From: Eubacteriales bacterium
GTDB taxonomy: Bacteria; Bacillota; Clostridia; Lachnospirales; Lachnospiraceae
Direction: 5' to 3'
Assembly: GCA_030524175.1 (NCBI GenBank)
Contig: JAUNHC010000001.1
Span: forward strand, 1 to 64,000
DNA: 64,000 nucleotides
Shown here: piece by piece, positions 1 to 64,000 of the stretch
Layout: the number at the start of each line of letters is the position of its first letter
Position numbering within the stretch: the first letter of the stretch is position 1
Translations under genes and position numbers: made by a program
The notes under the pieces: generated by a model
Told to the model about the DNA's origin: nothing
The model's database searches: none
The model's input: only the letters and a program-made list of their open reading frames with translations

Positions 1-20
1 GCTAGGTGGTGTGGGAGGTC

Positions 21-43
21 GGTAGATAAAATAATTATCTACC
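21..43 (-). terminator. Hairpin downstream of the ABC ATPase gene
   Basis: A perfect 9-bp inverted repeat (GGTAGATAA at 21-29, TTATCTACC at 35-43) with a 5-nt AATAA loop lies just past the stop of the ATPase gene. Flanking bases can extend the stem imperfectly. There is no clear T-run on the minus strand, so it may be a processing or stabilising hairpin rather than a factor-independent terminator. The window edge prevents seeing what follows. Confidence 0.35.
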
Positions 44-87
44 TCCTACCCGATACGTTTGTATTTTAGAAAGCTTAATCCTGCACA

Positions 88-774
88 CTATGCCTTTTCA
101 TTGGCTGCTTCCTCCGTCTCATGGCCTGCTTCTTCTCCCTCATGGTCGGTTTCCTCCACCACGAAATGCTTGTCTGAAAATTTGCAGACGACATCTGCTT
201 CTCCGGCCAGCTCAGAGGAATGGGTGACCATGATCACACACCGCCCCTCCTGGTGGGCGCTCCTTTTCAGCAGCTCCAGGATTCCCCGTGCAGTCTCTTC
301 ATCCAGGTTACCTGTTGGTTCATCTGCCAGGAGTACCGGTTTATTGCTGGCAATCCCCCGGGCGATAGCCACACGCTGCTGCTGTCCTCCCGATAGCTTG
401 AGGACATTACGGTTCCACAGTTCCCGCTCCAGTCCCACCTTTTCCAGCGCTTCTTCCACGGAAAGCCTGGCTGTAAGCTCCACATTTTCCTTTGCAGTCA
501 TATATTCGATAAGATTATACCCTTGGAAAATAAATGCTACATTGTCCTGGCGGTGCTTGTCCAGCCCATATTCTTTAATGTCAGTGCCATTGTAGCGGAT
601 TTCCCCTTTTCTCGGGCTGTCCAGTCCTCCTAATAAGGAAAGCAGTGTGGTCTTTCCACATCCGGACTGCCCTAAAACTGCGTACAGCTTTCCCTCTTCA
701 AAATCCAGATTCACATTCTCCAGAACTGTATTATAGTCTGTATACGAATAAACCATATCAACTACCTGAAGCAT
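88..774 (-). CDS. ABC transporter ATP-binding protein (LolD/MacB-like)
   Basis: A 228-residue ATPase subunit that should power a membrane transporter. Walker A GQSGCGKTT lies near residue 35, the signature LSGGQQQRVAIARG near 128, Walker B VLLADEPTGNLD near 150, and the H-loop VTHS near 185. This set is typical of the MacB/LolD/FtsE branch, which pairs with FtsX-like permeases. The C-terminal 25 residues are very Glu-rich. The start is supported by AAGGAGG seven bases upstream. No permease is visible beside it; one may lie beyond the left edge. Immediately upstream is a decayed fragment of a second ABC ATPase (780-917), so this may be the survivor of a larger transporter operon. Substrate unknown. 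Confidence 0.9.
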   Translation of the reverse strand: MLQVVDMVYSYTDYNTVLENVNLDFEEGKLYAVLGQSGCGKTTLLSLLGGLDSPRKGEIRYNGTDIKEYGLDKHRQDNVAFIFQGYNLIEYMTAKENVELTARLSVEEALEKVGLERELWNRNVLKLSGGQQQRVAIARGIASNKPVLLADEPTGNLDEETARGILELLKRSAHQEGRCVIMVTHSSELAGEADVVCKFSDKHFVVEETDHEGEEAGHETEEAANEKA

Positions 775-779
775 TCCGT

Positions 780-917
780 ATCCTCCTTCCAGCCCAGCTT
801 TCTTAATATCAAGACGCCGTTTTCTATAAGAGATATTTTATCACACTTTTATAGATAATTGGGCTGGTGAGTGACAATAATTACAAGTAAATCTTCTTTT
901 TTGATTAGAGCAGTTTT
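780..917 (-). pseudogene. Remnant of a second ABC ATPase C-terminus
   Basis: Translating the minus strand between the ATPase start and the GH106-like gene gives an ABC ATPase tail: KKEDLLVIIVTHQPNYL, a TAA stop, then KCDKISLIENGVLI. The VTHQ H-loop and the CDKI...ENG pattern are those of a LolD/MacB-type ATPase. A TGA (918-920) and the internal TAA interrupt it, and no Walker motifs remain. Its 3' end runs into the ribosome binding site of the next ATPase, as expected for a formerly coupled operon. It looks like decay after the upstream part was replaced or deleted at a junction between about 920 and 970. The call rests on a short stretch. Confidence 0.5.
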
Positions 918-971
918 TCATAACTCTTTATACTATAAGGGAGATGCTTTTAGTGTAAGAAATATCATATT

Positions 972-3900
972 TTACATAGTTGCGTCTACTGTTGTACAAG
1001 TTATAATTTTCGCAGTCCCTGTCATGCCGTAGTCACTGTTTACAGGCTGGGCATCTTCAAGAACGTATGCCCCCGTCAGACCTTCTGTGATCAGTGCATT
1101 CCACAGAGATGTCGTCACACGGACTTCTACTGTATTTTCACCCGCTTTTACATAGGGGGTAATATCTGCCTTGCCATTTTCCATATCAATATAAGCGTTT
1201 TCACCATTGATCAACAATTGTGCTGTGCCGCCCTCAAAAGAGTCAACGGAAAAATAAGCCGCATTATCTGCTGTGGTCCAGTTTTCAGGAAGCTCAAATG
1301 ATGTAGTGTAATATCCTACGCCGGATACACCGTCACCAATACCTTCTATCTTGCTCCACGGAACCAAATCTGATATTGTAACTGTATCTAAATTTGTCTT
1401 TTCTGTAAGGTATGTCACCTCTGTACTTGTATAATCAGTACCTTCTTTTGTTTCTGTCCTTACATCCCTTTCACCTTTTGTCCAGCTTTCTACTGTAAGA
1501 TTCCAGGAATTAAGCTCAATATCTTCTGGTGCCTCCACATTTGTATTCAGCTCAGTACCGTCACTGAATGCGGCTGAAACGTTTCCTGTTTCTGAAACAC
1601 GAAGCTGCACATTTCCGTTCTCATCATAGACAGCTTCCTGGATACCTCCTGTTTCAGTGGCATGCAATTTTTCTCCTTCTGCAGGATCAAGAGCATACAG
1701 CGAAACATCACCGCCGGTAAGGTTTACAGAAATGATAGTTCTTCCATCTTGATAGCTGTACTCTGCCAGAGTCTTTGTCTCCCCATTCCAGGTATTAACT
1801 TCATATGGTGTGTAAATTCCGTCAATACTAATGGTTGTCTCATAGCTTTCGCCATTATTATCTGCGTAATCTTCTGTTCCGTCATACTGATAATTGTAAA
1901 CATAAAGATAGCTTGCATCATCATCTTTACGCAGAGTTGTCAAGAGTTTTTGATTGGATTCCCCGTAAGCGGCACGTGGATAAATGTTCATCCCTTCCAG
2001 AATTCCAAGGACATCATCTTCTGTTTCTACCCTCACAACATTATCATAAGATGTAATCAGATCCTCCATAAACTCCGCCACCTGTGCGTCAGATGCATCC
2101 ATGAAGAGTGACTTGGACGCTGCTGTTTTATATTCTTTAAAATCACCTGCATCTTTAGAAAATTCTTTGGAATTATCAACGAAAATAATTGGCAGTCCTT
2201 GTTTGGCAAGTTCTTCCAGCTTATCGGTGCTTGCATACGGAAAGCTTTCCTGGTAGATGACAACTGCCTGATATGCGGCACTGTCATTTACACCATAAAG
2301 TACGCCATCCTTACAGGTAAGATGTGCATCCTCATCAGTCAGAATGACCGGTGACCAGTAATCATAGGTATATCCTGCCTGCTGCAGGTTAAGCCCCTGC
2401 CAGTAAAGGGATTTTCCTGTTCGGAGATCGTTTACTGCATAATCATTTCCTCCGTCACCAAAAGCAGACGGCTCAGTTGCCACAAAGTAATCATTATACG
2501 CATTATAATCTGATCTTAAAATTGCCACGTCAATCTGTGCGACACCCTGACGAAGAGCTGTCTGAAGTCTTGTCAGATGCGGCATAAGATTTTCCGAGTA
2601 GTCTACAGAGTTTGGCTGTCTTTTATTGACACGCATGGAAATATTGCTGTGCATTCCCTCAAATCCCGGCCAGTCTACATCTCCCTCTGGTCCGTACGCA
2701 GAAGAATAACCATGGAATACCGTTCTGGCAATGGTAGAGGCGAACTGTGTATAGAAAATATTGCGGTAATCAAGGCTGTTATCACGGTAGTTGGCATAAT
2801 TGTTTGCCCCGGTCTCACTGGAATATACCTTATCATATACGTGGGCAGCGCCGGCCTGCAGGCGATAACCATCCGGGTCACTTACAAACTCAAGGGATTC
2901 GGTTTCAACCCAGTCAAGAGCTTTTACCGGCTCTGAAATCTCGAAACTGCTTACGCCATATGAATTTTCTGCCCGAAGCTTCATACCAAAGGAATGAGCC
3001 CAGTCTGTCAGCTCCTGCAGGCAATTATTCATATAAAGCTCTGTACGCACCTGCCGCATATCATCATTTACCTTGCTTGTGATATCATTTCCCTCTTCAT
3101 CCAAAAGTGCGCTGTAAGCCGGTTCAACAACGGCTCCGGGAGGGCCTCCTGCACTGTTGGAAGTTTTTGTTCCGATTATCGTGAGATAGGGAAGCAGATC
3201 ATACCCTCTGCTCTTTTGGAATTCTTCCAGGAAGTCTTCGCACCATCCTGTGCCGGATACGCCTTCCAAGGAATCCATATAAAAAGAAACATCTCCATTC
3301 TCTTTAATTACTTCACGGAGTTCTTCGGTGAAAATATTTTCGTCCCAGTATTTTTTCAGAAGGTTCATACCTTCCTTGCTCATATAGTTGATCACATAGT
3401 TAGTAGATACAGATGGGGATAAAGTTCCCCAGTTACCATACTGCCACACCGAATAGAGCTGGTATTTCCCACTGTCTGCAGGACCTTCATAGTCATATGT
3501 CCACACACTTTCTCCCGTGCCCGTTAATGCGCCGTCACCAAGATCTGTTGTCTGCTTAATCTCTTCTGTAATGTTTTGAATATTATTTGTGCTGATACTG
3601 TTATCATCGTTTACTTTCACAAGCATTGAAGCTACTAGTCTGAGCTTATGGTCAGTATCAATGGGATTTTCCAAAGTGTATGTACCTGCTTGATCCAACT
3701 CCACGGTGGAATATCCCACCACCTGCTGGGCAGCTTCACTGTCCGCACCGTACATAGTATATTTTTCTCCGGTATCCTCAATATAGCCTTCATAAGCTTC
3801 TACCGGCAGATTTGCATTTCCCCAGTTTGTGCCGCTGGTAAGACTTACTCCCATTCCTTTTTCCGTACAATATTCAATGATAAACTGAGAATCTGCGTTC

Positions 3901-4481
3901 CATTCATCGGATCCCCATGCATACCGTGCATTCAACTCTTCATCTGAAGAAAGCGCATCAATATCCAGAGTAACAAATTCTACAGCTCCCACCCCGTAAT
4001 CATATAACTCGTCTATACTTTCCTTCAATGTTTCCTGCGTGGTCAAACCTTCAGGCAGCCACCAACGAGTCTCCGGCCAATATTCGCTCTCCACAGAAGT
4101 ATCAGAAAATAGTGTATCCATCTTTTCCTGAAAATCTGCATCCTCAGAACTGCGTGTAAAAGTTACTTTGATGGTATGTGCTGCTGTTACATCATTAAAT
4201 GTATACTCCTCAACAGCGCCGATATTTTCCCCATCAACCATTACATTCTTAATCCGGTATCCCTCTTCCGGTTCAAACCTGTAAGCTGCGGATTCACCGG
4301 CGGCAACTCCTGTATACCCCTCCATATTGTCGGCGATACGGCCGCCTACACCAGCAGTTGCATACGCATTGTATGACGATGTTTCTTCGGACTGCTGCGG
4401 TTCTGCCATTGCATAACTACTTGGTGATACAGCTAAAACAACTGATAAACCAAGAGCTGCTAAACGTCTGTTTTTGTTCAT
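972..4481 (-). CDS. Secreted GH106-like glycoside hydrolase
   Basis: A 1169-residue exported protein. Residues 1-27 form a signal peptide (basic start, hydrophobic core, AMA-E cleavage region). Residues about 60-112 match a bacterial-repeat beta domain (GYRIKNVMVDGENIG...). The main body begins with YWPETRWWLPEGLTTQETL and a DYGVGAVEFV segment, the opening of the alpha-L-rhamnosidase GH106 family barrel. The last 150 residues form a jelly-roll-like sandwich (SKIEGIGDGVSGVGYYTTSF... LLINGENAYID). No LPXTG or membrane tail is visible, so it is probably released or loosely wall-held. Expected role: removal of terminal rhamnose, or a related sugar, from plant or host glycans. The divergent AraC gene at 4720 is the likely regulator. 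The family call is by motif memory; exact substrate unknown. Confidence 0.75.
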   Translation of the reverse strand: MNKNRRLAALGLSVVLAVSPSSYAMAEPQQSEETSSYNAYATAGVGGRIADNMEGYTGVAAGESAAYRFEPEEGYRIKNVMVDGENIGAVEEYTFNDVTAAHTIKVTFTRSSEDADFQEKMDTLFSDTSVESEYWPETRWWLPEGLTTQETLKESIDELYDYGVGAVEFVTLDIDALSSDEELNARYAWGSDEWNADSQFIIEYCTEKGMGVSLTSGTNWGNANLPVEAYEGYIEDTGEKYTMYGADSEAAQQVVGYSTVELDQAGTYTLENPIDTDHKLRLVASMLVKVNDDNSISTNNIQNITEEIKQTTDLGDGALTGTGESVWTYDYEGPADSGKYQLYSVWQYGNWGTLSPSVSTNYVINYMSKEGMNLLKKYWDENIFTEELREVIKENGDVSFYMDSLEGVSGTGWCEDFLEEFQKSRGYDLLPYLTIIGTKTSNSAGGPPGAVVEPAYSALLDEEGNDITSKVNDDMRQVRTELYMNNCLQELTDWAHSFGMKLRAENSYGVSSFEISEPVKALDWVETESLEFVSDPDGYRLQAGAAHVYDKVYSSETGANNYANYRDNSLDYRNIFYTQFASTIARTVFHGYSSAYGPEGDVDWPGFEGMHSNISMRVNKRQPNSVDYSENLMPHLTRLQTALRQGVAQIDVAILRSDYNAYNDYFVATEPSAFGDGGNDYAVNDLRTGKSLYWQGLNLQQAGYTYDYWSPVILTDEDAHLTCKDGVLYGVNDSAAYQAVVIYQESFPYASTDKLEELAKQGLPIIFVDNSKEFSKDAGDFKEYKTAASKSLFMDASDAQVAEFMEDLITSYDNVVRVETEDDVLGILEGMNIYPRAAYGESNQKLLTTLRKDDDASYLYVYNYQYDGTEDYADNNGESYETTISIDGIYTPYEVNTWNGETKTLAEYSYQDGRTIISVNLTGGDVSLYALDPAEGEKLHATETGGIQEAVYDENGNVQLRVSETGNVSAAFSDGTELNTNVEAPEDIELNSWNLTVESWTKGERDVRTETKEGTDYTSTEVTYLTEKTNLDTVTISDLVPWSKIEGIGDGVSGVGYYTTSFELPENWTTADNAAYFSVDSFEGGTAQLLINGENAYIDMENGKADITPYVKAGENTVEVRVTTSLWNALITEGLTGAYVLEDAQPVNSDYGMTGTAKIITCTTVDATM

Positions 4482-4644
4482 ACTTTGTTTCCCCTCTCTT
4501 ATTTTTCTTTTGATGCAGTTAATGATATTATGATTTTATCAGTCGCTTTTTCTCTTTCAAATAACGAAAAGAAAGGTACATTCCCTCCAAATTAACCAAA
4601 AGTCATATTTCAAAAGAATTTACTTGAATTCGAAATAAATTACC

Positions 4645-4673
4645 CGTTATTTTTCTGTATTATTCAGTATAAT
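4645..4673 (+). promoter_or_regulatory. Candidate promoter for the AraC gene
   Basis: A perfect TATAAT -10 box at 4668-4673 lies about 50 bases before the AraC start, in an AT-rich stretch. The -35 region is poor (GTTATT around 4645), as expected for a regulated promoter. The 238-bp divergent region to the GH106-like gene otherwise holds no gene. It presumably contains AraC binding sites, which I cannot delimit. Confidence 0.5.
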
Positions 4674-4719
4674 TAAAATAGAGAACTTGTAGATACTCCA
4701 GAAAGGATTTCCAACTTAT

Positions 4720-5739
4720 ATGAAGAAAGCCTTAAGTGATTATATAGAAAATATAATAAGAGATACTAAAAGAATGGCAAAACCCAATGAAGACGACCAT
4801 TGCCATATGGAAGCAGATAAAACGAAAGAACCTGTCACCATAACCGAAGCAGACCTGGAACATATGATTGCCAACAGCCAGAAAGATATTTTGATCAATG
4901 CTCATATCCCGGAATTTGACAATGATGTGCGCCCCCATAATCACGACTTCTATGAGTTGATTCATGTTTACAGAGGTTCTGTCCGTATGACAATACATAA
5001 CCGGAATTTTATCTTTCATACCGGAGATTTTGTGCTCCTCAACCCAACTGTGATCCACAGTATTGCTTTGAATGAGGCTGACACGAAATCTGTAAACGTT
5101 TTAATGAAACGTTCTCTTTTTAATAAGTCCTTTTTATATATTATCCTTGACAATCCAATGATGTCACATTTTTTTCTTCCGTCTGTTTCAAAGGATAGTC
5201 AGGCAAAAAATTATATGATATATCGGGAAGCTGCTCAGAATAATCCTATGTTGGACCGTTATTTATTAAATTTATTTGATGAATATCTGAAAAATGAAGC
5301 TATGAGCGCAAGTGCTTTGGAAATTAATCTGGCAGGCCTGTGCATTGAACTGTCCCGCAGTCACAGGGAAACTGTCAAAACTCAGTCTGTCAAACGAGAG
5401 TTTTCTATCGCTGATATCTGTAAATACATTACTTTACACCTTCAGGGAATTTCATTGGAGGAAACCGCAGAGTATTTTCATTATAACCCTAAGTATTTCT
5501 CTTCTATGCTTAAAAAAATATATGGTAAAACATTTTCCGGCCTGCTCCAGGAACTGCGTATGAATAGTGCTATGCAGTTGCTTACAAAAACTGATATAAC
5601 TGTAAATGAAATCATCCATTCGGTAGGTTATGAAAATACAACTCATTTTTACAGGGTATTTGAAAATTATTATGGAATGAAACCAGGACAATGCAGGGAT
5701 ATAAAAACCCGCCAAAAGGCGGGTTCTACACATTGTTAA
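4720..5739 (+). CDS. AraC family transcriptional regulator with cupin sensor
   Basis: A 339-residue regulator. After about 50 residues of linker, residues 58-140 form a cupin-like sensor (PHNHDFYELIHVYRGSVRM, then GDFVLLNP). Residues about 230-330 are a two-helix-turn-helix AraC domain (EETAEYFHYNPKYFSSMLKKIYG followed by INEIIHSVGYENTTHFYRVFENYYGMKPGQCR-type signature). Such proteins bind a sugar or aromatic ligand and activate neighbouring genes. Its divergent placement beside the secreted GH106-like enzyme suggests local control of glycan use. It overlaps the converging dac gene by 14 bp, and its last 34 bases contain dac's terminator stem, so the C-terminal codons double as terminator sequence. 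Confidence 0.9.
   Translation: MKKALSDYIENIIRDTKRMAKPNEDDHCHMEADKTKEPVTITEADLEHMIANSQKDILINAHIPEFDNDVRPHNHDFYELIHVYRGSVRMTIHNRNFIFHTGDFVLLNPTVIHSIALNEADTKSVNVLMKRSLFNKSFLYIILDNPMMSHFFLPSVSKDSQAKNYMIYREAAQNNPMLDRYLLNLFDEYLKNEAMSASALEINLAGLCIELSRSHRETVKTQSVKREFSIADICKYITLHLQGISLEETAEYFHYNPKYFSSMLKKIYGKTFSGLLQELRMNSAMQLLTKTDITVNEIIHSVGYENTTHFYRVFENYYGMKPGQCRDIKTRQKAGSTHC
5706..5725 (-). terminator. Terminator of the cell-shape operon, inside araC 3' end
   Basis: A perfect 8-bp stem AACCCGCC/GGCGGGTT with a 4-nt loop, immediately after the dac stop. On the minus strand it is followed by T residues (GGGTTTTTAT), giving a classic factor-independent terminator for the long radC-to-dac operon. It lies within the final codons of the converging araC gene. 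Confidence 0.85.
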
Positions 5740-6868
5740 TATTCTGCAGCAGCGAGTTCATCTGCTGGTATAAAAGTTCCTTGCTGGAAGCGCCCATGAC
5801 GATGGATACAAAGGGTTTCCCGTAAGCATTCTGGCTCAGCAATGCCAGGCAGTTGCCGGCAAGATTTGTGGTACCGGTCTTTCCGCCCAGGACTGACACA
5901 TCTTTAGGTGCAGTTGCTTCACCGGTAAGATAGTGGTCGGTGGCTTCCAGGGTAGTGCTTACCGGGGTGCCGTCTTCCCTTGTATAGTTCACTGTGTAGG
6001 AAGGCATTTGGGTGATTTCCGTGAATTCAGGATAATTTAATGCTTCCTTGAGCATAAGATATATGTCATAAGGGGTTGTGTAATGGTTCTCGTCCTGCAA
6101 GCCGTGAGGATTGGTAAAATGAGTGCCTGTACAGCCAAGTTCTGCCGCATAGCTGTTCATCATATCCACAAAGGCTGAGGTTGAACCTGCTATATGGTCA
6201 GCGATGGCGGCTGCGGCATCATTGCCGGAATATACAAGAAGACAGTGGACAAGCTGATCCATTGTCACCCGGTCTCCGGCCCAGAAGCCGCAGACCTGGG
6301 AACCTTCCTCCAATGTTACATTTTCCTGGGTGATGGTGACGGTTTCATCCATGCTGCCGTATTTGAGGGCAAGCATACCTGTCATGATTTTTGTGATACT
6401 TGCAGGGTATACCCGGTCGTAAGCTCCCTTGGAATAGAGAACCTTCTGATTATCCAGATCCAGGAGAACTCCCTTCTGTTCTGGTTCCAGAATTGCGGAT
6501 TCCAGGGGGACATCATTTTCCACAATACAAAGATTGCTTGCAAAAGCCGTGGCGCGCTGCTCTTCCTTGGAAATCAAAGTGTTTACAAATTCCCGTGAAC
6601 CCTGGTATGGCTGGAGAGGACTTGCAAATGTTCCGCCCTTTAAGGTATAGACAAAAAATCCTGCCCCGGCACAAACCACAATGAGAAGCAGTAACAATAG
6701 TGCTGTATTGCGGATTCGTCGTCTGCGCATTCTGCGAAGTCTTGCCGATTTGCTGAGCTGTTCCCGGGAGTGTTCTGGTTTTGAAGCATGGCGTACAGGT
6801 CCGGCCGTCTTTGCTTGTCTCACATGTGTGGGCCTGGCACTGGATTTCTGTGGCTCTTTGCGTGTCAT
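5726..6868 (-). CDS. D-alanyl-D-alanine carboxypeptidase (S11 PBP)
   Basis: A 380-residue low-molecular-weight penicillin-binding protein that trims the terminal D-Ala of peptidoglycan stem peptides. A basic N-terminus precedes one membrane segment (about residues 55-75), so the enzyme is anchored with its domain outside. The active-site triad is visible: SITK (in PASITKIMTG), SGN (in VYSGNDAA) and KTG (in LGGKTGTT). The family's usual C-terminal beta domain is missing or very short, since the protein ends about 45 residues after KTG. It is the last gene of the shape operon; its ATG overlaps the rodA stop by 4 bp (ATGA), implying translational coupling. Confidence 0.92.
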   Translation of the reverse strand: MTRKEPQKSSARPTHVRQAKTAGPVRHASKPEHSREQLSKSARLRRMRRRRIRNTALLLLLLIVVCAGAGFFVYTLKGGTFASPLQPYQGSREFVNTLISKEEQRATAFASNLCIVENDVPLESAILEPEQKGVLLDLDNQKVLYSKGAYDRVYPASITKIMTGMLALKYGSMDETVTITQENVTLEEGSQVCGFWAGDRVTMDQLVHCLLVYSGNDAAAAIADHIAGSTSAFVDMMNSYAAELGCTGTHFTNPHGLQDENHYTTPYDIYLMLKEALNYPEFTEITQMPSYTVNYTREDGTPVSTTLEATDHYLTGEATAPKDVSVLGGKTGTTNLAGNCLALLSQNAYGKPFVSIVMGASSKELLYQQMNSLLQNINNV

Positions 6869-8025
6869 AAGTATTCCTCTTTCTTATAAATATCTTTTTT
6901 CTGAAGTTCTTTATTGTAGGCGCTGCTCTGCAGCCCCACATTCAGCACAAGTCCCATACCGATAAATAAACTGACAATGGAAGTTAATCCATAGCTTACA
7001 AAGGGAAGGGGAGTTCCTGTATTAGGCGCGATTCCCGTTGCAACGCAGATATTGATAAAGCTTTGCAAGGCAACCACGCTTCCGATGCCGCAGCAGATTA
7101 TCTTGCCCGACAAGTCCTTGGCCCTCAGGCTCATTCGTATGCACTCCATGGAAATCAGCAGAAGCAGCACAACAATGGCAGTACAGCCAAGAAAGCCATA
7201 CTCCTCTCCTGCCACTGCAAATATGAAGTCTGTCTGGTTCTCTGCCACGAAATTTCCATCGTTGACAGAAGCAACTTCGTTATCCTTGTTTAGTCTTTTG
7301 CCCAGAAGTTCGCCTGAGGCAATGGCTGTCTTGGAATTATTCTGCTGTTCTATATCATCTGTATATTCTTCGTTTTCCGGATAAAGGAATGACATAATAC
7401 GGTCTCTCTGGTAATCCCGGATAAGTTTCTGGTCAGGCTGTACTACAATGGCTAAGAATATAATGACCAACGGCACAGCGATCAGAATGGCGCCTCCGAT
7501 GATTTTATAGCTGAGTCCTGCCATATATATAAGGATACAGAATATAACTACCACAGTGATGGTATTTTTCATATCCGGCTGGGCGTAGATCAAAACCAGC
7601 GGTATCAACAGTAAAATTCCTGATTTCACAATTGTGCGCAGCGTATTCAGATCCTCTTCGTGGTCCATAAAAAACTTGGCAAAAAAGAGAATAATAATAA
7701 TTTTTGAAAGCTCTGTAGGCTGGAACCGGATAAAGCCTAAATCGATCCATCGTGCAGCACCGTTGGCACTGTCACCGAATATACGTACGCCCAGCAGCAT
7801 GACAATATTAAAGCCATACATGATCCACTGGAAGTTGAGGATCCAGGAGTAATCTATAAGTGAAAGAATCACCATAATGATCACTCCCAGAATCACGCCC
7901 TCCAGCTGGCGCGTGCGCAGAGATTCCATGGCTGTACCCACTAATTCAATGCCGAATATACTGATAGCCAGCAAAAATATAATCAGTCTGAAATTGTAAA
8001 ATCGTAATTTGTACTGTTTGAGCAT
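6865..8025 (-). CDS. rodA: Peptidoglycan glycosyltransferase RodA (SEDS family)
   Basis: A 386-residue polytopic membrane protein of the SEDS family, which polymerises lipid II into glycan strands with PBP2 during elongation. About ten hydrophobic segments are visible. The family signatures GAARWIDLGFIRFQPTELSK and, near the C-terminus, GIAPNTGTPLPFVSYGLTS are intact. The extracytoplasmic loop is rather long (YPENEEYTDDIEQQNNS...). It lies 4 bp after minE and overlaps dac by 4 bp. The association with mreBCD and PBP2 in one operon supports RodA rather than FtsW. Confidence 0.93.
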   Translation of the reverse strand: MLKQYKLRFYNFRLIIFLLAISIFGIELVGTAMESLRTRQLEGVILGVIIMVILSLIDYSWILNFQWIMYGFNIVMLLGVRIFGDSANGAARWIDLGFIRFQPTELSKIIIILFFAKFFMDHEEDLNTLRTIVKSGILLLIPLVLIYAQPDMKNTITVVVIFCILIYMAGLSYKIIGGAILIAVPLVIIFLAIVVQPDQKLIRDYQRDRIMSFLYPENEEYTDDIEQQNNSKTAIASGELLGKRLNKDNEVASVNDGNFVAENQTDFIFAVAGEEYGFLGCTAIVVLLLLISMECIRMSLRAKDLSGKIICCGIGSVVALQSFINICVATGIAPNTGTPLPFVSYGLTSIVSLFIGMGLVLNVGLQSSAYNKELQKKDIYKKEEYL

Positions 8026-8029
8026 ATGA

Positions 8030-8272
8030 TCATCGGTCCTTTTTCTTCAGTACAGGTATCTCCGCATGCAGCACAGGAGGCTCCTGTGTTATCTGTATGG
8101 TTACCTGGTCTTCTTCAATGGTGATGTACTTTTTTACGGTATGTATTAAATCATTTCGCAGCATTTTCATCATTTGTGGAGAGCAATCAATACGTTCCGA
8201 AATCAGAAGCAGCTTCATCCTGTCTCTGGCATAGCCTGCGGAACGCCTTTTTCCCTGCAGAAAGGGTTTCAT
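8030..8272 (-). CDS. minE: Cell division topological specificity factor MinE
   Basis: An 80-residue protein that stimulates the MinD ATPase and drives Min pattern formation, restricting septation to midcell. The N-terminal part contains RDRMKLLLISERIDC, matching the MinD-interacting region, followed by the beta-strand dimer region (DQVTIQITQ...PVLHAEIPVLK). The start has GGAGG upstream. It follows minD by 23 bp and precedes rodA by 4 bp. No minC lies in this operon. Confidence 0.9.
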   Translation of the reverse strand: MKPFLQGKRRSAGYARDRMKLLLISERIDCSPQMMKMLRNDLIHTVKKYITIEEDQVTIQITQEPPVLHAEIPVLKKKDR

Positions 8273-8295
8273 CCGGATTCCCTCCTTTTTCTTTG

Positions 8296-9084
8296 CTATT
8301 TATGAAAGATGCCGCCGATTCTCTGGAAAACTCCTCTTTTCTGGCGGATACTCATAAAGGGAATATCCTCGCCCACAAGACGTTTACAAATATTCCTGTA
8401 TTCCTCCTCTGCCTGGGAATTTCTTCCTGAAAGGGGTTCTCCCTGATTGGTGGCAACAACAATCTGCTCGTCATCCAGGATCGTCCCGAGAAGGTCCACA
8501 GCTAAAATTTCGATTACATCGTCCACAGACATCATGTCGCCCCTGGCAATCATATCAGGCCTCAGTCGATTGATGATAAGGTGGATGTCCCTGATGTCAT
8601 TGGCCTCCAGAAGACCGATGATCCGGTCTGCATCGCGGATGGCTGAAACCTCAGGGGTGGTTACCACAACAGCTTTATCAGCTCCTGCAATAGCATTCTT
8701 AAATCCTTGTTCGATACCTGCCGGACAGTCAAGAAGGACAAAATCAAATTCCTCCCTGAGCTCTTCCGTAAGCTTGATCATTTGTTCCGGCGAAACAGCC
8801 GACTTATCCTTGGTCTGTGCGGATGGCAGCAGATATAAGTCAGGATGGCGCTTGTCCTTGATCAGGGCCTGACGCAGCCGGCAGCCGCCGTTTATCACAT
8901 CTACAAGATTGTAAACAATCCTGTTCTCCAATCCCAGGACCACATCCAGGTTCCGAAGGCCGATGTCTGTGTCCACAACTACAACTTTTTTACCCATCAT
9001 AGCCAGTCCGGTGCCTATATTGGCCACAGTAGTGGTTTTTCCCACACCGCCCTTTCCGGATGTGATGACAATGACTTCACTCAT
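8296..9084 (-). CDS. minD: Septum site-determining protein MinD
   Basis: A 262-residue ParA-type ATPase that dimerises on the membrane with ATP and recruits the division inhibitor. The deviant Walker A GKGGVGKTT lies at residues 10-18, switch regions DTDIGLRNLD and LLDCPAGIEQGF follow, and a C-terminal amphipathic tail (MSIRQKRGVFQRIGGIFHK) would be the membrane-targeting sequence. AGGAGG precedes the ATG. The gene sits directly after PBP2 (57-bp gap). In related operons, such as that of C. difficile, minC sits here, but no minC or remnant is visible. Confidence 0.95.
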   Translation of the reverse strand: MSEVIVITSGKGGVGKTTTVANIGTGLAMMGKKVVVVDTDIGLRNLDVVLGLENRIVYNLVDVINGGCRLRQALIKDKRHPDLYLLPSAQTKDKSAVSPEQMIKLTEELREEFDFVLLDCPAGIEQGFKNAIAGADKAVVVTTPEVSAIRDADRIIGLLEANDIRDIHLIINRLRPDMIARGDMMSVDDVIEILAVDLLGTILDDEQIVVATNQGEPLSGRNSQAEEEYRNICKRLVGEDIPFMSIRQKRGVFQRIGGIFHK

Positions 9085-9141
9085 GTTTTTGATTCCTCCT
9101 AAAAGATATGTTCCATAATCCTGGTATTCTCTGAACGTGGC

Positions 9142-12039
9142 TTAGTCATTTGAAGTATTGCTGACATCGCTGGAAGCAATACCTGTAAGGATTGACTTTT
9201 CATCTGCTAATTCAAAAATGTATTTAAAAATATCATTAGCTGCCAAACATGCATTTCCGGAAGAATAACCATTGGCAATTCGTACTGCAATAGCATATTC
9301 CGGTTCATAGGCCGGAGCATAGCCTACGAAAAGGCCGTGGTCCGGGTGCTGCAGATCTATCTGTGCGGTACCGGTTTTACCCGCCACATCCATGCCCAGT
9401 CCGTTGAACTGGTCGTGGGTCTGTACCACACGGTACATACCGTCATGTAAGTCTTCCCATACATTTTCAGGTACGTCCATCACATCTTCGACTTCAGGCT
9501 CATACTCTTCCAGGATACTACCCTTGGAATCGGTTACTCTGTCCAAAAGCGTCAGATCATATATGGTGCCGGAATTGGCCAGTGTGGTGGCATAGCGTGC
9601 CAGCTGGCTGGTGGTAAAGAGATGACGTCCCTGTCCCATGTAGGAGGGAACTGCCAGCTCGTTGGAAACCTGAGGAGCGGCTTCTGTGATTTCAATACCG
9701 GTGGTTTTATCCAATGCCATGAGAGATGCATACTGATTAAGCTTGGCAAGACTCTGTGTCTCGGAAAACTCATCGTCTCCCACTTTACCCATCCGGAAAC
9801 CAATCGTGTTGAAGAAATAGTTACAGGATTGTTCAATTGCCTCTCTGATTTCTATAGCCCCATGTCCATATCTGTTCCAGCAGTTAATGGGGGGCTGGAC
9901 AAGGTCAAAACTGCCTGTACATTCAATGTAGGTACCATCGTCGATCACTCCCTCCAGCATACCTGCAATTGCAGAGAGTGGTTTCAGGGTAGAACCGGGA
10001 GCTGTCTTCTGCTGGGTCGCCTTGTTAAAGAAGGGACTGGACAGATCCATGGCAAGCTTGGAATAGTATGCTGTGTCCATATTGTTTGTAAGACGGTTAT
10101 TGTCATATCCCGGATAAGACACACAAGCCAATACCTGGCCGGTATTCACATCTGTGATCACCGCGGAAGCGGAACAGGGCATCAATGCCAGCTGTGCAGG
10201 CTCAATATCCAGGGTGTACAGCTTGTTGATCATAAAATCATAGGCTCCCGTGGCGCCGGAGGCAAGGGATTCATAGCTTCCGTCCTCCTTTGATAGAACA
10301 CCCTGCTCATAGAGAACAAGACAAAGCTCCTGCCCGGAAATAGTGTCCTCGTGTAGCATGTATTTGTACAAAAGCTTGGAGAAATTTGTATCTGTTTTCA
10401 GGTAGTCGGTAATATACGCAGTCAATGCCTGATATACTTCCGCGGAATCCAGATACTCTCCTTCCGGCGAAATCTTGGATATATCTATCCAATTCTGGCT
10501 GGTGGCATAAGTAAGATAGTCCTTAAGGCTGATACTCTGTTCCTTTTCCCATGCCTGGTATGTGGCGTCTGCCGTATCTACGGCATCCTTGGAAATGATC
10601 TTCAGGGTATCTCTCAGAAGATTGTCACAGATATAGGAAAGGTATTCCTGCATCTGCTTGTCCTCATCTTTATAAGCCGGAGGATTATCGCCTGTAAGCC
10701 TGTTAGTTATTGTATCAAATATTTGCTGCTGCTTTTGTAGAAATTTGGCATATAAATTTTTTTCTGTTTGAGAAGCATTTTCATCGCTGAATTTATTGAT
10801 ATCAATAACACTGTTCTGCACCAGGGCATTGTATACATCGTAAATAGGAACAGGAACCTGTGAGGCATCAGAGATGGAATCATAGTCTACTTCTTTTATA
10901 GCCTCAATTTTGGATATGAGAATACCTGCCACCCTCTGTTTCAGTATCTGGTAAATACCGGACTGCCAGTTGGTGTCAATAGTGAGGTAAACATCATTTC
11001 CTGCTTTGGGGATCACTCTTGTGTCTTCATCAATTTTAAGCACCTTGCCAAGGTTGTCAACAGAAACCGTCTCTTCTCCGTCCGTTCCCTGGAGAGTAAG
11101 CTCCATATACTGTTCAATTCCTGCCTTACCTATAATAGCATCGTTGGAGTAATCAGGATTCTGTTCTCTTAAGGAATCCAGTTCCTCGGAGGAAGCCTTT
11201 CCTGTGTAGCCAAGTATGGGACCCATGCTCACATCATCAATATACTGCCGGATGGAATCCTCCACCACGTCGATCCCCTGAAGCTGGCTCTGGTTTTCCA
11301 TGATGGCAGCCACTGAATTCTCACTTACATTGGTTGCTATGGTTACAGGCATGTATTTCTTAAAGCTGTTGGTGTTCAGCTCGTATCGTATAATGGCTAT
11401 GTCCAGAATTTCCTGAGGGGTAAGCTGCTGGGGCAGATTATGGGACTCAAGCTCCTGGGCCGTATAAGCATTATCACCATAGAGAACAATAGAGAAACCC
11501 TTGCTCCCGCTTAAAAACTCCACCATATCCGCAGCAGTGGCATTTTTCTCCTCCTCAGTCAGGTCGTCGATCAGAGGATGTCCGTAAATGTCAGCACGGA
11601 AACGGTTTAATGTGAAGCCTTCATCAACATCAAAGGCATACTGGCCGCTTTCATCAACATTAATATGAAAGTTATGGGTAAGGCTGTCACCGTTCTTTGC
11701 CAGGATTTGGAGTACACGGTAAGCAATTCCGTTGAGAGTCAGGTTTTTGTCTCTTGTGGTTTCATAGCTTCCGTTGTCTTCAAAGGTAAGGGAATAAGAC
11801 AGGATGTTGGAGGCGATCACATCTCCGTTCCTGTCGTAAATATTTCCCCGGGTGCTTTTCAGCACTCTGGTTTTCGTTGTTCTGGTCTGAAACTTATTGA
11901 TATAATCCTGTCCCTGGATGATCTGAAGATCAAACAATTCCTGAATGAGGATACCGGACATAAATAAAAATGCCAGTCCCAGAACAGTTGTCCGTTTCAA
12001 ACGTATCTTTTTCAGCAATTTTTTTATTTTAATACCCAA
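9142..12039 (-). CDS. Penicillin-binding protein 2 (elongation transpeptidase), enlarged
   Basis: A 965-residue class B PBP that cross-links peptidoglycan in the elongasome with RodA. There is one N-terminal membrane helix (about 18-36), a dimerisation/pedestal region, then a transpeptidase domain with STLK (in APGSTLKPLSA), SCN (EQSCNYFF) and KTGT (AGKTGTAQ). The protein is about 250 residues longer than usual. The extra sequence is a hydrophilic, mostly helical block of about residues 365-620, between LTIDTNWQ and ASAVITDVNTGQVLA. The start is TTG at 12037-12039; no other methionine precedes the membrane helix. The gene overlaps mreD by 16 bp. Insertions at this position occur in clostridial PBP2 proteins; its role here is unknown. 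Confidence 0.9.
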   Translation of the reverse strand: MGIKIKKLLKKIRLKRTTVLGLAFLFMSGILIQELFDLQIIQGQDYINKFQTRTTKTRVLKSTRGNIYDRNGDVIASNILSYSLTFEDNGSYETTRDKNLTLNGIAYRVLQILAKNGDSLTHNFHINVDESGQYAFDVDEGFTLNRFRADIYGHPLIDDLTEEEKNATAADMVEFLSGSKGFSIVLYGDNAYTAQELESHNLPQQLTPQEILDIAIIRYELNTNSFKKYMPVTIATNVSENSVAAIMENQSQLQGIDVVEDSIRQYIDDVSMGPILGYTGKASSEELDSLREQNPDYSNDAIIGKAGIEQYMELTLQGTDGEETVSVDNLGKVLKIDEDTRVIPKAGNDVYLTIDTNWQSGIYQILKQRVAGILISKIEAIKEVDYDSISDASQVPVPIYDVYNALVQNSVIDINKFSDENASQTEKNLYAKFLQKQQQIFDTITNRLTGDNPPAYKDEDKQMQEYLSYICDNLLRDTLKIISKDAVDTADATYQAWEKEQSISLKDYLTYATSQNWIDISKISPEGEYLDSAEVYQALTAYITDYLKTDTNFSKLLYKYMLHEDTISGQELCLVLYEQGVLSKEDGSYESLASGATGAYDFMINKLYTLDIEPAQLALMPCSASAVITDVNTGQVLACVSYPGYDNNRLTNNMDTAYYSKLAMDLSSPFFNKATQQKTAPGSTLKPLSAIAGMLEGVIDDGTYIECTGSFDLVQPPINCWNRYGHGAIEIREAIEQSCNYFFNTIGFRMGKVGDDEFSETQSLAKLNQYASLMALDKTTGIEITEAAPQVSNELAVPSYMGQGRHLFTTSQLARYATTLANSGTIYDLTLLDRVTDSKGSILEEYEPEVEDVMDVPENVWEDLHDGMYRVVQTHDQFNGLGMDVAGKTGTAQIDLQHPDHGLFVGYAPAYEPEYAIAVRIANGYSSGNACLAANDIFKYIFELADEKSILTGIASSDVSNTSND

Positions 12040-12551
12040 ATAGACTCACTTTCTTTCTTTGCAATGTTCATATAACGATAGTTGATATGGTAAAATGCTC
12101 TGTACACGATCATTGTCAGGAAAACTGTATAAAAAAGCTCCGGAATTATGATCCTGTACAGATAAGTTCCAAGGCCGAGACGCCCTCTTAAGAGAAACTG
12201 CAGTCCGTAAACAGCCAGGTTGTACAATATATCTGTTCCGGCTACCAAAATCATGGGAACCTTCAAGTCGTCATCATAAAATATCTTGCAGGCATAACCG
12301 CTGATAAAGCCTACATACATATAGATCAATGCATAAAATCCAAACAGTGATCCATAAAACAGATCGATCAAAAGCCCGGAAAAGAAGCCTACCCATAAAC
12401 CGCTTTTTCTTCCCCGAAGCAATCCCATGGATACACATAGGATCAGTATCAGGTTTGGGGTGATCGATCCGATGGATATCACATGAAGTACAGTACATTG
12501 CAGTAAAAAGCATACGGTAATAGTCAATGCTAAAACAATTTTACTCTTCAT
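12024..12551 (-). CDS. mreD: Rod shape-determining protein MreD
   Basis: A 175-residue membrane protein with about five hydrophobic segments, a partner of MreC in the elongasome. The start is the ATG at 12551 within the 3' end of mreC, preceded by GAAGGAG; the longer reading frame upstream is out of context. It begins MKSKIVLALTITVC and contains the PNLILILCVSMGLLRG and GLLIDLFYGSLFG segments typical of MreD. It overlaps mreC by 11 bp and PBP2 by 16 bp, so the three genes are translationally linked. Confidence 0.9.
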   Translation of the reverse strand: MKSKIVLALTITVCFLLQCTVLHVISIGSITPNLILILCVSMGLLRGRKSGLWVGFFSGLLIDLFYGSLFGFYALIYMYVGFISGYACKIFYDDDLKVPMILVAGTDILYNLAVYGLQFLLRGRLGLGTYLYRIIIPELFYTVFLTMIVYRAFYHINYRYMNIAKKESESIWVLK

Positions 12552-13455
12552 CTGCCGCTCCTTCTTCTGTTGTATCAGCAGGCTGGGCTGTAATGGCATC
12601 CTGTTTATTTTGGGTGAGTACGAATACTTCCTTCAGATGGCGGAAATCAACAGGAGTGACTATGGTACCTGTTTTAGTCAGGTTATTGCTGTCCTGCACT
12701 ACTTCGCTTACGTAGCCGATAAACAGCCCCTCTACGAATTTCTCACTGATGTTGGAGGTGACGATCCTCTCTCCGATGGTAACCTTGTTTTCCTGGTCAT
12801 AAAGCTGGCTGAACCGGAGTTTACCCTCATCGATCAATTCCAGATCTCCTTCCACCGTGCAGTTATCAGAGGTGCTGACTGTCATGGCTGTCACATTGCT
12901 GCTGTCGTCAATAATGGAACGCACTGTGGCCCATGTAGGGCCGACCTCAGTGACAATCCCTACCAGTCCTTTGCCTGCGATCACATTGTTATCCACCCGC
13001 AGGCCGTCATTGCTTCCCCTGTTGATCATAAAGGTGTCATACCAGTTACCCGGGTCTTTGGAAATGATCTGGGCGGCAACTTTGGGATAGTCGGAATATT
13101 CTTCGTCCAGGTTGTAGAGCTGTTTTAATCTTGTCAGTTCTGTCTGGTCCTGGATCAGCTTGTTATTCTGTGTTGTCAGACCGTCAATCTCAGCTTTCAG
13201 CTCTTCATTTTCTGCAATCAGCTCCTGCTTATCGCGGAAGCTGTCACGGACTGAACCAAGCCATGTTCCTATTTGGGAAATACTCTTCTCAAATGGAACG
13301 ACAATGGTCCCTGCCGCCTCCTGCAAAGGTGCGGAGGTAACTCCTGACGCAAAGGTAGCGACAATGGCGCAGAGACAAAAAATCGTCATGACAGCCAATA
13401 AGTGTTTACTTTTTAAATTAATCCGGAACCGGAATTTTTTTTTCAGGTTTTTCAT
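12541..13455 (-). CDS. mreC: Rod shape-determining protein MreC
   Basis: A 304-residue bitopic protein that scaffolds the elongation machinery outside the membrane. The sequence shows a short basic N-terminus (KNLKKKFRFRINLKSKH), one membrane helix, a coiled coil (KQELIAENEELKAEIDGLTTQ) and the MreC beta domain (ISKDPGNWYDTFMINRGSNDGL, VIAGKGLVGIVTEVG). The ATG at 13455 has AGGGG eight bases upstream and is preferred over the GTG three codons earlier. It lies between mreB and mreD in the canonical order. Confidence 0.92.
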   Translation of the reverse strand: MKNLKKKFRFRINLKSKHLLAVMTIFCLCAIVATFASGVTSAPLQEAAGTIVVPFEKSISQIGTWLGSVRDSFRDKQELIAENEELKAEIDGLTTQNNKLIQDQTELTRLKQLYNLDEEYSDYPKVAAQIISKDPGNWYDTFMINRGSNDGLRVDNNVIAGKGLVGIVTEVGPTWATVRSIIDDSSNVTAMTVSTSDNCTVEGDLELIDEGKLRFSQLYDQENKVTIGERIVTSNISEKFVEGLFIGYVSEVVQDSNNLTKTGTIVTPVDFRHLKEVFVLTQNKQDAITAQPADTTEEGAADEE

Positions 13456-13474
13456 TGATCGCACCCCTAAAAAA

Positions 13475-14488
13475 CTATAATTTTCTCTGTTTGATGGGCT
13501 GCGCCCATTTTCTCAGGTCTTTATCACGGATGATCTTCTCCAGGCCGCTCACGGCTGAAGTCTCATAAAGATCTGACAGGTTAAAGGTAAACCCGGTATA
13601 GCTTGCCAGATAATTGTCTATGTAAGGAAGTCTTGTGCTTCCTCCTGTAAGATAAATCCCCTCTTTTGCTATATGGTAGGAAATCTGAGGCGGGGTTCTC
13701 TCCAGAAATGTCTTCATCTCAGCGGCAATCTCATTGATACAGTTCATAATACCTGCGTTTACCACATAGGAAGACACCACTTCTTCTCTCGGAAGGCCGG
13801 ATACGCTGTCAATGCCTACCACTTTTCTGGCTTCCTTGCGCTGGTCATTGAGACGTCCCATAGCCAGCTTAAGCCGCTTGCCGGTCCTGGTTCCAATCTG
13901 CAGATTATAACGCTTGCGCACTTCGCTGCAGATCGCCTCGTTCATCTGCCGTCCGCCAATAGGCACCTTCCTGCTGATAATGATCTTGCCCCCTGTGATA
14001 ATGGAAAACTGGGTACTCTGTGCACCGATATTCACTACAAGACTGCCTTCGTTTTTCTCCAGGTCAACCCCCATTGCCAATGCATCGGCGATGGGCGCTT
14101 CCACCATATACACACGGTTTTTACGCAGCCAGTGGCCATTGGCAACATGGTAATAGGCACGTTTCTCTACTGCAGTCATATCCAGAGGTACGGAGAAGTA
14201 CATGACAGAACCCATACTTAAGATGCGGTCTATCTTCTTCATCATGCTGTAGAGGACAATTTCCTGCAGCTCCAGATTCGCTATCATACCAAAAGCCATC
14301 GGCGATTTTACGGAAATGACAGAAGGTGACTTCTCAAACATTTCATAAGCTTCATTGCCCACGGCGATTATCTTACGTCCTTTAGACGCTATCATGTTTT
14401 TTTCAATGTAACTCTTGTTATTTAAAAACGAATAAACTTTTACTGAACTGCTTCCCAAGTCTATTCCATAAGTTTTCTCAAACAGCAT
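13475..14488 (-). CDS. mreB: Rod shape-determining protein MreB
   Basis: A 337-residue actin-like ATPase forming membrane-associated filaments that orient cell-wall synthesis. Actin-fold motifs are present: the phosphate 1 loop YGIDLGSSSVKVY, the phosphate 2 region (GSLVVNIGAQSTQFSII) and the adenosine motif IYLTGGSTRLPYID. The chosen ATG has AAGGGG seven bases upstream; an ATG two codons earlier is too close to it. The sequence is somewhat divergent from typical MreB (for example NIGAQST in place of DIGGGTT), but position before mreC supports the call. Confidence 0.88.
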   Translation of the reverse strand: MLFEKTYGIDLGSSSVKVYSFLNNKSYIEKNMIASKGRKIIAVGNEAYEMFEKSPSVISVKSPMAFGMIANLELQEIVLYSMMKKIDRILSMGSVMYFSVPLDMTAVEKRAYYHVANGHWLRKNRVYMVEAPIADALAMGVDLEKNEGSLVVNIGAQSTQFSIITGGKIIISRKVPIGGRQMNEAICSEVRKRYNLQIGTRTGKRLKLAMGRLNDQRKEARKVVGIDSVSGLPREEVVSSYVVNAGIMNCINEIAAEMKTFLERTPPQISYHIAKEGIYLTGGSTRLPYIDNYLASYTGFTFNLSDLYETSAVSGLEKIIRDKDLRKWAQPIKQRKL

Positions 14489-14507
14489 AAACATGCCCCT
14501 TCATCTG

Positions 14508-15209
14508 TTATTCACTCAGGAGTCTCTGCTGGCGGAAACTTACATACCGCTGGTCCCCGATAATGATATGATCCAGCAGATGAATGCCCAGTAATTCTCC
14601 CGCCTGAAAAATCCGGTGTGTCACATCCATGTCGCATTCGCTGGGAGTAGGGTCGCCGCTTGGATGGTTATGAACCAGTATCAGGCTTACTGCATGGCGC
14701 TTCAAAGCCTCCATATAAACTTCCCGGGGAGTAATGAGGGTAGCATTGGCCGTGCCTCTCGTGAGAAGCTGCTCCCCCAGCAGATGGTTCTTGCCGTCCA
14801 GCATCATACAAAACAGCAGCTCCTGCTCCTCATGACGAAGCTGCTCCATATAATAGGTAGCAATGGAACCAGGTTCCTGAAAAGAAAGCTGCGGTTTCGC
14901 AGCCATACTTGCCATCCGTTTTGACAACTCCCCGATGCATTTCAGCTGGACAGCCTTCACCTCTCCGATTCCATGTATCCTCATCAGATCCGCCAGGGAC
15001 ATGTGAAGCAGTCCCAAAAGTCCGGGGTAAGAGGATTTTTCCATAAGGCTTAAAATATCGTTTGCCAGCGACAGGGAATTATTCCCCTTTGTGCCGCTTC
15101 TTAAAATGACAGCCAATAACTCGCTGTCACTTAAAACATTTGCTCCCTCGCGGATACATTTCTCGTAGGGCCGCTGGGATTTCGGCATTTCTTTAATTGT
15201 TTCCTGCAT
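14508..15209 (-). CDS. radC: RadC family JAB1/MPN domain protein
   Basis: A 233-residue protein with an N-terminal helix-hairpin-helix (LMRIHGIGEVKAVQLKCIGEL) and a C-terminal JAB/MPN metalloprotease-like domain carrying HNHPSGDPTPS. Despite its historical name, a direct role in repair is not established. The start at 15209 (MQETIKEMPKSQRPYEK) matches the family's usual beginning; the longer frame starts with TTG at 15278. It is the first gene of the shape operon, as in many Firmicutes, 20 bp before mreB. An AT-rich stretch at 15300-15320 could hold the operon promoter, but no good -35 is visible. Confidence 0.9.
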   Translation of the reverse strand: MQETIKEMPKSQRPYEKCIREGANVLSDSELLAVILRSGTKGNNSLSLANDILSLMEKSSYPGLLGLLHMSLADLMRIHGIGEVKAVQLKCIGELSKRMASMAAKPQLSFQEPGSIATYYMEQLRHEEQELLFCMMLDGKNHLLGEQLLTRGTANATLITPREVYMEALKRHAVSLILVHNHPSGDPTPSECDMDVTHRIFQAGELLGIHLLDHIIIGDQRYVSFRQQRLLSE

Positions 15210-15316
15210 AATCTGCACCTGCCGCTCTCTAAAGCAGTTAGAAGGCAGACAGGATTCCGTATAAATGTAACTGCGCAATCTACTGCCATCTTAAAGTGCA
15301 GACTATATTTTAGCAT

Positions 15317-15342
15317 AAAAAGAGAGAGATGTACACTCTCTC
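15317..15342 (-). terminator. Terminator of the mutS-to-flavoprotein operon
   Basis: An inverted repeat GAGAGAG (15322-15328) and CTCTCTC (15336-15342) with a 7-nt loop directly abuts the stop codon of the flavoprotein gene. On the minus strand it is followed by TTTTT. It ends the operon and separates it from radC. Confidence 0.8.
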
Positions 15343-16929
15343 CTAGAAATTTCTATATTTTTTAGAGATTGTTTCTGCTATTTTAATACCATCCATTGCC
15401 GCAGAGGTAATACCGCCTGCATATCCCGCGCCCTCTCCGCAGGGATAGATCCCGCCCATATTGCTCTCAAGCTCTTGGTTCCGTACAATACGTACCGGAG
15501 ATGAGGTACGGCTTTCCACACCGCTTATGAGAGCATCATCCCTGTCAAAACCGGGCAGTTTCCTGGCAAATGCCAGTATTCCTTCTAAAATGGAATCGCC
15601 CACTTCCTTGGGGAGGATTGACCGTACATCCCCAAGCTTCCACTCTCCCTTAATGCAAGGCGTGATTTCACCAAGAGATGTACTTTCCTTATTTTCACGG
15701 TAATCTTTAAAAAGCTGGACCGGGACTTTCCCCTGGCCTGTTTTCCATGCAGCTCGTTCAAGGTCTCTTTGGAAGGCAATCCCTCCAAGAGGTCCCTCCT
15801 CCGGAAAATCTTCCGGGCTTACAGTGACAATAAGTGCGCTGTTGGCGTTTTTGCTGTCCCTGGCCTGATAGCTCATCCCGTTTACTGCAAGCATCTCTGG
15901 TTCAGAGGAAGCGTTGACCACATAGCCCCCCGGGCACATGCAGAAGGAATATACTCCTCTTCCGTTTTTACAGGTATGTGTTACCTTGTAGCTGGCAGCA
16001 CCCAGTATTTCATTGGCCTCTTCCCCGTAAAGATCCATGTTGATCATGGACTGGGGATGTTCCATCCGTACTCCTACAGCGAATGACTTAGGTTCCATAT
16101 AAATCCCCCGCTGTTTCAGCATTTGGAAGGTATCCCGGGCACTGTGTCCCACAGCCAGGACACAGATATCTGCAGGGATTTCTTCTTTTCCGTTTATCTG
16201 TACAGCTCTCAAAGTGCTGTTCTCAAACAACAGATCTGTGACCTTTGAACGGAAACGGAAGGTACCTCCCATGGCCTCTGTCTGGCGGCGCATTTCCTGC
16301 ACAATGTCCACAAGTATGTCTGTTCCAAGATGGGGTTTCTGCTGATAAAGGATTTCCTCCGGTGCTCCCGCCTCCACAAAACGGCGCAGCACCTCCTGTC
16401 CTCTTCCGAAGGTATCCTTCACCAAGGTATTCAGCTTACCGTCAGAAAAAGTTCCTGCACCGCCTTCCCCAAATTGTACATTGGAATCCGGGTCAAGGAC
16501 ACCATCCCTCCAGAAACGTTCCACGCTCTGCTGGCGCTTATCTGCTTCCTCACCCCGTTCCAGGACTATAGGGCAGAATCCGGCCTTTGCCAGGTACCAT
16601 GCACAGAAAAGTCCGGCAGGTCCGCTTCCCACCACTACAGGCGGGTGCTGCAATGTTTCTGTGCCTGTCAAAGGAAATTCATAGGGTTTCTCTTTGATTA
16701 ACATAATATTATTATCGTTAACCTTTTTTGCGATACGCTGTTCATCTTTTACGGACACATCCACAGTATAGACAAATTTCTTGTCTTCCTTGCGCCGGGC
16801 GTCCAGAGACTGCTTTTTAATTTCAAAGGTAAAAGGGGTGTTTCCCAGACGGAGTTGTCTGGCAATCTTCCTCTCTAAATCTTTCGGAGTATGATCAATG
16901 GATAATTTTAATTGTGTGATACGAATCAT
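15343..16929 (-). CDS. FAD-dependent oxidoreductase of the COG2509 type
   Basis: A 528-residue predicted flavoprotein. About 80 N-terminal residues form a small domain (MIRITQLKLSIDHTPKDLE) followed by a Rossmann FAD-binding motif VVVGSGPAGLFCAWYLAKAG near residue 100. Further motifs are FGEGGAGTFSDGKLNT and a C-terminal GEGAGYAGGITSAAMDGIK that contacts FAD. This is a widespread, poorly characterised dehydrogenase family. The ATG at 16929 comes one base after the stop of the preceding gene, with purine-rich sequence upstream; a longer frame would overlap that gene. It is the last gene of the operon, next to a second unrelated flavoprotein. Confidence 0.88.
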   Translation of the reverse strand: MIRITQLKLSIDHTPKDLERKIARQLRLGNTPFTFEIKKQSLDARRKEDKKFVYTVDVSVKDEQRIAKKVNDNNIMLIKEKPYEFPLTGTETLQHPPVVVGSGPAGLFCAWYLAKAGFCPIVLERGEEADKRQQSVERFWRDGVLDPDSNVQFGEGGAGTFSDGKLNTLVKDTFGRGQEVLRRFVEAGAPEEILYQQKPHLGTDILVDIVQEMRRQTEAMGGTFRFRSKVTDLLFENSTLRAVQINGKEEIPADICVLAVGHSARDTFQMLKQRGIYMEPKSFAVGVRMEHPQSMINMDLYGEEANEILGAASYKVTHTCKNGRGVYSFCMCPGGYVVNASSEPEMLAVNGMSYQARDSKNANSALIVTVSPEDFPEEGPLGGIAFQRDLERAAWKTGQGKVPVQLFKDYRENKESTSLGEITPCIKGEWKLGDVRSILPKEVGDSILEGILAFARKLPGFDRDDALISGVESRTSSPVRIVRNQELESNMGGIYPCGEGAGYAGGITSAAMDGIKIAETISKKYRNF

Positions 16930-16930
16930 A

Positions 16931-18151
16931 TTAATCTCTCTTTCCGTGTATATGGGAATCCGGCTGTGAATCAGACACATGTTCCCCGGCAGCGCTAAGC
17001 CCTGCCACAGCTCCGCTTGACCATGCCCATTGTAGGTTATAACCGCCGCAGGTTCCGTCTATATCAAGAAGTTCCCCTGCAAAGTAGATTCCTTTTTCAA
17101 GGAAGGATTCCATGGTGACTGCATTTACTTCCCTGGTATCTACGCCGCCGGAGCAGACCTGGGCATAGGGAAAGGAAAGACCGCCGGTGACTGTGAGGGG
17201 ATACGCTTTTATTGCCTGTTCCAGGTTTTTCTGTTCGCAGAGAACTTTTATGAGCTTATCAGGGAACAGTCCGACGAGAAGCTCCTTCTGATTTTTATAG
17301 GGACAATTCTTTGCTCTCTGTTCCAGAAAAGCATGGAGACCTTCTTCAGAAAATTCGGGAAGAAAATCAACTGACAGGGTAACCCGGCAGTTTTCTTCCA
17401 GCGCCCGTACTGCATAGCGGCTGAGCTGGAAAACAGGAATGCCTGAGATACCATATTCAGTAAGCTGCAATTCCCCCTCTTCGCTTTTTAAGGGAATGTC
17501 GTTAATATGCAGTGTGATTTCCCCTTCTGTGCGGACTCCGGCCCAGGAAGAGTAATAGTTTCCTTTACATTTCAGGGGTGTAAGGGCCGGAAGGGGAGGG
17601 ATGATATTGTGCCCCAGGTTCTTTGCCAGGACATACCCGCTCCCGTCGCTTCCGGCGATATTGGAAGATTTGGAGCCATTGGCTAAAATGACGGCATCTG
17701 CTTCATAGACCCAGGTTTCTGTCTGGACTTTCCATACATCGTCCTTGACAATATTTTTTACTGTCTCTCTGGTTTTTATCTTTACACCAAGGCTGCGGGC
17801 CTCCATGGCCAAAACATCCGCAACGCTCTGTGCCTGTCCGCTGCGGGGATACAAATAGCCCTTTTTATTGATGGTATAAATACCCAGCTCAGAAAAAAAA
17901 CGGATGGTATCCTGTACGGAGAATGCCTTAAGAGCCGGGCTTACAAAGTCCGGACAAGTGCCCCGGTATGCATCCGGCGGCATATTTATGTTAGTCAGGT
18001 TGCAGCGGCCGTTTCCGGTGGCACATATTTTTTTACCCGGTTTGTCGTTCTGTTCCAGGACAGTCACTGCTGCACCTCTACGGGCGGCCATAATGGCAGC
18101 AGTAAGGCCTGAAGCGCCGGCACCTGCGATCACAATTCTCTTTTTTTTCAT
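16931..18151 (-). CDS. HI0933-like NAD(P)/FAD-dependent oxidoreductase (YhiN type)
   Basis: A 406-residue flavoprotein. It starts with RIVIAGAGASGLTAAIMAARRGAAVTVLE, a dinucleotide-binding Rossmann fold, followed by KPGKKICATGNGRCNLTN, which is diagnostic of the HI0933/YhiN family. The C-terminus holds YFAGELLDIDGTCGGYNLQWAWSSG, contacting FAD. The family is conserved but its reaction is not firmly established. GGAGAA precedes the ATG. It is followed one base later by the COG2509-type gene, so the two are almost certainly co-translated. Confidence 0.9.
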   Translation of the reverse strand: MKKKRIVIAGAGASGLTAAIMAARRGAAVTVLEQNDKPGKKICATGNGRCNLTNINMPPDAYRGTCPDFVSPALKAFSVQDTIRFFSELGIYTINKKGYLYPRSGQAQSVADVLAMEARSLGVKIKTRETVKNIVKDDVWKVQTETWVYEADAVILANGSKSSNIAGSDGSGYVLAKNLGHNIIPPLPALTPLKCKGNYYSSWAGVRTEGEITLHINDIPLKSEEGELQLTEYGISGIPVFQLSRYAVRALEENCRVTLSVDFLPEFSEEGLHAFLEQRAKNCPYKNQKELLVGLFPDKLIKVLCEQKNLEQAIKAYPLTVTGGLSFPYAQVCSGGVDTREVNAVTMESFLEKGIYFAGELLDIDGTCGGYNLQWAWSSGAVAGLSAAGEHVSDSQPDSHIHGKRD

Positions 18152-18223
18152 GGGTTTCTCCTATCTTAGGCAGATTTCTTACAACAGTTCAGAACAGGCC
18201 TGAGCTGTTGGATTTTATTTTCC

Positions 18224-19501
18224 TCAGGGCAGTTTCACCAGGTTTCGTTCCGTCATTTTCTGAAGGGACATGAGAACTCCAAGCTTTGCATGTTCCCAGG
18301 TCAGACCTCCCTGAAAATATACAGCATAAGGAGGTTTCATAGGCCCGTCTGCGGACAATTCAATGGAGGAACCCTGTACAAAAGCACCTGCAGCCATGAT
18401 CACCTGGCTGTCGTAACCCGGCATATCCCAAGGCTCCGGGTCCACATAGCTGTCCACAGGCGCTGCGGCCTGGATACCTTTACAAAAGGCGATCACGCCC
18501 TCCGGAGTACCAAGGGTCACTGCCTGGATAATGTCCTGGCGGGGTTCCGTGGAATCAGGGATTACGGGAAAGCCCAGCCGTTCATATACATTAGCTGCAA
18601 AAACAGCTCCTTTTAATGCTCCCTTTGTCACCATGGGAGCCAAGAAAAATCCCTGATAGAATGACAGATTCACGCCCAGGGAAGCGCCTACTTCCATGCC
18701 AAGCCCCGGACAGGTCATACGGTAGGATGCATTTTCCACACATTCTTTTGTACCTGCAATATATCCGCCGATGGGGGCAAGACCGCCACCGGGATTTTTG
18801 ATCAGGGAACCTACCATCATGTCTGCACCCACATCACTTGGTTCTATTGTGTCTACAAACTCTCCGTAGCAGTTGTCTACCATACATATTACATCCGGCT
18901 TTATCTTTTTCACAAATGCGATGAGTTCTCCGATCTGCTTCACAGAGAAAGAAGGACGTGTCTGGTACCCCTTGGAACGCTGGATGGCGACAAGACGGGT
19001 TTTTTTGTTAACAGCTTTTTTAATATTTTCATAATCAAAGGTTCCGTCAGAAAGAAGATCCACCTGACGGTAGGTAATCCCGTATTCTGCCAATGACCCC
19101 TTGGAAGGACGGATTCCTATGACTTCCTCCAGGGTGTCATAGGGCTTGCCTGCCGGGGCAAGAAGCTCATCTCCCGGACGGAGATTGCCGAAAAGTGCAA
19201 TGGCCAATGCATGCGTGCCGCACGCGATCTGAGGACGGACGAGACAGGCTTCCGTATGAAAAGTATCTGCATAAACCTTTTCCAAGGTGTCACGTCCATG
19301 ATCACTGTAACCGTAACCCGTGGAGGAATGGAAACATTCCTCGCTGACTTTGTTCTTCTGCATGGCAAGAAGAACTTTCATCTGATTATATTCAGCAATT
19401 TTGTCAAACTCCTCAAACCGGTCCTTTAATGTAGCTTCTATATTTTTACCGAATTCATAGACCTGGGAAGAAATGCCCAGCTGTTCGTATAATTCTCTCA
19501 T
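18224..19501 (-). CDS. Methionine gamma-lyase family PLP protein (YnbB type)
   Basis: A 425-residue fold-type I PLP enzyme of the family once labelled aluminium resistance protein. Motifs include the PLP-phosphate region RPQIACGTHALAIALFG near residue 90, the Asp-containing VICMVDNCYGEFVD, and the expected Schiff-base lysine in SLIKNPGGGLAPIGGYIAG. Sequence relatives act on sulfur amino acids, but the physiological substrate is not known. AAGGAG precedes the ATG. It lies between miaA and the flavoproteins, an arrangement also found in other Firmicutes. Confidence 0.88.
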   Translation of the reverse strand: MRELYEQLGISSQVYEFGKNIEATLKDRFEEFDKIAEYNQMKVLLAMQKNKVSEECFHSSTGYGYSDHGRDTLEKVYADTFHTEACLVRPQIACGTHALAIALFGNLRPGDELLAPAGKPYDTLEEVIGIRPSKGSLAEYGITYRQVDLLSDGTFDYENIKKAVNKKTRLVAIQRSKGYQTRPSFSVKQIGELIAFVKKIKPDVICMVDNCYGEFVDTIEPSDVGADMMVGSLIKNPGGGLAPIGGYIAGTKECVENASYRMTCPGLGMEVGASLGVNLSFYQGFFLAPMVTKGALKGAVFAANVYERLGFPVIPDSTEPRQDIIQAVTLGTPEGVIAFCKGIQAAAPVDSYVDPEPWDMPGYDSQVIMAAGAFVQGSSIELSADGPMKPPYAVYFQGGLTWEHAKLGVLMSLQKMTERNLVKLP

Positions 19502-19523
19502 GACTGCTCCTTTATTTTTTTAC

Positions 19524-20486
19524 TTATTCTGCATTTTGCTGTGGTAAGATCCCCTTTACACGGCATACAGAAAGCATGTATTCTAATATTTTTTCATCAT
19601 TATAGGCAAATCTGTCCTTGTCCACCCAGGTCACTTCACCCTCACGGCGGAACCAGGTTAACTGACGTTTGGCAAAATGTCTGGTGTCTCTTTTCAGGAT
19701 GCGGACAGCCTCTTCCAGTGAATACTCACCCTCCAAATAAGCAAGGATCTCCTTATACCCCAGACCCTGCATGGAAACCATACTGCGGTGATATCCCATA
19801 TCCTTTAAGCGGACCACCTCTTCCACAAGACCTCGTGCCAGCATCTCGTCAACACGCTGGTCAATGCGCTCATAAAGAAGCTCCCTGGGGGCATTGAGAA
19901 CAAAATATGCCAGATTGTAAGGGCTTTTCCGTTCCTTCTGTGTCTCATTGTGGCTGGAGATGGGAACGCCATTTTGATGATAGAACTCCAGAGCACGGAT
20001 GACCCGCTTCACATTATTGGCATGTATCTCATCTGCACTTTTGGGATCTGCTTCCCGGAGCATATTATGGAGATACTCACTGCCCCTTTCCGCTGCCAGA
20101 ACCTCCAGCTCCTGCCGGTACCCATCTTCTTTGACTGCTTCGGTAAAATCAATATCCCGGGTCACCGCCTGGATATAGAAGCCTGTACCGCCCACCAGAA
20201 TGGGAATCCTGCCGCCGGCATATATCTTATCCATAGCTTCCTTGGCCATTTGCTGAAAACGTACAATATGAAATTCTTCATCAGGGCGCAGCACATCTAC
20301 AAGGTGATGAGGGATCCCCTTCATCTCTTCGGGCATTATTTTTGCGGAGCCGATATCCATGTATTTATATACCTGCATGGAATCCGCAGAAATGATTTCA
20401 CCGCCCAGCGCCTCTGCAAGGGAAATGGAAAGTTTCGTCTTTCCTACAGCAGTAGGCCCGGTGAGGACGATCAATGGTTTTTTCAT
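19524..20486 (-). CDS. miaA: tRNA dimethylallyltransferase MiaA
   Basis: A 320-residue enzyme adding a dimethylallyl group to A37 of tRNAs that read UNN codons. The P-loop LTGPTAVGKTKLS is at the N-terminus, followed by GGEIISADSMQVYKYMDIGSAK, the tRNA/substrate loop, and the C-terminal LKRDTRHFAKRQLTWFRR. The ATG at 20486 has AGGAG four bases upstream and overlaps the end region of mutL (mutL stop at 20495). Longer upstream frames would run into mutL. Co-transcription with mutS and mutL is a common arrangement. Confidence 0.94.
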   Translation of the reverse strand: MKKPLIVLTGPTAVGKTKLSISLAEALGGEIISADSMQVYKYMDIGSAKIMPEEMKGIPHHLVDVLRPDEEFHIVRFQQMAKEAMDKIYAGGRIPILVGGTGFYIQAVTRDIDFTEAVKEDGYRQELEVLAAERGSEYLHNMLREADPKSADEIHANNVKRVIRALEFYHQNGVPISSHNETQKERKSPYNLAYFVLNAPRELLYERIDQRVDEMLARGLVEEVVRLKDMGYHRSMVSMQGLGYKEILAYLEGEYSLEEAVRILKRDTRHFAKRQLTWFRREGEVTWVDKDRFAYNDEKILEYMLSVCRVKGILPQQNAE

Positions 20487-20494
20487 AGCTTCTC

Positions 20495-22574
20495 CTATAC
20501 AATACGTTTGAATTTCTTTTCCAGCTCTGCTCTTGTCATGGAAATGATGGTAGGCCGGCCATGAGGGCAATGATATGGGTTCTCCAGGGTCAAAAGCTCA
20601 TCAATGAGTTTGTCTGCCTCAAGGGCGGACATCTGATGATTTCCTTTTACTGCGGCCTTGCAGGCCATGGTGGCCAGCCTGGAGGTGAAAAGATTCAAAG
20701 CATCCTTCTCTCCTTCTGCTGCCAGATGATCCAGCATTTCAAGAAACAGCTCCTCTTTTGCCGGTCCGTAAAGATTGGATGGAACTGCACTGATGCAATA
20801 TTCCTTACCCCCGAAATTTTCTATGTCGAAACCAAATTCACTGAAATACTCCTGATTTGCCTTCAGCAAAGCCTCCTCCTGGAGATTCAAGGTTACGATC
20901 AGCGGCGGACTTATAAACTGGGAGTCTATGGTCTGTTCTTTGAACTGTTTTACCAGACGCTCATAATAGACCTTTTCATGAGCTGCATGTTGGTCAATAA
21001 TATAGAAATTATCCCCGAACTGTACCAGCCAGTAGGTGTCAAAAATCTGCCCTATCAGCTTGTGGCGGATACGGGACTGGGGAGACAGAAGCTTTTCCTG
21101 GAAAAGCTCAAGCTGTTCCGGCACCTCCGGCTTCTCACCGGGGGCAGGGGCAGCACTGTTTCGTCCGCAGGCATCACTTTTTTGTTCGGATTCAGCCTTT
21201 TCATGGATTGGTTCGGATTTAGCCTCTTCATGGTACAGGAGGTTCCGGGCTTGATACAGGTGCAGCAGTTTCCGGACTTGACGCAGTAGTAAAAGTCTTC
21301 TGCTTAGATACAGACGTTGTAACGTCTGCCGCCTCTTCCCGGCGAAGAGTGCCTGCGAACAACTTCTCTTCGTCCCTGGTAAATGTGCCGGAAAGATAGG
21401 AACTATCCTCCCGTATGGTATCCGGCTGAGCTTGTCTGCTGTACTGCCGCTGTGGATTCTGCTGCAGCTGCTCACGGCGTTTCACCTCAAAAGGTTCGGG
21501 GACAGCCCCCGGGCGCAGAATATTCCTGGAATTGTCCGGCTCGTCTTTTCCTACAGAAACCTGTGGTATCATCTCCCTTTTTGTCAGTGCCCGGCGCACT
21601 GTATCATATACGCCGTCATATACCTCCGGTCCCCGGGCAAAACGTACCTCCATTTTTGTAGGATGGACGTTGACATCAAGGTCATTGCCCTCCATCTCAA
21701 TGTGCAGGGAGACAAAGGGGAATTTGTGCTGCATAAGAAAACCTTTATAAGCATCTTCTATGGCCTTGGTGATAATTTTGTTTTTCACATAACGTCCATT
21801 GACATAATAATTTTCAAAGGTACGGTTTCCTCTGGAAATCTCAGGTTTTCCCACAAAACCTTCTATTTTCATAAAATCATTTTCATAAGAAACCTCCAGA
21901 AGAGATTTGGTAATATCCCTGCCGTAAATATTATAGATGACATCCTTTACACTGTAATTGCCTGAGGTGTGAAGCTTCACCTGCTTGTTCTGGATATATT
22001 TGAATGATATTTCAGGATGGGAAAGAGCCAGCTGCTCCATCAGTGCACTGATGTAATTCCCCTCTGTCATATCTGATTTCAGGAATTTACTTCTTACCGG
22101 AGTATTGTAAAAGAGATTCTTCACAAGAAAAGTGGTGCCCTCAGGCGCTCCCATTTCCTCCAGAGACTGCTCCTTTCCCCCTTCAATGACATAACGCACT
22201 CCGCATATAGCAGAAGGGGTCTTGGTTATCAGCTCCACCTGAGCCACTGCGGCAATACTGGACAAAGCTTCCCCGCGGAATCCAAGAGAAGCAATATGCT
22301 GCAGATCCTCTACCTTCTCAATTTTACTGGTAGCATGGCGCAGAAAAGCCAGAGGCACCTGCTCTGCCTCCATGCCTCCCCCATTGTCAGTGATCCTGAT
22401 CAACTTTTTCCCGCCGTCACTGATCTCTACGGTCACAGCTGTGGCTCCTGCGTCAATGGCATTTTCCACAAGCTCCTTCACAACGGAAGACGGCCGTTCC
22501 ACCACCTCTCCGGCTGCGATCTTATCTATGGTATGCTGGTCTAAAACTGCAATTTTTTTCAAATTTCTCACCAT
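20495..22574 (-). pseudogene. mutL: mutL, interrupted by a +1 frameshift
   Basis: DNA mismatch-repair ATPase/endonuclease, present in two frames. The 5' part (22574 to a TGA at 21228-21230, 448 residues) contains the GHKL ATPase domain (IAAGEVVERPSSVVKELVENAIDAG, NGGGM, GFRGEALSSIAAV) and part of the linker. The 3' part continues one base out of phase and carries the dimerisation/endonuclease domain (GQIFDTYWLVQFGDNFYIIDQHAAHEKVYYE, CPHGRPTIISM). Removing one base near 21230-21245 gives about 690 residues, the normal length. The break falls in the variable linker, at the edge of a 27-bp tandem duplication. It may be a real loss of function, a slippage-prone switch, or an assembly error. The start overlaps the mutS stop by 7 bp. 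Confidence 0.85.
21180..21233 (-). repeat. 27-bp imperfect tandem repeat in the mutL linker
   Basis: Two adjacent 27-bp units, each beginning CCATGAA(A/G)AGGCT on the minus strand, encode HEEAKSEPI and HEKAESEQK in the frame of the MutL C-terminal part. The first unit overlaps the TGA that ends the N-terminal frame. Because 27 is a multiple of three, the duplication itself does not shift the frame, but it marks an unstable site. Confidence 0.75.
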
Positions 22575-25327
22575 CGGTTCTTAATCTTACTCTGAAGGTT
22601 ATAAAGAATGTTCATAGCCTCCATAGGTGTCAGGTTGCTCATATCCAGTGACTTGATCTCCTCCACAATGTCATTGTCCTGAACTGTGTCAAACAAAGAC
22701 ATCTGAGCCATATCCACCTGGTCATATACGATCTTCTGTTTTTTCTTTGGCGCTGTCAAATCTTTGACCGCCGCAGTAATATCTGCATCACTCAGCTCAT
22801 CCACCAGCTCCTTGGCGCGCTCAATGACGGAATCGGGAACACCGGCCAGCTTGGCAACCTGGATGCCGTAGCTTTTGTCAGCTCCGCCCTTTACGATCTT
22901 ACGCAGAAAAACAATATCGTCCCCTTTTTCTTTTACAGCGATACAGTAATTATTTACACCTGGGATTTTTCCTTCCAGCTCTGTGAGCTCGTGGTAATGA
23001 GTGGCAAAAAGTGTTTTGGCTCCGCAAAGCTTCGTGTTGCTGATATGTTCAATGACTGCCCATGCAATGGAAAGGCCGTCAAAGGTGCTGGTACCTCTGC
23101 CGATCTCGTCCAGGATCAAAAGACTCCTGGAGGTAGCATTTCGCAGAATGTTGGCAACCTCAGTCATTTCCACCATAAAGGTACTCTGGCCGCTTGCCAG
23201 GTCATCGGAAGCCCCCACACGGGTGAAAATCCTGTCTACAATACCAATCTCAGCCTTTTCTGCCGGGACAAAGCATCCGATCTGTGCCATAAGCACGATC
23301 AATGCGGTCTGGCGCATATAGGTGGATTTACCTGCCATATTAGGACCGGTGATGATAGAAACACGCTTTTTCTGATTGTCCAGATAGGTGTCGTTAGCGA
23401 TAAACATATCATTTTCTATCATTTTTTCCACTACCGGATGACGGCCGTTTTTAATATCGATCAGTCCGTTGGTATTGATTTTTGGCCGCACATAATTGTT
23501 GCGCTGGGCCACAAGTGACAGAGAAGTAAAAACATCCAGTGCAGCAACTGCTTTGGCTGTTTTCTGGATACGCAGCACCTCAGCGCCTACTGTATCACGA
23601 ACATTGGAAAACAGTTCATATTCCAGGGCATAGAGTTTGTCCTCTGCACCCAGGATCAAATCCTCCAGCTCCTTCAGCTCCTGTGTGATATATCGTTCTG
23701 CATTGGTCAGTGTCTGTTTCCTCACATAATTGTCCGGTACCTGGTCCCGGAAAGTATTTGTGATCTCAAGGGAATAGCCAAATACCCGGTTGAACTTGAT
23801 TTTCAGAGATTTGATGCCTGTGCGCTCTTTCTCCCGGGCTTCAAGCTCTGCCAGCCACTTCTTTCCGTCAGTTCGGGAACGGCGGAATTTATCAACGTCT
23901 TCATTGTAGCCTTCCCGGATGATCCCTCCATCCTTCTGGGCTAAAGGCGGTTCTTCCACAATGGAACGTTTGATCAGATCTGTCACATCCTCCAGGGCAT
24001 CCATATCCTCATTGAGCTGGTTGAGGATAGGAGAATGAAATTCACTGAGGATCTGCTTTATATAAGGAAGCATTGCCAGTGAAGAGGCAAAAGATACCAT
24101 ATCTCTTGGATTTGCTGACTGATAACTGATACGGCTGATGAGACGTTCCAGATCGTAAACCGGATTCAGATACTCTCTGATTTCATCACGAAGCATGGGC
24201 TTCTGGTTCAGCTCTTCCACTGCTTCCAGCCTTCGTTCGATTTCCTCAGCGTCGATAAGCGGCTGCTCTACATAAGAACGCAGAGTTCTGGCACCCATAG
24301 CAGTTTTCGTCTTGTCCAAAACCCACAGCAGGGAACCCCTTTTCTGCTTCTCTCTCAAAGTTTCCACCAACTCAAGGTTTCTGCGGCTGGAACTGTCGAT
24401 GAGCATAAAAGTATCAGCAGAATAAGGACGTATTGTAGTCATGTGAGAAAGGGCTGTTTTCTGTGTCTCTTTCAGGTATATAAATAAAGCTCCGGCGGAA
24501 ATGATACCGGTGTCATAATCATTGATCCCAAGGCCCTCAAGACCGTTTACATGAAAATGATCCTTCAATGTACGGCGGCAGGTATCATCGTCAAAGTACC
24601 AGGGATCCATGGGGAAAACACAGATTCCCAGACGGTTCTTCAAATCGTCAGTATCAATGCTGCTCATCATAAATGCTTCGTTGCAGATGATTTCTGCGGG
24701 CACAAATTTATTGATCTCATCCATCAGCTTCTGAGGTTTGTCAACCTCAGTGAGAAAGCAGTCACCTGTTGTAATGTCCGCAATGGCACAGCCAAACCGG
24801 TCCTCTGTGAATACAATGGACATAAGGTAATTATTCTTTGTCTCGTCAAGAGACAAGGTGTCAAAGGTAGTGCCCGGTGTTACGATCCGCACAACCTCTC
24901 GTTTTACAAGCCCTTTCGCCTGTTTGGGATCCTCCACCTGCTCACAGATTGCAACCTTATGCCCTCTCTCTATAAGCCTTTTAATATAAGTTTCAGAGGC
25001 GTGATATGGGATACCGCACATGGGCGCCCGTTCCTCCAGCCCGCAGTCTTTACCTGTAAGTGTGATCTCCAATTCCTTGGTGACAGTCAGTGCGTCATCA
25101 AAAAACATTTCATAGAAATCCCCCAGACGGTAAAAGAGGATACAGTCCTTGTATTGTTCTTTGGTTTTTACGTATTCCTGCATCATTGGTGACAATTTAT
25201 TAATATCTATGGCAAAACCGCTTTGCGTGCGGCTTTCGCGCTTTATGCCATCAGGTTTGACGCTCTTTTGGCGCTGCTTTTGTGGTAAAAGTTTCTCTTT
25301 TATCATGTCCTGCGATTTTTTCTCCAT
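22568..25327 (-). CDS. mutS: DNA mismatch repair protein MutS
   Basis: A protein of about 919 residues that recognises mismatches. The mismatch-binding wedge is visible as LGDFYEMF, then the connector, clamp and lever domains, and a C-terminal ABC-type ATPase with GPNMAGKSTYMRQTA, the DE box LILDEIGRGTSTFDG and ATHYHEL. The start is uncertain: the ATG at 25327 has a GGAT site upstream and is preferred. An ATG at 25381 lacks one, and the conserved region begins only at MMQEYVKTK, about 47 residues in, leaving a basic N-terminal extension. It is the first gene of the operon, with a good promoter at 25468-25496. Confidence 0.93.
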   Translation of the reverse strand: MEKKSQDMIKEKLLPQKQRQKSVKPDGIKRESRTQSGFAIDINKLSPMMQEYVKTKEQYKDCILFYRLGDFYEMFFDDALTVTKELEITLTGKDCGLEERAPMCGIPYHASETYIKRLIERGHKVAICEQVEDPKQAKGLVKREVVRIVTPGTTFDTLSLDETKNNYLMSIVFTEDRFGCAIADITTGDCFLTEVDKPQKLMDEINKFVPAEIICNEAFMMSSIDTDDLKNRLGICVFPMDPWYFDDDTCRRTLKDHFHVNGLEGLGINDYDTGIISAGALFIYLKETQKTALSHMTTIRPYSADTFMLIDSSSRRNLELVETLREKQKRGSLLWVLDKTKTAMGARTLRSYVEQPLIDAEEIERRLEAVEELNQKPMLRDEIREYLNPVYDLERLISRISYQSANPRDMVSFASSLAMLPYIKQILSEFHSPILNQLNEDMDALEDVTDLIKRSIVEEPPLAQKDGGIIREGYNEDVDKFRRSRTDGKKWLAELEAREKERTGIKSLKIKFNRVFGYSLEITNTFRDQVPDNYVRKQTLTNAERYITQELKELEDLILGAEDKLYALEYELFSNVRDTVGAEVLRIQKTAKAVAALDVFTSLSLVAQRNNYVRPKINTNGLIDIKNGRHPVVEKMIENDMFIANDTYLDNQKKRVSIITGPNMAGKSTYMRQTALIVLMAQIGCFVPAEKAEIGIVDRIFTRVGASDDLASGQSTFMVEMTEVANILRNATSRSLLILDEIGRGTSTFDGLSIAWAVIEHISNTKLCGAKTLFATHYHELTELEGKIPGVNNYCIAVKEKGDDIVFLRKIVKGGADKSYGIQVAKLAGVPDSVIERAKELVDELSDADITAAVKDLTAPKKKQKIVYDQVDMAQMSLFDTVQDNDIVEEIKSLDMSNLTPMEAMNILYNLQSKIKNRW

Positions 25328-25467
25328 ATTTATCCTATGTATTTTCTCCCTTGTATTTATGCCTTCATTTTCTATATTCATCTTATATATGATTTCATCC
25401 CGGCATGAGCATTTCGTTCCGTCAAACCCATATATTCCAGGATAAGGCGCAAAATAATACGCCTATC

Positions 25468-25496
25468 ATAATATCATTATTTAAAAATATTTTCAA
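25468..25496 (-). promoter_or_regulatory. Promoter of the mutS operon
   Basis: On the minus strand, TTGAAA (25491-25496) and TATTAT (25468-25473) are separated by exactly 17 bp, a near-consensus sigma-A promoter about 140 bp before mutS. The rest of the interval 25328-25612 shows no gene, and I see no clear terminator for the chemoreceptor gene converging from the other side of it. Confidence 0.7.
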
Positions 25497-25612
25497 CGTT
25501 TACTTTGGCTGTGAAATATCGTTGGATTTTATGAATTTTTGTTAACTGATTTTTAAAATGATAAGGTTAGGAGAAGCCATGGAGAAAAATTCCGGTTGTA
25601 CAGTTTGAAGTG

Positions 25613-27298
25613 TCAATGCGCCGATATGCCTGTGTGCAGCTTAAAACGGCTTACACTATTTTTTAATAACTTAGACTGTCCGTAGAGTTCCTCAGATGCA
25701 GCGGCTGATTCCTCTGCAGTGGCGGAGTTAGTCTGTACCACATCGGAAATCTGGTCTATGCCTGTGGATACCATCTCCGTAGCTGCTGCCTGCTTTCTGG
25801 ATGCCTCAGCAATCTGGTTTATTTTAGATATCATTTCATCGGTATCATTAACGATATTCATTAACGAAGCCGCTGTTTTTTCCATTAATCTTCTTCCGCT
25901 GTCAACAGCAGTAAGGGACTGTTTGATCAGCTCCTCTGTGCTCTTGGAAGATTCTGATGACTTACTGGCCAGATTACGTATTTCCTGGGCCACAACAGAA
26001 AATCCTCTGCCTGTTTCCCCTGCCCGGCTTGCCTCCACGGCTGCATTAAGGGCCAGGATATTTGTCTGGAATGCAATATCATCGATCATTTTGATGATGC
26101 TTCTGATTTGTGTGGCGCATATACTGATCTCATCCATTGCAGTCTTCATTTCCTGCATTTGTCCATTACAGATAAGAAGATTTGCAGCCATTTCACCTGC
26201 CGCTGCTTTTACTAATTGAGAGTTCTCTGCATTTTCACTTACCTGCTGTGATATTTCTGACATTGTTGCTGCCAATTCCTCGGCTGAGCTGGCTTGGGAA
26301 ATAACACCTTGGGAAAGTACCTGTGCACCACTGGCCACCTGGTCGGATCCGCTGGCAACTTGGTCGGAAAACATATTAATTTCTGACATTGTCTCATTTA
26401 GGGAATTAATCACAATAAGAAGCGCTTCCTGTACGGGCTGGAAATCTCCCTGGAATGTGTCATAGCCGGGGAGGTCCAGATTACCGTCTGCCAGTTGCTG
26501 CATGGCCTTAGAAATGGTATCCATGTAATAGGAAATTTTGTCCGACATTTCACGCATGCTGTTTGAAAGGATTCCCAATTCATCTTTTGAGATGTATTTA
26601 ATATCGGCTTTCAAATGACCCTGTGCCATTTGTTTGGACGCAGCCACCAGCTCCTTGATCGGTCTGGTAATGCTGCGGGCAATATAAATGCCAAAAAGGA
26701 TGCTCACAAGTACACTGGCGCACCCCAATAAAGACAACAGACCAATGAACTTCGTCTGCGCAGCACGCAGATTGACGATCAGTGCATCTGCTTTCTTGTC
26801 TGCAATGTCAATGAGTTCATCAAGTTCTGCCTGTGCCTTATGGATGGTGATAACATTGTTTGCTTCCATATAGGCAGCAGCCTCTTCTTTTTGATTCTGC
26901 ATTGCAAGTTCCAGGACATGCTGGCGCTGGGGCGCAAGTTCATCCAGTGCTGCCTGGAGCCTTTCCACAATTGCCGGATCTCCCAGAAAATCTTTCTGGA
27001 TAATAGGAATCTGCTCTTGAATTTTACTTGCGCTCACCTTTGTGTTATTCAGGGCTTGCTTTGCAATTTTCTGATCGGTACTGGAAATGGCCCGAAATAC
27101 AGATTTCTGCATTGCCTCAAAATTAGAATTTACGGTATTTGCAGCATTTAAGACTTTAAAGGGCCCCTTATAGAAGGCTTCTACTTTTGACCTTATGCTT
27201 ACTAAGTTTCCAACACTCACTACAATACAGATGATCAACAATACGAGAACAAATGCATAAGAGATAATAAGTTTCCTGCTGACTTTCAAATTCTTCAC
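25613..27298 (-). CDS. Methyl-accepting chemotaxis protein
   Basis: A 561-residue chemoreceptor: N-terminal membrane helix (about 6-30), a periplasmic-side four-helix bundle (VSVGNLVSIRSKVEAFYKG...), a second membrane helix near 190, a HAMP region and the signalling hairpin containing IAFQTNILALNAAVEASRAGETG, which binds CheA/CheW. It relays an external stimulus to flagellar or other motility control, though no che genes are in this window. The GTG at 27298 (VKNLKVSRKL) has AGGAGG ten bases upstream; the ATG nine codons earlier lacks a site and is rejected. It follows the GGDEF-EAL gene by 38 bp in one operon. Confidence 0.9.
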   Translation of the reverse strand: MKNLKVSRKLIISYAFVLVLLIICIVVSVGNLVSIRSKVEAFYKGPFKVLNAANTVNSNFEAMQKSVFRAISSTDQKIAKQALNNTKVSASKIQEQIPIIQKDFLGDPAIVERLQAALDELAPQRQHVLELAMQNQKEEAAAYMEANNVITIHKAQAELDELIDIADKKADALIVNLRAAQTKFIGLLSLLGCASVLVSILFGIYIARSITRPIKELVAASKQMAQGHLKADIKYISKDELGILSNSMREMSDKISYYMDTISKAMQQLADGNLDLPGYDTFQGDFQPVQEALLIVINSLNETMSEINMFSDQVASGSDQVASGAQVLSQGVISQASSAEELAATMSEISQQVSENAENSQLVKAAAGEMAANLLICNGQMQEMKTAMDEISICATQIRSIIKMIDDIAFQTNILALNAAVEASRAGETGRGFSVVAQEIRNLASKSSESSKSTEELIKQSLTAVDSGRRLMEKTAASLMNIVNDTDEMISKINQIAEASRKQAAATEMVSTGIDQISDVVQTNSATAEESAAASEELYGQSKLLKNSVSRFKLHTGISAH

Positions 27299-27336
27299 AG
27301 ATGTTTTTCCTCCTGTTAGTGGCATAGTTTGTTTTG

Positions 27337-29496
27337 TTATATTTTCAGATCATCACACTGGTCAGGCTGAACCAGAACAGGTGTGCCATGCATTTGTTCT
27401 TTTTTTAGCAATTCGAAAAACGCTTCCGAACTCATGGGCTTGGCAAAGTAGTAACCTTGCCCGTAATCACAATCATATTGATGAAGCAGATCTAACTGCT
27501 CTGCTGTCTCAATTCCCTCGGCTAAAGAGTGTGTCATTGGAAGCTCTCGGCAGATTTGCATCGTATTTTTCATAACAATACGGCTTCTGGCATCGCTGCT
27601 CAATTTGTCCACCAGGGATTTGTCAAATTTAATCTCGCTGAATTCAAGCGTGGTGAGGATAGACAGATTGGAGTACTTGGAACCAAAATCATCCAGTGAA
27701 ACAGAGAATCCTTCTGCAACAATCTGATTCATCAGCTTCACCAGTTGTTTCGGCTCCAATTTGCTGATGTTTTCGGTCACCTCGATGGTGATCTTCTCAG
27801 AAGGCACGCCGTATTCCTGGCAGATCTGTTTAATCTGAGTTACAATATCAGAGGCCATAAGCGTAACACGTGAAAAGTTTGATGAGATATGGGGCTCAAT
27901 CCCCTGGCTTTTCCATTTCTGAAGATCAGCACAAACTGTCTGGAATACTAATAAATCCAGATGGCGTATTACACGTTCTCTCTCATAGTTGGGGATGAAA
28001 TGATCAGGCAGGATCAGCTTTCCCTGCTGATTTCTTTTCCGTACTAAAGCCTCTCCGCCGATGATATGTCCGGTTTTCAGACAAATCTGCGGCTGGTAAT
28101 ATACTTCAAAACGGTGATTGGAAATATCTTTCAAAAGTTCTGTGGCAATGCCGGCCCGTACTATTCTGTCACCCTGCAGAATAGCGTGATAATATCGCTG
28201 CTTTTCTGCGTACATTAAGTCATCGGCCTTCAGTATTTCTTCATCAACAGAAACATTGCCTTCTCTCCAGGTGTGGCCAATGGATACGTCGTACTCTTTG
28301 TTCTTATCAAAATCCCGGATCAGCTTCTCTGTGAGCAGATGGAAATCCTGCTCATCTATATCCACACAGAGCACTGTAAACTCATCTCCACCCACCCGGT
28401 ATGCTTCACATCCTACGCGCGACTTCAGGGTATCTGCTACTTTTTTGATCACTCTGTCCCCATATTCATGACCATTATTATCGTTTATTTTCTTCATTCC
28501 ATTGATATCAACATAGATAACGCCTAATGACTGCAGAGTTTGATTGGAAAGCCTGTCCAGCATTTTTATGTAGCTGTTCCGGTTTTGCAGACCGGTGAGC
28601 AGATCCGTATAGCTGAATCGCTCCAGATCCCGGATCAGCCTGCGACGCTCCATTTCCTCCAATACAAAGCTGCTTACACTGCGCAGCAGAGTTAAGTCAT
28701 AAGTGCTTTCTCTGGGATTGTCAACCCCAAGAAAACCGATGATCTGACCATTTTTTCTAAGAGGAGCCACGGCAAGGCTTTCAATCCCTTGGTCTTTTAA
28801 GATACGATATTCCGGGGAATCCATTGCCAAGTCATTGTCCAGTGAGGTAATAAAGAATTCCCCGTCAAGCTCAAATTTATAGTTCCACTCGCTGACGTAT
28901 TCAATAGGGACTTTCTGTAGAAACTCCATTTGATACAGAATACCAGGGGCACACCACTCAAAGGTATTTTTGATATGATCTTTTTCATATTCAAAGATAT
29001 ATGCCCGGTCCGCAGCATAAAAATGGCCGATGATCTCTAAAAAGTGATTCACTGCTGTGTTGACATCTGTTTCACTGGATAGTGTTTGGATACAATCCAC
29101 TAATGTTTCTTCCACTGTAAGACGATTTGAAACACGGTCGAATTTTTCTTTCAGGGCTGTGATATCCCGTGCAATTTCAAGCCGGCAGTTCTTGCCCTCA
29201 AAGGGAACTAAGAGATCAGTAATGTCAAACCACATCTGAAGCTTTTCATTATAATGCTCCCATTGATATGGCTGGCCCGTTGTCAGTTTACTGTTTGTGC
29301 AGAAGGGGCACACTGTATCCAGACCCTGGATCAATTCGTAGCATTTTTTTCCGTAAGTCTCCTGCACATCCTCAAATCCGTATAAGGTGGCGGCAGCCTG
29401 AGTCATATATAAAATTTCATTGGTAGCTGTATCTGTAGCATAGGCTACCAGATTCTGTTGGTTAATGATAATTTGTTCAAAAAAAGATTCTCTCAC
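27337..29496 (-). CDS. PAS-GAF-GGDEF-EAL cyclic di-GMP signalling protein
   Basis: A 719-residue cytoplasmic protein. Residues 1-110 are PAS-like with a CPFC pair that could bind metal or sense redox. About 130-290 is GAF-like. About 295-450 is GGDEF with an intact VGGDEF active site. About 460-700 is EAL with EALVR, an Asn in SSNFSR, TENIS, LDDFGSKYS, a Lys in IKFDKS and EGIET. Both diguanylate cyclase and phosphodiesterase residues appear intact, so net activity cannot be called. No membrane segment is seen. The start is GTG with GGGAGG six bases upstream. It sits between the hybrid kinase and the chemoreceptor. Confidence 0.9.
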   Translation of the reverse strand: MRESFFEQIIINQQNLVAYATDTATNEILYMTQAAATLYGFEDVQETYGKKCYELIQGLDTVCPFCTNSKLTTGQPYQWEHYNEKLQMWFDITDLLVPFEGKNCRLEIARDITALKEKFDRVSNRLTVEETLVDCIQTLSSETDVNTAVNHFLEIIGHFYAADRAYIFEYEKDHIKNTFEWCAPGILYQMEFLQKVPIEYVSEWNYKFELDGEFFITSLDNDLAMDSPEYRILKDQGIESLAVAPLRKNGQIIGFLGVDNPRESTYDLTLLRSVSSFVLEEMERRRLIRDLERFSYTDLLTGLQNRNSYIKMLDRLSNQTLQSLGVIYVDINGMKKINDNNGHEYGDRVIKKVADTLKSRVGCEAYRVGGDEFTVLCVDIDEQDFHLLTEKLIRDFDKNKEYDVSIGHTWREGNVSVDEEILKADDLMYAEKQRYYHAILQGDRIVRAGIATELLKDISNHRFEVYYQPQICLKTGHIIGGEALVRKRNQQGKLILPDHFIPNYERERVIRHLDLLVFQTVCADLQKWKSQGIEPHISSNFSRVTLMASDIVTQIKQICQEYGVPSEKITIEVTENISKLEPKQLVKLMNQIVAEGFSVSLDDFGSKYSNLSILTTLEFSEIKFDKSLVDKLSSDARSRIVMKNTMQICRELPMTHSLAEGIETAEQLDLLHQYDCDYGQGYYFAKPMSSEAFFELLKKEQMHGTPVLVQPDQCDDLKI

Positions 29497-29566
29497 AGTA
29501 TACCTCCCGAATGATCGGTTTTATTTTAGCATGGACACTGCCGCCTTCCACTGTGTGAATTCGGAT

Positions 29567-32500
29567 TTAATGTTCAGCAGAGACCAAATATTTTTCGATT
29601 TCCAAGGCCAGGGTATCAAAACTCAAGGGTTTTGCCATATGACCGTTCATTCCTGCAGCCTCTGCATTCCGGATATCCTCAACAAACGCATCAGCAGTCA
29701 TTGCAATGATCGGTACTGTCCCTGCATCTATGCGGTTGAGGGCCCGGATTGCACGGGCAGTCTCATAACCGTTCATCACCGGCATCTGAATATCCATCAA
29801 AATCAGAGAATAGTATCCGGGAGTGCTGGCCTGAAAGAGCCTGAGGGCCTCCTCGCCATTTTCTGCGGCCTCCAGCCTGGCACCAAAGCTGCTTAGCATC
29901 TCCATGGCAATTTCCCGGTTCAGTTCATTATCTTCTACAAGCAGGAATGTTTTATCATGGAAATCGTATGTGATGGTTTCATGGAGTGATCTTTCTTCAC
30001 CTTTCAGGTACTTCAGCATACAATTTTTGAATGTGGATCGGAAAAAGGGCTTTTCTATGTAGCCATTGATACCGGCACCCATCCCGTTTTTGATTTCACT
30101 CCAATCGTAGGCGGATACGATAAGCAGAGGCAGCTCCCCCGCGGTTTCCGTCCGCAGCTGTTCTAATACATCCGGGGTATTTGACTGGAGTATTTCCCAA
30201 TCTATGATTATCATTTGGTAGTTCTCACCGGCCTGATGACGTTCATGGATGGACAGTGCCGTGCTGATGCTTTGTGCACAGTCTGCCTCAATACCAAGGT
30301 CATTCAAGGCTTGTTTTCCGTCTGTCAGGACAACCGGATCTGCATCCACCAGAAGAATTCTTCCGGTTTCGCCAATGTATTCTATCGGCGGATTGGGGAT
30401 GTGCTGCATAGGCAGTGTTACATGAAATGCGGAGCCTTTCCCTGCCTGGCTTTTCAGTTTAATGTCTCCGCCCATCAACTCAGTGAGCCGTTTTACAATG
30501 GCAAGTCCAAGGCCGCTGCCTTCAATCCTGTCTGTACGGCTGTCCCGTTCCCGGGAAAAGGTCTCAAAAATATGTTCCTGAAAATCTGCATTTATACCGG
30601 GTCCGGTATCTGCAACCGTAAAGGATAGCATTGATTTTTCCGGCGGCTGTTCCACTTCGAAGGTAATCTGTCCATACTCAGGTGTGAATTTGGAGGCATT
30701 TGACAAAAGGTTCAGCAAAATCTGACGCAGACGCAGTTCATCACTATAAAAATGTTCCTGCGTGATATTCCCCACATGAACCTTGAAAATCTGATGCTTT
30801 GTACGGACATTGGGCAAAGTGATCATGATGATCTCCCTGACCAGATCAGGGAGTGAAAGGGAAGCTGCGTGAATGGAGACCTTTCCGCTTTCAATTTGCG
30901 ACATATCCAGTACATCATTGATCAGATCCAGCAGGTGATGGCTGGAAAGCCGGATTTTATTCAGGCAGTCTTTTACGCGTTCCGGTTCCTGAAGGTGGGC
31001 ATCCGCTATCTCTGTCATCCCGGCAATGGCATTCATTGGTGTCCGGATATCATGACTCATCCGGGAGAGGAAATCCGATTTAGCCGAATTTGCCAGCTTA
31101 GCAGCCTCCAGAGCCGTATTTAGCATCTCAGTGCGTTCCTCTAGCTGGTGCTGAAGTTTTCTAAGCTCGGTAATATCTGTAATGTCAATATATACCATAA
31201 GATAAACCGGATCGTCGGCAATGGAGTCAATACAGGTGCCGTGCAGCTGAAGCCAGCAATCTCTTCCGTATTTATCTTTGACCCGGATGGATTCATCCAG
31301 CTCCAGTGCTTCTTTGTTCCGTAATTCCGGAAGCCGGGACTCAATGACCTGACGGCTCTCCGGCTGTAAAACTCCCATGAAATCAGCATCAGCCAGATTA
31401 TCCAGATCTATGTCAAAAAAATCCTTTATGCGGCTGCTTGCATCGATCATCACAATTCTGTCCGGCAGTATCCGGTACTTTACAATAAATCCGGGGACAT
31501 GTTCATAAGCAACACTTTTATCGCGCTGGGCCTGAAGCAGTTCTGTCACATCGATCATAGTGGTATAAGCAAGCTGCTTTCCGTCCTGATATTCATTTGT
31601 AAAAAAATCAACCAGCTTCACCCATCGTGAAGATCCCCCCGGAAGCTTCAGCGGCAGATATGCTTCAAAACTATCCTTTCCCGCCGTGTACATATTATCT
31701 ATTTTATTGCAGAGGATCTCCCAGGCCTCTTGATTGTCCATAAAATACTCATCACAATGATTATGGAATCTGGCCTCATATTCAGATTTTGTGTACCCGA
31801 TGAGCTTAAAATAAAAATCATTGGCCCACACCACAGAGAAATGTTCGTCCACCTTGTGCTTGCTGACACTTACCTTCATTGCCTGCATCATCATTTCCAA
31901 CTCATTCTTCGTCTGTACAAGCTCTGTCACATCTGTCATCACGGTGTAGGAGGTGCGGTAACCATCTACATATTTGTCTGTAAAAAAGCTGACAAGTTTT
32001 ACCCAATAACTGGAACCGTCCTCGTATTTCATAGGGACGATCAGTTCATATTTATCCTCCCCCTTCTCCAGGACAGATGCGACTTTTTTTGTGAGCAGGT
32101 CCCAGCCTTCCGGATTATTACTATAATATTCATCTGCATGGTTGTGGAACAGGGCTTCATATTTTGACTTTGGATACCCGATCAGTTTGTAATAAAATTC
32201 ATTGGCCCAGATGCAGGTATAGTGATCATCTACAAGATGGGAACTGACACTGACATTGAGGGCACTCATGAGCATTTCCTGCTCCCGTGTCATAGTTTCA
32301 TAATTTTGCTGTGCACGCATCTGCTCTTTCTGCGCCTGCATCATATCCGTCACATCCACCATAGTAGTATAAGCAACCCGGTAACCGTCCATAAATTCAT
32401 TGGTAAAGACAGCCTGCAGCCTGATCCAGAATAGGGAATTGTCGGGATATACCATCGGAAGATACACAGAGTACCCCTTTTCTCCCTGTGCCAGACTGGA

Positions 32501-32743
32501 TTGTATCTTATCTGTAAGCAGTTTCCAACCCTCCGGATTCGTTTCAAAATACCGGTCACACTGATTTTGGAAACGGGCTTCATACTCAGCCTTGGTATAA
32601 CCGATCAGTTCATAATAGTAGTCGTTGGCCCAGATGCATGTGAGATGCTCATCTATAAGGTGCTTACTGACACTGGCGCCTAAAACTCCCATCAGCATAC
32701 TGTATTCGTTATTGAGCTGCTCATAGCTTAAATTGATCTCCAC
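29567..32743 (-). CDS. Hybrid histidine kinase with tandem PAS repeats and two receiver domains
   Basis: A protein of about 1058 residues, without membrane segments. Three closely similar PAS units occupy roughly residues 15-140, 150-275 and 278-400; each contains an EH..CIWAND/E.YY.LIGY-like core. A fourth divergent PAS (about 405-535) follows. Then come HisKA with FLSRMSHDIRTPMNAIAGM, an HATPase domain (NLLSNASKFT, DTGPGI, GSGLGLAIVKRL), a first receiver (ILLVDADPVVL, Asp in IIIDWEI) and a second (LLVEDNELNREIA, Asp in LMDIQMPVMNG). No output domain is attached, so it probably acts through protein contacts or c-di-GMP. The GTG start at 32743 has GGAGG eight bases upstream; the ATG five codons earlier has no site. 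Confidence 0.9.
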   Translation of the reverse strand: MEINLSYEQLNNEYSMLMGVLGASVSKHLIDEHLTCIWANDYYYELIGYTKAEYEARFQNQCDRYFETNPEGWKLLTDKIQSSLAQGEKGYSVYLPMVYPDNSLFWIRLQAVFTNEFMDGYRVAYTTMVDVTDMMQAQKEQMRAQQNYETMTREQEMLMSALNVSVSSHLVDDHYTCIWANEFYYKLIGYPKSKYEALFHNHADEYYSNNPEGWDLLTKKVASVLEKGEDKYELIVPMKYEDGSSYWVKLVSFFTDKYVDGYRTSYTVMTDVTELVQTKNELEMMMQAMKVSVSKHKVDEHFSVVWANDFYFKLIGYTKSEYEARFHNHCDEYFMDNQEAWEILCNKIDNMYTAGKDSFEAYLPLKLPGGSSRWVKLVDFFTNEYQDGKQLAYTTMIDVTELLQAQRDKSVAYEHVPGFIVKYRILPDRIVMIDASSRIKDFFDIDLDNLADADFMGVLQPESRQVIESRLPELRNKEALELDESIRVKDKYGRDCWLQLHGTCIDSIADDPVYLMVYIDITDITELRKLQHQLEERTEMLNTALEAAKLANSAKSDFLSRMSHDIRTPMNAIAGMTEIADAHLQEPERVKDCLNKIRLSSHHLLDLINDVLDMSQIESGKVSIHAASLSLPDLVREIIMITLPNVRTKHQIFKVHVGNITQEHFYSDELRLRQILLNLLSNASKFTPEYGQITFEVEQPPEKSMLSFTVADTGPGINADFQEHIFETFSRERDSRTDRIEGSGLGLAIVKRLTELMGGDIKLKSQAGKGSAFHVTLPMQHIPNPPIEYIGETGRILLVDADPVVLTDGKQALNDLGIEADCAQSISTALSIHERHQAGENYQMIIIDWEILQSNTPDVLEQLRTETAGELPLLIVSAYDWSEIKNGMGAGINGYIEKPFFRSTFKNCMLKYLKGEERSLHETITYDFHDKTFLLVEDNELNREIAMEMLSSFGARLEAAENGEEALRLFQASTPGYYSLILMDIQMPVMNGYETARAIRALNRIDAGTVPIIAMTADAFVEDIRNAEAAGMNGHMAKPLSFDTLALEIEKYLVSAEH

Positions 32744-32980
32744 CTGGCTATCCTCCATCGTATCATTTAATATAATAAATTAAATCCGTTCTGTCTGAAA
32801 ACAGGCACTATGGATCCCGGACCAAAGCCTTTTTCAAAACTGTTCTTATAATAAGTTATTGTGCTCATTTAATATTTTTTATTATAAGCTATGTTCAAAA
32901 ATAATTCAATAAAATAGTATTCAGAATGATGCAAAAATGATAAAATAAAGAAAACATTGCTTTGGGAGGATGAAAAAACC

Positions 32981-34429
32981 TTGGATGAATTAAATTTATA
33001 CAATATGGCTTATAAACATCTGTTTGACTGTATTCATTTTGGCTTGTATCCTACTGGTTCCAGTCTTCCTACTGTGCCTGAACTGTGCAAAACCTTTAAT
33101 GTTTCAAGTGCAACCATCCACAATGCTCTGAAGCTTCTGCAGGAAGATAATTATGTGTCCCTGAGTCAGGGGCGGAGTGCTATTGTGACTTATGAAGCCA
33201 AAGAAGAGGAATGCAAGACAAAATACATGACTTACAGCTATGCCACAAAGGATGCACTTCTGGATCTGTGTGATACTATGCTTCTCATATGGCCGGAGGT
33301 CATGCTGCAAGGTCTGAAATTGTGTGATGAAGGTGATTTGAAAAAGCTTACTGATATTTACGAAAGGATGACACCTTATAACGAATATCCGTTTTTGGAA
33401 TTTTTCTTTCATATCCTGAAGGCCCTGGGAAATCCTTTGTTTCTCAACTTATATATGAGTACAAGCTTCTTTGGGCACTCCACGATCATGCACCTGGGGG
33501 ATAAAGCGTATATCTATGGTTATATGACCTATTTAAAAAGGGAAACCGCACAGATACTTTCATTGTATAAGGCATGTGATTACGGACAGCTAAAGAATTT
33601 GCTTGTCAGTCTTTACCAGAAACACATTGAAGGGGTGCGCCTGTATTATGATTCACTGCTCCCGCCTGAGCATCCGGCAGAACCAATCCCATATAAGTGG
33701 AATTATTTCTCGGAACGGCCCCTGGTTAGTTTTAATCTGGCAATGAAACTTCTCCGGCAAATTTATTCCTCTTTTGGAAACCAGGAATTTCTGCCGTCCT
33801 TTACTTCCCTGGCGAAACAATATTCTATACCGTTGATAACGGTCCGCCGTGCGGTGAAAATACTCAGCGACATTGGAGTTGTAGAGACTATACCAGGAAA
33901 AGGGACACGTGTACTGGTGGGAGTGGATAACCCGGCGCCGATTTCCAAATTCACCACCCCCAATTTAAAAAAAGCTCTGCTGCAATACTTGCAGAGCGTA
34001 CAGATCATCCTGATCATCTGTAAAAATGTAGCCCGGTCTGTTCTTCCTACTCTTGAGGACAGTTCCATTCAAGGCACTATATCCTGGCTGCAGAATATTC
34101 AGAGTTCCAAGGATTACTACATGACATTCGGTGTCTGCTTTGGCTTGCTGAATGAGAAAGCACAGTCGCCGGCTTTAAAACAGATACTGAACGGGCTGAT
34201 GTATTTTCAGTATCTTGGTTATCCCCTTAATGATACGAAACCTAATGAATTTAGATTTGATTCCCATTCAACCACAGTCCTGCTGAAAAGTCTGGAAGAA
34301 AAAGATGCGGAGCTGTTTGCAGCAGAGCTGCAGCGCCTGACGCTTGACATTTTTAAAACCGGAAAGGAAAAACTCATCGCCGGAGGCATCCATGAAGCCG
34401 AAGCCATTGCGCTGCCTCCACTAAATTAA
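32981..34429 (+). CDS. GntR-like regulator with two winged-helix domains
   Basis: A 482-residue regulator of unusual design. A GntR-type winged helix is at the N-terminus (YPTGSSLPTVPELCKTFNV..ATIHNALKLLQEDNYV) and a second, complete one lies near residues 255-325 (FLPSFTSLAKQYSIPLITVRRAVKILSDIGVVETIPGKGT). Each is followed by a helical region of similar length, so the chain looks like a fused tandem copy. The TTG start is preferred because GGGAGG lies 11 bases upstream; a TTG at 32957 has no such site. It is divergent from the kinase/GGDEF-EAL/chemoreceptor operon and may regulate it. Ligand unknown. Confidence 0.8.
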   Translation: MDELNLYNMAYKHLFDCIHFGLYPTGSSLPTVPELCKTFNVSSATIHNALKLLQEDNYVSLSQGRSAIVTYEAKEEECKTKYMTYSYATKDALLDLCDTMLLIWPEVMLQGLKLCDEGDLKKLTDIYERMTPYNEYPFLEFFFHILKALGNPLFLNLYMSTSFFGHSTIMHLGDKAYIYGYMTYLKRETAQILSLYKACDYGQLKNLLVSLYQKHIEGVRLYYDSLLPPEHPAEPIPYKWNYFSERPLVSFNLAMKLLRQIYSSFGNQEFLPSFTSLAKQYSIPLITVRRAVKILSDIGVVETIPGKGTRVLVGVDNPAPISKFTTPNLKKALLQYLQSVQIILIICKNVARSVLPTLEDSSIQGTISWLQNIQSSKDYYMTFGVCFGLLNEKAQSPALKQILNGLMYFQYLGYPLNDTKPNEFRFDSHSTTVLLKSLEEKDAELFAAELQRLTLDIFKTGKEKLIAGGIHEAEAIALPPLN

Positions 34430-34451
34430 GGGGCTGTATCCAGCCCCTTAA
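34426..34451 (+). terminator. Hairpin after the GntR-like gene
   Basis: A perfect 11-bp inverted repeat, TTAAGGGGCTG and CAGCCCCTTAA, with a TATC loop begins at the stop codon of the regulator. No long T-run follows, but the strength and position between converging genes suggest termination, possibly in both directions. Confidence 0.65.
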
Positions 34452-34510
34452 TCAGTATACTTATAATTTAGTTGTTTTATCAGATAAGACCATAAATGAA
34501 GCTGTTTTGT

Positions 34511-36949
34511 TTAGCTATTCTCGCCATTTCCCTTTGAGAGTCTTTTTTCATATGCCTTATTTGCCTTGAGATTGGCAAAGAATCCAACGATCACTTTACC
34601 AAAACCACGGAAGAAATGGCCGTTTACTGCTTGTACCACTCCATTTATCATGTCCATGCTTACCATTCCGCCTGTCATCTTTGCGATTGCCCGGAATGGA
34701 ATATTATATTGGAACAGAAGATTCAGATCAGGCTTTCCGGCCGCTTCATTCTTTTTCTTTCTGTTTGTCAATATTCTATATATGAACCTTGCCACAGGGC
34801 TTTTTGCATAATACATCTGGCAGACAGCATCATTGATCCCCAGCTCCCCTGACCATTTACCGTCAGGGATGGGATGCCCAAGGAGTGTCTCAAACTCCTC
34901 ATCAGATATCTGTTGTATGATTCCTGTGTAATAATAGGGCAGCTGTGCTGGATTATAAGGATATTCTGAAGTGGTCTCTTCCATTTCCAGTTCTTTTACA
35001 AGCCGGATATCACTGACACTGGCGCCCACCATGATCTGATAGGTCCCCATCTCCACTTCCCACTTGTTAGTTTTGATATTCCAGTAACGGAAGGTCTTGT
35101 CATCAAACGGTATGTGTACTATCTTGCTTTCTCCGGCTTTTAAGAATACCTTTTTAAAACCTTTCAATTCCTTTGACGGGCGGAATACAATGGCATTGGG
35201 AAGCCCCACATACATCTGTACTACTTCTGCACCGTCCCTGTCCCCTGTGTTTGTAACCGATACCTGGATTCCCCTGGAATCCACTTTTAAATCGGAATAG
35301 GTAAATTCTGTATAAGACAGGCCGAATCCAAAGGGATACTGCACCCGAACCCTGCTGGTGTCATAGTACCGGTATCCCACATAGATACTTTCCCTGTACT
35401 CTGCATTTCGCTCTGTGCTTGGGAAATATCGAAATGACGGTGAATCTTCATAACGAATCGGGTAGCTTTCCGCAAGACGTCCGGAAGGATTCACTTTGCC
35501 GCTTACAATATCCAGCATGGCACTGGCTCCTGCCTGTCCGGACAGGTATCCGTGCAGGATTGCCTTACAACAGGTATGCCAAGGCATTTCTATGGATGCT
35601 CCTGCACTTAATATACCTACGATGTTGCCGTTCACCTGTGCTATAGCCTGCAGAAGTTCAATCTGATTCTGGGGTATCCTCATATGAGAACGGTCCATGC
35701 CTTCTACTTCACTCATTTCGTCCAGTCCAAAGCAGTACAGGACTACATCCGCTTTCGATGCGGCATCCAGTGCTTCCTTCTTCAGAAGTTCGTCTGCGTC
35801 CCCTGTCCGCCGATATCCTTTGGCTGTACCAACGACCTTCCAGTCGTAATTTCCGATTGTTTTTTCGATTGTTTCTACGAAGGTAGGTTTTACCAGAGAA
35901 GACCCTGCTCCCTGATATCTTGGCTCCACTGCAAAATCACCAATGACAGCAACGGTACACCCCGCCTTCAGAGGCAGGATATGATCGGAATTTTTAAGCA
36001 GCACTGCACTTTCAGCAGCCGCGCGTCTTGCAAGCTCGTGGTGTTGTTTTTCATCATACGTCTCAGCCTTTGACCGGCGTTTTTCACTAAGTACCAACAC
36101 TGCGTCCAGCAGATCATCCACACAGGTGTCCAGCTCTTCCATAGAAAGACTGCCATCCTGAATTGCCGCCAGAATCTGCCTTGCAGAATCCAGTCCTGGA
36201 GTGGGCATCTCCAAATTTGACCGTGCCTGTACTCCCTTAATATGGTCATTGGAACCGCCCCAGTCTGTGATCACGATTCCGTCAAAACCCCATTCCTTCC
36301 GCAGTATGTCCAGCAGCAGATGCTTGTTTTCGTTTGCATAGACGCCGTTGACCTGATTGTAGCTCGTCATGATGGATTTTGCATTGCCTTCTTTTACAGC
36401 AATTTCAAATCCGGTTAGATAGATTTCACGGAGTGTCCGTTCATCCAGCACGGAGTTCATAGCCATCCGGCGAAGCTCCTGACTGTTTACCGCAAAATGT
36501 TTTGGACATGCATATACGCCCTGGCTCTGGATTCCTCTGATGTAAGAAGCCGCCATCTTTCCTGCCAGGTAAGGGTCTTCCGAAAAGTATTCAAAGTTCC
36601 TGCCGCAGAATGGATTGCGTTTGATGTTCAGCCCTGGTCCTAAGAGCACCTGGACATCCAGTACCGACGCTTCTTCCCCCAGTGCTTCCCCTATCTCCTG
36701 TCCCAGTTCTTCATCCCAGCTGTTGGCGATTGTTGCAACAGTTGGGAAACAGATGGCGGGAAGAGATTCATTTAACCCTAAATGATCTCCTGCCCCGGCC
36801 TGCTTACGGACACCGTGAGGGCCGTCTGCGCAGAATACAGAAGGGATATCCAGCCGCGGGATATCTCTGGTATCCCACTCTCCTTTTCCGCTTAAGAATG
36901 CAGCTTTTTCCTCTATCGTCATTTTCTCTATGATATCTTGATGTTTCAT
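34511..36949 (-). CDS. Cytoplasmic GH3 beta-glycosidase (module A)
   Basis: An 812-residue family 3 glycoside hydrolase in the usual order. The N-terminal barrel shows LGPGLNIKRNPFCGRNFEYFSEDP and CPKHFAVNSQE, with the expected nucleophile Asp in GFDGIVITDWGGSND. The GH3 C-terminal domain (AAESAVLLKNSDHILPL) and a fibronectin III-like domain (VSVTNTGDRDGAEVVQMYVG) follow, then an extra tail of about 140 residues starting near SDEEFETLLGHPIP. No signal peptide or clear membrane helix, so it probably cleaves imported beta-glycosides. The ATG at 36949 has GAGGAG upstream. The preceding GHKL kinase and LytTR genes, and direct repeats at 37058-37090, suggest two-component control. Exact sugar specificity unknown. 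Confidence 0.9.
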   Translation of the reverse strand: MKHQDIIEKMTIEEKAAFLSGKGEWDTRDIPRLDIPSVFCADGPHGVRKQAGAGDHLGLNESLPAICFPTVATIANSWDEELGQEIGEALGEEASVLDVQVLLGPGLNIKRNPFCGRNFEYFSEDPYLAGKMAASYIRGIQSQGVYACPKHFAVNSQELRRMAMNSVLDERTLREIYLTGFEIAVKEGNAKSIMTSYNQVNGVYANENKHLLLDILRKEWGFDGIVITDWGGSNDHIKGVQARSNLEMPTPGLDSARQILAAIQDGSLSMEELDTCVDDLLDAVLVLSEKRRSKAETYDEKQHHELARRAAAESAVLLKNSDHILPLKAGCTVAVIGDFAVEPRYQGAGSSLVKPTFVETIEKTIGNYDWKVVGTAKGYRRTGDADELLKKEALDAASKADVVLYCFGLDEMSEVEGMDRSHMRIPQNQIELLQAIAQVNGNIVGILSAGASIEMPWHTCCKAILHGYLSGQAGASAMLDIVSGKVNPSGRLAESYPIRYEDSPSFRYFPSTERNAEYRESIYVGYRYYDTSRVRVQYPFGFGLSYTEFTYSDLKVDSRGIQVSVTNTGDRDGAEVVQMYVGLPNAIVFRPSKELKGFKKVFLKAGESKIVHIPFDDKTFRYWNIKTNKWEVEMGTYQIMVGASVSDIRLVKELEMEETTSEYPYNPAQLPYYYTGIIQQISDEEFETLLGHPIPDGKWSGELGINDAVCQMYYAKSPVARFIYRILTNRKKKNEAAGKPDLNLLFQYNIPFRAIAKMTGGMVSMDMINGVVQAVNGHFFRGFGKVIVGFFANLKANKAYEKRLSKGNGENS

Positions 36950-37024
36950 GCCATATCTCCTCATAAAATAAAGTGCTTTTTTAGGAAACTCCATCATCAA
37001 CAGTGCTTATGCTCCTGTGACTAC

Positions 37025-37090
37025 TTTATCACATCGGGCATTTCTTGTCCTGATTTTGGCACAACAGGTATTTATATGGCACAACAGGTA
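37025..37090 (-). promoter_or_regulatory. Candidate LytTR operator and promoter of the module A GH3 gene
   Basis: A 14-bp sequence, TACCTGTTGTGCCA on the minus strand, occurs twice without mismatch (37077-37090 and 37057-37070), start-to-start spacing 20 bp. Such direct repeats with a GTT core are the hallmark of LytTR-family binding sites. A -10-like GATAAA (37025-37030) follows 28 nt after the second 11-bp repeat core. The site lies between the kinase stop and the GH3 start. The same arrangement precedes the module B GH3. Confidence 0.6.
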
Positions 37091-37093
37091 AGA

Positions 37094-38413
37094 TCAAGAG
37101 TTTTCTTGCTTTCGGGGAAGCAGGATTTTCAGCTCAAACCAGTGCTGATTCATCGTAATTGTTACAGCGCCTCCATATTTTTCAGCAGACTGCCGGATAC
37201 TTTTCAGACCGAATCCATGATTTTTCCGGTCTGTTTTCGTTGTTTCCGGTATTTCTCCAGGCGCTATTGCAACCGGATTCTCACAGTAATTGGCTATTTT
37301 AATAAAAACAAAATTCTTTTTTTCGGAAACAGAAATATGGATCAGGCGTTTCTCTTCCTCAGTTATTAAAACTACGTTTTCAATAGCATTGTCTATGGCA
37401 TTTCCAAAAATACTGCAGATATCTGTCACATGAAGGAAATCCAGCAGTTTTCCGTCGATGACATAGGTCATGCGGATATGGCTCTTTTTTGCCCGGAGAG
37501 ATTTCGCACCCAAAACTGCATCCAGAACTTTATTTCCTGTATCCATAGTTACTTCATTAGCATTCAGATCCTGTTCCATGGCATCCAGCCATTCTTTTCT
37601 TTTTCCTGCATCTGTTTCTGTTCTAAGACCGTCAATCTGATGTTTCAGGTCATGACATTTGATCTGTATCATTTCAATGTTATCCAAATAGTTCCGGTAC
37701 TGGTCATATTGGCTTTTCAAAACATTCTGCATGGCACTCATTTCTCTTTCTGCCGCATATTCGCATATCCTGCTCTGAAAGGCATAGAGAATGGCTACCC
37801 CCATCATATCAATCAACGTACGTATGATAAATACATCTGATTTGATATGTGTTGTGAACGGCGCGTTTGTCACCACAAAACTCATATTGCTGAACGCAAA
37901 TACCGCCACCACACATCCTACTGCAGCAAGAATTTCCTTCATGGACAATTGTTCCAGATAACTCTTTGAAAACATAGCCCTTTCCATAAAATAAGTAAAC
38001 ACAAAAACAAATGCAAAAACGATAACCAAAAGGACAGCCTTACCAAATTGCCAGGAAATCCCCATTGCTGTCAAATAGGTTTGTATCTGCCACTCCAGAG
38101 AAGCTGCAAGCTCTGCCAGCAGAAAAGCCTTTGCACAGCAGTACAGACATTCCTTTGCCGTAGTTTTTGCGCAGATCAGTATGAATAAATACATCAGGAC
38201 CGCTGCCATACTCATACATGGAATCCAAAGAATCGTAGGCAATCCTCCGGTCAGTTCCAAAAACAGTATTTGAATAAAAAGGGCCGCGGCACTTTTTAGA
38301 ATAAAACCCTTCTTGATCTCCGGGCCTTTTAGGAGTATCAGATAGACCATACAGGCCCCCCATTCGGCAAGTGCTGTATACATACGGGGAATGTCACGAT
38401 AAATTGATTCCAT
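37094..38413 (-). CDS. GHKL sensor histidine kinase, AgrC-like (module A)
   Basis: A 439-residue membrane kinase. The N-terminal half holds about six hydrophobic segments. The cytoplasmic half has the phospho-acceptor region IQIKCHDLKHQIDGL, an N-box FGNAIDNAIENVV and a G-box HGFGLKSIRQSAEKYGG, the pattern of HPK10/AgrC-type kinases that usually respond to peptides. The ATG at 38413 has a GGGGGAGG site and follows the LytTR stop by two bases. No AgrB- or AgrD-like gene is nearby, so the signal is unknown. Confidence 0.88.
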   Translation of the reverse strand: MESIYRDIPRMYTALAEWGACMVYLILLKGPEIKKGFILKSAAALFIQILFLELTGGLPTILWIPCMSMAAVLMYLFILICAKTTAKECLYCCAKAFLLAELAASLEWQIQTYLTAMGISWQFGKAVLLVIVFAFVFVFTYFMERAMFSKSYLEQLSMKEILAAVGCVVAVFAFSNMSFVVTNAPFTTHIKSDVFIIRTLIDMMGVAILYAFQSRICEYAAEREMSAMQNVLKSQYDQYRNYLDNIEMIQIKCHDLKHQIDGLRTETDAGKRKEWLDAMEQDLNANEVTMDTGNKVLDAVLGAKSLRAKKSHIRMTYVIDGKLLDFLHVTDICSIFGNAIDNAIENVVLITEEEKRLIHISVSEKKNFVFIKIANYCENPVAIAPGEIPETTKTDRKNHGFGLKSIRQSAEKYGGAVTITMNQHWFELKILLPRKQENS

Positions 38414-38415
38414 GT

Positions 38416-39123
38416 TCAGATTCCTCCCCCTATATAATCGGTCAGCTTTTCCATGAAATTTTTCCGGTTGATCCTGCTGACAGGTATTTCTCTCCCGCAT
38501 AGAATGCAATTATTTTCCCGCACTTCTTCCACATATTTCATATTCACAAGAAATCCCTTGTGAATCCGGCAGAAGTCATAAGGTTCCAGGAACTCCAATG
38601 CCTTTTTCATTGTCCCCCTTGTCTGGAGAACTCCTTTTTTCGTATTAAAATTCAGATAGTGGCCTGAACTCTCCACATAAAGGATTTCACTAATATCTAA
38701 CTTTTTTAATCCATTATCCGTGGTCACTGATATGTAATTGTGATGGTCAAGTTTAATTCGTTCGATGGCTTTTGTGATTTTCTGGGAAAAAGAAAAATAT
38801 TCCACAGGCTTCACCATATAATCCAACGCATCCACTTCATATCCCCGAATGGCATACTGCGTCATGTTTGTAATAAACATGATGATAACTTTTTTATCCA
38901 TCTCCCGTATTTTCTCCGCTGCTGTCATACCATCCATAAACTTCATTTGAATATCCATCAGGATAATATCATAGTCACCGGAATAATTCAGGGCTATCTC
39001 GTTCCCGTCCGAAAAAAATGTGACTTTTATATCAAGTGTACTTTCCTCGCGATAGCGGTTAATATAATTTTTTAGTTGCCTGGAATATAATTGCTCATCC
39101 TCAACAACAGCAATGTGAATCAT
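38416..39123 (-). CDS. LytTR response regulator (module A)
   Basis: A 235-residue regulator: receiver domain with VVEDEQ and the phospho-acceptor Asp in IILMDIQMKFMDG, then a LytTR DNA-binding domain (ISEILYVESSGHYLNF, FCRIHKGFLVNMKYV, IPVSRINRKNF). GAGGAG precedes the ATG. It is the first gene of the LytTR-GHKL-GH3 unit. The likely target is the direct-repeat site before the GH3 gene. Confidence 0.9.
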   Translation of the reverse strand: MIHIAVVEDEQLYSRQLKNYINRYREESTLDIKVTFFSDGNEIALNYSGDYDIILMDIQMKFMDGMTAAEKIREMDKKVIIMFITNMTQYAIRGYEVDALDYMVKPVEYFSFSQKITKAIERIKLDHHNYISVTTDNGLKKLDISEILYVESSGHYLNFNTKKGVLQTRGTMKKALEFLEPYDFCRIHKGFLVNMKYVEEVRENNCILCGREIPVSRINRKNFMEKLTDYIGGGI

Positions 39124-39429
39124 AAAATTCTCCTCATAGTAAAGCGCAGATAAGCTCCTGCGTAACATAGTTTTTTCTAATCACCTATTAAACGGACATA
39201 TCTGCTGACGCAGACGTTACTGATCATGAAAGCCCATTGCTTTGCACTCCCACAACCGCCGCTTATAGTAAATATAGCATACTTCCTTTCGAAGCGGAAG
39301 TCCGGATACACTTCCGCTGCTTTGTAATGCACCATGAATATTTCGCCTTGGTTGACAAAATTATTTGAGTGTAGTAAAGTTAAATCATAAAAATTCAACA
39401 GAAAAGGTGATGGAAGTCCGGCGTATCAG
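39124..39429. promoter_or_regulatory. Intergenic region with a plus-strand promoter
   Basis: No convincing gene. On the plus strand a consensus TTGACA (39352-39357) is followed 17 bp later by TAAAGT (39375-39380), a candidate promoter for a leader transcript reaching the methyltransferase gene. The left half presumably carries the LytTR gene promoter; only weak matches are visible there. A minus-strand open frame at 39177-39398 is judged not to be a gene. Confidence 0.45.
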
Positions 39430-39582
39430 ATGTCACATAATCAGTGGCGTGGATATGACTGGAAAAGAGCAGATAAAATCAATTCAATAGAGTACAAATA
39501 TGCTGATACTGTCAGCTTGATTTGTGTACCTAATGGTTGGTTTTCTTTTGCTCTTAACTTTTCTTCATCTTACGAGGATTAG
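39430..39582 (+). CDS. Possible 50-residue leader peptide
   Basis: A small open frame between a good promoter (39352-39380) and a terminator-like hairpin whose first base pairs overlap its stop codon. The peptide begins MSHNQWRGYDWKRADK and ends FALNFSSSYED; it is rich in aromatic residues. The nearest ribosome-site-like sequence (AAAGGTG) is about 18 bases upstream, too far for strong initiation. Ending exactly at the hairpin fits an attenuation arrangement for the methyltransferase gene, but coding status is unproven. Confidence 0.35.
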   Translation: MSHNQWRGYDWKRADKINSIEYKYADTVSLICVPNGWFSFALNFSSSYED

Positions 39583-39613
39583 CCGCAGAGTAAAATCTAC
39601 GGCTTTTATTTTT
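39581..39613 (+). terminator. Terminator/attenuator before the methyltransferase gene
   Basis: AGCCG (39581-39585) pairs with CGGCT (39600-39604), extended by AGA/TCT across one mismatch, and is followed by TTTATTTTT. It has the form of a factor-independent terminator placed about 30 bases before the methyltransferase ribosome site. It would have to be read through or antiterminated for expression from the upstream promoter. Confidence 0.6.
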
Positions 39614-39639
39614 GCCCAAATTTAAAGGAGAACATAACG

Positions 39640-40470
39640 ATGTATGATAATATTAGTAAAAAATTTGAATTACCTACACTGTACAAAGAATCCGAAGCTG
39701 CATTTTGGGATGATGATCATATATCAAAACAAATGCTTATAGCTCATCTGGACCCGGATTTTGATGGTGCAAGCAGGAAACTGGATTTTATCGAAAAATC
39801 CGTTTCATGGATAAAAAAGATTGTGCCTCCTCAAAGCTATCAATCTTTGCTGGATATTGGCTGCGGCCCGGGGCTGTATACAGAAAGATTTGTAACGGAG
39901 GGCTATACGGTAACAGGGGTAGACTTCTCAAGACGCTCTATCTGTTATGCCAGACATTCAGCTCGTAAAGCAGGTCTTGATATAGACTATATATGTAAAA
40001 ATTACTTGGCACTGGATATAGATAAACAGTTCGGTCTGTCTACGATGATTTACTGTGACTATGGCGCATTATCAACAGAAAACCGAAGGATTGTTTTACA
40101 AAACATATATAAACATCTAAAGCCAGGCGGAAAGTTATTGCTGGATGTTTTCTCAATGGTTCAATATAACAAATTCCAAGAACAACAAACTTGGGAGTTA
40201 CACAAAAAGGGGGGATTCTGGCGTGAAAAGGAATATGTTGAAGTTAAAAACTTTTGTAAATTTTCCGAATGCGTTACATTAGAACAATTTATAATTATTT
40301 CAAACCAGGATATTGCCACCTACTATTTATGGAACACCTATTTCACAAAAGAGACGCTTGCAAAAGAAGTAAGAGAAACCGGTTTTGAAATAAGTGGCGT
40401 ATACAGTGATGTTGCAGGGAAACAGTTTTATGAGGGAAGCCCTACTATCGCTGTACTTCTTGTAAAGTGA
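39640..40470 (+). CDS. Class I SAM-dependent methyltransferase
   Basis: A 276-residue methyltransferase. The SAM-binding motif I LLDIGCGPGLYTERF is near residue 70, motif II VTGVDFSRRSI follows, and LKPGGKLLLDVF is the post-motif III strand. It belongs to the general small-molecule/UbiE-like group; the substrate cannot be named. AAAGGAG precedes the ATG. The gene and its flanks are visibly AT-richer than the neighbouring genes and on the opposite strand, so it may be an acquired insertion. A long stem-loop follows it. Confidence 0.82.
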   Translation: MYDNISKKFELPTLYKESEAAFWDDDHISKQMLIAHLDPDFDGASRKLDFIEKSVSWIKKIVPPQSYQSLLDIGCGPGLYTERFVTEGYTVTGVDFSRRSICYARHSARKAGLDIDYICKNYLALDIDKQFGLSTMIYCDYGALSTENRRIVLQNIYKHLKPGGKLLLDVFSMVQYNKFQEQQTWELHKKGGFWREKEYVEVKNFCKFSECVTLEQFIIISNQDIATYYLWNTYFTKETLAKEVRETGFEISGVYSDVAGKQFYEGSPTIAVLLVK

Positions 40471-40477
40471 CAAAAGT

Positions 40478-40522
40478 GTTCTGATCTCCCGCTGCAGGAA
40501 ACAATCAGCGGGAGATCAGAAC
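40478..40522 (+). terminator. Terminator after the methyltransferase gene
   Basis: A perfect 17-bp stem, starting GTTCTGATCTCCC at 40478 and closing at 40522, around an 11-nt loop, seven bases after the stop codon. It is followed by TGTTTTA, consistent with factor-independent termination. Confidence 0.8.
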
Positions 40523-40623
40523 TGTTTTACAGTGCTCATTGTAGGTTAAATGGTATCTTCCTCTTTGACAGATACTATTCTCTATTTTTTTCGCCCCCAA
40601 TACATAGCTGGTCTAAATAACTC

Positions 40624-41037
40624 CATAAGACAGTAAAGAACATCAAGGCCAGAGGTGCTTTTACAGTAAGTATTGCCGATGCTGCTCATGTGGTTGAGGC
40701 AGATTATTTTGGTGTTGAATCAGGGAACAAACTTCAAAATAAATTTGAAAACAGCGGTCTTACTGCAAACAAATCCGAGATGCTGGATGCACCGGTCATC
40801 AATGAATTTCCACTCTGTTTAGAGTGTGAATTTATCGAGTATCAGAGCGGGGAATACGGATGCGGTGTTATCGGTAAGGTGGTAAATGTAACAGCAGATG
40901 AAAGCGTCATAGTTGACGGTAAGATTGATATGTCCTTAGTAAACGCCATCGCCTTTGACCCATATACGCATGGCCACTATAAGGTGACCGAAAGAGTAGG
41001 CGAAGCCTTCAAAGACGGCTTGCAGCTTAAAAAGTAA
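40624..41037 (+). pseudogene. 5'-truncated flavin reductase family protein
   Basis: The reading frame gives KNIKARGAFTVSIADAAHVVEADYFG and LECEFIEYQSGEYGCGVIGKVV, the middle and C-terminal part of a flavoredoxin-like flavin reductase (FMN-binding split barrel). The N-terminal region, normally 60-80 residues with the start of the FMN site, is absent. An in-frame TAA lies one codon before the recognisable sequence. An internal GTG/ATG-led shorter frame exists, but an FMN-binding fold would be incomplete. It looks like a deletion remnant at the right boundary of the methyltransferase block. Confidence 0.65.
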
Positions 41038-41065
41038 TACTTATTTCCCAAGACGCCTAAAAGCC

Positions 41066-41108
41066 ATTATCTGTACCAAATCTTTATTCAGGTTCGGGTA
41101 CAGATAAT
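41066..41108. terminator. Hairpin between converging genes
   Basis: A perfect 12-bp inverted repeat, ATTATCTGTACC and GGTACAGATAAT, separated by 19 bases, lies between the flavin reductase remnant and the aldo/keto reductase stop. Its place between convergent genes suggests a bidirectional terminator, although T-runs are weak. Confidence 0.5.
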
Positions 41109-41126
41109 TACTTGCCGGCGGATCTC

Positions 41127-42131
41127 CTATAAACGGCAGGTGATTGCGCTGTTTTCTGCCATAACTCCCACCAGTTTATGAGGCACATACGCTTCCTCCA
41201 GATAGTTAGTCTCTTCTTCTGTAAGCTCCATATCCACAGCGGCAGCTGCCCCTTCGATATGATGAAATTTGGTCGCTCCCACTACTGGTGATGTTACTTT
41301 GGTCAGAAGCCATGCCAGTGATATCTCTGTCATGGACATACCCCGTTTCTCTGCCAGTTCTGCCACCCGGCCGATGATGACTTCGTCCTGTTCTTGTGAC
41401 GCATCATATTTCAGCCTTGCGTAGTCATCCTGTTCCAGCCTATTAGACATTTCCCCAGCCTGTTTGGAAAGCCTTCCCCCTGCCAGTGCACTGTAAGGGG
41501 TTAGTGCGATTTTTTCTTCCCGGCAGTACGGAACCATCTCCCGTTCTTCTTCCCGGAAAATCAGGTTATAATGCCCCTGCACGGAAACAAATTTTGCAAA
41601 TCCTTCCTTTTCCGCCAGGGCATTGGCTTTTGCAAGCTGCCATGCAAAGCAGTTGGAGATTCCGATGTAACGGGCTTTTCCCGCCTGTACCACACGGTTC
41701 AGACCGTCCATAATCTCATAAAGGGGTGTCCGGTAGTCCCACATATGATAAATATAGAGATCTACATAATCCGTTCCCAGATTTTTAAGGCTCTGGTTGA
41801 TCATCTTCTCAATATGATCCTGGCCTGTCGAGCCTGCCGCAATTTCTTCCTCTGTCCGGGGAAGGAATTTTGTCGCGATCACAACCTCATCTCTTTTTGC
41901 ATAATCTCTCAATGCTTTTCCTACATACTGTTCACTGGTTCCGCTCTGATAAGCAATGGCGGTATCGTAGAAATTCACTCCAAGTTCCAGCCCTCTTTTT
42001 ATAACTGCTCTGGAGTGTTCCTCATCCAGTGTCCAGGAGTGCTGTCCTTTGTTCGCATCTCCGAATCCCATACATCCCATGCAGATACGGGAAACCTTAA
42101 GATCTGAATTGCCTAATTTTGTATAGTTCAT
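41127..42131 (-). CDS. Aldo/keto reductase
   Basis: A 334-residue NADPH-dependent oxidoreductase with a TIM barrel. The catalytic tetrad is visible: Asp-Tyr region in GVNFYDTAIAYQSGTSE, Lys in EVVIATKFLP, and His in DLYIYHMWDY. Cofactor-binding elements IGISNCFAWQLA and the C-terminal PVVGATKFHHIEGA match the group often annotated as pyridoxal reductase or oxidoreductase. The substrate is unknown. A small frame upstream overlaps it by 4 bp (ATGA). It is the last gene of the long minus-strand run. Confidence 0.9.
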   Translation of the reverse strand: MNYTKLGNSDLKVSRICMGCMGFGDANKGQHSWTLDEEHSRAVIKRGLELGVNFYDTAIAYQSGTSEQYVGKALRDYAKRDEVVIATKFLPRTEEEIAAGSTGQDHIEKMINQSLKNLGTDYVDLYIYHMWDYRTPLYEIMDGLNRVVQAGKARYIGISNCFAWQLAKANALAEKEGFAKFVSVQGHYNLIFREEEREMVPYCREEKIALTPYSALAGGRLSKQAGEMSNRLEQDDYARLKYDASQEQDEVIIGRVAELAEKRGMSMTEISLAWLLTKVTSPVVGATKFHHIEGAAAAVDMELTEEETNYLEEAYVPHKLVGVMAENSAITCRL

Positions 42132-42259
42132 TTTATTATCGCCTTTCTTTTGTCATAAAGATTTTCTGATAGTATAGCATCTTTTTTCAGCCAGACAGCA
42201 ATCTTTTGGGAAAGTTCACTTCCGCCGATGCGATTCCAATGCATATATTCTTTTTTCAT
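42128..42259 (-). CDS. Small hypothetical protein coupled to the aldo/keto reductase
   Basis: A 43-residue open frame, MKKEYMHWNRIGGSEL..., ends in a TGA that overlaps the reductase ATG as ATGA, the usual sign of translational coupling. GGAG lies one base before its ATG, closer than ideal. The sequence has Lys/Glu-rich coding-like composition, but I recognise no family. It could also be the last remnant of a lost longer gene. Confidence 0.4.
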   Translation of the reverse strand: MKKEYMHWNRIGGSELSQKIAVWLKKDAILSENLYDKRKAIIK

Positions 42260-42278
42260 ACTCCACTGCAACTTTTCT

Positions 42279-43457
42279 TTAACACTGTTCACACACACAT
42301 GCCTCGTAGGCTGCAGCGCTTTCCTTCAGACGGTTCAATCCATCTTCCACTTGCTCTCTTGGACAGGCAAGATTCATGCGCAGGAAGCCCTTGCCATTCC
42401 GGTATTCATTTCCATCAGCCAGATAAAGACCGCTGTGTCTGCGGATAAAACGACAAAGATCAGTGGAACTTCCAATCAGGTTCCTGCAGTCAAGCCAGAG
42501 CAGATAGGTTGCCTGAGCGGGAACTGCGGATACCCCTTGTATTTCCCTTTTGATATAGTTCTCCGCAAAGGTTCTGTTTTCCCAAAGATAGTTCTGCAGG
42601 GCATCGAGCCATTCCCCGCCACGGGTAAACGCCGCCACAGGTGCGATAGCTGCAAACACATTGGGCTCCGCAACCTCATCGGTATTCAGCCCCCGGCTTA
42701 CCTTATGACGCAGGCTCTCATCGGGAACAATCACCGCAGCCGTCTGGATGCCTGCCAGATTAAACGCCTTTGTGGGCGCCACACAGGTAATGCTGTTTTT
42801 GCGGCAGTTTTCCGATACAGATGCAAAGGGCGTGTAGTCCACCCCTGGTTTTGTAAGGTCACAGTGTATCTCATCCGAAAGTACCAGCACATGATATTTA
42901 CTGCATAAAACACCGATCTTCTCCAGAGTTACTCTGTCCCATATCTTTCCTACCGGGTTATGGGGATTGCATAAAATCAAAAGTGTTGTCTGTGGATCAG
43001 ATAGTTTTTCTTCCAGGTCATCAAAGTCGATCTGATACCCATGGCCATCGTACTTCAATCTGCTTTCCAACACATTTCGTCCATTATTTAAAATGGAATT
43101 AAAAAATATATTGTACACCGGGGTCATGACTGTCACATTCTCTCCGACGGTTGTCACTTTTCGGACAATACTGGAGATAGCAGGTACAACTCCGGTACAA
43201 AATATCAGCCATTCCCTGTCAATTACAAAATGATGCCGCTCTTTCCACCAGGTCTGGTATGCCTGATACCATTCATCCGCCAATACAGTATAGCCAAATA
43301 CCCCGTGTTTTGCCCTTTCTATCATGCTTTCTGTAATCTCAGGCGCAGTCTGAAAATCCATGTCTGCCACCCACATGGGAAGTTCATTTTCCGCTACATC
43401 CCATTTCATAGAACCGGTATTCCTCCGGTCGATTTTTTCATCAAAGGGATTTTTCAT
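42279..43457 (-). CDS. MalY/PatB family PLP-dependent C-S lyase/aminotransferase
   Basis: A 392-residue fold-type I PLP enzyme. It begins FDEKIDRRNTGSMKWD and continues LPMWVADMDFQTAPEI, typical of MalY/PatB cystathionine beta-lyases. Also visible are LLLCNPHNPVGK-type ILCNPHNPVGKIW, the PLP-contacting LSDEIHCDL, and the Schiff-base lysine in CVAPTKAFNLAG. Expected activity is cleavage of cystathionine or cysteine conjugates to pyruvate, ammonia and a thiol. GGAGG precedes the ATG; the neighbouring lipoprotein stops 16 bp beyond. Confidence 0.9.
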   Translation of the reverse strand: MKNPFDEKIDRRNTGSMKWDVAENELPMWVADMDFQTAPEITESMIERAKHGVFGYTVLADEWYQAYQTWWKERHHFVIDREWLIFCTGVVPAISSIVRKVTTVGENVTVMTPVYNIFFNSILNNGRNVLESRLKYDGHGYQIDFDDLEEKLSDPQTTLLILCNPHNPVGKIWDRVTLEKIGVLCSKYHVLVLSDEIHCDLTKPGVDYTPFASVSENCRKNSITCVAPTKAFNLAGIQTAAVIVPDESLRHKVSRGLNTDEVAEPNVFAAIAPVAAFTRGGEWLDALQNYLWENRTFAENYIKREIQGVSAVPAQATYLLWLDCRNLIGSSTDLCRFIRRHSGLYLADGNEYRNGKGFLRMNLACPREQVEDGLNRLKESAAAYEACVCEQC

Positions 43458-43472
43458 CTGATCTTTTTCCTC

Positions 43473-44069
43473 CTATTCTCCCGTTCGGAATGTCACTTCC
43501 ACGGTACCGCTTTCCAGTGCCTCTGCGAACCCCTGTGCATCTTCTATCTGTCCAATTCTGGTATAACTGTAAGAGGTGTTAAAATCATCGAAAAACAGAA
43601 CAAGACAGTCCGAGCCAAACAGCATGATATCTCCTGTTTGTATGTTTCCTACATTTTTGGAGTCCGTGGGCAGCCCTTCCTCCAGGTAATAGAATTTTTC
43701 ATTACCATGAAGTTCTTCCATATTAAATGTCATGGGAAGCCGCTCCTTTAATGCTTTTGCTGTCTCATTATCATACAAGACAGCCTGAAAGCTCTGCCCT
43801 CCTGCATCAATCATTATTTTCTGCATCTGTGCACCTCCTGGCTCTTCCATGTTTTCTGTTTCTTTTTCTGTAGAATTGCTTATTGCAGCCTCTTCCTTAT
43901 CCTCTGTAGTTTTTTCAGTATCCTTATCTTGCGTATCCTGCGTCATGTCCTCTGACTGCGGACGTATAGACTGGTTATTTTCTTCACTAATGTCCGAGCC
44001 TTTTCCACAGGCTGCCAGCAGTATTGCAGATAAAACAACTAATATCAGACTGAAGGCTCTCCTTTTCAT
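43473..44069 (-). CDS. Cyclophilin-like fold lipoprotein
   Basis: A 198-residue lipoprotein. The signal peptide ends in the lipobox LLAAC (Cys near residue 22). About 60 residues of low-complexity Glu/Thr linker follow, then a cyclophilin-like domain (IMIDAGGQSFQAVLYDNETAKAL...GDIMLFGSDCLVLFFDDF...YTRIGQIED). These domains resemble the cyclophilin barrel but are not shown to be prolyl isomerases. The ATG at 44069 has GGAGGAG upstream; the longer frame would start inside the LysE gene. A second protein of the same design is at 45714-46331. Confidence 0.85.
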   Translation of the reverse strand: MKRRAFSLILVVLSAILLAACGKGSDISEENNQSIRPQSEDMTQDTQDKDTEKTTEDKEEAAISNSTEKETENMEEPGGAQMQKIMIDAGGQSFQAVLYDNETAKALKERLPMTFNMEELHGNEKFYYLEEGLPTDSKNVGNIQTGDIMLFGSDCLVLFFDDFNTSYSYTRIGQIEDAQGFAEALESGTVEVTFRTGE

Positions 44070-44098
44070 GATGTTCTCCTCCTTCTGATCACACACTT

Positions 44099-44713
44099 TT
44101 AATCTAAGAAATCTCTTACCAGTACCACTACCCCAAATAGTATCAGAATAATCCCAAATATACGGTTCAGGCTTTGTAAGTGATGACTTTTTGCTTTTTT
44201 CTTTAACCAGGTAACGAAACCGGAAAGGACTCCCCACCAGATGTAAGTTCCCATAAACACTCCGCAGACCAGCCCGATTCCTTCTAAAAAACCTGTCTGT
44301 CCGTTAATGCCAAACCACGAAAATGCAAACAGAAAGGTAAGGATCGCTGCCGGATTGGTTATACCAACTGCGAAGGAGGATAGGAAAAGCCGGACATTTC
44401 CGGTAGAGCCCAATGTATTATTTACTCCGTCATGTCTTATCTGAAACATTCTGATTCCCATTCCTATAATCAGACATCCTCCTGCCAGATTGATGATACT
44501 CTGGTGCCGGAGCAGAAAATCAGATACCAGCGTCAACCCAAAGGCACCGACACATGCATAGAGACAGTCTGCTACAGAAGATCCCAGACCGGTCAAAAGT
44601 CCTGCTTTCATTCCATAAGTCAATGTCCTTTGTGCTGTCATAGCTCCCACTACACCTGCCGGCATTCCAAAAAGCAGACCAATGAGAATCCCCCGTAAAA
44701 TAAAACTCAACAT
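44099..44713 (-). CDS. LysE family amino acid exporter
   Basis: A 204-residue membrane protein with about six hydrophobic segments. The N-terminal GLLFGMPAGVVGAMTAQRTLTYG matches the conserved GPxxxxxxxxxxxxG region of LysE/RhtB exporters, and a second half has ITNPAAILTFLFAFSWFG. It likely exports an amino acid or a related cation. AAAGGAATAACAG precedes the ATG. It lies between the DUF3737 gene and a cyclophilin-like lipoprotein. Confidence 0.87.
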   Translation of the reverse strand: MLSFILRGILIGLLFGMPAGVVGAMTAQRTLTYGMKAGLLTGLGSSVADCLYACVGAFGLTLVSDFLLRHQSIINLAGGCLIIGMGIRMFQIRHDGVNNTLGSTGNVRLFLSSFAVGITNPAAILTFLFAFSWFGINGQTGFLEGIGLVCGVFMGTYIWWGVLSGFVTWLKKKAKSHHLQSLNRIFGIILILFGVVVLVRDFLD

Positions 44714-44770
44714 CTGTTATTCCTTTCGCCTCCCTGTTTTATCTGTGTACCTTATGTATTTTCTTATTTG

Positions 44771-45646
44771 TTACACTGCCTTTTTCTCAGCAAAGTCCCC
44801 TGTTCTGCAGGTAATGACCGTTTTATCCGGATTTACCTTGTCTTTTTCCATAATCAATTCTTCAATATAGTCTGCCGTAATACATCCTCCCGACGGATTC
44901 ATAACACTGTCTATCTTTCCTTCAATCTCCGCATCCACGGTAGAATATTCAAAGGCCAGAGTGGTATTCAGCAGACGGCAGTTTTTCATAACAAGGTTAT
45001 CAATATAGCACATTCCCTGCAGGCTCTCGATGGTACAGTTGACCAGGGTCAGATTCTTTGCATTCCAGCCCAGATATTCCCCGGATATGAAAGAGTCATA
45101 TACGGTCACATTTTCACTGTTCCAGAAAGCATCTTTGGAAAGCATTTTTGCCCGGTGGATTTCCATGTTCTTTACTCCGTCAAAGGAATAATTTCCCACT
45201 AGCTGGAAGTCACAGAGTTTCAGGTTCTGGCTGTTCATGGCGAAGTAATCGCCTTTGGCGCTCACCTGTTCCATGGTCACGCCGTCACAGTTCCACAAAG
45301 TTTCAGCGGCATTCGGAAAGCTTACGTTTTGAAGGGTTACACCATGACAGCGGCGGAAATTTTTGGGTGCCTCAATGACTGCGTTTTTCACTGTGATATT
45401 GTCGGTATACCATACTCCCGCCCTGCCCATCTCAAACCAGGTGCAGTCCTCGGCTAAGACATCCTTTGCATACCAAAGGGGATACTTCCATTTAAACATG
45501 CTTCGATAGAGCTCAATATGACTGCTTTCCTTCAGCGGTGATTCACCGTCTGTAAATATCGTATCGTATATTTTTAAATTCTTTCCTTTAAAAAGCGGAC
45601 GCTCTCCTGTTAAATATTCCTGTCTGATTTCTTTCATTTCCTGCAT
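44771..45646 (-). CDS. DUF3737 family beta-helix protein
   Basis: A 291-residue protein of the DUF3737 family. It starts MQEMKEIRQEYLTGERPLFKG and consists of short repeating strands with patterns such as NVTVYDSFISGEYLGWNAKNL, consistent with a right-handed parallel beta-helix. No signal peptide. Function is not known; similar genes are frequent in small redox/transport clusters of gut Firmicutes. AAGGAGAG precedes the chosen ATG; an upstream ATG 16 codons earlier is not supported. Confidence 0.82.
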   Translation of the reverse strand: MQEMKEIRQEYLTGERPLFKGKNLKIYDTIFTDGESPLKESSHIELYRSMFKWKYPLWYAKDVLAEDCTWFEMGRAGVWYTDNITVKNAVIEAPKNFRRCHGVTLQNVSFPNAAETLWNCDGVTMEQVSAKGDYFAMNSQNLKLCDFQLVGNYSFDGVKNMEIHRAKMLSKDAFWNSENVTVYDSFISGEYLGWNAKNLTLVNCTIESLQGMCYIDNLVMKNCRLLNTTLAFEYSTVDAEIEGKIDSVMNPSGGCITADYIEELIMEKDKVNPDKTVITCRTGDFAEKKAV

Positions 45647-45713
45647 TTTTACTCTCCTTTTTTGTTTAACATTTATAATTCCATATCTGTGCATTGTTTT
45701 TTAATAGTTGTCG

Positions 45714-46331
45714 TTACGGCTGGGAAATCAGTATGATTTTATTGCCCCATCCCTCTAATACCGGGTTTTCCTCTACTGCCGTCACAAATTCGTCTGTTGC
45801 ATCAAAGGTCCCTATTTTGGTATATTCCCCGGTAATCTCAGCATCATGGTAAAATAGTACAATACGATTAGGGTCTGAATAGTATACCTCCCCTGCTTTT
45901 TCAGAAGTCACTGTCGCCGGGTTGGAAGGGATGTCATATCTACTGGAGATATCATAATACTGCATAACATCATAGTCGGCATCGGGATCATTTTCATAGA
46001 TAGGAAGCCGCCAGTCAGTTGTTCCCACATAGCGGGCAATTGCCGCGGCTGTTTCATTGTCTTCCATCTGCATCATAAATGGTTCCCCGTCATCTCCGAA
46101 CCGAACCTCAAGCTCTGAACCCATGCTTACTGTCTGGCCGCCTGCCGAACTGTCAGTTCCCTCGCTTACTTCAGTTCCTACGTTTGCACTTGTACCTGCC
46201 TCTGCGGCACTTTGGCTGGTACTCCCAGCATCCTGCCTCTGTTCCTCCTGTCCGCATCCTCCAAGGATTGCGGATGCCAGCATTATGACGGCTGCCATTC
46301 CGATTACTTTTTTCATTGCTTTATTCTTCAT
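45714..46331 (-). CDS. Second cyclophilin-like fold lipoprotein
   Basis: A 205-residue lipoprotein with the lipobox LGGC (Cys near residue 26), a Ser/Thr/Glu-rich linker to about residue 70, and a cyclophilin-like domain (EDNETAAAIARYVGTTDWRLPIYENDPDADYD...DPNRIVLFYHDAEITGEYTKIGTFD). It resembles the protein at 43473-44069 in layout but is clearly diverged, with a longer insert after the first helix. GAAAGGAC precedes the ATG. It follows the ABC permease gene. Confidence 0.82.
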   Translation of the reverse strand: MKNKAMKKVIGMAAVIMLASAILGGCGQEEQRQDAGSTSQSAAEAGTSANVGTEVSEGTDSSAGGQTVSMGSELEVRFGDDGEPFMMQMEDNETAAAIARYVGTTDWRLPIYENDPDADYDVMQYYDISSRYDIPSNPATVTSEKAGEVYYSDPNRIVLFYHDAEITGEYTKIGTFDATDEFVTAVEENPVLEGWGNKIILISQP

Positions 46332-46435
46332 GTTTTGTCCTTTCTGCGCTTTTGCGCTCCTCTTATTTGATAAACTCTGTTATAAAGTCTTGTACCTGCT
46401 GTTTCATTGTTACTGTATACACCAAAAAGTACCGG

Positions 46436-48787
46436 TTAATCCGCTGTCAGTACCGTCATATCCGCCTTCTTGATCCTGCCTGCCGCCAGATAAGAACATC
46501 CAAGAAACAAAAGGATGACAATCAATCCCGGAAGGACGATGTTGGAAGGGGCAGGGCGGGAGGCAAAATTGCTGATTCCCCCAAGCCGCATCACAGCGGA
46601 GACAAATGGATCCGTAAGGGCCGCCGCCAATAGGGTTCCCCCCACAGCTCCAATGGCTGCTGCCATACCAAACCGCAGGGAAAATGTAATCCGAAGCATT
46701 CTGGTGGAACATCCCATGGATTTGTAGATGCCCAGATCCTTCTTCTCTGCTGTAAGGATCTTGCTTCCGGTCAAAATGGTTACGATTAATACAAATACGG
46801 CAATCATCCCATACATAAAGGCAAGAAGCCCATGCATGGCTGAGATGATTCCGAAAAGCCCCGGCCAGGAGTTCTCATGGACATGTACATCTCCGCCGTA
46901 GCTTTCAGTCAGCCCCTCTGTGACCGCTGCTCTTTGTGATGGGTCTGCAAGAAAATAGTGGTGGCACCAAAGCTGCGGTTTATCCTGCCCGATTGCAAGA
47001 TATCCTTCCCGGTTCATCCCAATGTTGGCTCCCATGTCATTGGCACAGTGGTAGATTCCGGAAACTTTAAACTCTCCATTTCCCACATCGCCCCGGATAG
47101 TCACATTGTCTCCGATGGATACCCCCAGATCAGAGGCAGCTGTCTCTGTCAGGACCACTTCATCCGCGCTGCGGCTGGTCCTTCCCTGACTGATATGGAA
47201 ACGCTCCGGATCGGTGATCACATTTGCTGTATAGTTGGTACCATTTACGGAAACACTTGGCATGGCTAGAAGATAGCTGTCTATGATATCCGTATAAGAA
47301 CGGACCATGTCCTCCATCTCTCCCGAGTCAAGTTCTCCCAGAGCCTGCACGCCGATGTCCAGATCCGCCGGGTTAAAGGCATCCATCATCCCCTTGCCCT
47401 CCGGCCCAAGCCAGGTATTCATCCGCCCGGCCAGGGAAGCGAAAAACACAAGCATTGCGGCGATCAGGCAGGCACTTGCATACCTCTTTTTTCCTGACAG
47501 AAGCTGTCTCAGAGCTAACCGGAAGGAAAGCCCTTCTATTTTCATCCGCAATTTCTTGCCCGGCTTCCATCTGATTTCTGTTGTTTCACCCCGGATGGCT
47601 TTCATAGGTGTGACTGAGATGATATTTCTCAACTTCAAAACTGTAAATCCCATAAGCAAAAGCAGGATTGCCGTAAAAGCTGCCAGACATGGCAGTACCG
47701 GCAAATCTCCGGGAAGGAGAAGCCCTGTGGTGGTAACAGTCATTTTTGCTGCCATTCTGGATGCCGGAAATGCCGCCAGAATCCCGGATAACATTCCCAC
47801 AAGCATAGCGATCAGATACTGTGCAAGCTGCAGCCGGATCAGTCCACTTCCCGTCATCCCAACGGTTTTCAATATCCCAAGATTTTTATATTCCTGTTCG
47901 ATCACACCGGAAATGCTGTGCCCCAGAACCACCATAGCTACAATCAGGAGAATAAGAGCAAAGGCTGCTAAAAGTCCGCAGAAAGCCTTTTGGAGGATTC
48001 CCATGAAGCCTTCGATGGCGTCTGCACTATGTATAAACTCCGTATACTGGGAGATGGGAGTGTTTTCATTCAGAAGCCTGCTGATGTCTGCGATACTGGC
48101 ATTGCTCCCAGCTTCTGTGAAAATGTGGATCATAGCTCCGTTTCTGGCTAAACTGTCCATGCCGGTTTCCGCAATGGCCCGAAGGATTGCCGTATAATCT
48201 CCTTCAGAAATCAAAAACCCTTTCATCCCGATCATGGAGCTTCCCATGAAGGGATCTTCATAGTATCCCGCAACCGTCAAGCTTACGTTCTGTCCTCCTC
48301 TTGCAACCGGAAAGCTGATACTGTCTCCAATCTGCAAATTCATGATAGAGACCATAGACGGCGATACATAGACCGTTCCGGCTGCAATCTCTTTTGGTGC
48401 CTCTCGGTAACCGGAAAAATTGTCCCGGAAAAAATGATATGTTTTATCCCCACTGCTCCACGGGATCAACTGGCCTTCACTGTCTGACTCCACACCGTTT
48501 GCCTCATAATCACAAAAGAGAAGGTTCTGTACTTCAGTCCTTTCAATCCCTTCCTGTGCCTCTATGCTGTCTGTCAAAAAATCCATGTCCGGCACATCAG
48601 CCACCCATGCGGTCAAATTCCCAAACCCTGTCCTTTGCATCTCCTGATGGATATAGCTGCTGCCCCTAAGATAAACGGTGAGGACAGTTGATAAGGAGAG
48701 CGATACCAAAAACAGCAGGATGGCGATTCCCAAAAGGCTGCCTTTATGCTTTCGGATTCCGGCCCGGAATAAGATTCTGTTTTCCAT
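46436..48787 (-). CDS. ABC transporter permease (FtsX/MacB type)
   Basis: A 783-residue permease with an N-terminal membrane helix, a large outer domain (about 45-260), three or four central helices, a second outer domain (about 480-640) and three C-terminal helices. This is the two-FtsX-domain arrangement of peptide, lipoprotein or antimicrobial-responsive exporters. FtsX-type stretches include EQEYKNLGILKTVGMTGSGLIRLQL and EKKDLGIYKSMGCSTRMLRITF. The ATG at 48787 has AGGAGG eight bases upstream and replaces a GTG three codons earlier. The partner ATPase is immediately upstream. Confidence 0.9.
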   Translation of the reverse strand: MENRILFRAGIRKHKGSLLGIAILLFLVSLSLSTVLTVYLRGSSYIHQEMQRTGFGNLTAWVADVPDMDFLTDSIEAQEGIERTEVQNLLFCDYEANGVESDSEGQLIPWSSGDKTYHFFRDNFSGYREAPKEIAAGTVYVSPSMVSIMNLQIGDSISFPVARGGQNVSLTVAGYYEDPFMGSSMIGMKGFLISEGDYTAILRAIAETGMDSLARNGAMIHIFTEAGSNASIADISRLLNENTPISQYTEFIHSADAIEGFMGILQKAFCGLLAAFALILLIVAMVVLGHSISGVIEQEYKNLGILKTVGMTGSGLIRLQLAQYLIAMLVGMLSGILAAFPASRMAAKMTVTTTGLLLPGDLPVLPCLAAFTAILLLLMGFTVLKLRNIISVTPMKAIRGETTEIRWKPGKKLRMKIEGLSFRLALRQLLSGKKRYASACLIAAMLVFFASLAGRMNTWLGPEGKGMMDAFNPADLDIGVQALGELDSGEMEDMVRSYTDIIDSYLLAMPSVSVNGTNYTANVITDPERFHISQGRTSRSADEVVLTETAASDLGVSIGDNVTIRGDVGNGEFKVSGIYHCANDMGANIGMNREGYLAIGQDKPQLWCHHYFLADPSQRAAVTEGLTESYGGDVHVHENSWPGLFGIISAMHGLLAFMYGMIAVFVLIVTILTGSKILTAEKKDLGIYKSMGCSTRMLRITFSLRFGMAAAIGAVGGTLLAAALTDPFVSAVMRLGGISNFASRPAPSNIVLPGLIVILLFLGCSYLAAGRIKKADMTVLTAD

Positions 48788-48799
48788 GCTCTGCACCTC

Positions 48800-49561
48800 C
48801 TACCATTGTAATCCGGAAAGCCATTGGCTGATTTTTTCTTCCCTCTGTCTGTCCTGTGCAGCCTGATAGGCAGGCAGCTCCAGTTCATCCAGGATCTTTC
48901 CGTCCTCCAGATACAAAATGCGGTTTCCTCTCAAAGCAGCCCTCAAATCGTGGGTTACCATCAGGATGCTCTGCCCGGACTGGTTTAACGCTGTCAATAG
49001 GTCCAATACCTCCCGGGTATGTGACCGGTTCAATGCCCCGGTGGGCTCATCCGCGAACAGAATTCCCGGATTACCAACCATGGCTCTTGCTATGGCTGCC
49101 CGCTGTGCCTCACCGCCGGATACCTGGGAGGGAAGGCGGTTCTCCGCCTTTTCTACCCCCATCTGGGTGAGCAGAGTCTGTGCCCGGCTCTGTATTTGTG
49201 AAGTGCTGCCCTTTCTGCTCACAAAGCCTGCTACAGCCACATTTTCCAAAAGTGTCAGGTTGCTGACCAGATGGGTCTGCTGGAATACAAAACCAAATTC
49301 CTCCGCACGAAGCTTTGCCATCTGTTTCTCTTTAAGCCCTGTGAGTTCCTTTCCCTGATAGGACACCGTCCCTTCTGTCACCGCATCCATTTGGCTCAGG
49401 ACATATAAAAGCGTGGACTTCCCCGCCCCGGATGATCCCATGATGATGGTAAAATCCTTATCAAAGATATCCACATCTATCTGATCCAGCACTTTATTTT
49501 TTACCTGCCCCTGTGTAAATACTTTAGTAAGCCCTCTGCCCTGCAATAACGCTTTTTTCAT
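48800..49561 (-). CDS. ABC transporter ATP-binding protein (MacB/LolD type)
   Basis: A 253-residue ATPase for the adjacent permease. Walker A GSSGAGKSTLL, Q-loop VFQQTHL, signature VSGGEAQRAAIARA, Walker B ILFADEPTGALN and VTHD are all present. The ATG at 49561 has AAGGAGG nine bases upstream and lies within the 3' end of the ligase gene, with 38 bp overlap. Twelve bases separate it from the permease. The pair probably exports a product or removes a toxic amphiphile. Confidence 0.93.
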   Translation of the reverse strand: MKKALLQGRGLTKVFTQGQVKNKVLDQIDVDIFDKDFTIIMGSSGAGKSTLLYVLSQMDAVTEGTVSYQGKELTGLKEKQMAKLRAEEFGFVFQQTHLVSNLTLLENVAVAGFVSRKGSTSQIQSRAQTLLTQMGVEKAENRLPSQVSGGEAQRAAIARAMVGNPGILFADEPTGALNRSHTREVLDLLTALNQSGQSILMVTHDLRAALRGNRILYLEDGKILDELELPAYQAAQDRQREEKISQWLSGLQW

Positions 49562-51002
49562 CCTGCCATACCTCCTTTTCTGCGTCAGATCCTCTTCTAC
49601 GCGCATTGGGATTGACTCCCGCGGCAGTAGCCAAATGGACAGGTCCGCTTGGCTTACTGCCTGTCAAAATCAGTGCTTTTTTCCCCGTCTTGGGATCTGG
49701 AAGGATCTCTGACACAAAAATCACGTAGAACTGTACATACTCCAATTTCTTCTCAGAAAGTATTTTTTTCATCTGAGCCAATATTTCTGTCCTGATATAT
49801 GCTTCCGATGCAGAATGGGAAATTTCAGCATACATCTCAAATGCGTCCTTCCCAACCTGCCGGAACTGATAATCCATAAGCCCCTCAATACAAAAGCCTT
49901 CAATAGCAAGGGGATGCAGGAACTCTTTGTTTCCGGAACCGTCTTCAAACCAGAGAATATCCTCATCTCTCCCCAGAAGTCCTACGGCTCTTGTGAATGG
50001 ATAGGAGCTGTTTTCACCGGCTGCCTGAAGCATTAGGCTGTCAGAGATACGGTAACGGATCAGCGGCTGTGCAAAGTTGTACAGGCAGGTTAGGTACATC
50101 ACGCCGCTCTCCACTTCAATGAGATTCATATCGTCGAAGAGGATCATCCCTTCCTCCGGGTTCATTTCCACTCCCAGTGTGAGGGATTCGCTGGCCCCAT
50201 AGAAATTGACTACCCCTGTTCCAAAGCTTTTCTCCAGATAGCTTCTAAGACTTGCCCCAAGAGGCTCCCCGCAGGAGATCACCCGCACCGCATTCACCTG
50301 AACACTCCCTTTTTCCACCAGTTCTGCAAGAATTTTGATAGCAGAGGGATAACCAATGATAATATTAGGGTTGAACTCTTTTATCTGCCGGATCCACTCA
50401 TAAAGGGGCATTTTAATATCCAGATACATCTGGCTCGCTCCCACTCCGTCGATCCCATCCCCCACAGCCATCGCACCCCCATAACGTCCGTCTGTGGCCG
50501 CAATATACACAATTCTGGGGCGCTTCGCCAGCAGGGACAGAATCTGGGGCATGGACATGTTCCACAGCGCTGCCCGGATCATCCCCAGAAGCATACTGTT
50601 CCATGCATCTTCGTCATATACAAAGTAACCGGGTTTTCCGGTGCTTCCGGAGGAATGCACCACATGGTATTTCCCTTTGTATGGTTTCCGGTCTGCTGAC
50701 TGTGCTGCATCAAATTCACGCAGCTCTCTTATATGTAAATCCTGAGGCACCACCAGCTCATCAAAATGCTCCAGAAATAGCTTTTTATCCATAGTCGGAA
50801 AACAGGAAAGGGGCAGCTCGTCTAATTGTTCTTCTGTGATTCCCGCTGCTTCAAAGGTTCTTCTGTAATAAGCAGAGTGTTCCCATGCATAGTGCAGCAT
50901 GTTCCTCAATTTTTTCTCCTGTAGACAGCGCATCTGCTTTGTGTCAAGCCTCGCCTGTCTTTTTAAACGATATAAATCCACCAGTGTTTTTATATAGTTC
51001 AT
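49524..51002 (-). CDS. Adenylate-forming ligase, phenylacetate-CoA ligase/CapK-like
   Basis: A 492-residue protein of the PaaK/CapK group. The N-terminal YAWEHSAYYRRTFEAAGI, FPTMDKKLFLEHFDEL and the adenylate P-loop-like HSSGSTGKPGYFVYD are typical; VISCGEPLGASLRSYLE and FYGASESLTLGVEM follow. Members activate carboxylic acids as acyl-adenylates, for CoA or for amide formation. The preferred ATG at 51002 has GGAGAG nine bases upstream. It overlaps the ABC ATPase by 38 bp and follows an Ntn amidohydrolase by 15 bp, hinting at synthesis and handling of an acylated compound. Confidence 0.85.
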   Translation of the reverse strand: MNYIKTLVDLYRLKRQARLDTKQMRCLQEKKLRNMLHYAWEHSAYYRRTFEAAGITEEQLDELPLSCFPTMDKKLFLEHFDELVVPQDLHIRELREFDAAQSADRKPYKGKYHVVHSSGSTGKPGYFVYDEDAWNSMLLGMIRAALWNMSMPQILSLLAKRPRIVYIAATDGRYGGAMAVGDGIDGVGASQMYLDIKMPLYEWIRQIKEFNPNIIIGYPSAIKILAELVEKGSVQVNAVRVISCGEPLGASLRSYLEKSFGTGVVNFYGASESLTLGVEMNPEEGMILFDDMNLIEVESGVMYLTCLYNFAQPLIRYRISDSLMLQAAGENSSYPFTRAVGLLGRDEDILWFEDGSGNKEFLHPLAIEGFCIEGLMDYQFRQVGKDAFEMYAEISHSASEAYIRTEILAQMKKILSEKKLEYVQFYVIFVSEILPDPKTGKKALILTGSKPSGPVHLATAAGVNPNARRRGSDAEKEVWQDEKSVIAGQRAY

Positions 51003-51017
51003 CCTGCGCATCTCTCC

Positions 51018-52109
51018 TTACTCCACCAAAATGGTATATCCCTGGTCATAATTTTCTCTGTGATAATAGGTCAGTTCCTTTGTCTCCTGGTTCATGACGA
51101 TACTCCACTCGGTGGATTCAAATTCACCAAAGTTGTCTTTGCTCACACTGTCAAGAGCATCCCTCACATGGGTTTCTGTCATCGTTTCCTGCCCTTCCAG
51201 CGCCTCATTCAGAATGTCATATCTGGAATGGGACTGAGATGTTCCAACCCCGTATTTTTCCCCTTCCGCCAGATAAAAGTTTGTGACAACGGGCGTTTCC
51301 GTGACTACCATCTCATTGTTTATATATTCCACCACCACACTGTTCCCCTTTGCATCGGAAAGGGCCAGATGGATCATCATCCCCATGGAAGCATGCAGGT
51401 CATACTGTGAGAGCAGTTCCAGCGCTTCCTCCACATCTGCCGCCTTGTCAAGGAGCAGACGGATGGCCGTCGTGGTGGTGATATCCGGTTTATCCGTATC
51501 CTGCTCTATGGTGTCAGAATCCTCGATCATGTTGACAGACACGGCAAAGCCTTTTTCATTCATGCCGTCTAAAGGCGCATACAGTCCGATGATCGCCTGT
51601 GCCGTATCCGGGAGGCTTGAAATGTCCAGTCCCCCGGCCTGTATGAAGTCCATGTTGACGGTGGAAACCGAGGCATATCCTTCTTCCGGCCTGGAGCTTA
51701 CGATCAGTGCATTACAGGTGTTCCAATCAAAGTTTCTTCCAAACAGATTTCCCCCTTCTGCATTTTTCACAGACAAGGTACTGCATCCGAATGGGCTTTG
51801 GCCCATGAGCAGTTTAGGAATATTGGAAAGAAGCGCGCTGCTTAAATACTCTACAACCCCATTATCAGAGGAGACGCCTCCCTGCTCCAGATACTCATCG
51901 AAACCGTAATTGCCTTCAAACCGGACCACGGATAGCCCTTCCTCCAGTGATTGGATTTTCGTATCCGGCTCAATATAATTTTTTTCCATGGTTTCTCCTT
52001 TTGCGGTTTCAGCCCGTATGGTATCAGATGGTTTTGTATTCTGTCCGCATCCGGTGACAGTTCCCAGTGCAATCGACATCAGGAATGCCATATATATTTT
52101 TTTCTTCAT
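51018..52109 (-). CDS. Ntn-hydrolase lipoprotein (linear amide C-N hydrolase/choloylglycine-like)
   Basis: A 363-residue lipoprotein: signal peptide with VTGC lipobox (Cys21), linker, then a domain starting at FGCSTLSVKNAEGGNLFGRNFDWN. Cys109 in this motif aligns with the nucleophilic cysteine that becomes N-terminal in choloylglycine hydrolases and acyltransferases, with Arg and Asp (RNFDW) next to it. Internal placement after a 108-residue leader implies either autocleavage or activity without it. Plausible substrates are linear amides such as N-acyl amino acids or bile amides. It heads an operon with a ligase and an ABC exporter; two candidate promoters and a shared 28-bp motif lie upstream. 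Confidence 0.83.
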   Translation of the reverse strand: MKKKIYMAFLMSIALGTVTGCGQNTKPSDTIRAETAKGETMEKNYIEPDTKIQSLEEGLSVVRFEGNYGFDEYLEQGGVSSDNGVVEYLSSALLSNIPKLLMGQSPFGCSTLSVKNAEGGNLFGRNFDWNTCNALIVSSRPEEGYASVSTVNMDFIQAGGLDISSLPDTAQAIIGLYAPLDGMNEKGFAVSVNMIEDSDTIEQDTDKPDITTTTAIRLLLDKAADVEEALELLSQYDLHASMGMMIHLALSDAKGNSVVVEYINNEMVVTETPVVTNFYLAEGEKYGVGTSQSHSRYDILNEALEGQETMTETHVRDALDSVSKDNFGEFESTEWSIVMNQETKELTYYHRENYDQGYTILVE

Positions 52110-52170
52110 TTCCCGTGCTTCCTTTCCTTATCTGAATCAAAGTCAACCTTGCTGTTGCAAGTTATACTCT

Positions 52171-52220
52171 ACTATCCGCCGATAACATACAACTAACAAA
52201 AAGATAAACAATTTCTAAAC
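52171..52220 (-). promoter_or_regulatory. Candidate OmpR-type operator upstream of the Ntn hydrolase operon
   Basis: On the plus strand 52193-52220 contains AAAGATAAACAATTT followed by CTAAAC, with a direct repeat TAAAC-N6-TAAAC (11-bp period, typical of OmpR/PhoB-family sites). A -10-like GATAGT (52171-52176, minus strand) lies 27 nt beyond the 17-bp core. A 28-bp copy with 25 identical positions occurs at 63221-63248, upstream of the OmpR-type two-component operon, with the same 27-nt spacing. Confidence 0.55.
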
Positions 52221-52241
52221 GGTTTCTTTCGTGTTCCTTAA

Positions 52242-52287
52242 CTGCTTTTATCATAGCATGGATTTTATTGGATAACAAATACTTATA
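52242..52287 (-). promoter_or_regulatory. Sigma-A promoter shared in form with the module B LytTR gene
   Basis: Minus strand TTGTTA (52273-52278), 17-bp spacer, TATGAT (52250-52255). A 14-bp block at the -10 and a 16-bp block at the -35 are identical to those of the promoter at 57700-57745, with the same 16-bp gap between blocks. It would start a transcript about 130 nt before the Ntn hydrolase gene. The rest of 52110-52438 has no gene. Confidence 0.6.
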
Positions 52288-52392
52288 AATAATAGACTTG
52301 ACTAGGATATATCAATGCATTTTTGAGGATTACCAATAAACAAGATTTCATTCTCCTTTTTTAAATTCAAATACGTCTTGGCATATGATAAA

Positions 52393-52417
52393 GGGCTCCC
52401 CATTTAATGAGAAGCCC
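52393..52417. terminator. Terminator-like hairpin downstream of the permuted GH3 gene
   Basis: GGGCT (52393-52397) pairs with AGCCC (52413-52417) around an imperfect loop. T-rich sequence lies on both sides (TTTATC on the minus strand, GTTTTTTC on the plus strand). It is about 20 bp past the GH3 stop and probably ends module B transcription. Confidence 0.45.
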
Positions 52418-52438
52418 CAGTCGTTTTTTCACTCGTTA

Positions 52439-55400
52439 CTATTCACAGCCCTGTGGGCCGCGCTTTGGAACTACTTCAATGGTAACTTTTTTTCTTTTTT
52501 TGAAATAACGTACCAGCACAAGTGTCATGATTCCAAGGGATACTACTGCTACAGCAGCATCAATACCAATAAACAGCTTTGTCATATTTGGCATTTTTCC
52601 TGCATTGGGATCAGGAATCGTATAGTTTCCGCTGTTGACCGTTGTATAAAGGATATTTTTGCAGGCCTGCCGCATGGCTAGTACCATAGTTGCAGAAGTA
52701 TTTGTGATCTCATTGGACTTCTGCGTTCCAAATCCAAGCATCGCATCATTTCCGTTACGGACAAAGTCATCGGTGTTCTGATAGCCATAGGAGCCATTCC
52801 AGTCGGATAATACCATGCCCCTAAATCCCCATTCGTCACGTAAGACGTTGTTTAACAGATTCGGATTTGCCCCGGTAGAGCGGGGTCCGATAAAGTTAAA
52901 AGAGGACATCACAGCCAGAGACTTTCCGTCATAATTTTTGACACAAATTTCAAAAGGTTTTAAATAGGTTTCCCGGATCACCTGCTCATCGGAATAGGTT
53001 AAGAGGAGGGAACAGCGGTTGGTTTCCTGGTCATTCAGTACAAAATGTTTGATGTATGGATAAACACCTTTTGTTGTCATACCATTCACTGTATTGGATG
53101 CGATATATCCTGAGAGGACGCCATCTTCGGAATAATACTCAAAGTTACGGCCGGTAAAAGCGCTGCGGTGGATGTTCATGGCCGGTGCATAAGCCCCAAA
53201 AATACGGCAGTCTGCATATTCCTGACCTTCAGCTTCCCCGATACGATAAGCCAGGTCTTTATTCCAGGTCTGCGCGATGAGCAGTTCTGTGGAAAAAGCA
53301 GTACCATACACTTGAATGTACCAGTCATTCAGACCAGAGGTGCCATCGGAATCCAGTGTTTCAACCTTTCCAATGGAATCCACGGCAACGGTCTGGAAGC
53401 CGCCCAGGTTGACCATATCGATCATGTCTTCCACAGATAACTGGTCCAGCAGGTCATCCCATAAGGGGTCTTCATATTCCTTCCCCGTCAAATCTGCTGC
53501 AGTCACCCCATTATCTGCCTCTGTGACAGGCATGGTGTCCTCTTCGTTATCATATTTTGTAGAATCATAATGGGCTACGGTCTTTTCTGCAACTGCTGCT
53601 TTCGTCTCCTCGTCCATGACATACATATCATCAGAGGGCGCTGCTGTTGCCGCACTGTAGTTGGCAAAACCGTCTGCCCGGGACAGATAGGTTACCTTTC
53701 CGGCAGAATAATCCTGGAACTGGTTCACCGCTGCGGTGTCATCCGAAGCACGTCCCTGTGTTTCATAATTCATGTCTGTATCTACGGAAAACGTCTCTTC
53801 GTCCAAAACTGTATGGGCATCTGAGCGGATGGAAAGGCTGTAATCCCCTGCTTCCAGTACATAACCGCCATGTTCAGTCTTGATACCTTTGGAATCATAA
53901 GCCGCCATCTCTTCCTTTGGAATTTCAAAGGATATGGTTTCGGAATCCCCTGGCTCCAATAATTCTGTCTTTCCAAATTCAATCAGGTTGACAGATGCTT
54001 TTTCAATCCCGCCATTATTATAAGGAGGGGTAAAATAAAGCTCTACTACTTCTTTGCCTGCTGTTTCTCCTATATTGGTGACTTCCACATCTACCGAAAC
54101 GGTATCCCCGTTGTCTGTAAAATTTTTCATTTCCTGTGTGAATGTGGTGTAGCTAAGTCCATAGCCAAAGGGATACTGCACATGGTCTTCATATTGAATC
54201 AGCCCTTCTTCTGCCGCTGTCTCATAGAATTTATATCCCACATAGATATTCTCCACATAGTTGACGAAAGGCAGGACACCCTGATATGCTTCGTCCGCTT
54301 CTGTAAGTTCTGCGCGCAGGTCATCCACATTGTTATAGAGGAAGCTCCCGTAATTGTTATAAGTCGGGGTGCTTGTCAGATCATATACATAGGTATCTAC
54401 GGTTCTTCCTGACGGATTGACAGCGCCATTTAAAATCTCTCCCAGTGCTGCCATTCCCGTTTTTCCAGGGCCCGGTGCCAGGATCACAGAACCGATATTC
54501 TCATACTCATCTACCCAGCCAAGTTCCATGGGGTTATTGGCGTTGATGACAACCACAACCTGTTCAAACTCAGAAGTCACTTTCTCGATCATGGCTTCTT
54601 CTGTGTTGGAAAGCTCCAGATAGCTCTCCCCTGCATCGAAGTCATCATAGTCGCCGTTATTGGTGTAATTACAGGAAAAATAGTTGTACTGTTCATTTCC
54701 GTTAGCCACTTCATCACGAGGGTCGTATGTACCGTCAATGACGGCCTTCATATCAAGTGGAACATCCTGTCCCTCTCCGCCGGATCTGGAAATGACGATC
54801 ATCGCTGTATCGGAAAAGTCCTTTGCATCCTTCATCAGTTCATCGGTGTAATAATCTACCGTCGGCTCCGGCAGAGACCAGTCTGTGAATGTTACGCTGA
54901 CCACATTCCCGCCAAGATTTCTTGTGGGGCTGTACTCTTTATACATGTCAACTAGATTTTGGTTCACATGGAAGCCTGCATCTGTAAGGGATGCCAGAAT
55001 ATCCACATTCCCTGAGTTGTCTGCCGACCCGGAACCTGTTCCGCCATAGATCGGGTTCGTGGATGCCCATCCAAACACATTCAGATTGGAGTCCTTATCA
55101 AGAGGCAGCATCCCGTCATTTTTCACCAGTGCCATTCCCTCTTCCCCGGTTTCTTTGATAATTTCTTCTGAAGCTTTGATGGATTCTTCTGATACGGAAC
55201 CACGCCCGTTCAGTATGGGTGCCAGATTGTTATACATTGGTCCAAAGCAGATGATGTTGGCCAAAACAGTGACGATCAGCACCCAGGCAATGCCCGCTCC
55301 CCACCGTACCACGTGGCGGGTGCCTTTTTTAACCAGCCAGTGAGCCGCGATTATGATAATAACGGCGACAGCCAGTGTACCCAGAATGGCGTATATATAA

Positions 55401-55495
55401 CCTCCCAGTGAATTTACATACTGCTGGACATCTGTGGGGCTGACACCCATGTTTTCAAAAATCGGTGTGAGCCAGTCAATTAGAAACTGTAACAT
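52439..55495 (-). CDS. Membrane-tethered GH3 glycosidase with permuted domain order (module B)
   Basis: A 1018-residue enzyme. Two N-terminal membrane helices (about 33-53 and 66-85) enclose a basic loop (KKGTRHVVR). Next comes the GH3 C-terminal-type domain (GMALVKNDGMLPL, then VVVINANNPMELGWVDEYENIG), then a fibronectin III-like domain (VEVTNIGETAGKEVVELYF). The catalytic barrel comes last (MNIHRSAFTGRNFEYYSEDG, IKHFVLNDQE, nucleophile Asp in FRGMVLSDWNGSYG). A final membrane helix precedes a basic tail. This reversed order is known in some rumen and gut beta-glucosidases. The positive-inside rule places the enzyme outside the cell, anchored at both ends. GGGAGG precedes the ATG. Downstream of a GHKL-LytTR pair, as in module A. 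Confidence 0.88.
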   Translation of the reverse strand: MLQFLIDWLTPIFENMGVSPTDVQQYVNSLGGYIYAILGTLAVAVIIIIAAHWLVKKGTRHVVRWGAGIAWVLIVTVLANIICFGPMYNNLAPILNGRGSVSEESIKASEEIIKETGEEGMALVKNDGMLPLDKDSNLNVFGWASTNPIYGGTGSGSADNSGNVDILASLTDAGFHVNQNLVDMYKEYSPTRNLGGNVVSVTFTDWSLPEPTVDYYTDELMKDAKDFSDTAMIVISRSGGEGQDVPLDMKAVIDGTYDPRDEVANGNEQYNYFSCNYTNNGDYDDFDAGESYLELSNTEEAMIEKVTSEFEQVVVVINANNPMELGWVDEYENIGSVILAPGPGKTGMAALGEILNGAVNPSGRTVDTYVYDLTSTPTYNNYGSFLYNNVDDLRAELTEADEAYQGVLPFVNYVENIYVGYKFYETAAEEGLIQYEDHVQYPFGYGLSYTTFTQEMKNFTDNGDTVSVDVEVTNIGETAGKEVVELYFTPPYNNGGIEKASVNLIEFGKTELLEPGDSETISFEIPKEEMAAYDSKGIKTEHGGYVLEAGDYSLSIRSDAHTVLDEETFSVDTDMNYETQGRASDDTAAVNQFQDYSAGKVTYLSRADGFANYSAATAAPSDDMYVMDEETKAAVAEKTVAHYDSTKYDNEEDTMPVTEADNGVTAADLTGKEYEDPLWDDLLDQLSVEDMIDMVNLGGFQTVAVDSIGKVETLDSDGTSGLNDWYIQVYGTAFSTELLIAQTWNKDLAYRIGEAEGQEYADCRIFGAYAPAMNIHRSAFTGRNFEYYSEDGVLSGYIASNTVNGMTTKGVYPYIKHFVLNDQETNRCSLLLTYSDEQVIRETYLKPFEICVKNYDGKSLAVMSSFNFIGPRSTGANPNLLNNVLRDEWGFRGMVLSDWNGSYGYQNTDDFVRNGNDAMLGFGTQKSNEITNTSATMVLAMRQACKNILYTTVNSGNYTIPDPNAGKMPNMTKLFIGIDAAVAVVSLGIMTLVLVRYFKKRKKVTIEVVPKRGPQGCE

Positions 55496-55547
55496 TTTTC
55501 TTCCTCCCTTTCCTTGATTAAAATACTTAATTCATTACGTTGTCCTC

Positions 55548-55614
55548 ATTATAATCAAGTGAAAGGGCAAAACCGGGATTTGCGAAAAGTGGTCGTTTTT
55601 TTACGATAACCGGT
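55548..55614 (-). promoter_or_regulatory. Candidate LytTR operator and promoter of the module B GH3 gene
   Basis: On the minus strand ACCGGTTATCG (55604-55614) and ACCACTTTTCG (55583-55593) form an imperfect direct repeat, 8 of 11 identical, exactly 21 bp apart start to start. A perfect TATAAT (55548-55553) follows 29 nt after the second repeat. The first repeat shares an ACCnGTTnT core with the module A repeats, where the -10 lies 28 nt downstream. The layout fits activation by a LytTR dimer. Confidence 0.6.
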
Positions 55615-55624
55615 AAGCAGGCTG

Positions 55625-56947
55625 TTATGCTTCTTCCTGTGAAGGCAATAGGATATCAAGATTGAACTTGCCGTTTTTTAATGACATAAAAAGCTCCCCA
55701 TGATATTTCTCCACGATATAGCGCATACTCTTCACTCCAAACCCATGCTGTGATCTGTCTTTTTTATCTGTGACCGGAATTCCATTTTCAAACTGGAGCA
55801 TACGGCTGCACCTGTTTTCCAGATGGATCAGCACCATGTCATTGTGGTGCCTGATCTGGAAGCTGATAATCCGTTCCCCCTTTTTTTCCTTCATCACCCG
55901 TTCCAGTGCATTATCCAGAGCATTCCCCATCAAGGCATACACATCGGCAGATGCCATGTAGGAGATCATCTTTCCCTCCACCATGCAGCCAAACTCAATT
56001 CCCCGTTCATCAAAAATCAGTGTTTTTTCCCGCAGCACATAATCCAGGGCACTGCAGCCGGTATGGTAGGTGGCATCGTAAATGGATACCGCTTCCCGGA
56101 TTTCCTGTATATACTCTGACCTGGATCTGTCATCTTCAATCTTTGCCAAAGCCTTCATCTGATGCTTCAGATCATGGCATTTCATGTTGATGATATCTAT
56201 GGCTTCCTTTGAGCTTTTCTGCTGCGCGGTAGATATCTGGAGAAGCTGTTCCATCATTTCCTGTTCCCGTTTCATGCTGTTTTCCCGGAGTACATAATAC
56301 TCCATCAGCAGGACAAGGGCACAGCATAAGAAGCTGTATGCCGGGCAGATCACATCTCCCATCGGGGTACCCATATACTCTTCGGGATAAGACCAGTAAA
56401 CACTGAAACCAATGGCAAAGACCATAATGATAAACGCAAGCACAACAATCCGGAAATCACCGTCACTTAATTGATTGGCTTTTTTATTGGGCTGTATAAT
56501 CAAAAAATACACAACCGCCGCTCCAACCAGATAAATCACATACCTGGTAAGCAGCAGATGAGGCAGGCTTCCATATAGCGGATAAAGGTTATGAAGCTTC
56601 TGCAATATAATCCGGGAAATTGCAAAAATCATATGCTCCGTGGCATATCCGCCCGCCAGAATAAAGATAAGCTCACGCAGTTCTAAATCAAAGCTGCCCC
56701 ATATAGGGATAGCTGTGAAAAATGCAAAACCCAGGTACAGCAGCATATAGTAGAACAAGGATGTGGATTCGTAGGGTGTAAGTACCGCATTCCACAAAGC
56801 ACTTAATAAAATCTGAAGCAGGAAACCAGTGAGCAGCCTTGGCAGGAAATGTGTTCTTTTTGGGCTGTCAGTCAAAAATACCGCTTCTGAGACAAGAAGC
56901 TGAAATGGAAACTGGATAAAAATAGCTTCAAAAATACCGTATAACAT
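55625..56947 (-). CDS. GHKL sensor histidine kinase, AgrC-like (module B)
   Basis: A 440-residue kinase with about six or seven N-terminal membrane segments. The cytoplasmic part has INMKCHDLKHQMKALAKIEDD, N-box MGNALDNALERVM and G-box HGFGVKSMRYIVEKYHG. Its layout matches the module A kinase closely, though sequence identity is modest. The ATG at 56947 follows the LytTR stop as TGATATG with GGAGG upstream. No peptide-signal genes are seen nearby. Confidence 0.88.
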   Translation of the reverse strand: MLYGIFEAIFIQFPFQLLVSEAVFLTDSPKRTHFLPRLLTGFLLQILLSALWNAVLTPYESTSLFYYMLLYLGFAFFTAIPIWGSFDLELRELIFILAGGYATEHMIFAISRIILQKLHNLYPLYGSLPHLLLTRYVIYLVGAAVVYFLIIQPNKKANQLSDGDFRIVVLAFIIMVFAIGFSVYWSYPEEYMGTPMGDVICPAYSFLCCALVLLMEYYVLRENSMKREQEMMEQLLQISTAQQKSSKEAIDIINMKCHDLKHQMKALAKIEDDRSRSEYIQEIREAVSIYDATYHTGCSALDYVLREKTLIFDERGIEFGCMVEGKMISYMASADVYALMGNALDNALERVMKEKKGERIISFQIRHHNDMVLIHLENRCSRMLQFENGIPVTDKKDRSQHGFGVKSMRYIVEKYHGELFMSLKNGKFNLDILLPSQEEA

Positions 56948-56948
56948 A

Positions 56949-57653
56949 TCATAGGCCTCCCATATAGTTGATGTAATCCTGTGCAAACTGTTTTTTTAGC
57001 CTTCTGGAGAGCGGCAGTTCCTGTCCGGATGTGAGTGTCACACTGTCTTTCCCAATCCGTTTTATGTAATTGAGATGGACCAAACAGCCAGAATTGCACT
57101 CCGAAAAAGGCAGGGATGTAAGCTTCACTTTTATATCTTTCAGGCTTCCCCGCATTTGGGAGCATCCCTGTTTTGTATAGAACACAAGATAATCCCGGTC
57201 TTTCTCTATGTACAGGATATCCGACACCGTGATCCGGAAAATCCCCTCTTTATTGCTGATCAGAATATCCTGCTCCCGGTGGCTTTCTATAAAGCGGAAT
57301 GCTTTTTGCAGCTTTATGGAAAAATTGTAGTAGCCGACTGGTTTCACCATGAAATCAATAGCCTGCACTTCATACCCGTCTATGGCGTACTGTGCCAGGC
57401 TGGTGATAAAAATAATCCCCACCGCCTGATCCCTGCTGCGTATTTCACGGGCTACCTCAAGACCATTACTGCCCGGCATCTCAATATCCAGAAAAATAAC
57501 ATCATATTCTCCCTGATAATCTTCTAGAAAGTCAAAACTTGCATAGAATATTTTTATCTCAAAAGTTAGGTTCTGTTCCTGCTGAAACTGCTCCAGATAG
57601 GAAAAGATACGCTGCACATCCTCTTTTGAATCATCCACCACTGCTATTTTCAT
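56949..57653 (-). CDS. LytTR response regulator (module B)
   Basis: A 234-residue regulator: receiver domain with VVDDSKED and the acceptor Asp in VIFLDIEMPGSNG, then LytTR domain (VSDILYIEKDRDYLVFYTKQG, CLVHLNYIKRI, LPLSRRLKKQF). AGAGGAG precedes the ATG. A strong promoter is at 57700-57745. It is the first gene of the LytTR-GHKL-GH3 module B. Confidence 0.9.
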   Translation of the reverse strand: MKIAVVDDSKEDVQRIFSYLEQFQQEQNLTFEIKIFYASFDFLEDYQGEYDVIFLDIEMPGSNGLEVAREIRSRDQAVGIIFITSLAQYAIDGYEVQAIDFMVKPVGYYNFSIKLQKAFRFIESHREQDILISNKEGIFRITVSDILYIEKDRDYLVFYTKQGCSQMRGSLKDIKVKLTSLPFSECNSGCLVHLNYIKRIGKDSVTLTSGQELPLSRRLKKQFAQDYINYMGGL

Positions 57654-57699
57654 TTATCTTTTCTCCTCTTCCCCAAATTCCTTTCTCACGTATTGCTAT

Positions 57700-57745
57700 C
57701 TGCTTTTATCATAACAAACGCATTTTCAAATAACAAATACTTATA
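57700..57745 (-). promoter_or_regulatory. Promoter of the module B LytTR operon
   Basis: Minus strand TTGTTA (57731-57736), 17-bp spacer, TATGAT (57708-57713). Blocks CTGCTTTTATCATA (57700-57713) and ATAACAAATACTTATA (57730-57745), as written on the plus strand, are identical to those of the promoter at 52242-52287. A repeat of ATAACAAA (57711 and 57730) is also visible and could be a regulatory half-site. Confidence 0.6.
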
Positions 57746-57818
57746 TTTAATTGTAATATATAGTTTTTAGTTAGTGATAAAGCTATGGAACATCCTCAAC
57801 ATATCCAAGTATTAAAAA

Positions 57819-57843
57819 GCCAGTCCCCTCAAGGAAGACTGAC
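57819..57843. terminator. Terminator after the alpha/beta hydrolase operon
   Basis: GCCAGTC (57819-57825) pairs with GACTGAC (57837-57843), one wobble pair, around an 11-nt loop. The minus strand continues into TTTTT and the plus strand into a run of T, so it can act in both directions. It lies about 100 bp past the hydrolase stop. Confidence 0.65.
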
Positions 57844-57941
57844 CCATTTTTTTCTAAATATTAATATTATTAAAAACGTGATACTCTTTACAATCCCTCC
57901 TTTAAGAGAAAAGACAGAACAGTTTTTGCCTTCTACCTCTG

Positions 57942-58916
57942 TTATTTCAAATATGTTTGAAAGAATTTGACCATCTTATCAAATGGAATCACATCTGTCC
58001 GGTCATATAAATCCGTATGGACTGCCCCCGGAAGGATCATAAGCTCCTTGTTATCTCCATTAAGCTTTTCAAAGGCATCCCGGCTGAAGTAACAGGAATG
58101 CGCTTTTTCGCCATGAATCAACAGCACTGCACTCCTGATTTCCTGGCTGTACTGTAAAATCGGCATATTAAGGAATGACAGGGAGGATGTGATATTCCAG
58201 CCGCCATTTGAATTCAGTGACCTTGCATGATACCCTCTGTCTGTCTTGTAATAATCATAATAGTCTTTTACAAAGAACGGCGCATCATCAGGCAGGGGAT
58301 CTACCACGCCTCCTGCAAGGGCATATTCCCCATTTTTATAATCCTCAATTCTCTGGGCGTTTAAAGCCCTGCGTTTCTCAAATCTTGCTTCCTCGCTGTC
58401 CTCGGAATCAAAATACCCTTTTGCGTTGACCCTGCTCATATCGTACATCGTAGAAGCCACCGTTGCCTTTATTCTGGTATCAATGGCCGCCGCGTTCAGT
58501 GCCATCCCACCCCATCCGCAGATACCGATGATACCGATTTTCTCAGGGTCAACATTTTCCTGAACAGACAGAAAATCCACTGCCGCCTGAAAATCCTCTG
58601 TGTTGATATCCGGTGAGGCCACATATCTGGGAGTTCCACCACTTTCCCCTGTGAAGGATGGATCAAAAGCAATGGTTATAAATCCCATTTCCGCCATTGT
58701 CTGTGCATACAGCCCGGAAGACTGCTCTTTGACAGCGCCAAACGGTCCGCTTACCGCGATTGCTGCAAGTTTTCCTTCTGCGTTTTTCGGCACGTACATA
58801 TCTGCCGCCAATGTGATGCCATAACGATTGTGGAAAGTCACTTTGCTGTGCTCTACTTTTTCACTCTGTGGGAATGTTTTATCCCATTCTTTTGTTAATT
58901 TTAATTGTTCTTTCAT
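57942..58916 (-). CDS. Alpha/beta hydrolase
   Basis: A 324-residue cytoplasmic hydrolase. IGIIGICGWGGMALNAAAID occupies the nucleophile-elbow position, but the elbow is GICGWGG (Cys in place of the usual Ser), as in the dienelactone hydrolase-like branch. The C-terminal acid/base region contains VLLIHGEKAHSCYFSRDAFEKL and LPGAVHTDLYDR (candidate catalytic His). The N-terminus (HNRYGITLAADMYVPKNAEGKLAAI) matches the family often next to aldo/keto reductases. Substrate unknown. It is the last gene of the operon, 18 bp after the Fe-S aldo/keto reductase. Confidence 0.85.
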   Translation of the reverse strand: MKEQLKLTKEWDKTFPQSEKVEHSKVTFHNRYGITLAADMYVPKNAEGKLAAIAVSGPFGAVKEQSSGLYAQTMAEMGFITIAFDPSFTGESGGTPRYVASPDINTEDFQAAVDFLSVQENVDPEKIGIIGICGWGGMALNAAAIDTRIKATVASTMYDMSRVNAKGYFDSEDSEEARFEKRRALNAQRIEDYKNGEYALAGGVVDPLPDDAPFFVKDYYDYYKTDRGYHARSLNSNGGWNITSSLSFLNMPILQYSQEIRSAVLLIHGEKAHSCYFSRDAFEKLNGDNKELMILPGAVHTDLYDRTDVIPFDKMVKFFQTYLK

Positions 58917-58934
58917 CTTTATAATTCCTTCTTT

Positions 58935-60032
58935 CTATAAATATTTTTTGAAATAATCTGCAATCTCTTCCATACGGGTTTCCTGCTTCACATGGAAAGG
59001 ACATCGCAATTCACAATGTCCGCACCTGATGCAGGCATCTGCCTTGACTGGGAGCTTCCTGTAATGCCCCGCCGCCATTTCATCCCCGGCAAGGGCAAGG
59101 TCATAATATTTATTGATCAATCCAATATCAAGTCCTCCCGGACATGGCTGACAGTGATTACAATAGACACAGACCCCTTTTGCATCCTGGGGCGTAAATT
59201 CCCCAATGACCGAATAGTCCTTTTCTTCCGAAGATGCAGATACATATCGCAATGCAGTCTCAAGGTCCTGCATATTGCGGACGCCAGGCAGCACAGTCAT
59301 AACCGCCGGGCGGTCCAGAGCATACTGAAAACATTGTTCATGGGTTAATGCTCTTTTGAAAAGGGAAGTTTTTGCATCCAGAAGCTGCCCCCCTGCAAAG
59401 GGCTTCATAACCGAAATTCCTACCCCCATCTGCTCACATTCCCGGTACAGTGTGGCACGTTCCTCTACCTCACCAATGGCATAGTCCCCTTTCCGGTAGT
59501 CATAAGCCGGATTGATACTGAACATCATCATGTCCACAAGTCCTGTGTCCAGTATCCTGCGGGCGATATCTGGATTGTGGGAGGAAAATCCCAGATGGCG
59601 TATGGTGCCTTCCGCCTGTAATGCCTTCATATACGCCCAGATACCACCGTTCATCACCTCATCCAAATCCTCCCTGTCATCAATGCAGTGGATAAACCCT
59701 ACATCTGTGTAGTCAGTATCCAAAAGCTTCAGTTCCCAGGAAAACTGCTCCCTAATGTCATTTAAGTTTCGTGTCCAGCCATAATTTCCACCTTTATAGA
59801 CTGCGCCAAAGTGCATCTGTGTCATGATATCTTCCCTGTGTCCGGCAAACGCTTTTGCATATGCGAAAAAAGGCGCCAGTCTGGACGGGGCCATGTCAAA
59901 ATAATTGATCCCGTTTTGGATGGCTGCACAAATAACATCCGTCATTTCCTGTTCTGTACCGGAAAGACTTCCGCTGCCCAGTCCGATCACACTGATTTTC
60001 TCTCCTCTATGAGGCAAAGTACGATATTCCAT
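58935..60032 (-). CDS. Aldo/keto reductase with C-terminal 4Fe-4S ferredoxin domain
   Basis: A 365-residue protein. An aldo/keto reductase barrel (SVIGLGSGSLSG, INYFDMAPSR, DVGFIHCIDDRED, LGFSSHNPDIARRIL) is followed by a cysteine-rich end: CVYCNHCQPCP, then CIRCGHCELRCPF, enough for two iron-sulfur clusters. Some family tetrad positions look altered (FDMAP for FDTA.. and no clear Tyr), so the catalytic mode may be atypical. It may couple ferredoxin-type electrons to substrate reduction. GGGAG precedes the ATG. Confidence 0.87.
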   Translation of the reverse strand: MEYRTLPHRGEKISVIGLGSGSLSGTEQEMTDVICAAIQNGINYFDMAPSRLAPFFAYAKAFAGHREDIMTQMHFGAVYKGGNYGWTRNLNDIREQFSWELKLLDTDYTDVGFIHCIDDREDLDEVMNGGIWAYMKALQAEGTIRHLGFSSHNPDIARRILDTGLVDMMMFSINPAYDYRKGDYAIGEVEERATLYRECEQMGVGISVMKPFAGGQLLDAKTSLFKRALTHEQCFQYALDRPAVMTVLPGVRNMQDLETALRYVSASSEEKDYSVIGEFTPQDAKGVCVYCNHCQPCPGGLDIGLINKYYDLALAGDEMAAGHYRKLPVKADACIRCGHCELRCPFHVKQETRMEEIADYFKKYL

Positions 60033-60096
60033 AATTGTCTCCCATCCAGGCTTACAGCCTTAAAATAATGTATCTCTAAGTTTCTTATCCTGTAGA

Positions 60097-60681
60097 TCAG
60101 ACTCTTTCCTCATCTGAAAGAATCGTCTTTATCACCCTGGCCGGAACACCGCCTGCAACTGTATTTTCCGGTACATCTTTTGTTACAACTGCACCGGCTG
60201 CAATGACTGCGCCATCACCAATAGTAATACCCGGTAAAATCACTGCATTAGCTCCGATCCAGACATCCCTGCCGATATGGATGGGGGCCGGAATGACATC
60301 TTTTCTATTTGCAGGATTCAGACTGTGATTTAAAGTGGCAAGGACTACATTGTGGCCAATCTGGGTTCCATCTCCAATAGTGATTCCTCCCTGATCCTGA
60401 AATTTACATCCGGAATTGAGAAATACATGTTTCCCAATGGTAAGATTTTTCCCGCAGTCGGTATAAAAAGGCGGAAACAGATTAAAGGTCTCTTCTATGG
60501 GTTTTCCAGTCAGCTTTTCCATAAGCCCCCGGATTTCCTCCGGGTTATGATAGCCACCATTTAATTCTGCAGTCAGCCTTAACGCCTCCTGAGAAAGCAT
60601 ATGCATACATTTACGCGCTTCCGCGTCAATGCTTATGCTCTGTCCGCTTTTCATTTCTTCTATAAACTCCTTTATTTCCAT
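60097..60681 (-). CDS. Maltose/galactoside O-acetyltransferase family protein
   Basis: A 194-residue acyltransferase of the left-handed beta-helix type. The N-terminal [25 protein letters not shown] and [33 protein letters not shown] match the LacA/Maa group. Hexapeptide repeats ([45 protein letters not shown]) include the catalytic His in NHSLN. It would transfer acetyl from acetyl-CoA to a sugar hydroxyl. GGAGG precedes the ATG at 60681; a TTG four codons earlier lies inside that site. Confidence 0.9.
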
Positions 60682-60731
60682 TATTTCCTCCAATATTAAT
60701 ACAATAAATTCCTCATGCTCCTATCCCTTGA

Positions 60732-61427
60732 TCAATTGATCCGGAAACGGTATCCGGCTCCCCAGACCGTTTCAATAAACTGGGTCTCTGAATCATTTTT
60801 GCCAAGTTTATCCCGAAGACGGTTTATGTGCACCGTAACTGTAGCCACATCCCCAAGAGAATCCATCCCCCAGACCCGGTCAAACAAGGTATCTTTAGAA
60901 AAGACAATGTTTGGATTTTCTGCCAGAAAAAGCAGGAGTTCAAATTCTTTATTTACAAGAACAACCTCTTTCCCATCCAGATAGACCATTCTGGATTTCG
61001 GAAGAATCGTGAGATTGTGATACGTGATTTCCGTCTCCTCTTTTTCTTCTTGTGACTCCATAAGCAAGTTATGGATATGAATATGGGATTTGACCCGGGC
61101 AACCAGTTCCGCCGGACTAAAGGGTTTTACCAGATAATCGTCTGCACCAAGACCTAAACCACGGATTTTATCAATGTCTTCTTTTTTTGCGGTCACCATG
61201 ATAATGGGAAGGCGCAGAGAACGCCGCAGTTCCCGGCATACTTCAAATCCGTTTTTCCCCGGAAGCATCACATCCAGCAAAACAGCGTCATGTAATCCTG
61301 TTTTCGCCTTTTTCTCTCCTTCCAGACCATCAGAAGCGATTTCTGTCTCGTACCCATTGGCTTCCAGATAATCCCGCTCAAGTTCCGCAATCAATTCATC
61401 GTCTTCCACAATCAGTATTTTTTCCAT
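60732..61427 (-). CDS. OmpR/PhoB family response regulator
   Basis: A 231-residue regulator: receiver with IVEDDELI, acceptor Asp in AVLLDVMLPGKNG and Lys in YLVKPFSPAEL, then a winged-helix output domain (VNKEFELLLFLAENPNIVFSKDTLFDRVWG, VTVHINRLRDKLG, TVWGAGYRFRI). GGGGAGG precedes the ATG. It overlaps the upstream kinase gene by 32 bp. The 28-bp repeat-containing motif before this operon, also present at 52193-52220, is a candidate binding site. Confidence 0.93.
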   Translation of the reverse strand: MEKILIVEDDELIAELERDYLEANGYETEIASDGLEGEKKAKTGLHDAVLLDVMLPGKNGFEVCRELRRSLRLPIIMVTAKKEDIDKIRGLGLGADDYLVKPFSPAELVARVKSHIHIHNLLMESQEEKEETEITYHNLTILPKSRMVYLDGKEVVLVNKEFELLLFLAENPNIVFSKDTLFDRVWGMDSLGDVATVTVHINRLRDKLGKNDSETQFIETVWGAGYRFRIN

Positions 61428-62916
61428 CTATTTCCTCCCCGGCAATCGGCAGATGGATGATGATTGCAAGTCCTTCTCTGTTTTCCGCCTGAACCTTTCC
61501 TCCGTGGCCAAGAATAATCTCTTTGACTACGGCGAGTCCAATGCCGCTTCCTTTTTCAGACTGGGTCCTTGCGTCATCCACCCGGTAAAAACTGTCAAAT
61601 ATCTGTTCCAGACTTCCTTCCGGCACGCCCGGGCCGTCATCTTTAAATACCAGTTCGATATCCGTACCCATTAAGGTGCGTTTCAACGATATCTCAATAT
61701 ATGATCTTTCCGAAGTCCGGTATTTCACTGTGTTTGTAAACAGATTGTCAAACACACGTTTTAACTCCTCCCTGTCAATCCGAACAGGATAAGTCTCTTT
61801 TCCATATACAAATGCAATCGTCACCTGATTCTGTTCTGCGTCATGTATGCAGGTTTCCAGATACTGCTCCACAAATTCTTTGAAATCTGTTTCCTCCATA
61901 TGATAACGGAAACCGTTGTCCAGCCTGCTGTATTCCGAGAGACTCTCCACAAGGCTCACTAGATTCCCTGTTCTTGTCTTAATCGCCTGTAAATAACGCA
62001 TCCTTTTTTTCGGAGTATTTGCAATCCCGTCCATCAGCCCATCCAGATATCCGCTAATGGAGGTCAGTGGGGTTCTCAGATCGTGGGAAATCCCTGTGAC
62101 AAGATCCCTCCTGCGCTTTTCGTCTCTCAGGCGCTGCTCTACAGATTCTTTTAGATAGGCGCGCATCTCATCAAAATCCCTGCACACTTCTCCGAACTCA
62201 TCCTTTTTCTGGTATTCCATTTTTTTATCCAGATTTCCCTCCCGGATTTCCTTTGTTCCCATGCTCAGCCGTTTCAGGGGCTTCAGGATGCTTCTGGAAA
62301 TCCACCAGGAAGTGATCCCATTTACACATACCGTAAGGACCACGAAAAAAAGAATGAATCCAAAGAGATACCGTAAAATATAGTTCTTCAGATAATTCAC
62401 CACGGTTCCGTCCGTCTGCTGCCTGTGGACAGCCGTGATGCAGAAGGCCTTCTCCCCGTGGTAAAAGGTATTTTTAATCACAGACACTTCATGTCTGCTG
62501 GCAGTCAGGGATTTGGCCGTATCGATTGCATCCCCGGCCACAGACCGGGCAGCCTGCATGTCTTCCTCAGTAAGGTTGGTATAAATAAGCTTTTCATTTT
62601 TTGTGATCATAAACTGATAGCCCATCCCGGACAATTTATTCTCCAGATGGTACATTTCATCGCTTTTTCTGATTTCCCCGGCATCATCCGTATGCCCTCC
62701 CTGACCCCAGTTATTTTCCCACAGTTCTTTCTGATAGGTATAGATCATGCTTTGGGCAAACTGTATGCCGTTCTCATCACTGTACATGGCTTCCAGCGTA
62801 TACCAGAAACTGCCCAGAGATGTGTGCAGACATACATTTATTACGATAGCCGTAAACAGTATTGGAATCAGAACCATCATTATATTGGACAGCCTGATCT
62901 TTTTCTTAATCGTCAA
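61396..62916 (-). CDS. Sensor histidine kinase, HAMP-HisKA-HATPase
   Basis: A 506-residue kinase with two membrane helices (about 10-32 and 185-208) around an outer sensor region, a HAMP segment, HisKA with VTGISHDLRTPLTSISGYLDG and an HATPase domain (NLFTNTVKYR, DDGPGV, GSGIGLAVVKEI). The start is TTG with AGGGG about nine bases upstream. The kinase gene precedes the regulator gene, the reverse of the commonest order, and overlaps it. A small gene sits just upstream. Confidence 0.9.
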   Translation of the reverse strand: MTIKKKIRLSNIMMVLIPILFTAIVINVCLHTSLGSFWYTLEAMYSDENGIQFAQSMIYTYQKELWENNWGQGGHTDDAGEIRKSDEMYHLENKLSGMGYQFMITKNEKLIYTNLTEEDMQAARSVAGDAIDTAKSLTASRHEVSVIKNTFYHGEKAFCITAVHRQQTDGTVVNYLKNYILRYLFGFILFFVVLTVCVNGITSWWISRSILKPLKRLSMGTKEIREGNLDKKMEYQKKDEFGEVCRDFDEMRAYLKESVEQRLRDEKRRRDLVTGISHDLRTPLTSISGYLDGLMDGIANTPKKRMRYLQAIKTRTGNLVSLVESLSEYSRLDNGFRYHMEETDFKEFVEQYLETCIHDAEQNQVTIAFVYGKETYPVRIDREELKRVFDNLFTNTVKYRTSERSYIEISLKRTLMGTDIELVFKDDGPGVPEGSLEQIFDSFYRVDDARTQSEKGSGIGLAVVKEIILGHGGKVQAENREGLAIIIHLPIAGEEIDGKNTDCGRR

Positions 62917-62942
62917 TGCTATATTCCCCTTTATCCCTGCTT

Positions 62943-63095
62943 TTACTGAACCCGGTATCCTGTATTAAGAAAAGTATGGACTTTTTCCCAATACTCTTCT
63001 TTGGTTCTGGCCACTATCTTTTCAAAACCTGATATTTGTTTCAATGACAGAACCTTCCTGGTCATGGAAACCCATAAGATTAAGTCTTTTTCCAC
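62943..63095 (-). CDS. Small 50-residue protein heading the two-component operon
   Basis: A short frame starting at GTG 63095 with AGGAGGGG ten bases upstream. The product begins MEKDLILWVSMTRKVLSLKQ, then EEYWEKVHTFLNTGYRVQ at the end. It is soluble and amphipathic, with no signal peptide. It ends 26 bp before the kinase. The strong ribosome site and operon position support a real gene; I recognise no family. It could be a modulator of the kinase. Confidence 0.55.
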   Translation of the reverse strand: MEKDLILWVSMTRKVLSLKQISGFEKIVARTKEEYWEKVHTFLNTGYRVQ

Positions 63096-63140
63096 AGACG
63101 ATACCCCTCCTGTCCGTTTTTCTTGTATTAAAAATCCACA

Positions 63141-63183
63141 GGCGGCCGGCAAATGTAAAAACATTTATATACTTGCTGCCGCC
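63141..63183 (-). other. Long leader hairpin before the small gene
   Basis: On the minus strand GGCGGC (63178-63183) pairs with GCCGCC-type sequence at 63141-63146, with further pairing of GCAA/TTGC and an inner AAATG/CATTT hairpin. T-rich sequence GGATTTTTAAT follows within a few bases. It lies in the presumed 5' leader and could attenuate or stabilise the transcript. Confidence 0.4.
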
Positions 63184-63198
63184 TTGAAAATACACATT

Positions 63199-63248
63199 AT
63201 CATACACGGATAAAAGATTTCTCACAGAAAGATAAACAATTTATAAAC
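63199..63248 (-). promoter_or_regulatory. Candidate OmpR-type operator and promoter of the two-component operon
   Basis: The plus-strand segment 63221-63248 matches 52193-52220 at 25 of 28 positions and contains TAAAC-N6-TAAAC (11-bp period). A -10-like TATGAT (63199-63204, minus strand) lies 27 nt beyond the 17-bp core, the same distance as at the other site. It suggests autoregulation by the OmpR-type regulator. Confidence 0.6.
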
Positions 63249-63279
63249 TAGCCTTTTCCATCATGACTTTTTTCCTTTC

Positions 63280-64000
63280 TTATAGAAACGCACCATTGCA
63301 AACCTGGAGCACCTGTCCTTTTACCGCTCTTCCCATCTTGCTCGCAAGGTACAAACAGGCATATGCCTGATCTATGGCATCACATTCCGGACCTGGGAAA
63401 TACACGTAATGGCCGCTGTATTTGAGCATCTCATTGCCCCCAGGCTGTTCTCCCGCCTTATTGGCAAGATGAGCCGGTGTGATGGTTGCTCCGGGCGCAA
63501 CGGCGTTGCACCGGATGTTGGTATCCACAAGCCGCATAGCTACATTTTTTGTCAGCGTGTTCAGTGCACCTTTTGTGGAAGTATAGGTAGCCCCGCAGAA
63601 AGGTCTGTCTCCGTTTACAGAGGATATATTGATAATGACCCCTTCGTTTTTAGGCATAAATATTTTCAATGCCTCTCTGATATACCGCATGGGTCCTCCC
63701 AGATTTGTATTTATCACCTCCATCATCCATTCGTCATCCGTTTCATCGATCATTTTCTGCTCCCCGATTCCCGCATTGTTGATCAGGATATCCAGATCAC
63801 CGAATGCTGCCAGTGTTTCCTGCATCACTCTCTTTGTATCTTCCGTAGAACAGGTATTCGCCACAACGCCAGTAGCTTTCCCGCCTTTTTCACGTATTCC
63901 GTTCACTACCTGATCCAGTTTCTCTTTTCCCCTGGCTGTCAGTACAACACTGGCTCCTTCTTCTGCGAACAGCTCTGCCATTGTCTGCCCCATTCCATAA
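63280..64000 (-). CDS. Short-chain dehydrogenase/reductase, 5' end beyond the window
   Basis: About 240 residues of an SDR. The visible sequence starts inside the cofactor-binding motif (YGMGQTMAELFAEEGASVVLTAR), so the first strand and the start codon lie past 64000. NNAGIGEQ, the catalytic Ser in INISSVNGD, and YTSTK (Tyr and Lys) are intact. It reduces or oxidises a hydroxyl/carbonyl substrate with NAD(P)H; substrate unknown. The C-terminal part has ACLYLASKMGRAVKGQVLQVCNG, usual for the family. Confidence 0.88.
   Translation of the reverse strand, partial: YGMGQTMAELFAEEGASVVLTARGKEKLDQVVNGIREKGGKATGVVANTCSTEDTKRVMQETLAAFGDLDILINNAGIGEQKMIDETDDEWMMEVINTNLGGPMRYIREALKIFMPKNEGVIINISSVNGDRPFCGATYTSTKGALNTLTKNVAMRLVDTNIRCNAVAPGATITPAHLANKAGEQPGGNEMLKYSGHYVYFPGPECDAIDQAYACLYLASKMGRAVKGQVLQVCNGAFL

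What the first reader, a model, noticed from the sequence alone, without database searches (positions are those of the whole stretch)
34511..57653. Two LytTR-GHKL-GH3 signalling/glycosidase modules in one locus
The order LytTR regulator, GHKL membrane kinase, GH3 glycosidase occurs twice on the same strand (39123-34511 and 57653-52439), about 13 kb apart. The kinases and regulators are co-translated in both. The two GH3 enzymes are not recent copies: one is cytoplasmic in the usual order, the other is extracellular, membrane-tethered and permuted. Conserved gene order with diverged enzymes suggests a selected unit: a quorum- or glycan-sensing system with a dedicated glycosidase output. There is no agrB/agrD-like gene, so the signal might be a glycan or peptidoglycan fragment that the GH3 modifies. 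I know of no described system of this form, but cannot search.
Basis: partly seen in the sequence, partly recalled or inferred. Interest (0 to 1): 0.75.

Follow-up and report, generated by a model that had tools for sequence, protein, structure and literature searches.

The report
Two-component switches controlling membrane-side GH3 glycosidases
A gut bacterium carries two copies of a conserved gene module in which a membrane sensor and its DNA-binding partner appear to switch on sugar-cleaving enzymes; relatives of the module occur in distant bacteria, some of them beside genes for handling a rare form of galactose, and the natural substrate is unknown.

Summary
The window holds two LytTR-regulator/GHKL-kinase/GH3 modules: one with a canonical GH3 (cGH3*), one with a permuted GH3 with membrane helices at both ends (pGH3). 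In this genome 7 of 25 LytTR-GHKL pairs lie within 4 kb of a GH3 (0.63 expected). Related modules occur in Bacillota and Actinomycetota; full versions add a GtrA-like membrane protein, a GT2 glycosyltransferase and sometimes UDP-galactopyranose mutase. Of 44 GH3-linked regulators, 42 fall in one clade. A paired LytTR-type site lies between kinase and GH3: a perfect 14-nt direct repeat in module 1, a weaker variant in module 2. In loci not used to find it, the site precedes 12 of 28 pGH3/cGH3* genes against 1 of 171 others. Quorum sensing is not supported: in this genome agrB sits only beside other kinases. Whether the enzymes remodel a membrane glycoconjugate (perhaps with galactofuranose) or cleave external glycosides is open. 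The paper searches made did not turn up a description of the module.

The parts
38416..39168 (-). Module 1 response regulator: receiver + LytTR domain (likely start 39123)
   Evidence: Pfam PF00072 and PF04397; falls in the GH3-linked LytTR clade
37094..38509 (-). Module 1 GHKL sensor kinase, about five or six membrane helices (likely start 38413)
   Evidence: Pfam PF14501 108.7 bits; hydropathy
37057..37090 (-). Module 1 LytTR-type operator: perfect direct repeat of 14 nt, period 20
   Evidence: 0 of 20,000 dinucleotide shuffles of the 144-nt region reach a 14-nt run; highest of three window hits at score 13
34511..37000 (-). Module 1 canonical GH3 with folded helical C-terminal extension (cGH3*); no membrane helix by hydropathy (likely start 36949)
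   Evidence: Pfam, hydropathy, alignment A8, AF2 model mean pLDDT 89.2 with helices between 700 and 823
56949..57653 (-). Module 2 response regulator: receiver + LytTR domain
   Evidence: Pfam; in the GH3-linked clade; nearest relative among those held is that of L203, 68.5%
55625..56986 (-). Module 2 GHKL sensor kinase (likely start 56947)
   Evidence: Pfam PF14501 89.5 bits
55581..55615 (-). Module 2 candidate LytTR-type operator: two 14-nt half-sites, period 21, TCG variant, followed by a TATAAT
   Evidence: matrix score only 7.8 and not reached in the window scan at 13, but the same variant stands upstream of pGH3 in L203
52439..55495 (-). Module 2 permuted GH3 with membrane helices at both ends (pGH3)
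   Evidence: Pfam, hydropathy, alignment A1, catalytic residues

Best explanation
Each module is a self-contained two-component switch. A multi-pass GHKL kinase senses a still unknown signal and phosphorylates its LytTR regulator, which binds a paired direct repeat just upstream of the GH3 gene and turns it on. The output is GH3 beta-glycosidases on the two sides of the membrane (pGH3 outside, anchored at both ends; cGH3* inside, in fuller modules closely coupled to a GtrA-like membrane protein). In full modules these act with a GT2, probably a galactofuranosyltransferase, and UDP-galactopyranose mutase on a membrane glycoconjugate, perhaps a glycolipid, that is built, flipped and trimmed on demand. 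The two window modules are reduced versions: one keeps cGH3*, the other pGH3. Shown by sequence and comparison: gene order, regulator clade, operator, intact catalytic residues, membrane helices, GT2-mutase association. Inferred: signal, activation rather than repression, sidedness, substrate, glycolipid.
For: Regulation: 42 of 44 GH3-linked LytTR proteins from Bacillota and Actinomycetota in one clade of 48 rows, support 93/96. Operator score >=12 upstream of 12 of 28 pGH3/cGH3* genes against 1 of 171 unlabelled genes in loci not used for the matrix (P 6e-11). Perfect repeat in module 1; regulator-matched variant in module 2. The same kind of site stands upstream of agrB in this genome. Published repeats of LytTR Regulatory Systems are separated by 11-13 bp upstream of the -35 (PMC6193735, passages). 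Membrane: hydrophobic helices at both ends in 110 of 126 pGH3 of 850 aa or more. Of 52 cGH3* genes, 46 have a same-strand next gene; it is GtrA-like in 34, in 30 of these overlapping or within 29 nt. 26 of 26 GtrA-like proteins scanned (of 34 labelled) match PF04138 at E<=0.1, not all above the curated cut-off. Galactofuranose: mutase in 9 of 15 named loci with GT2 and 2 of 64 without (P 1e-6); mutase in 27 of 28 genomes with GT2 and 26 of 168 without. Lipid hints beside stand-alone GT2: a family in 16 loci whose representative has a weak PAP2 match, a diacylglycerol-kinase family in 8, an LPG_synthase_TM family in 4. Of 95 operonic neighbours scanned (of 119), 3 are MFS_2 sugar transporters and no ABC-permease, solute-binding or PTS family reaches two members.
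Against: No mutase, GT2 or GtrA gene lies in either window module, so the glycoconjugate reading rests on relatives. The closest solved relatives are mostly named beta-glucosidases, and I recall no galactofuranosidase in GH3. GT2 mostly lacks the membrane helices of GtrB-type partners (16 of 19 have none). The lipid neighbours are weak evidence: PAP2 scores 19.8 bits against a cut-off of 27.2, the diacylglycerol-kinase loci come from only two genera, and housekeeping-looking families (for example a 412-aa one in 9 loci) recur just as often there, so shared synteny may explain them. In 25 of 31 loci around GT2 matches of the order no mutase lies within seven genes. Related regulators also sit in a plant-glycan-like cluster (L065: GH43, GH2, rhamnosidase, MFS_2). 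Most GH3 upstream regions have no strong site (78 of 101; 16 of 28). 7 of 26 family loci with pGH3 have no LytTR or GHKL anywhere in the stretch fetched, and of 79 named loci 38 have neither within six genes, loci cut by contig ends included. LysR (8 loci), AraC (4) and ABC-ATPase (8) families also recur near pGH3/cGH3*. Among non-family genomes the mutase association is modest (5 of 6 against 26 of 168, P 7e-4).
Confidence: 0.4

Rival explanations
1. The modules sense and hydrolyse external beta-glycosides (plant glucosides, saponins or oligosaccharides). The kinase detects the compound or its product, pGH3 cleaves it at the surface and cGH3* inside; the galactofuranose genes are a side association. 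The regulatory part is the same as in the best explanation.
For: Closest solved relatives are mostly beta-glucosidases; the best NCBI model for cGH3* is an exo-alpha-L-arabinopyranosidase, far below its cut-off (742.7 against 1300 bits). GH43, GH2 or MFS_2 genes lie in several loci, and two GH43 genes (L093, L089) have an operator-like site. Several paralogous modules with diverged sensor halves (18% mean identity against 39% in the kinase halves of six kinases) fit many ligands.
Against: Few sugar transporters among operonic neighbours (3 of 95); GtrA, GT2 and mutase are hard to place in a catabolic locus; pGH3 is fixed in the membrane at both ends.
Confidence: 0.37
2. An envelope-stress system: the kinase senses membrane damage or an antimicrobial, and the GH3/GT2 genes alter surface glycolipids as protection.
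For: Membrane placement of pGH3; one regulator inside the clade (L047) sits beside an ABC ATPase and an FtsX permease; ABC-ATPase genes of mixed type recur in 8 loci, the window included.
Against: L047 has a long branch; the ABC genes are not one conserved partner.
Confidence: 0.11
3. The regulator-kinase pair is an agr-like peptide quorum sensor with GH3 as one output.
For: LytTR regulator plus GHKL kinase with a multi-pass sensor half is the AgrA/AgrC architecture (architecture recalled); the operator is of the general LytTR kind.
Against: In this genome AgrB occurs at two other pairs only, whose regulators fall in another subclade. No recurrent neighbour family listed looks like AgrB; AgrB was not searched for in the other genomes.
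Confidence: 0.05
4. Chance neighbourhood of abundant gene families.
For: 31 LytTR, 38 GHKL and 24 GH3 matches in this genome alone.
Against: Enrichment in this genome, dedicated clade, operator, repetition in other phyla.
Confidence: 0.01

Closest known systems
agr-type LytTR/GHKL two-component systems (AgrC-AgrA; recalled, with passages of PMC4227749)
   Same: GHKL kinase with multi-pass sensor half, receiver-LytTR regulator, paired direct repeats at the target promoter
   Different: No agrB next to these pairs in this genome; output is a GH3 glycosidase set; the regulators form their own clade
LytTR Regulatory Systems (LRS, passages of PMC6193735)
   Same: LytTR regulator; repeats separated by 11-13 bp upstream of the promoter
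   Different: LRS pair a LytTR regulator with an inhibitory membrane protein; here a GHKL kinase and a receiver domain are present
Permuted GH3 beta-glucosidases (PDB 5wug, 5k6l)
   Same: Sandwich before barrel, as the match ranges imply
   Different: Here a membrane helix at each end and genetic linkage to a two-component system
GtrA/GtrB and GtcA-type surface glycosylation (recalled)
   Same: GtrA-family membrane protein next to a GT2 in fuller modules
   Different: GT2 mostly without membrane helices, no third transferase recognised, two GH3 enzymes instead, mutase association
Gram-positive polysaccharide utilisation loci (recalled)
   Same: Regulator plus glycoside hydrolases in a cluster
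   Different: Recurrent core holds no uptake system but a glycosyltransferase and a GtrA-like protein

Membership tests
agr quorum-sensing system | GHKL kinase paired with receiver-LytTR regulator | tested here: met
agr quorum-sensing system | AgrB peptidase next to the pair | tested here: not met
   this genome: AgrB only at C9:79.6k and C87:77.9k
agr quorum-sensing system | AgrD-like signal peptide gene | not tested
   short ORFs not searched
LytTR-regulated promoter | two direct repeats 11-13 bp apart upstream of the target | tested here: met
   module 1 clear, module 2 weak; spacing from PMC6193735 passages; binding itself not testable here
LytTR Regulatory System (LRS) | LytTR regulator with an inhibitory membrane protein and no kinase | tested here: not met
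   GHKL kinase and receiver domain present
GH3 glycoside hydrolase | barrel and sandwich domains with catalytic Asp and Glu | tested here: met
   Asp in 127 of 129 and Glu in 124 of 129 pGH3; both invariant in 30 cGH3*
GH3 glycoside hydrolase | hydrolytic activity on a beta-glycoside | not testable with these tools
   needs purified enzyme
Permuted GH3 | sandwich before barrel | tested here: met
   module 2 only
GtrA family (relatives) | match to PF04138 | tested here: met
   26 of 26 scanned at E<=0.1, some below the curated cut-off; fold search gave no significant match (best E 1.3, a dolichyl-phosphate mannose synthase)
GtrA/GtrB glycosylation | GT2 partner with C-terminal membrane helices | tested here: not met
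   16 of 19 GT2 without a predicted helix
GtrA/GtrB glycosylation | third, acceptor-specific transferase nearby | tested here: inconclusive
   none among families shown (25 of 127; all families with two or more members are among those shown)
Polysaccharide utilisation locus | dedicated uptake system in the core | tested here: not met
   3 of 95 operonic neighbours MFS_2; no other transporter family with two or more members

The most novel reading that the evidence does not exclude
The full module is a regulated, lipid-linked galactofuranose pathway in which GT2 and the mutase make a galactofuranosyl lipid, the GtrA-like protein flips it, and the doubly anchored permuted GH3 takes the place of the usual outer transferase (transferring or trimming the sugar outside) while cGH3* recycles it inside; paralogous kinases tune it to different signals.
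Probability: 0.12. Interest if true: 0.8.

Novelty: new variant of a known kind. Interest (0 to 1): 0.6.

Why it matters
It ties a clade of uncharacterised LytTR-GHKL systems of gut and other Gram-positive bacteria to one class of target with a readable operator, so targets can be predicted and signals screened. It gives a testable role for double-anchored permuted GH3 enzymes and for a conserved GT2 that tracks UDP-galactopyranose mutase. If the glycoconjugate reading holds, it would show how these bacteria adjust membrane sugars in response to a signal.

Tried and rejected
Agr-type quorum sensing: disfavoured for lack of AgrB. GH43 as galactofuranosidase evidence: dropped, because the closest solved GH43 is an arabinofuranosidase/xylosidase. 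A first LytTR tree used wrong frames for four rows and was replaced. The script failed because the gene caller missed an overlapping kinase; one search replaced it. The first count of mutase without GT2 (2 of 65) included L122, which has no recognised pGH3 but has a GT2; recounted as 2 of 64 among 79 loci, or 9 of 17 against 2 of 63 when cGH3* also anchors the count. Names first given by eye (PAP2, lipid kinase, FtsX, rhamnosidase, GH43, mutase) were scanned afterwards: PAP2 is below its cut-off, the others above. The GtrA fold search gave no significant match. Literature, passages only: PMC11418510 (GtrA and GH3 genes up-regulated in bifidobacteria, listed apart); PMC12188725 (another GHKL gene); PMC4227749 (AgrA repeats); PMC6193735 (LRS repeats). 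Searches whose listings and abstract starts showed no description of the module: (no paper); the library lacks most subscription journals. The operator is not specific to this clade: 25 hits at score 13 in 411,530 bases of this genome, one upstream of agrB. One search is partly circular (half-sites picked from the same loci, leave-one-locus-out); one search is the test on new loci. Rows dropped: upstream regions under 60 nt; L205 and L223 as duplicates of named loci; LytTR proteins outside 180-320 aa from the named loci; 24 of 119 operonic neighbours were not given.
Full report
What is there. Pfam confirms two regulator-kinase-GH3 sets on the minus strand: receiver-LytTR 38416-39168, GHKL kinase 37094-38509, canonical GH3 34511-37000; and receiver-LytTR 56949-57653, GHKL kinase 55625-56986, permuted GH3 52439-55495. 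The permuted enzyme has two hydrophobic helices near its N-terminus and one at its C-terminus. Here cGH3* means the canonical-order GH3 with a C-terminal extension, which the AlphaFold model folds as helices between 700 and 823 (mean pLDDT 89.2); pGH3 means the permuted, doubly anchored GH3.

Same genome. The genome (5.95 Mb, 119 contigs) has 38 GHKL, 24 GH3 and 31 LytTR matches. Of 25 LytTR-GHKL pairs, 7 lie within 4 kb of a GH3 (0.63 expected, P 2e-6) and 8 within 8 kb (1.13 expected, P 9.5e-6). Two further modules, in C71:64-84 kb and C71:88-108 kb, read LytTR, GHKL, pGH3, cGH3*, GtrA-like, GT2 with one or two extra genes between. On the tree of 30 own LytTRs the eight GH3-adjacent ones need 2 changes (7.2 in shuffles; 0 of 500 as low); two of the eight (C9, C23) stand apart from the other six.

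Relatives. One scan with the pGH3 alignment kept the best 80 of at least 588 related stretches, in Bacillota and Actinomycetota with one spirochaete contig; it is not a random sample. 79 contain a recognised pGH3. Within six genes of it there is a LytTR in 35, a GHKL in 39, both in 33, either in 41, cGH3* in 30, GtrA-like in 29, GT2 in 15 and mutase in 11; many loci are cut by contig ends. In a sample of 120 genomes of the window's family, 17, its own included, have a strong pGH3 match. All 28 foreign matches were fetched; two duplicate named loci. Of the other 26, 15 have both LytTR and GHKL within five genes, 19 at least one, and 7 have neither anywhere in the stretch. In a tree of 70 LytTRs, 42 of 44 GH3-linked ones fall in one clade of 48 (93/96); of the six other rows in it, four lie in the same kind of locus but more than four genes from the GH3, and two (L047, L050) are from this genome without a GH3 in the stretches read.

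Operator. Between kinase and GH3 of module 1 stands a perfect 14-nt direct repeat with period 20 (37090-37077 and 37070-37057); 0 of 20,000 dinucleotide shuffles reach a run of 14. A weight matrix from such half-sites, leaving the tested locus out, scores 12 or more upstream of 23 of 101 pGH3/cGH3* genes and 5 of 468 unlabelled genes, two of the five being GH43 genes. In new loci it does so for 12 of 28 against 1 of 171 (P 6e-11). Module 2 scores only 7.8 but shows half-sites 55615-55602 and 55594-55581 with period 21, of a TCG variant; L203, whose regulator is the nearest among those held (68.5%), has the same variant upstream of its pGH3. Published repeats of LytTR Regulatory Systems are separated by 11-13 bp, most often 10 bp upstream of the -35 (PMC6193735, passages). 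The site is of a general LytTR type: one also stands upstream of agrB in this genome.

Chemistry. pGH3 keeps the presumed nucleophile Asp in 127 of 129 and the presumed acid/base Glu in 124 of 129 sequences, with helices at both ends in 110 of 126 of 850 aa or more; the roles of these residues are recalled. The gene after cGH3* is GtrA-like in 34 of 46 cases with a same-strand neighbour, 52 in all. The GT2 family is well conserved (62% mean column identity over 15 rows). Mutase identity is firm: PF03275 above cut-off in all 10 scanned of 11, TIGR00031 428 bits against 303.75 in the one tested. Mutase lies in 9 of 15 named loci with GT2 and 2 of 64 without. GT2 occurs in 28 of 196 genomes of the order, mutase in 27 of those 28 and in 26 of the other 168. 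The 22 own-family genomes with GT2 are exactly the 22 own-family genomes with mutase; how many own-family genomes lack both is not shown. The 6 GT2 genomes outside the family give 5 of 6 (against the same 26 of 168, P 7e-4). In the 31 loci around GT2 found by that search, 6 have a mutase within seven genes, and PAP2-like (16 loci, representative below cut-off), diacylglycerol kinase (8 loci, two genera) and LPG_synthase_TM (4 loci) families recur, as do housekeeping-looking genes. So GT2 is a candidate galactofuranosyltransferase, and a lipid acceptor is a guess.

Reading. The sensor halves of six related kinases share 18% identity on average against 39% in the kinase halves, as expected if each senses something different. 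The best-supported claim is that each regulator directly controls its neighbouring GH3; direction of control is inferred. The substrate is open: a membrane glycoconjugate (slightly preferred) or external beta-glycosides. The searches listed in Tried and rejected showed no description of this module.

Noticed in passing
L065 (C17:61185-81184): A regulator-kinase pair of the same clade sits in a plant-glycan-like cluster with GH43, GH3, GH2, alpha-L-rhamnosidase and an MFS_2 transporter, so this regulator type may also serve polysaccharide use.
   Followed up: partly
L067:9335-14256: Two tandem, very similar GH3-like proteins of about 807 aa with signal-like N-termini next to a module whose regulator belongs to another LytTR group.
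   Followed up: no
L165, L172-L186: Stand-alone copies of the GT2 lie beside PAP2-like and diacylglycerol-kinase genes in several genomes of the family; synteny may explain part of this.
   Followed up: partly
window 972-4481: A 1169-aa protein with a GH106 alpha-L-rhamnosidase match (50.7 bits) at the edge of the window.
   Followed up: no
window 51018-52109: A lipoprotein-like choloylglycine-hydrolase/acyltransferase family protein directly downstream of module 2.
   Followed up: no
window 46436-49606: An FtsX-type permease and its ABC ATPase a few genes downstream of module 2; L047, a LytTR of the same clade, also sits beside such a pair.
   Followed up: partly
L078:6420-6455: A LytTR-type paired site upstream of this genome's longer agrB gene, usable as a positive control for the motif.
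   Followed up: partly
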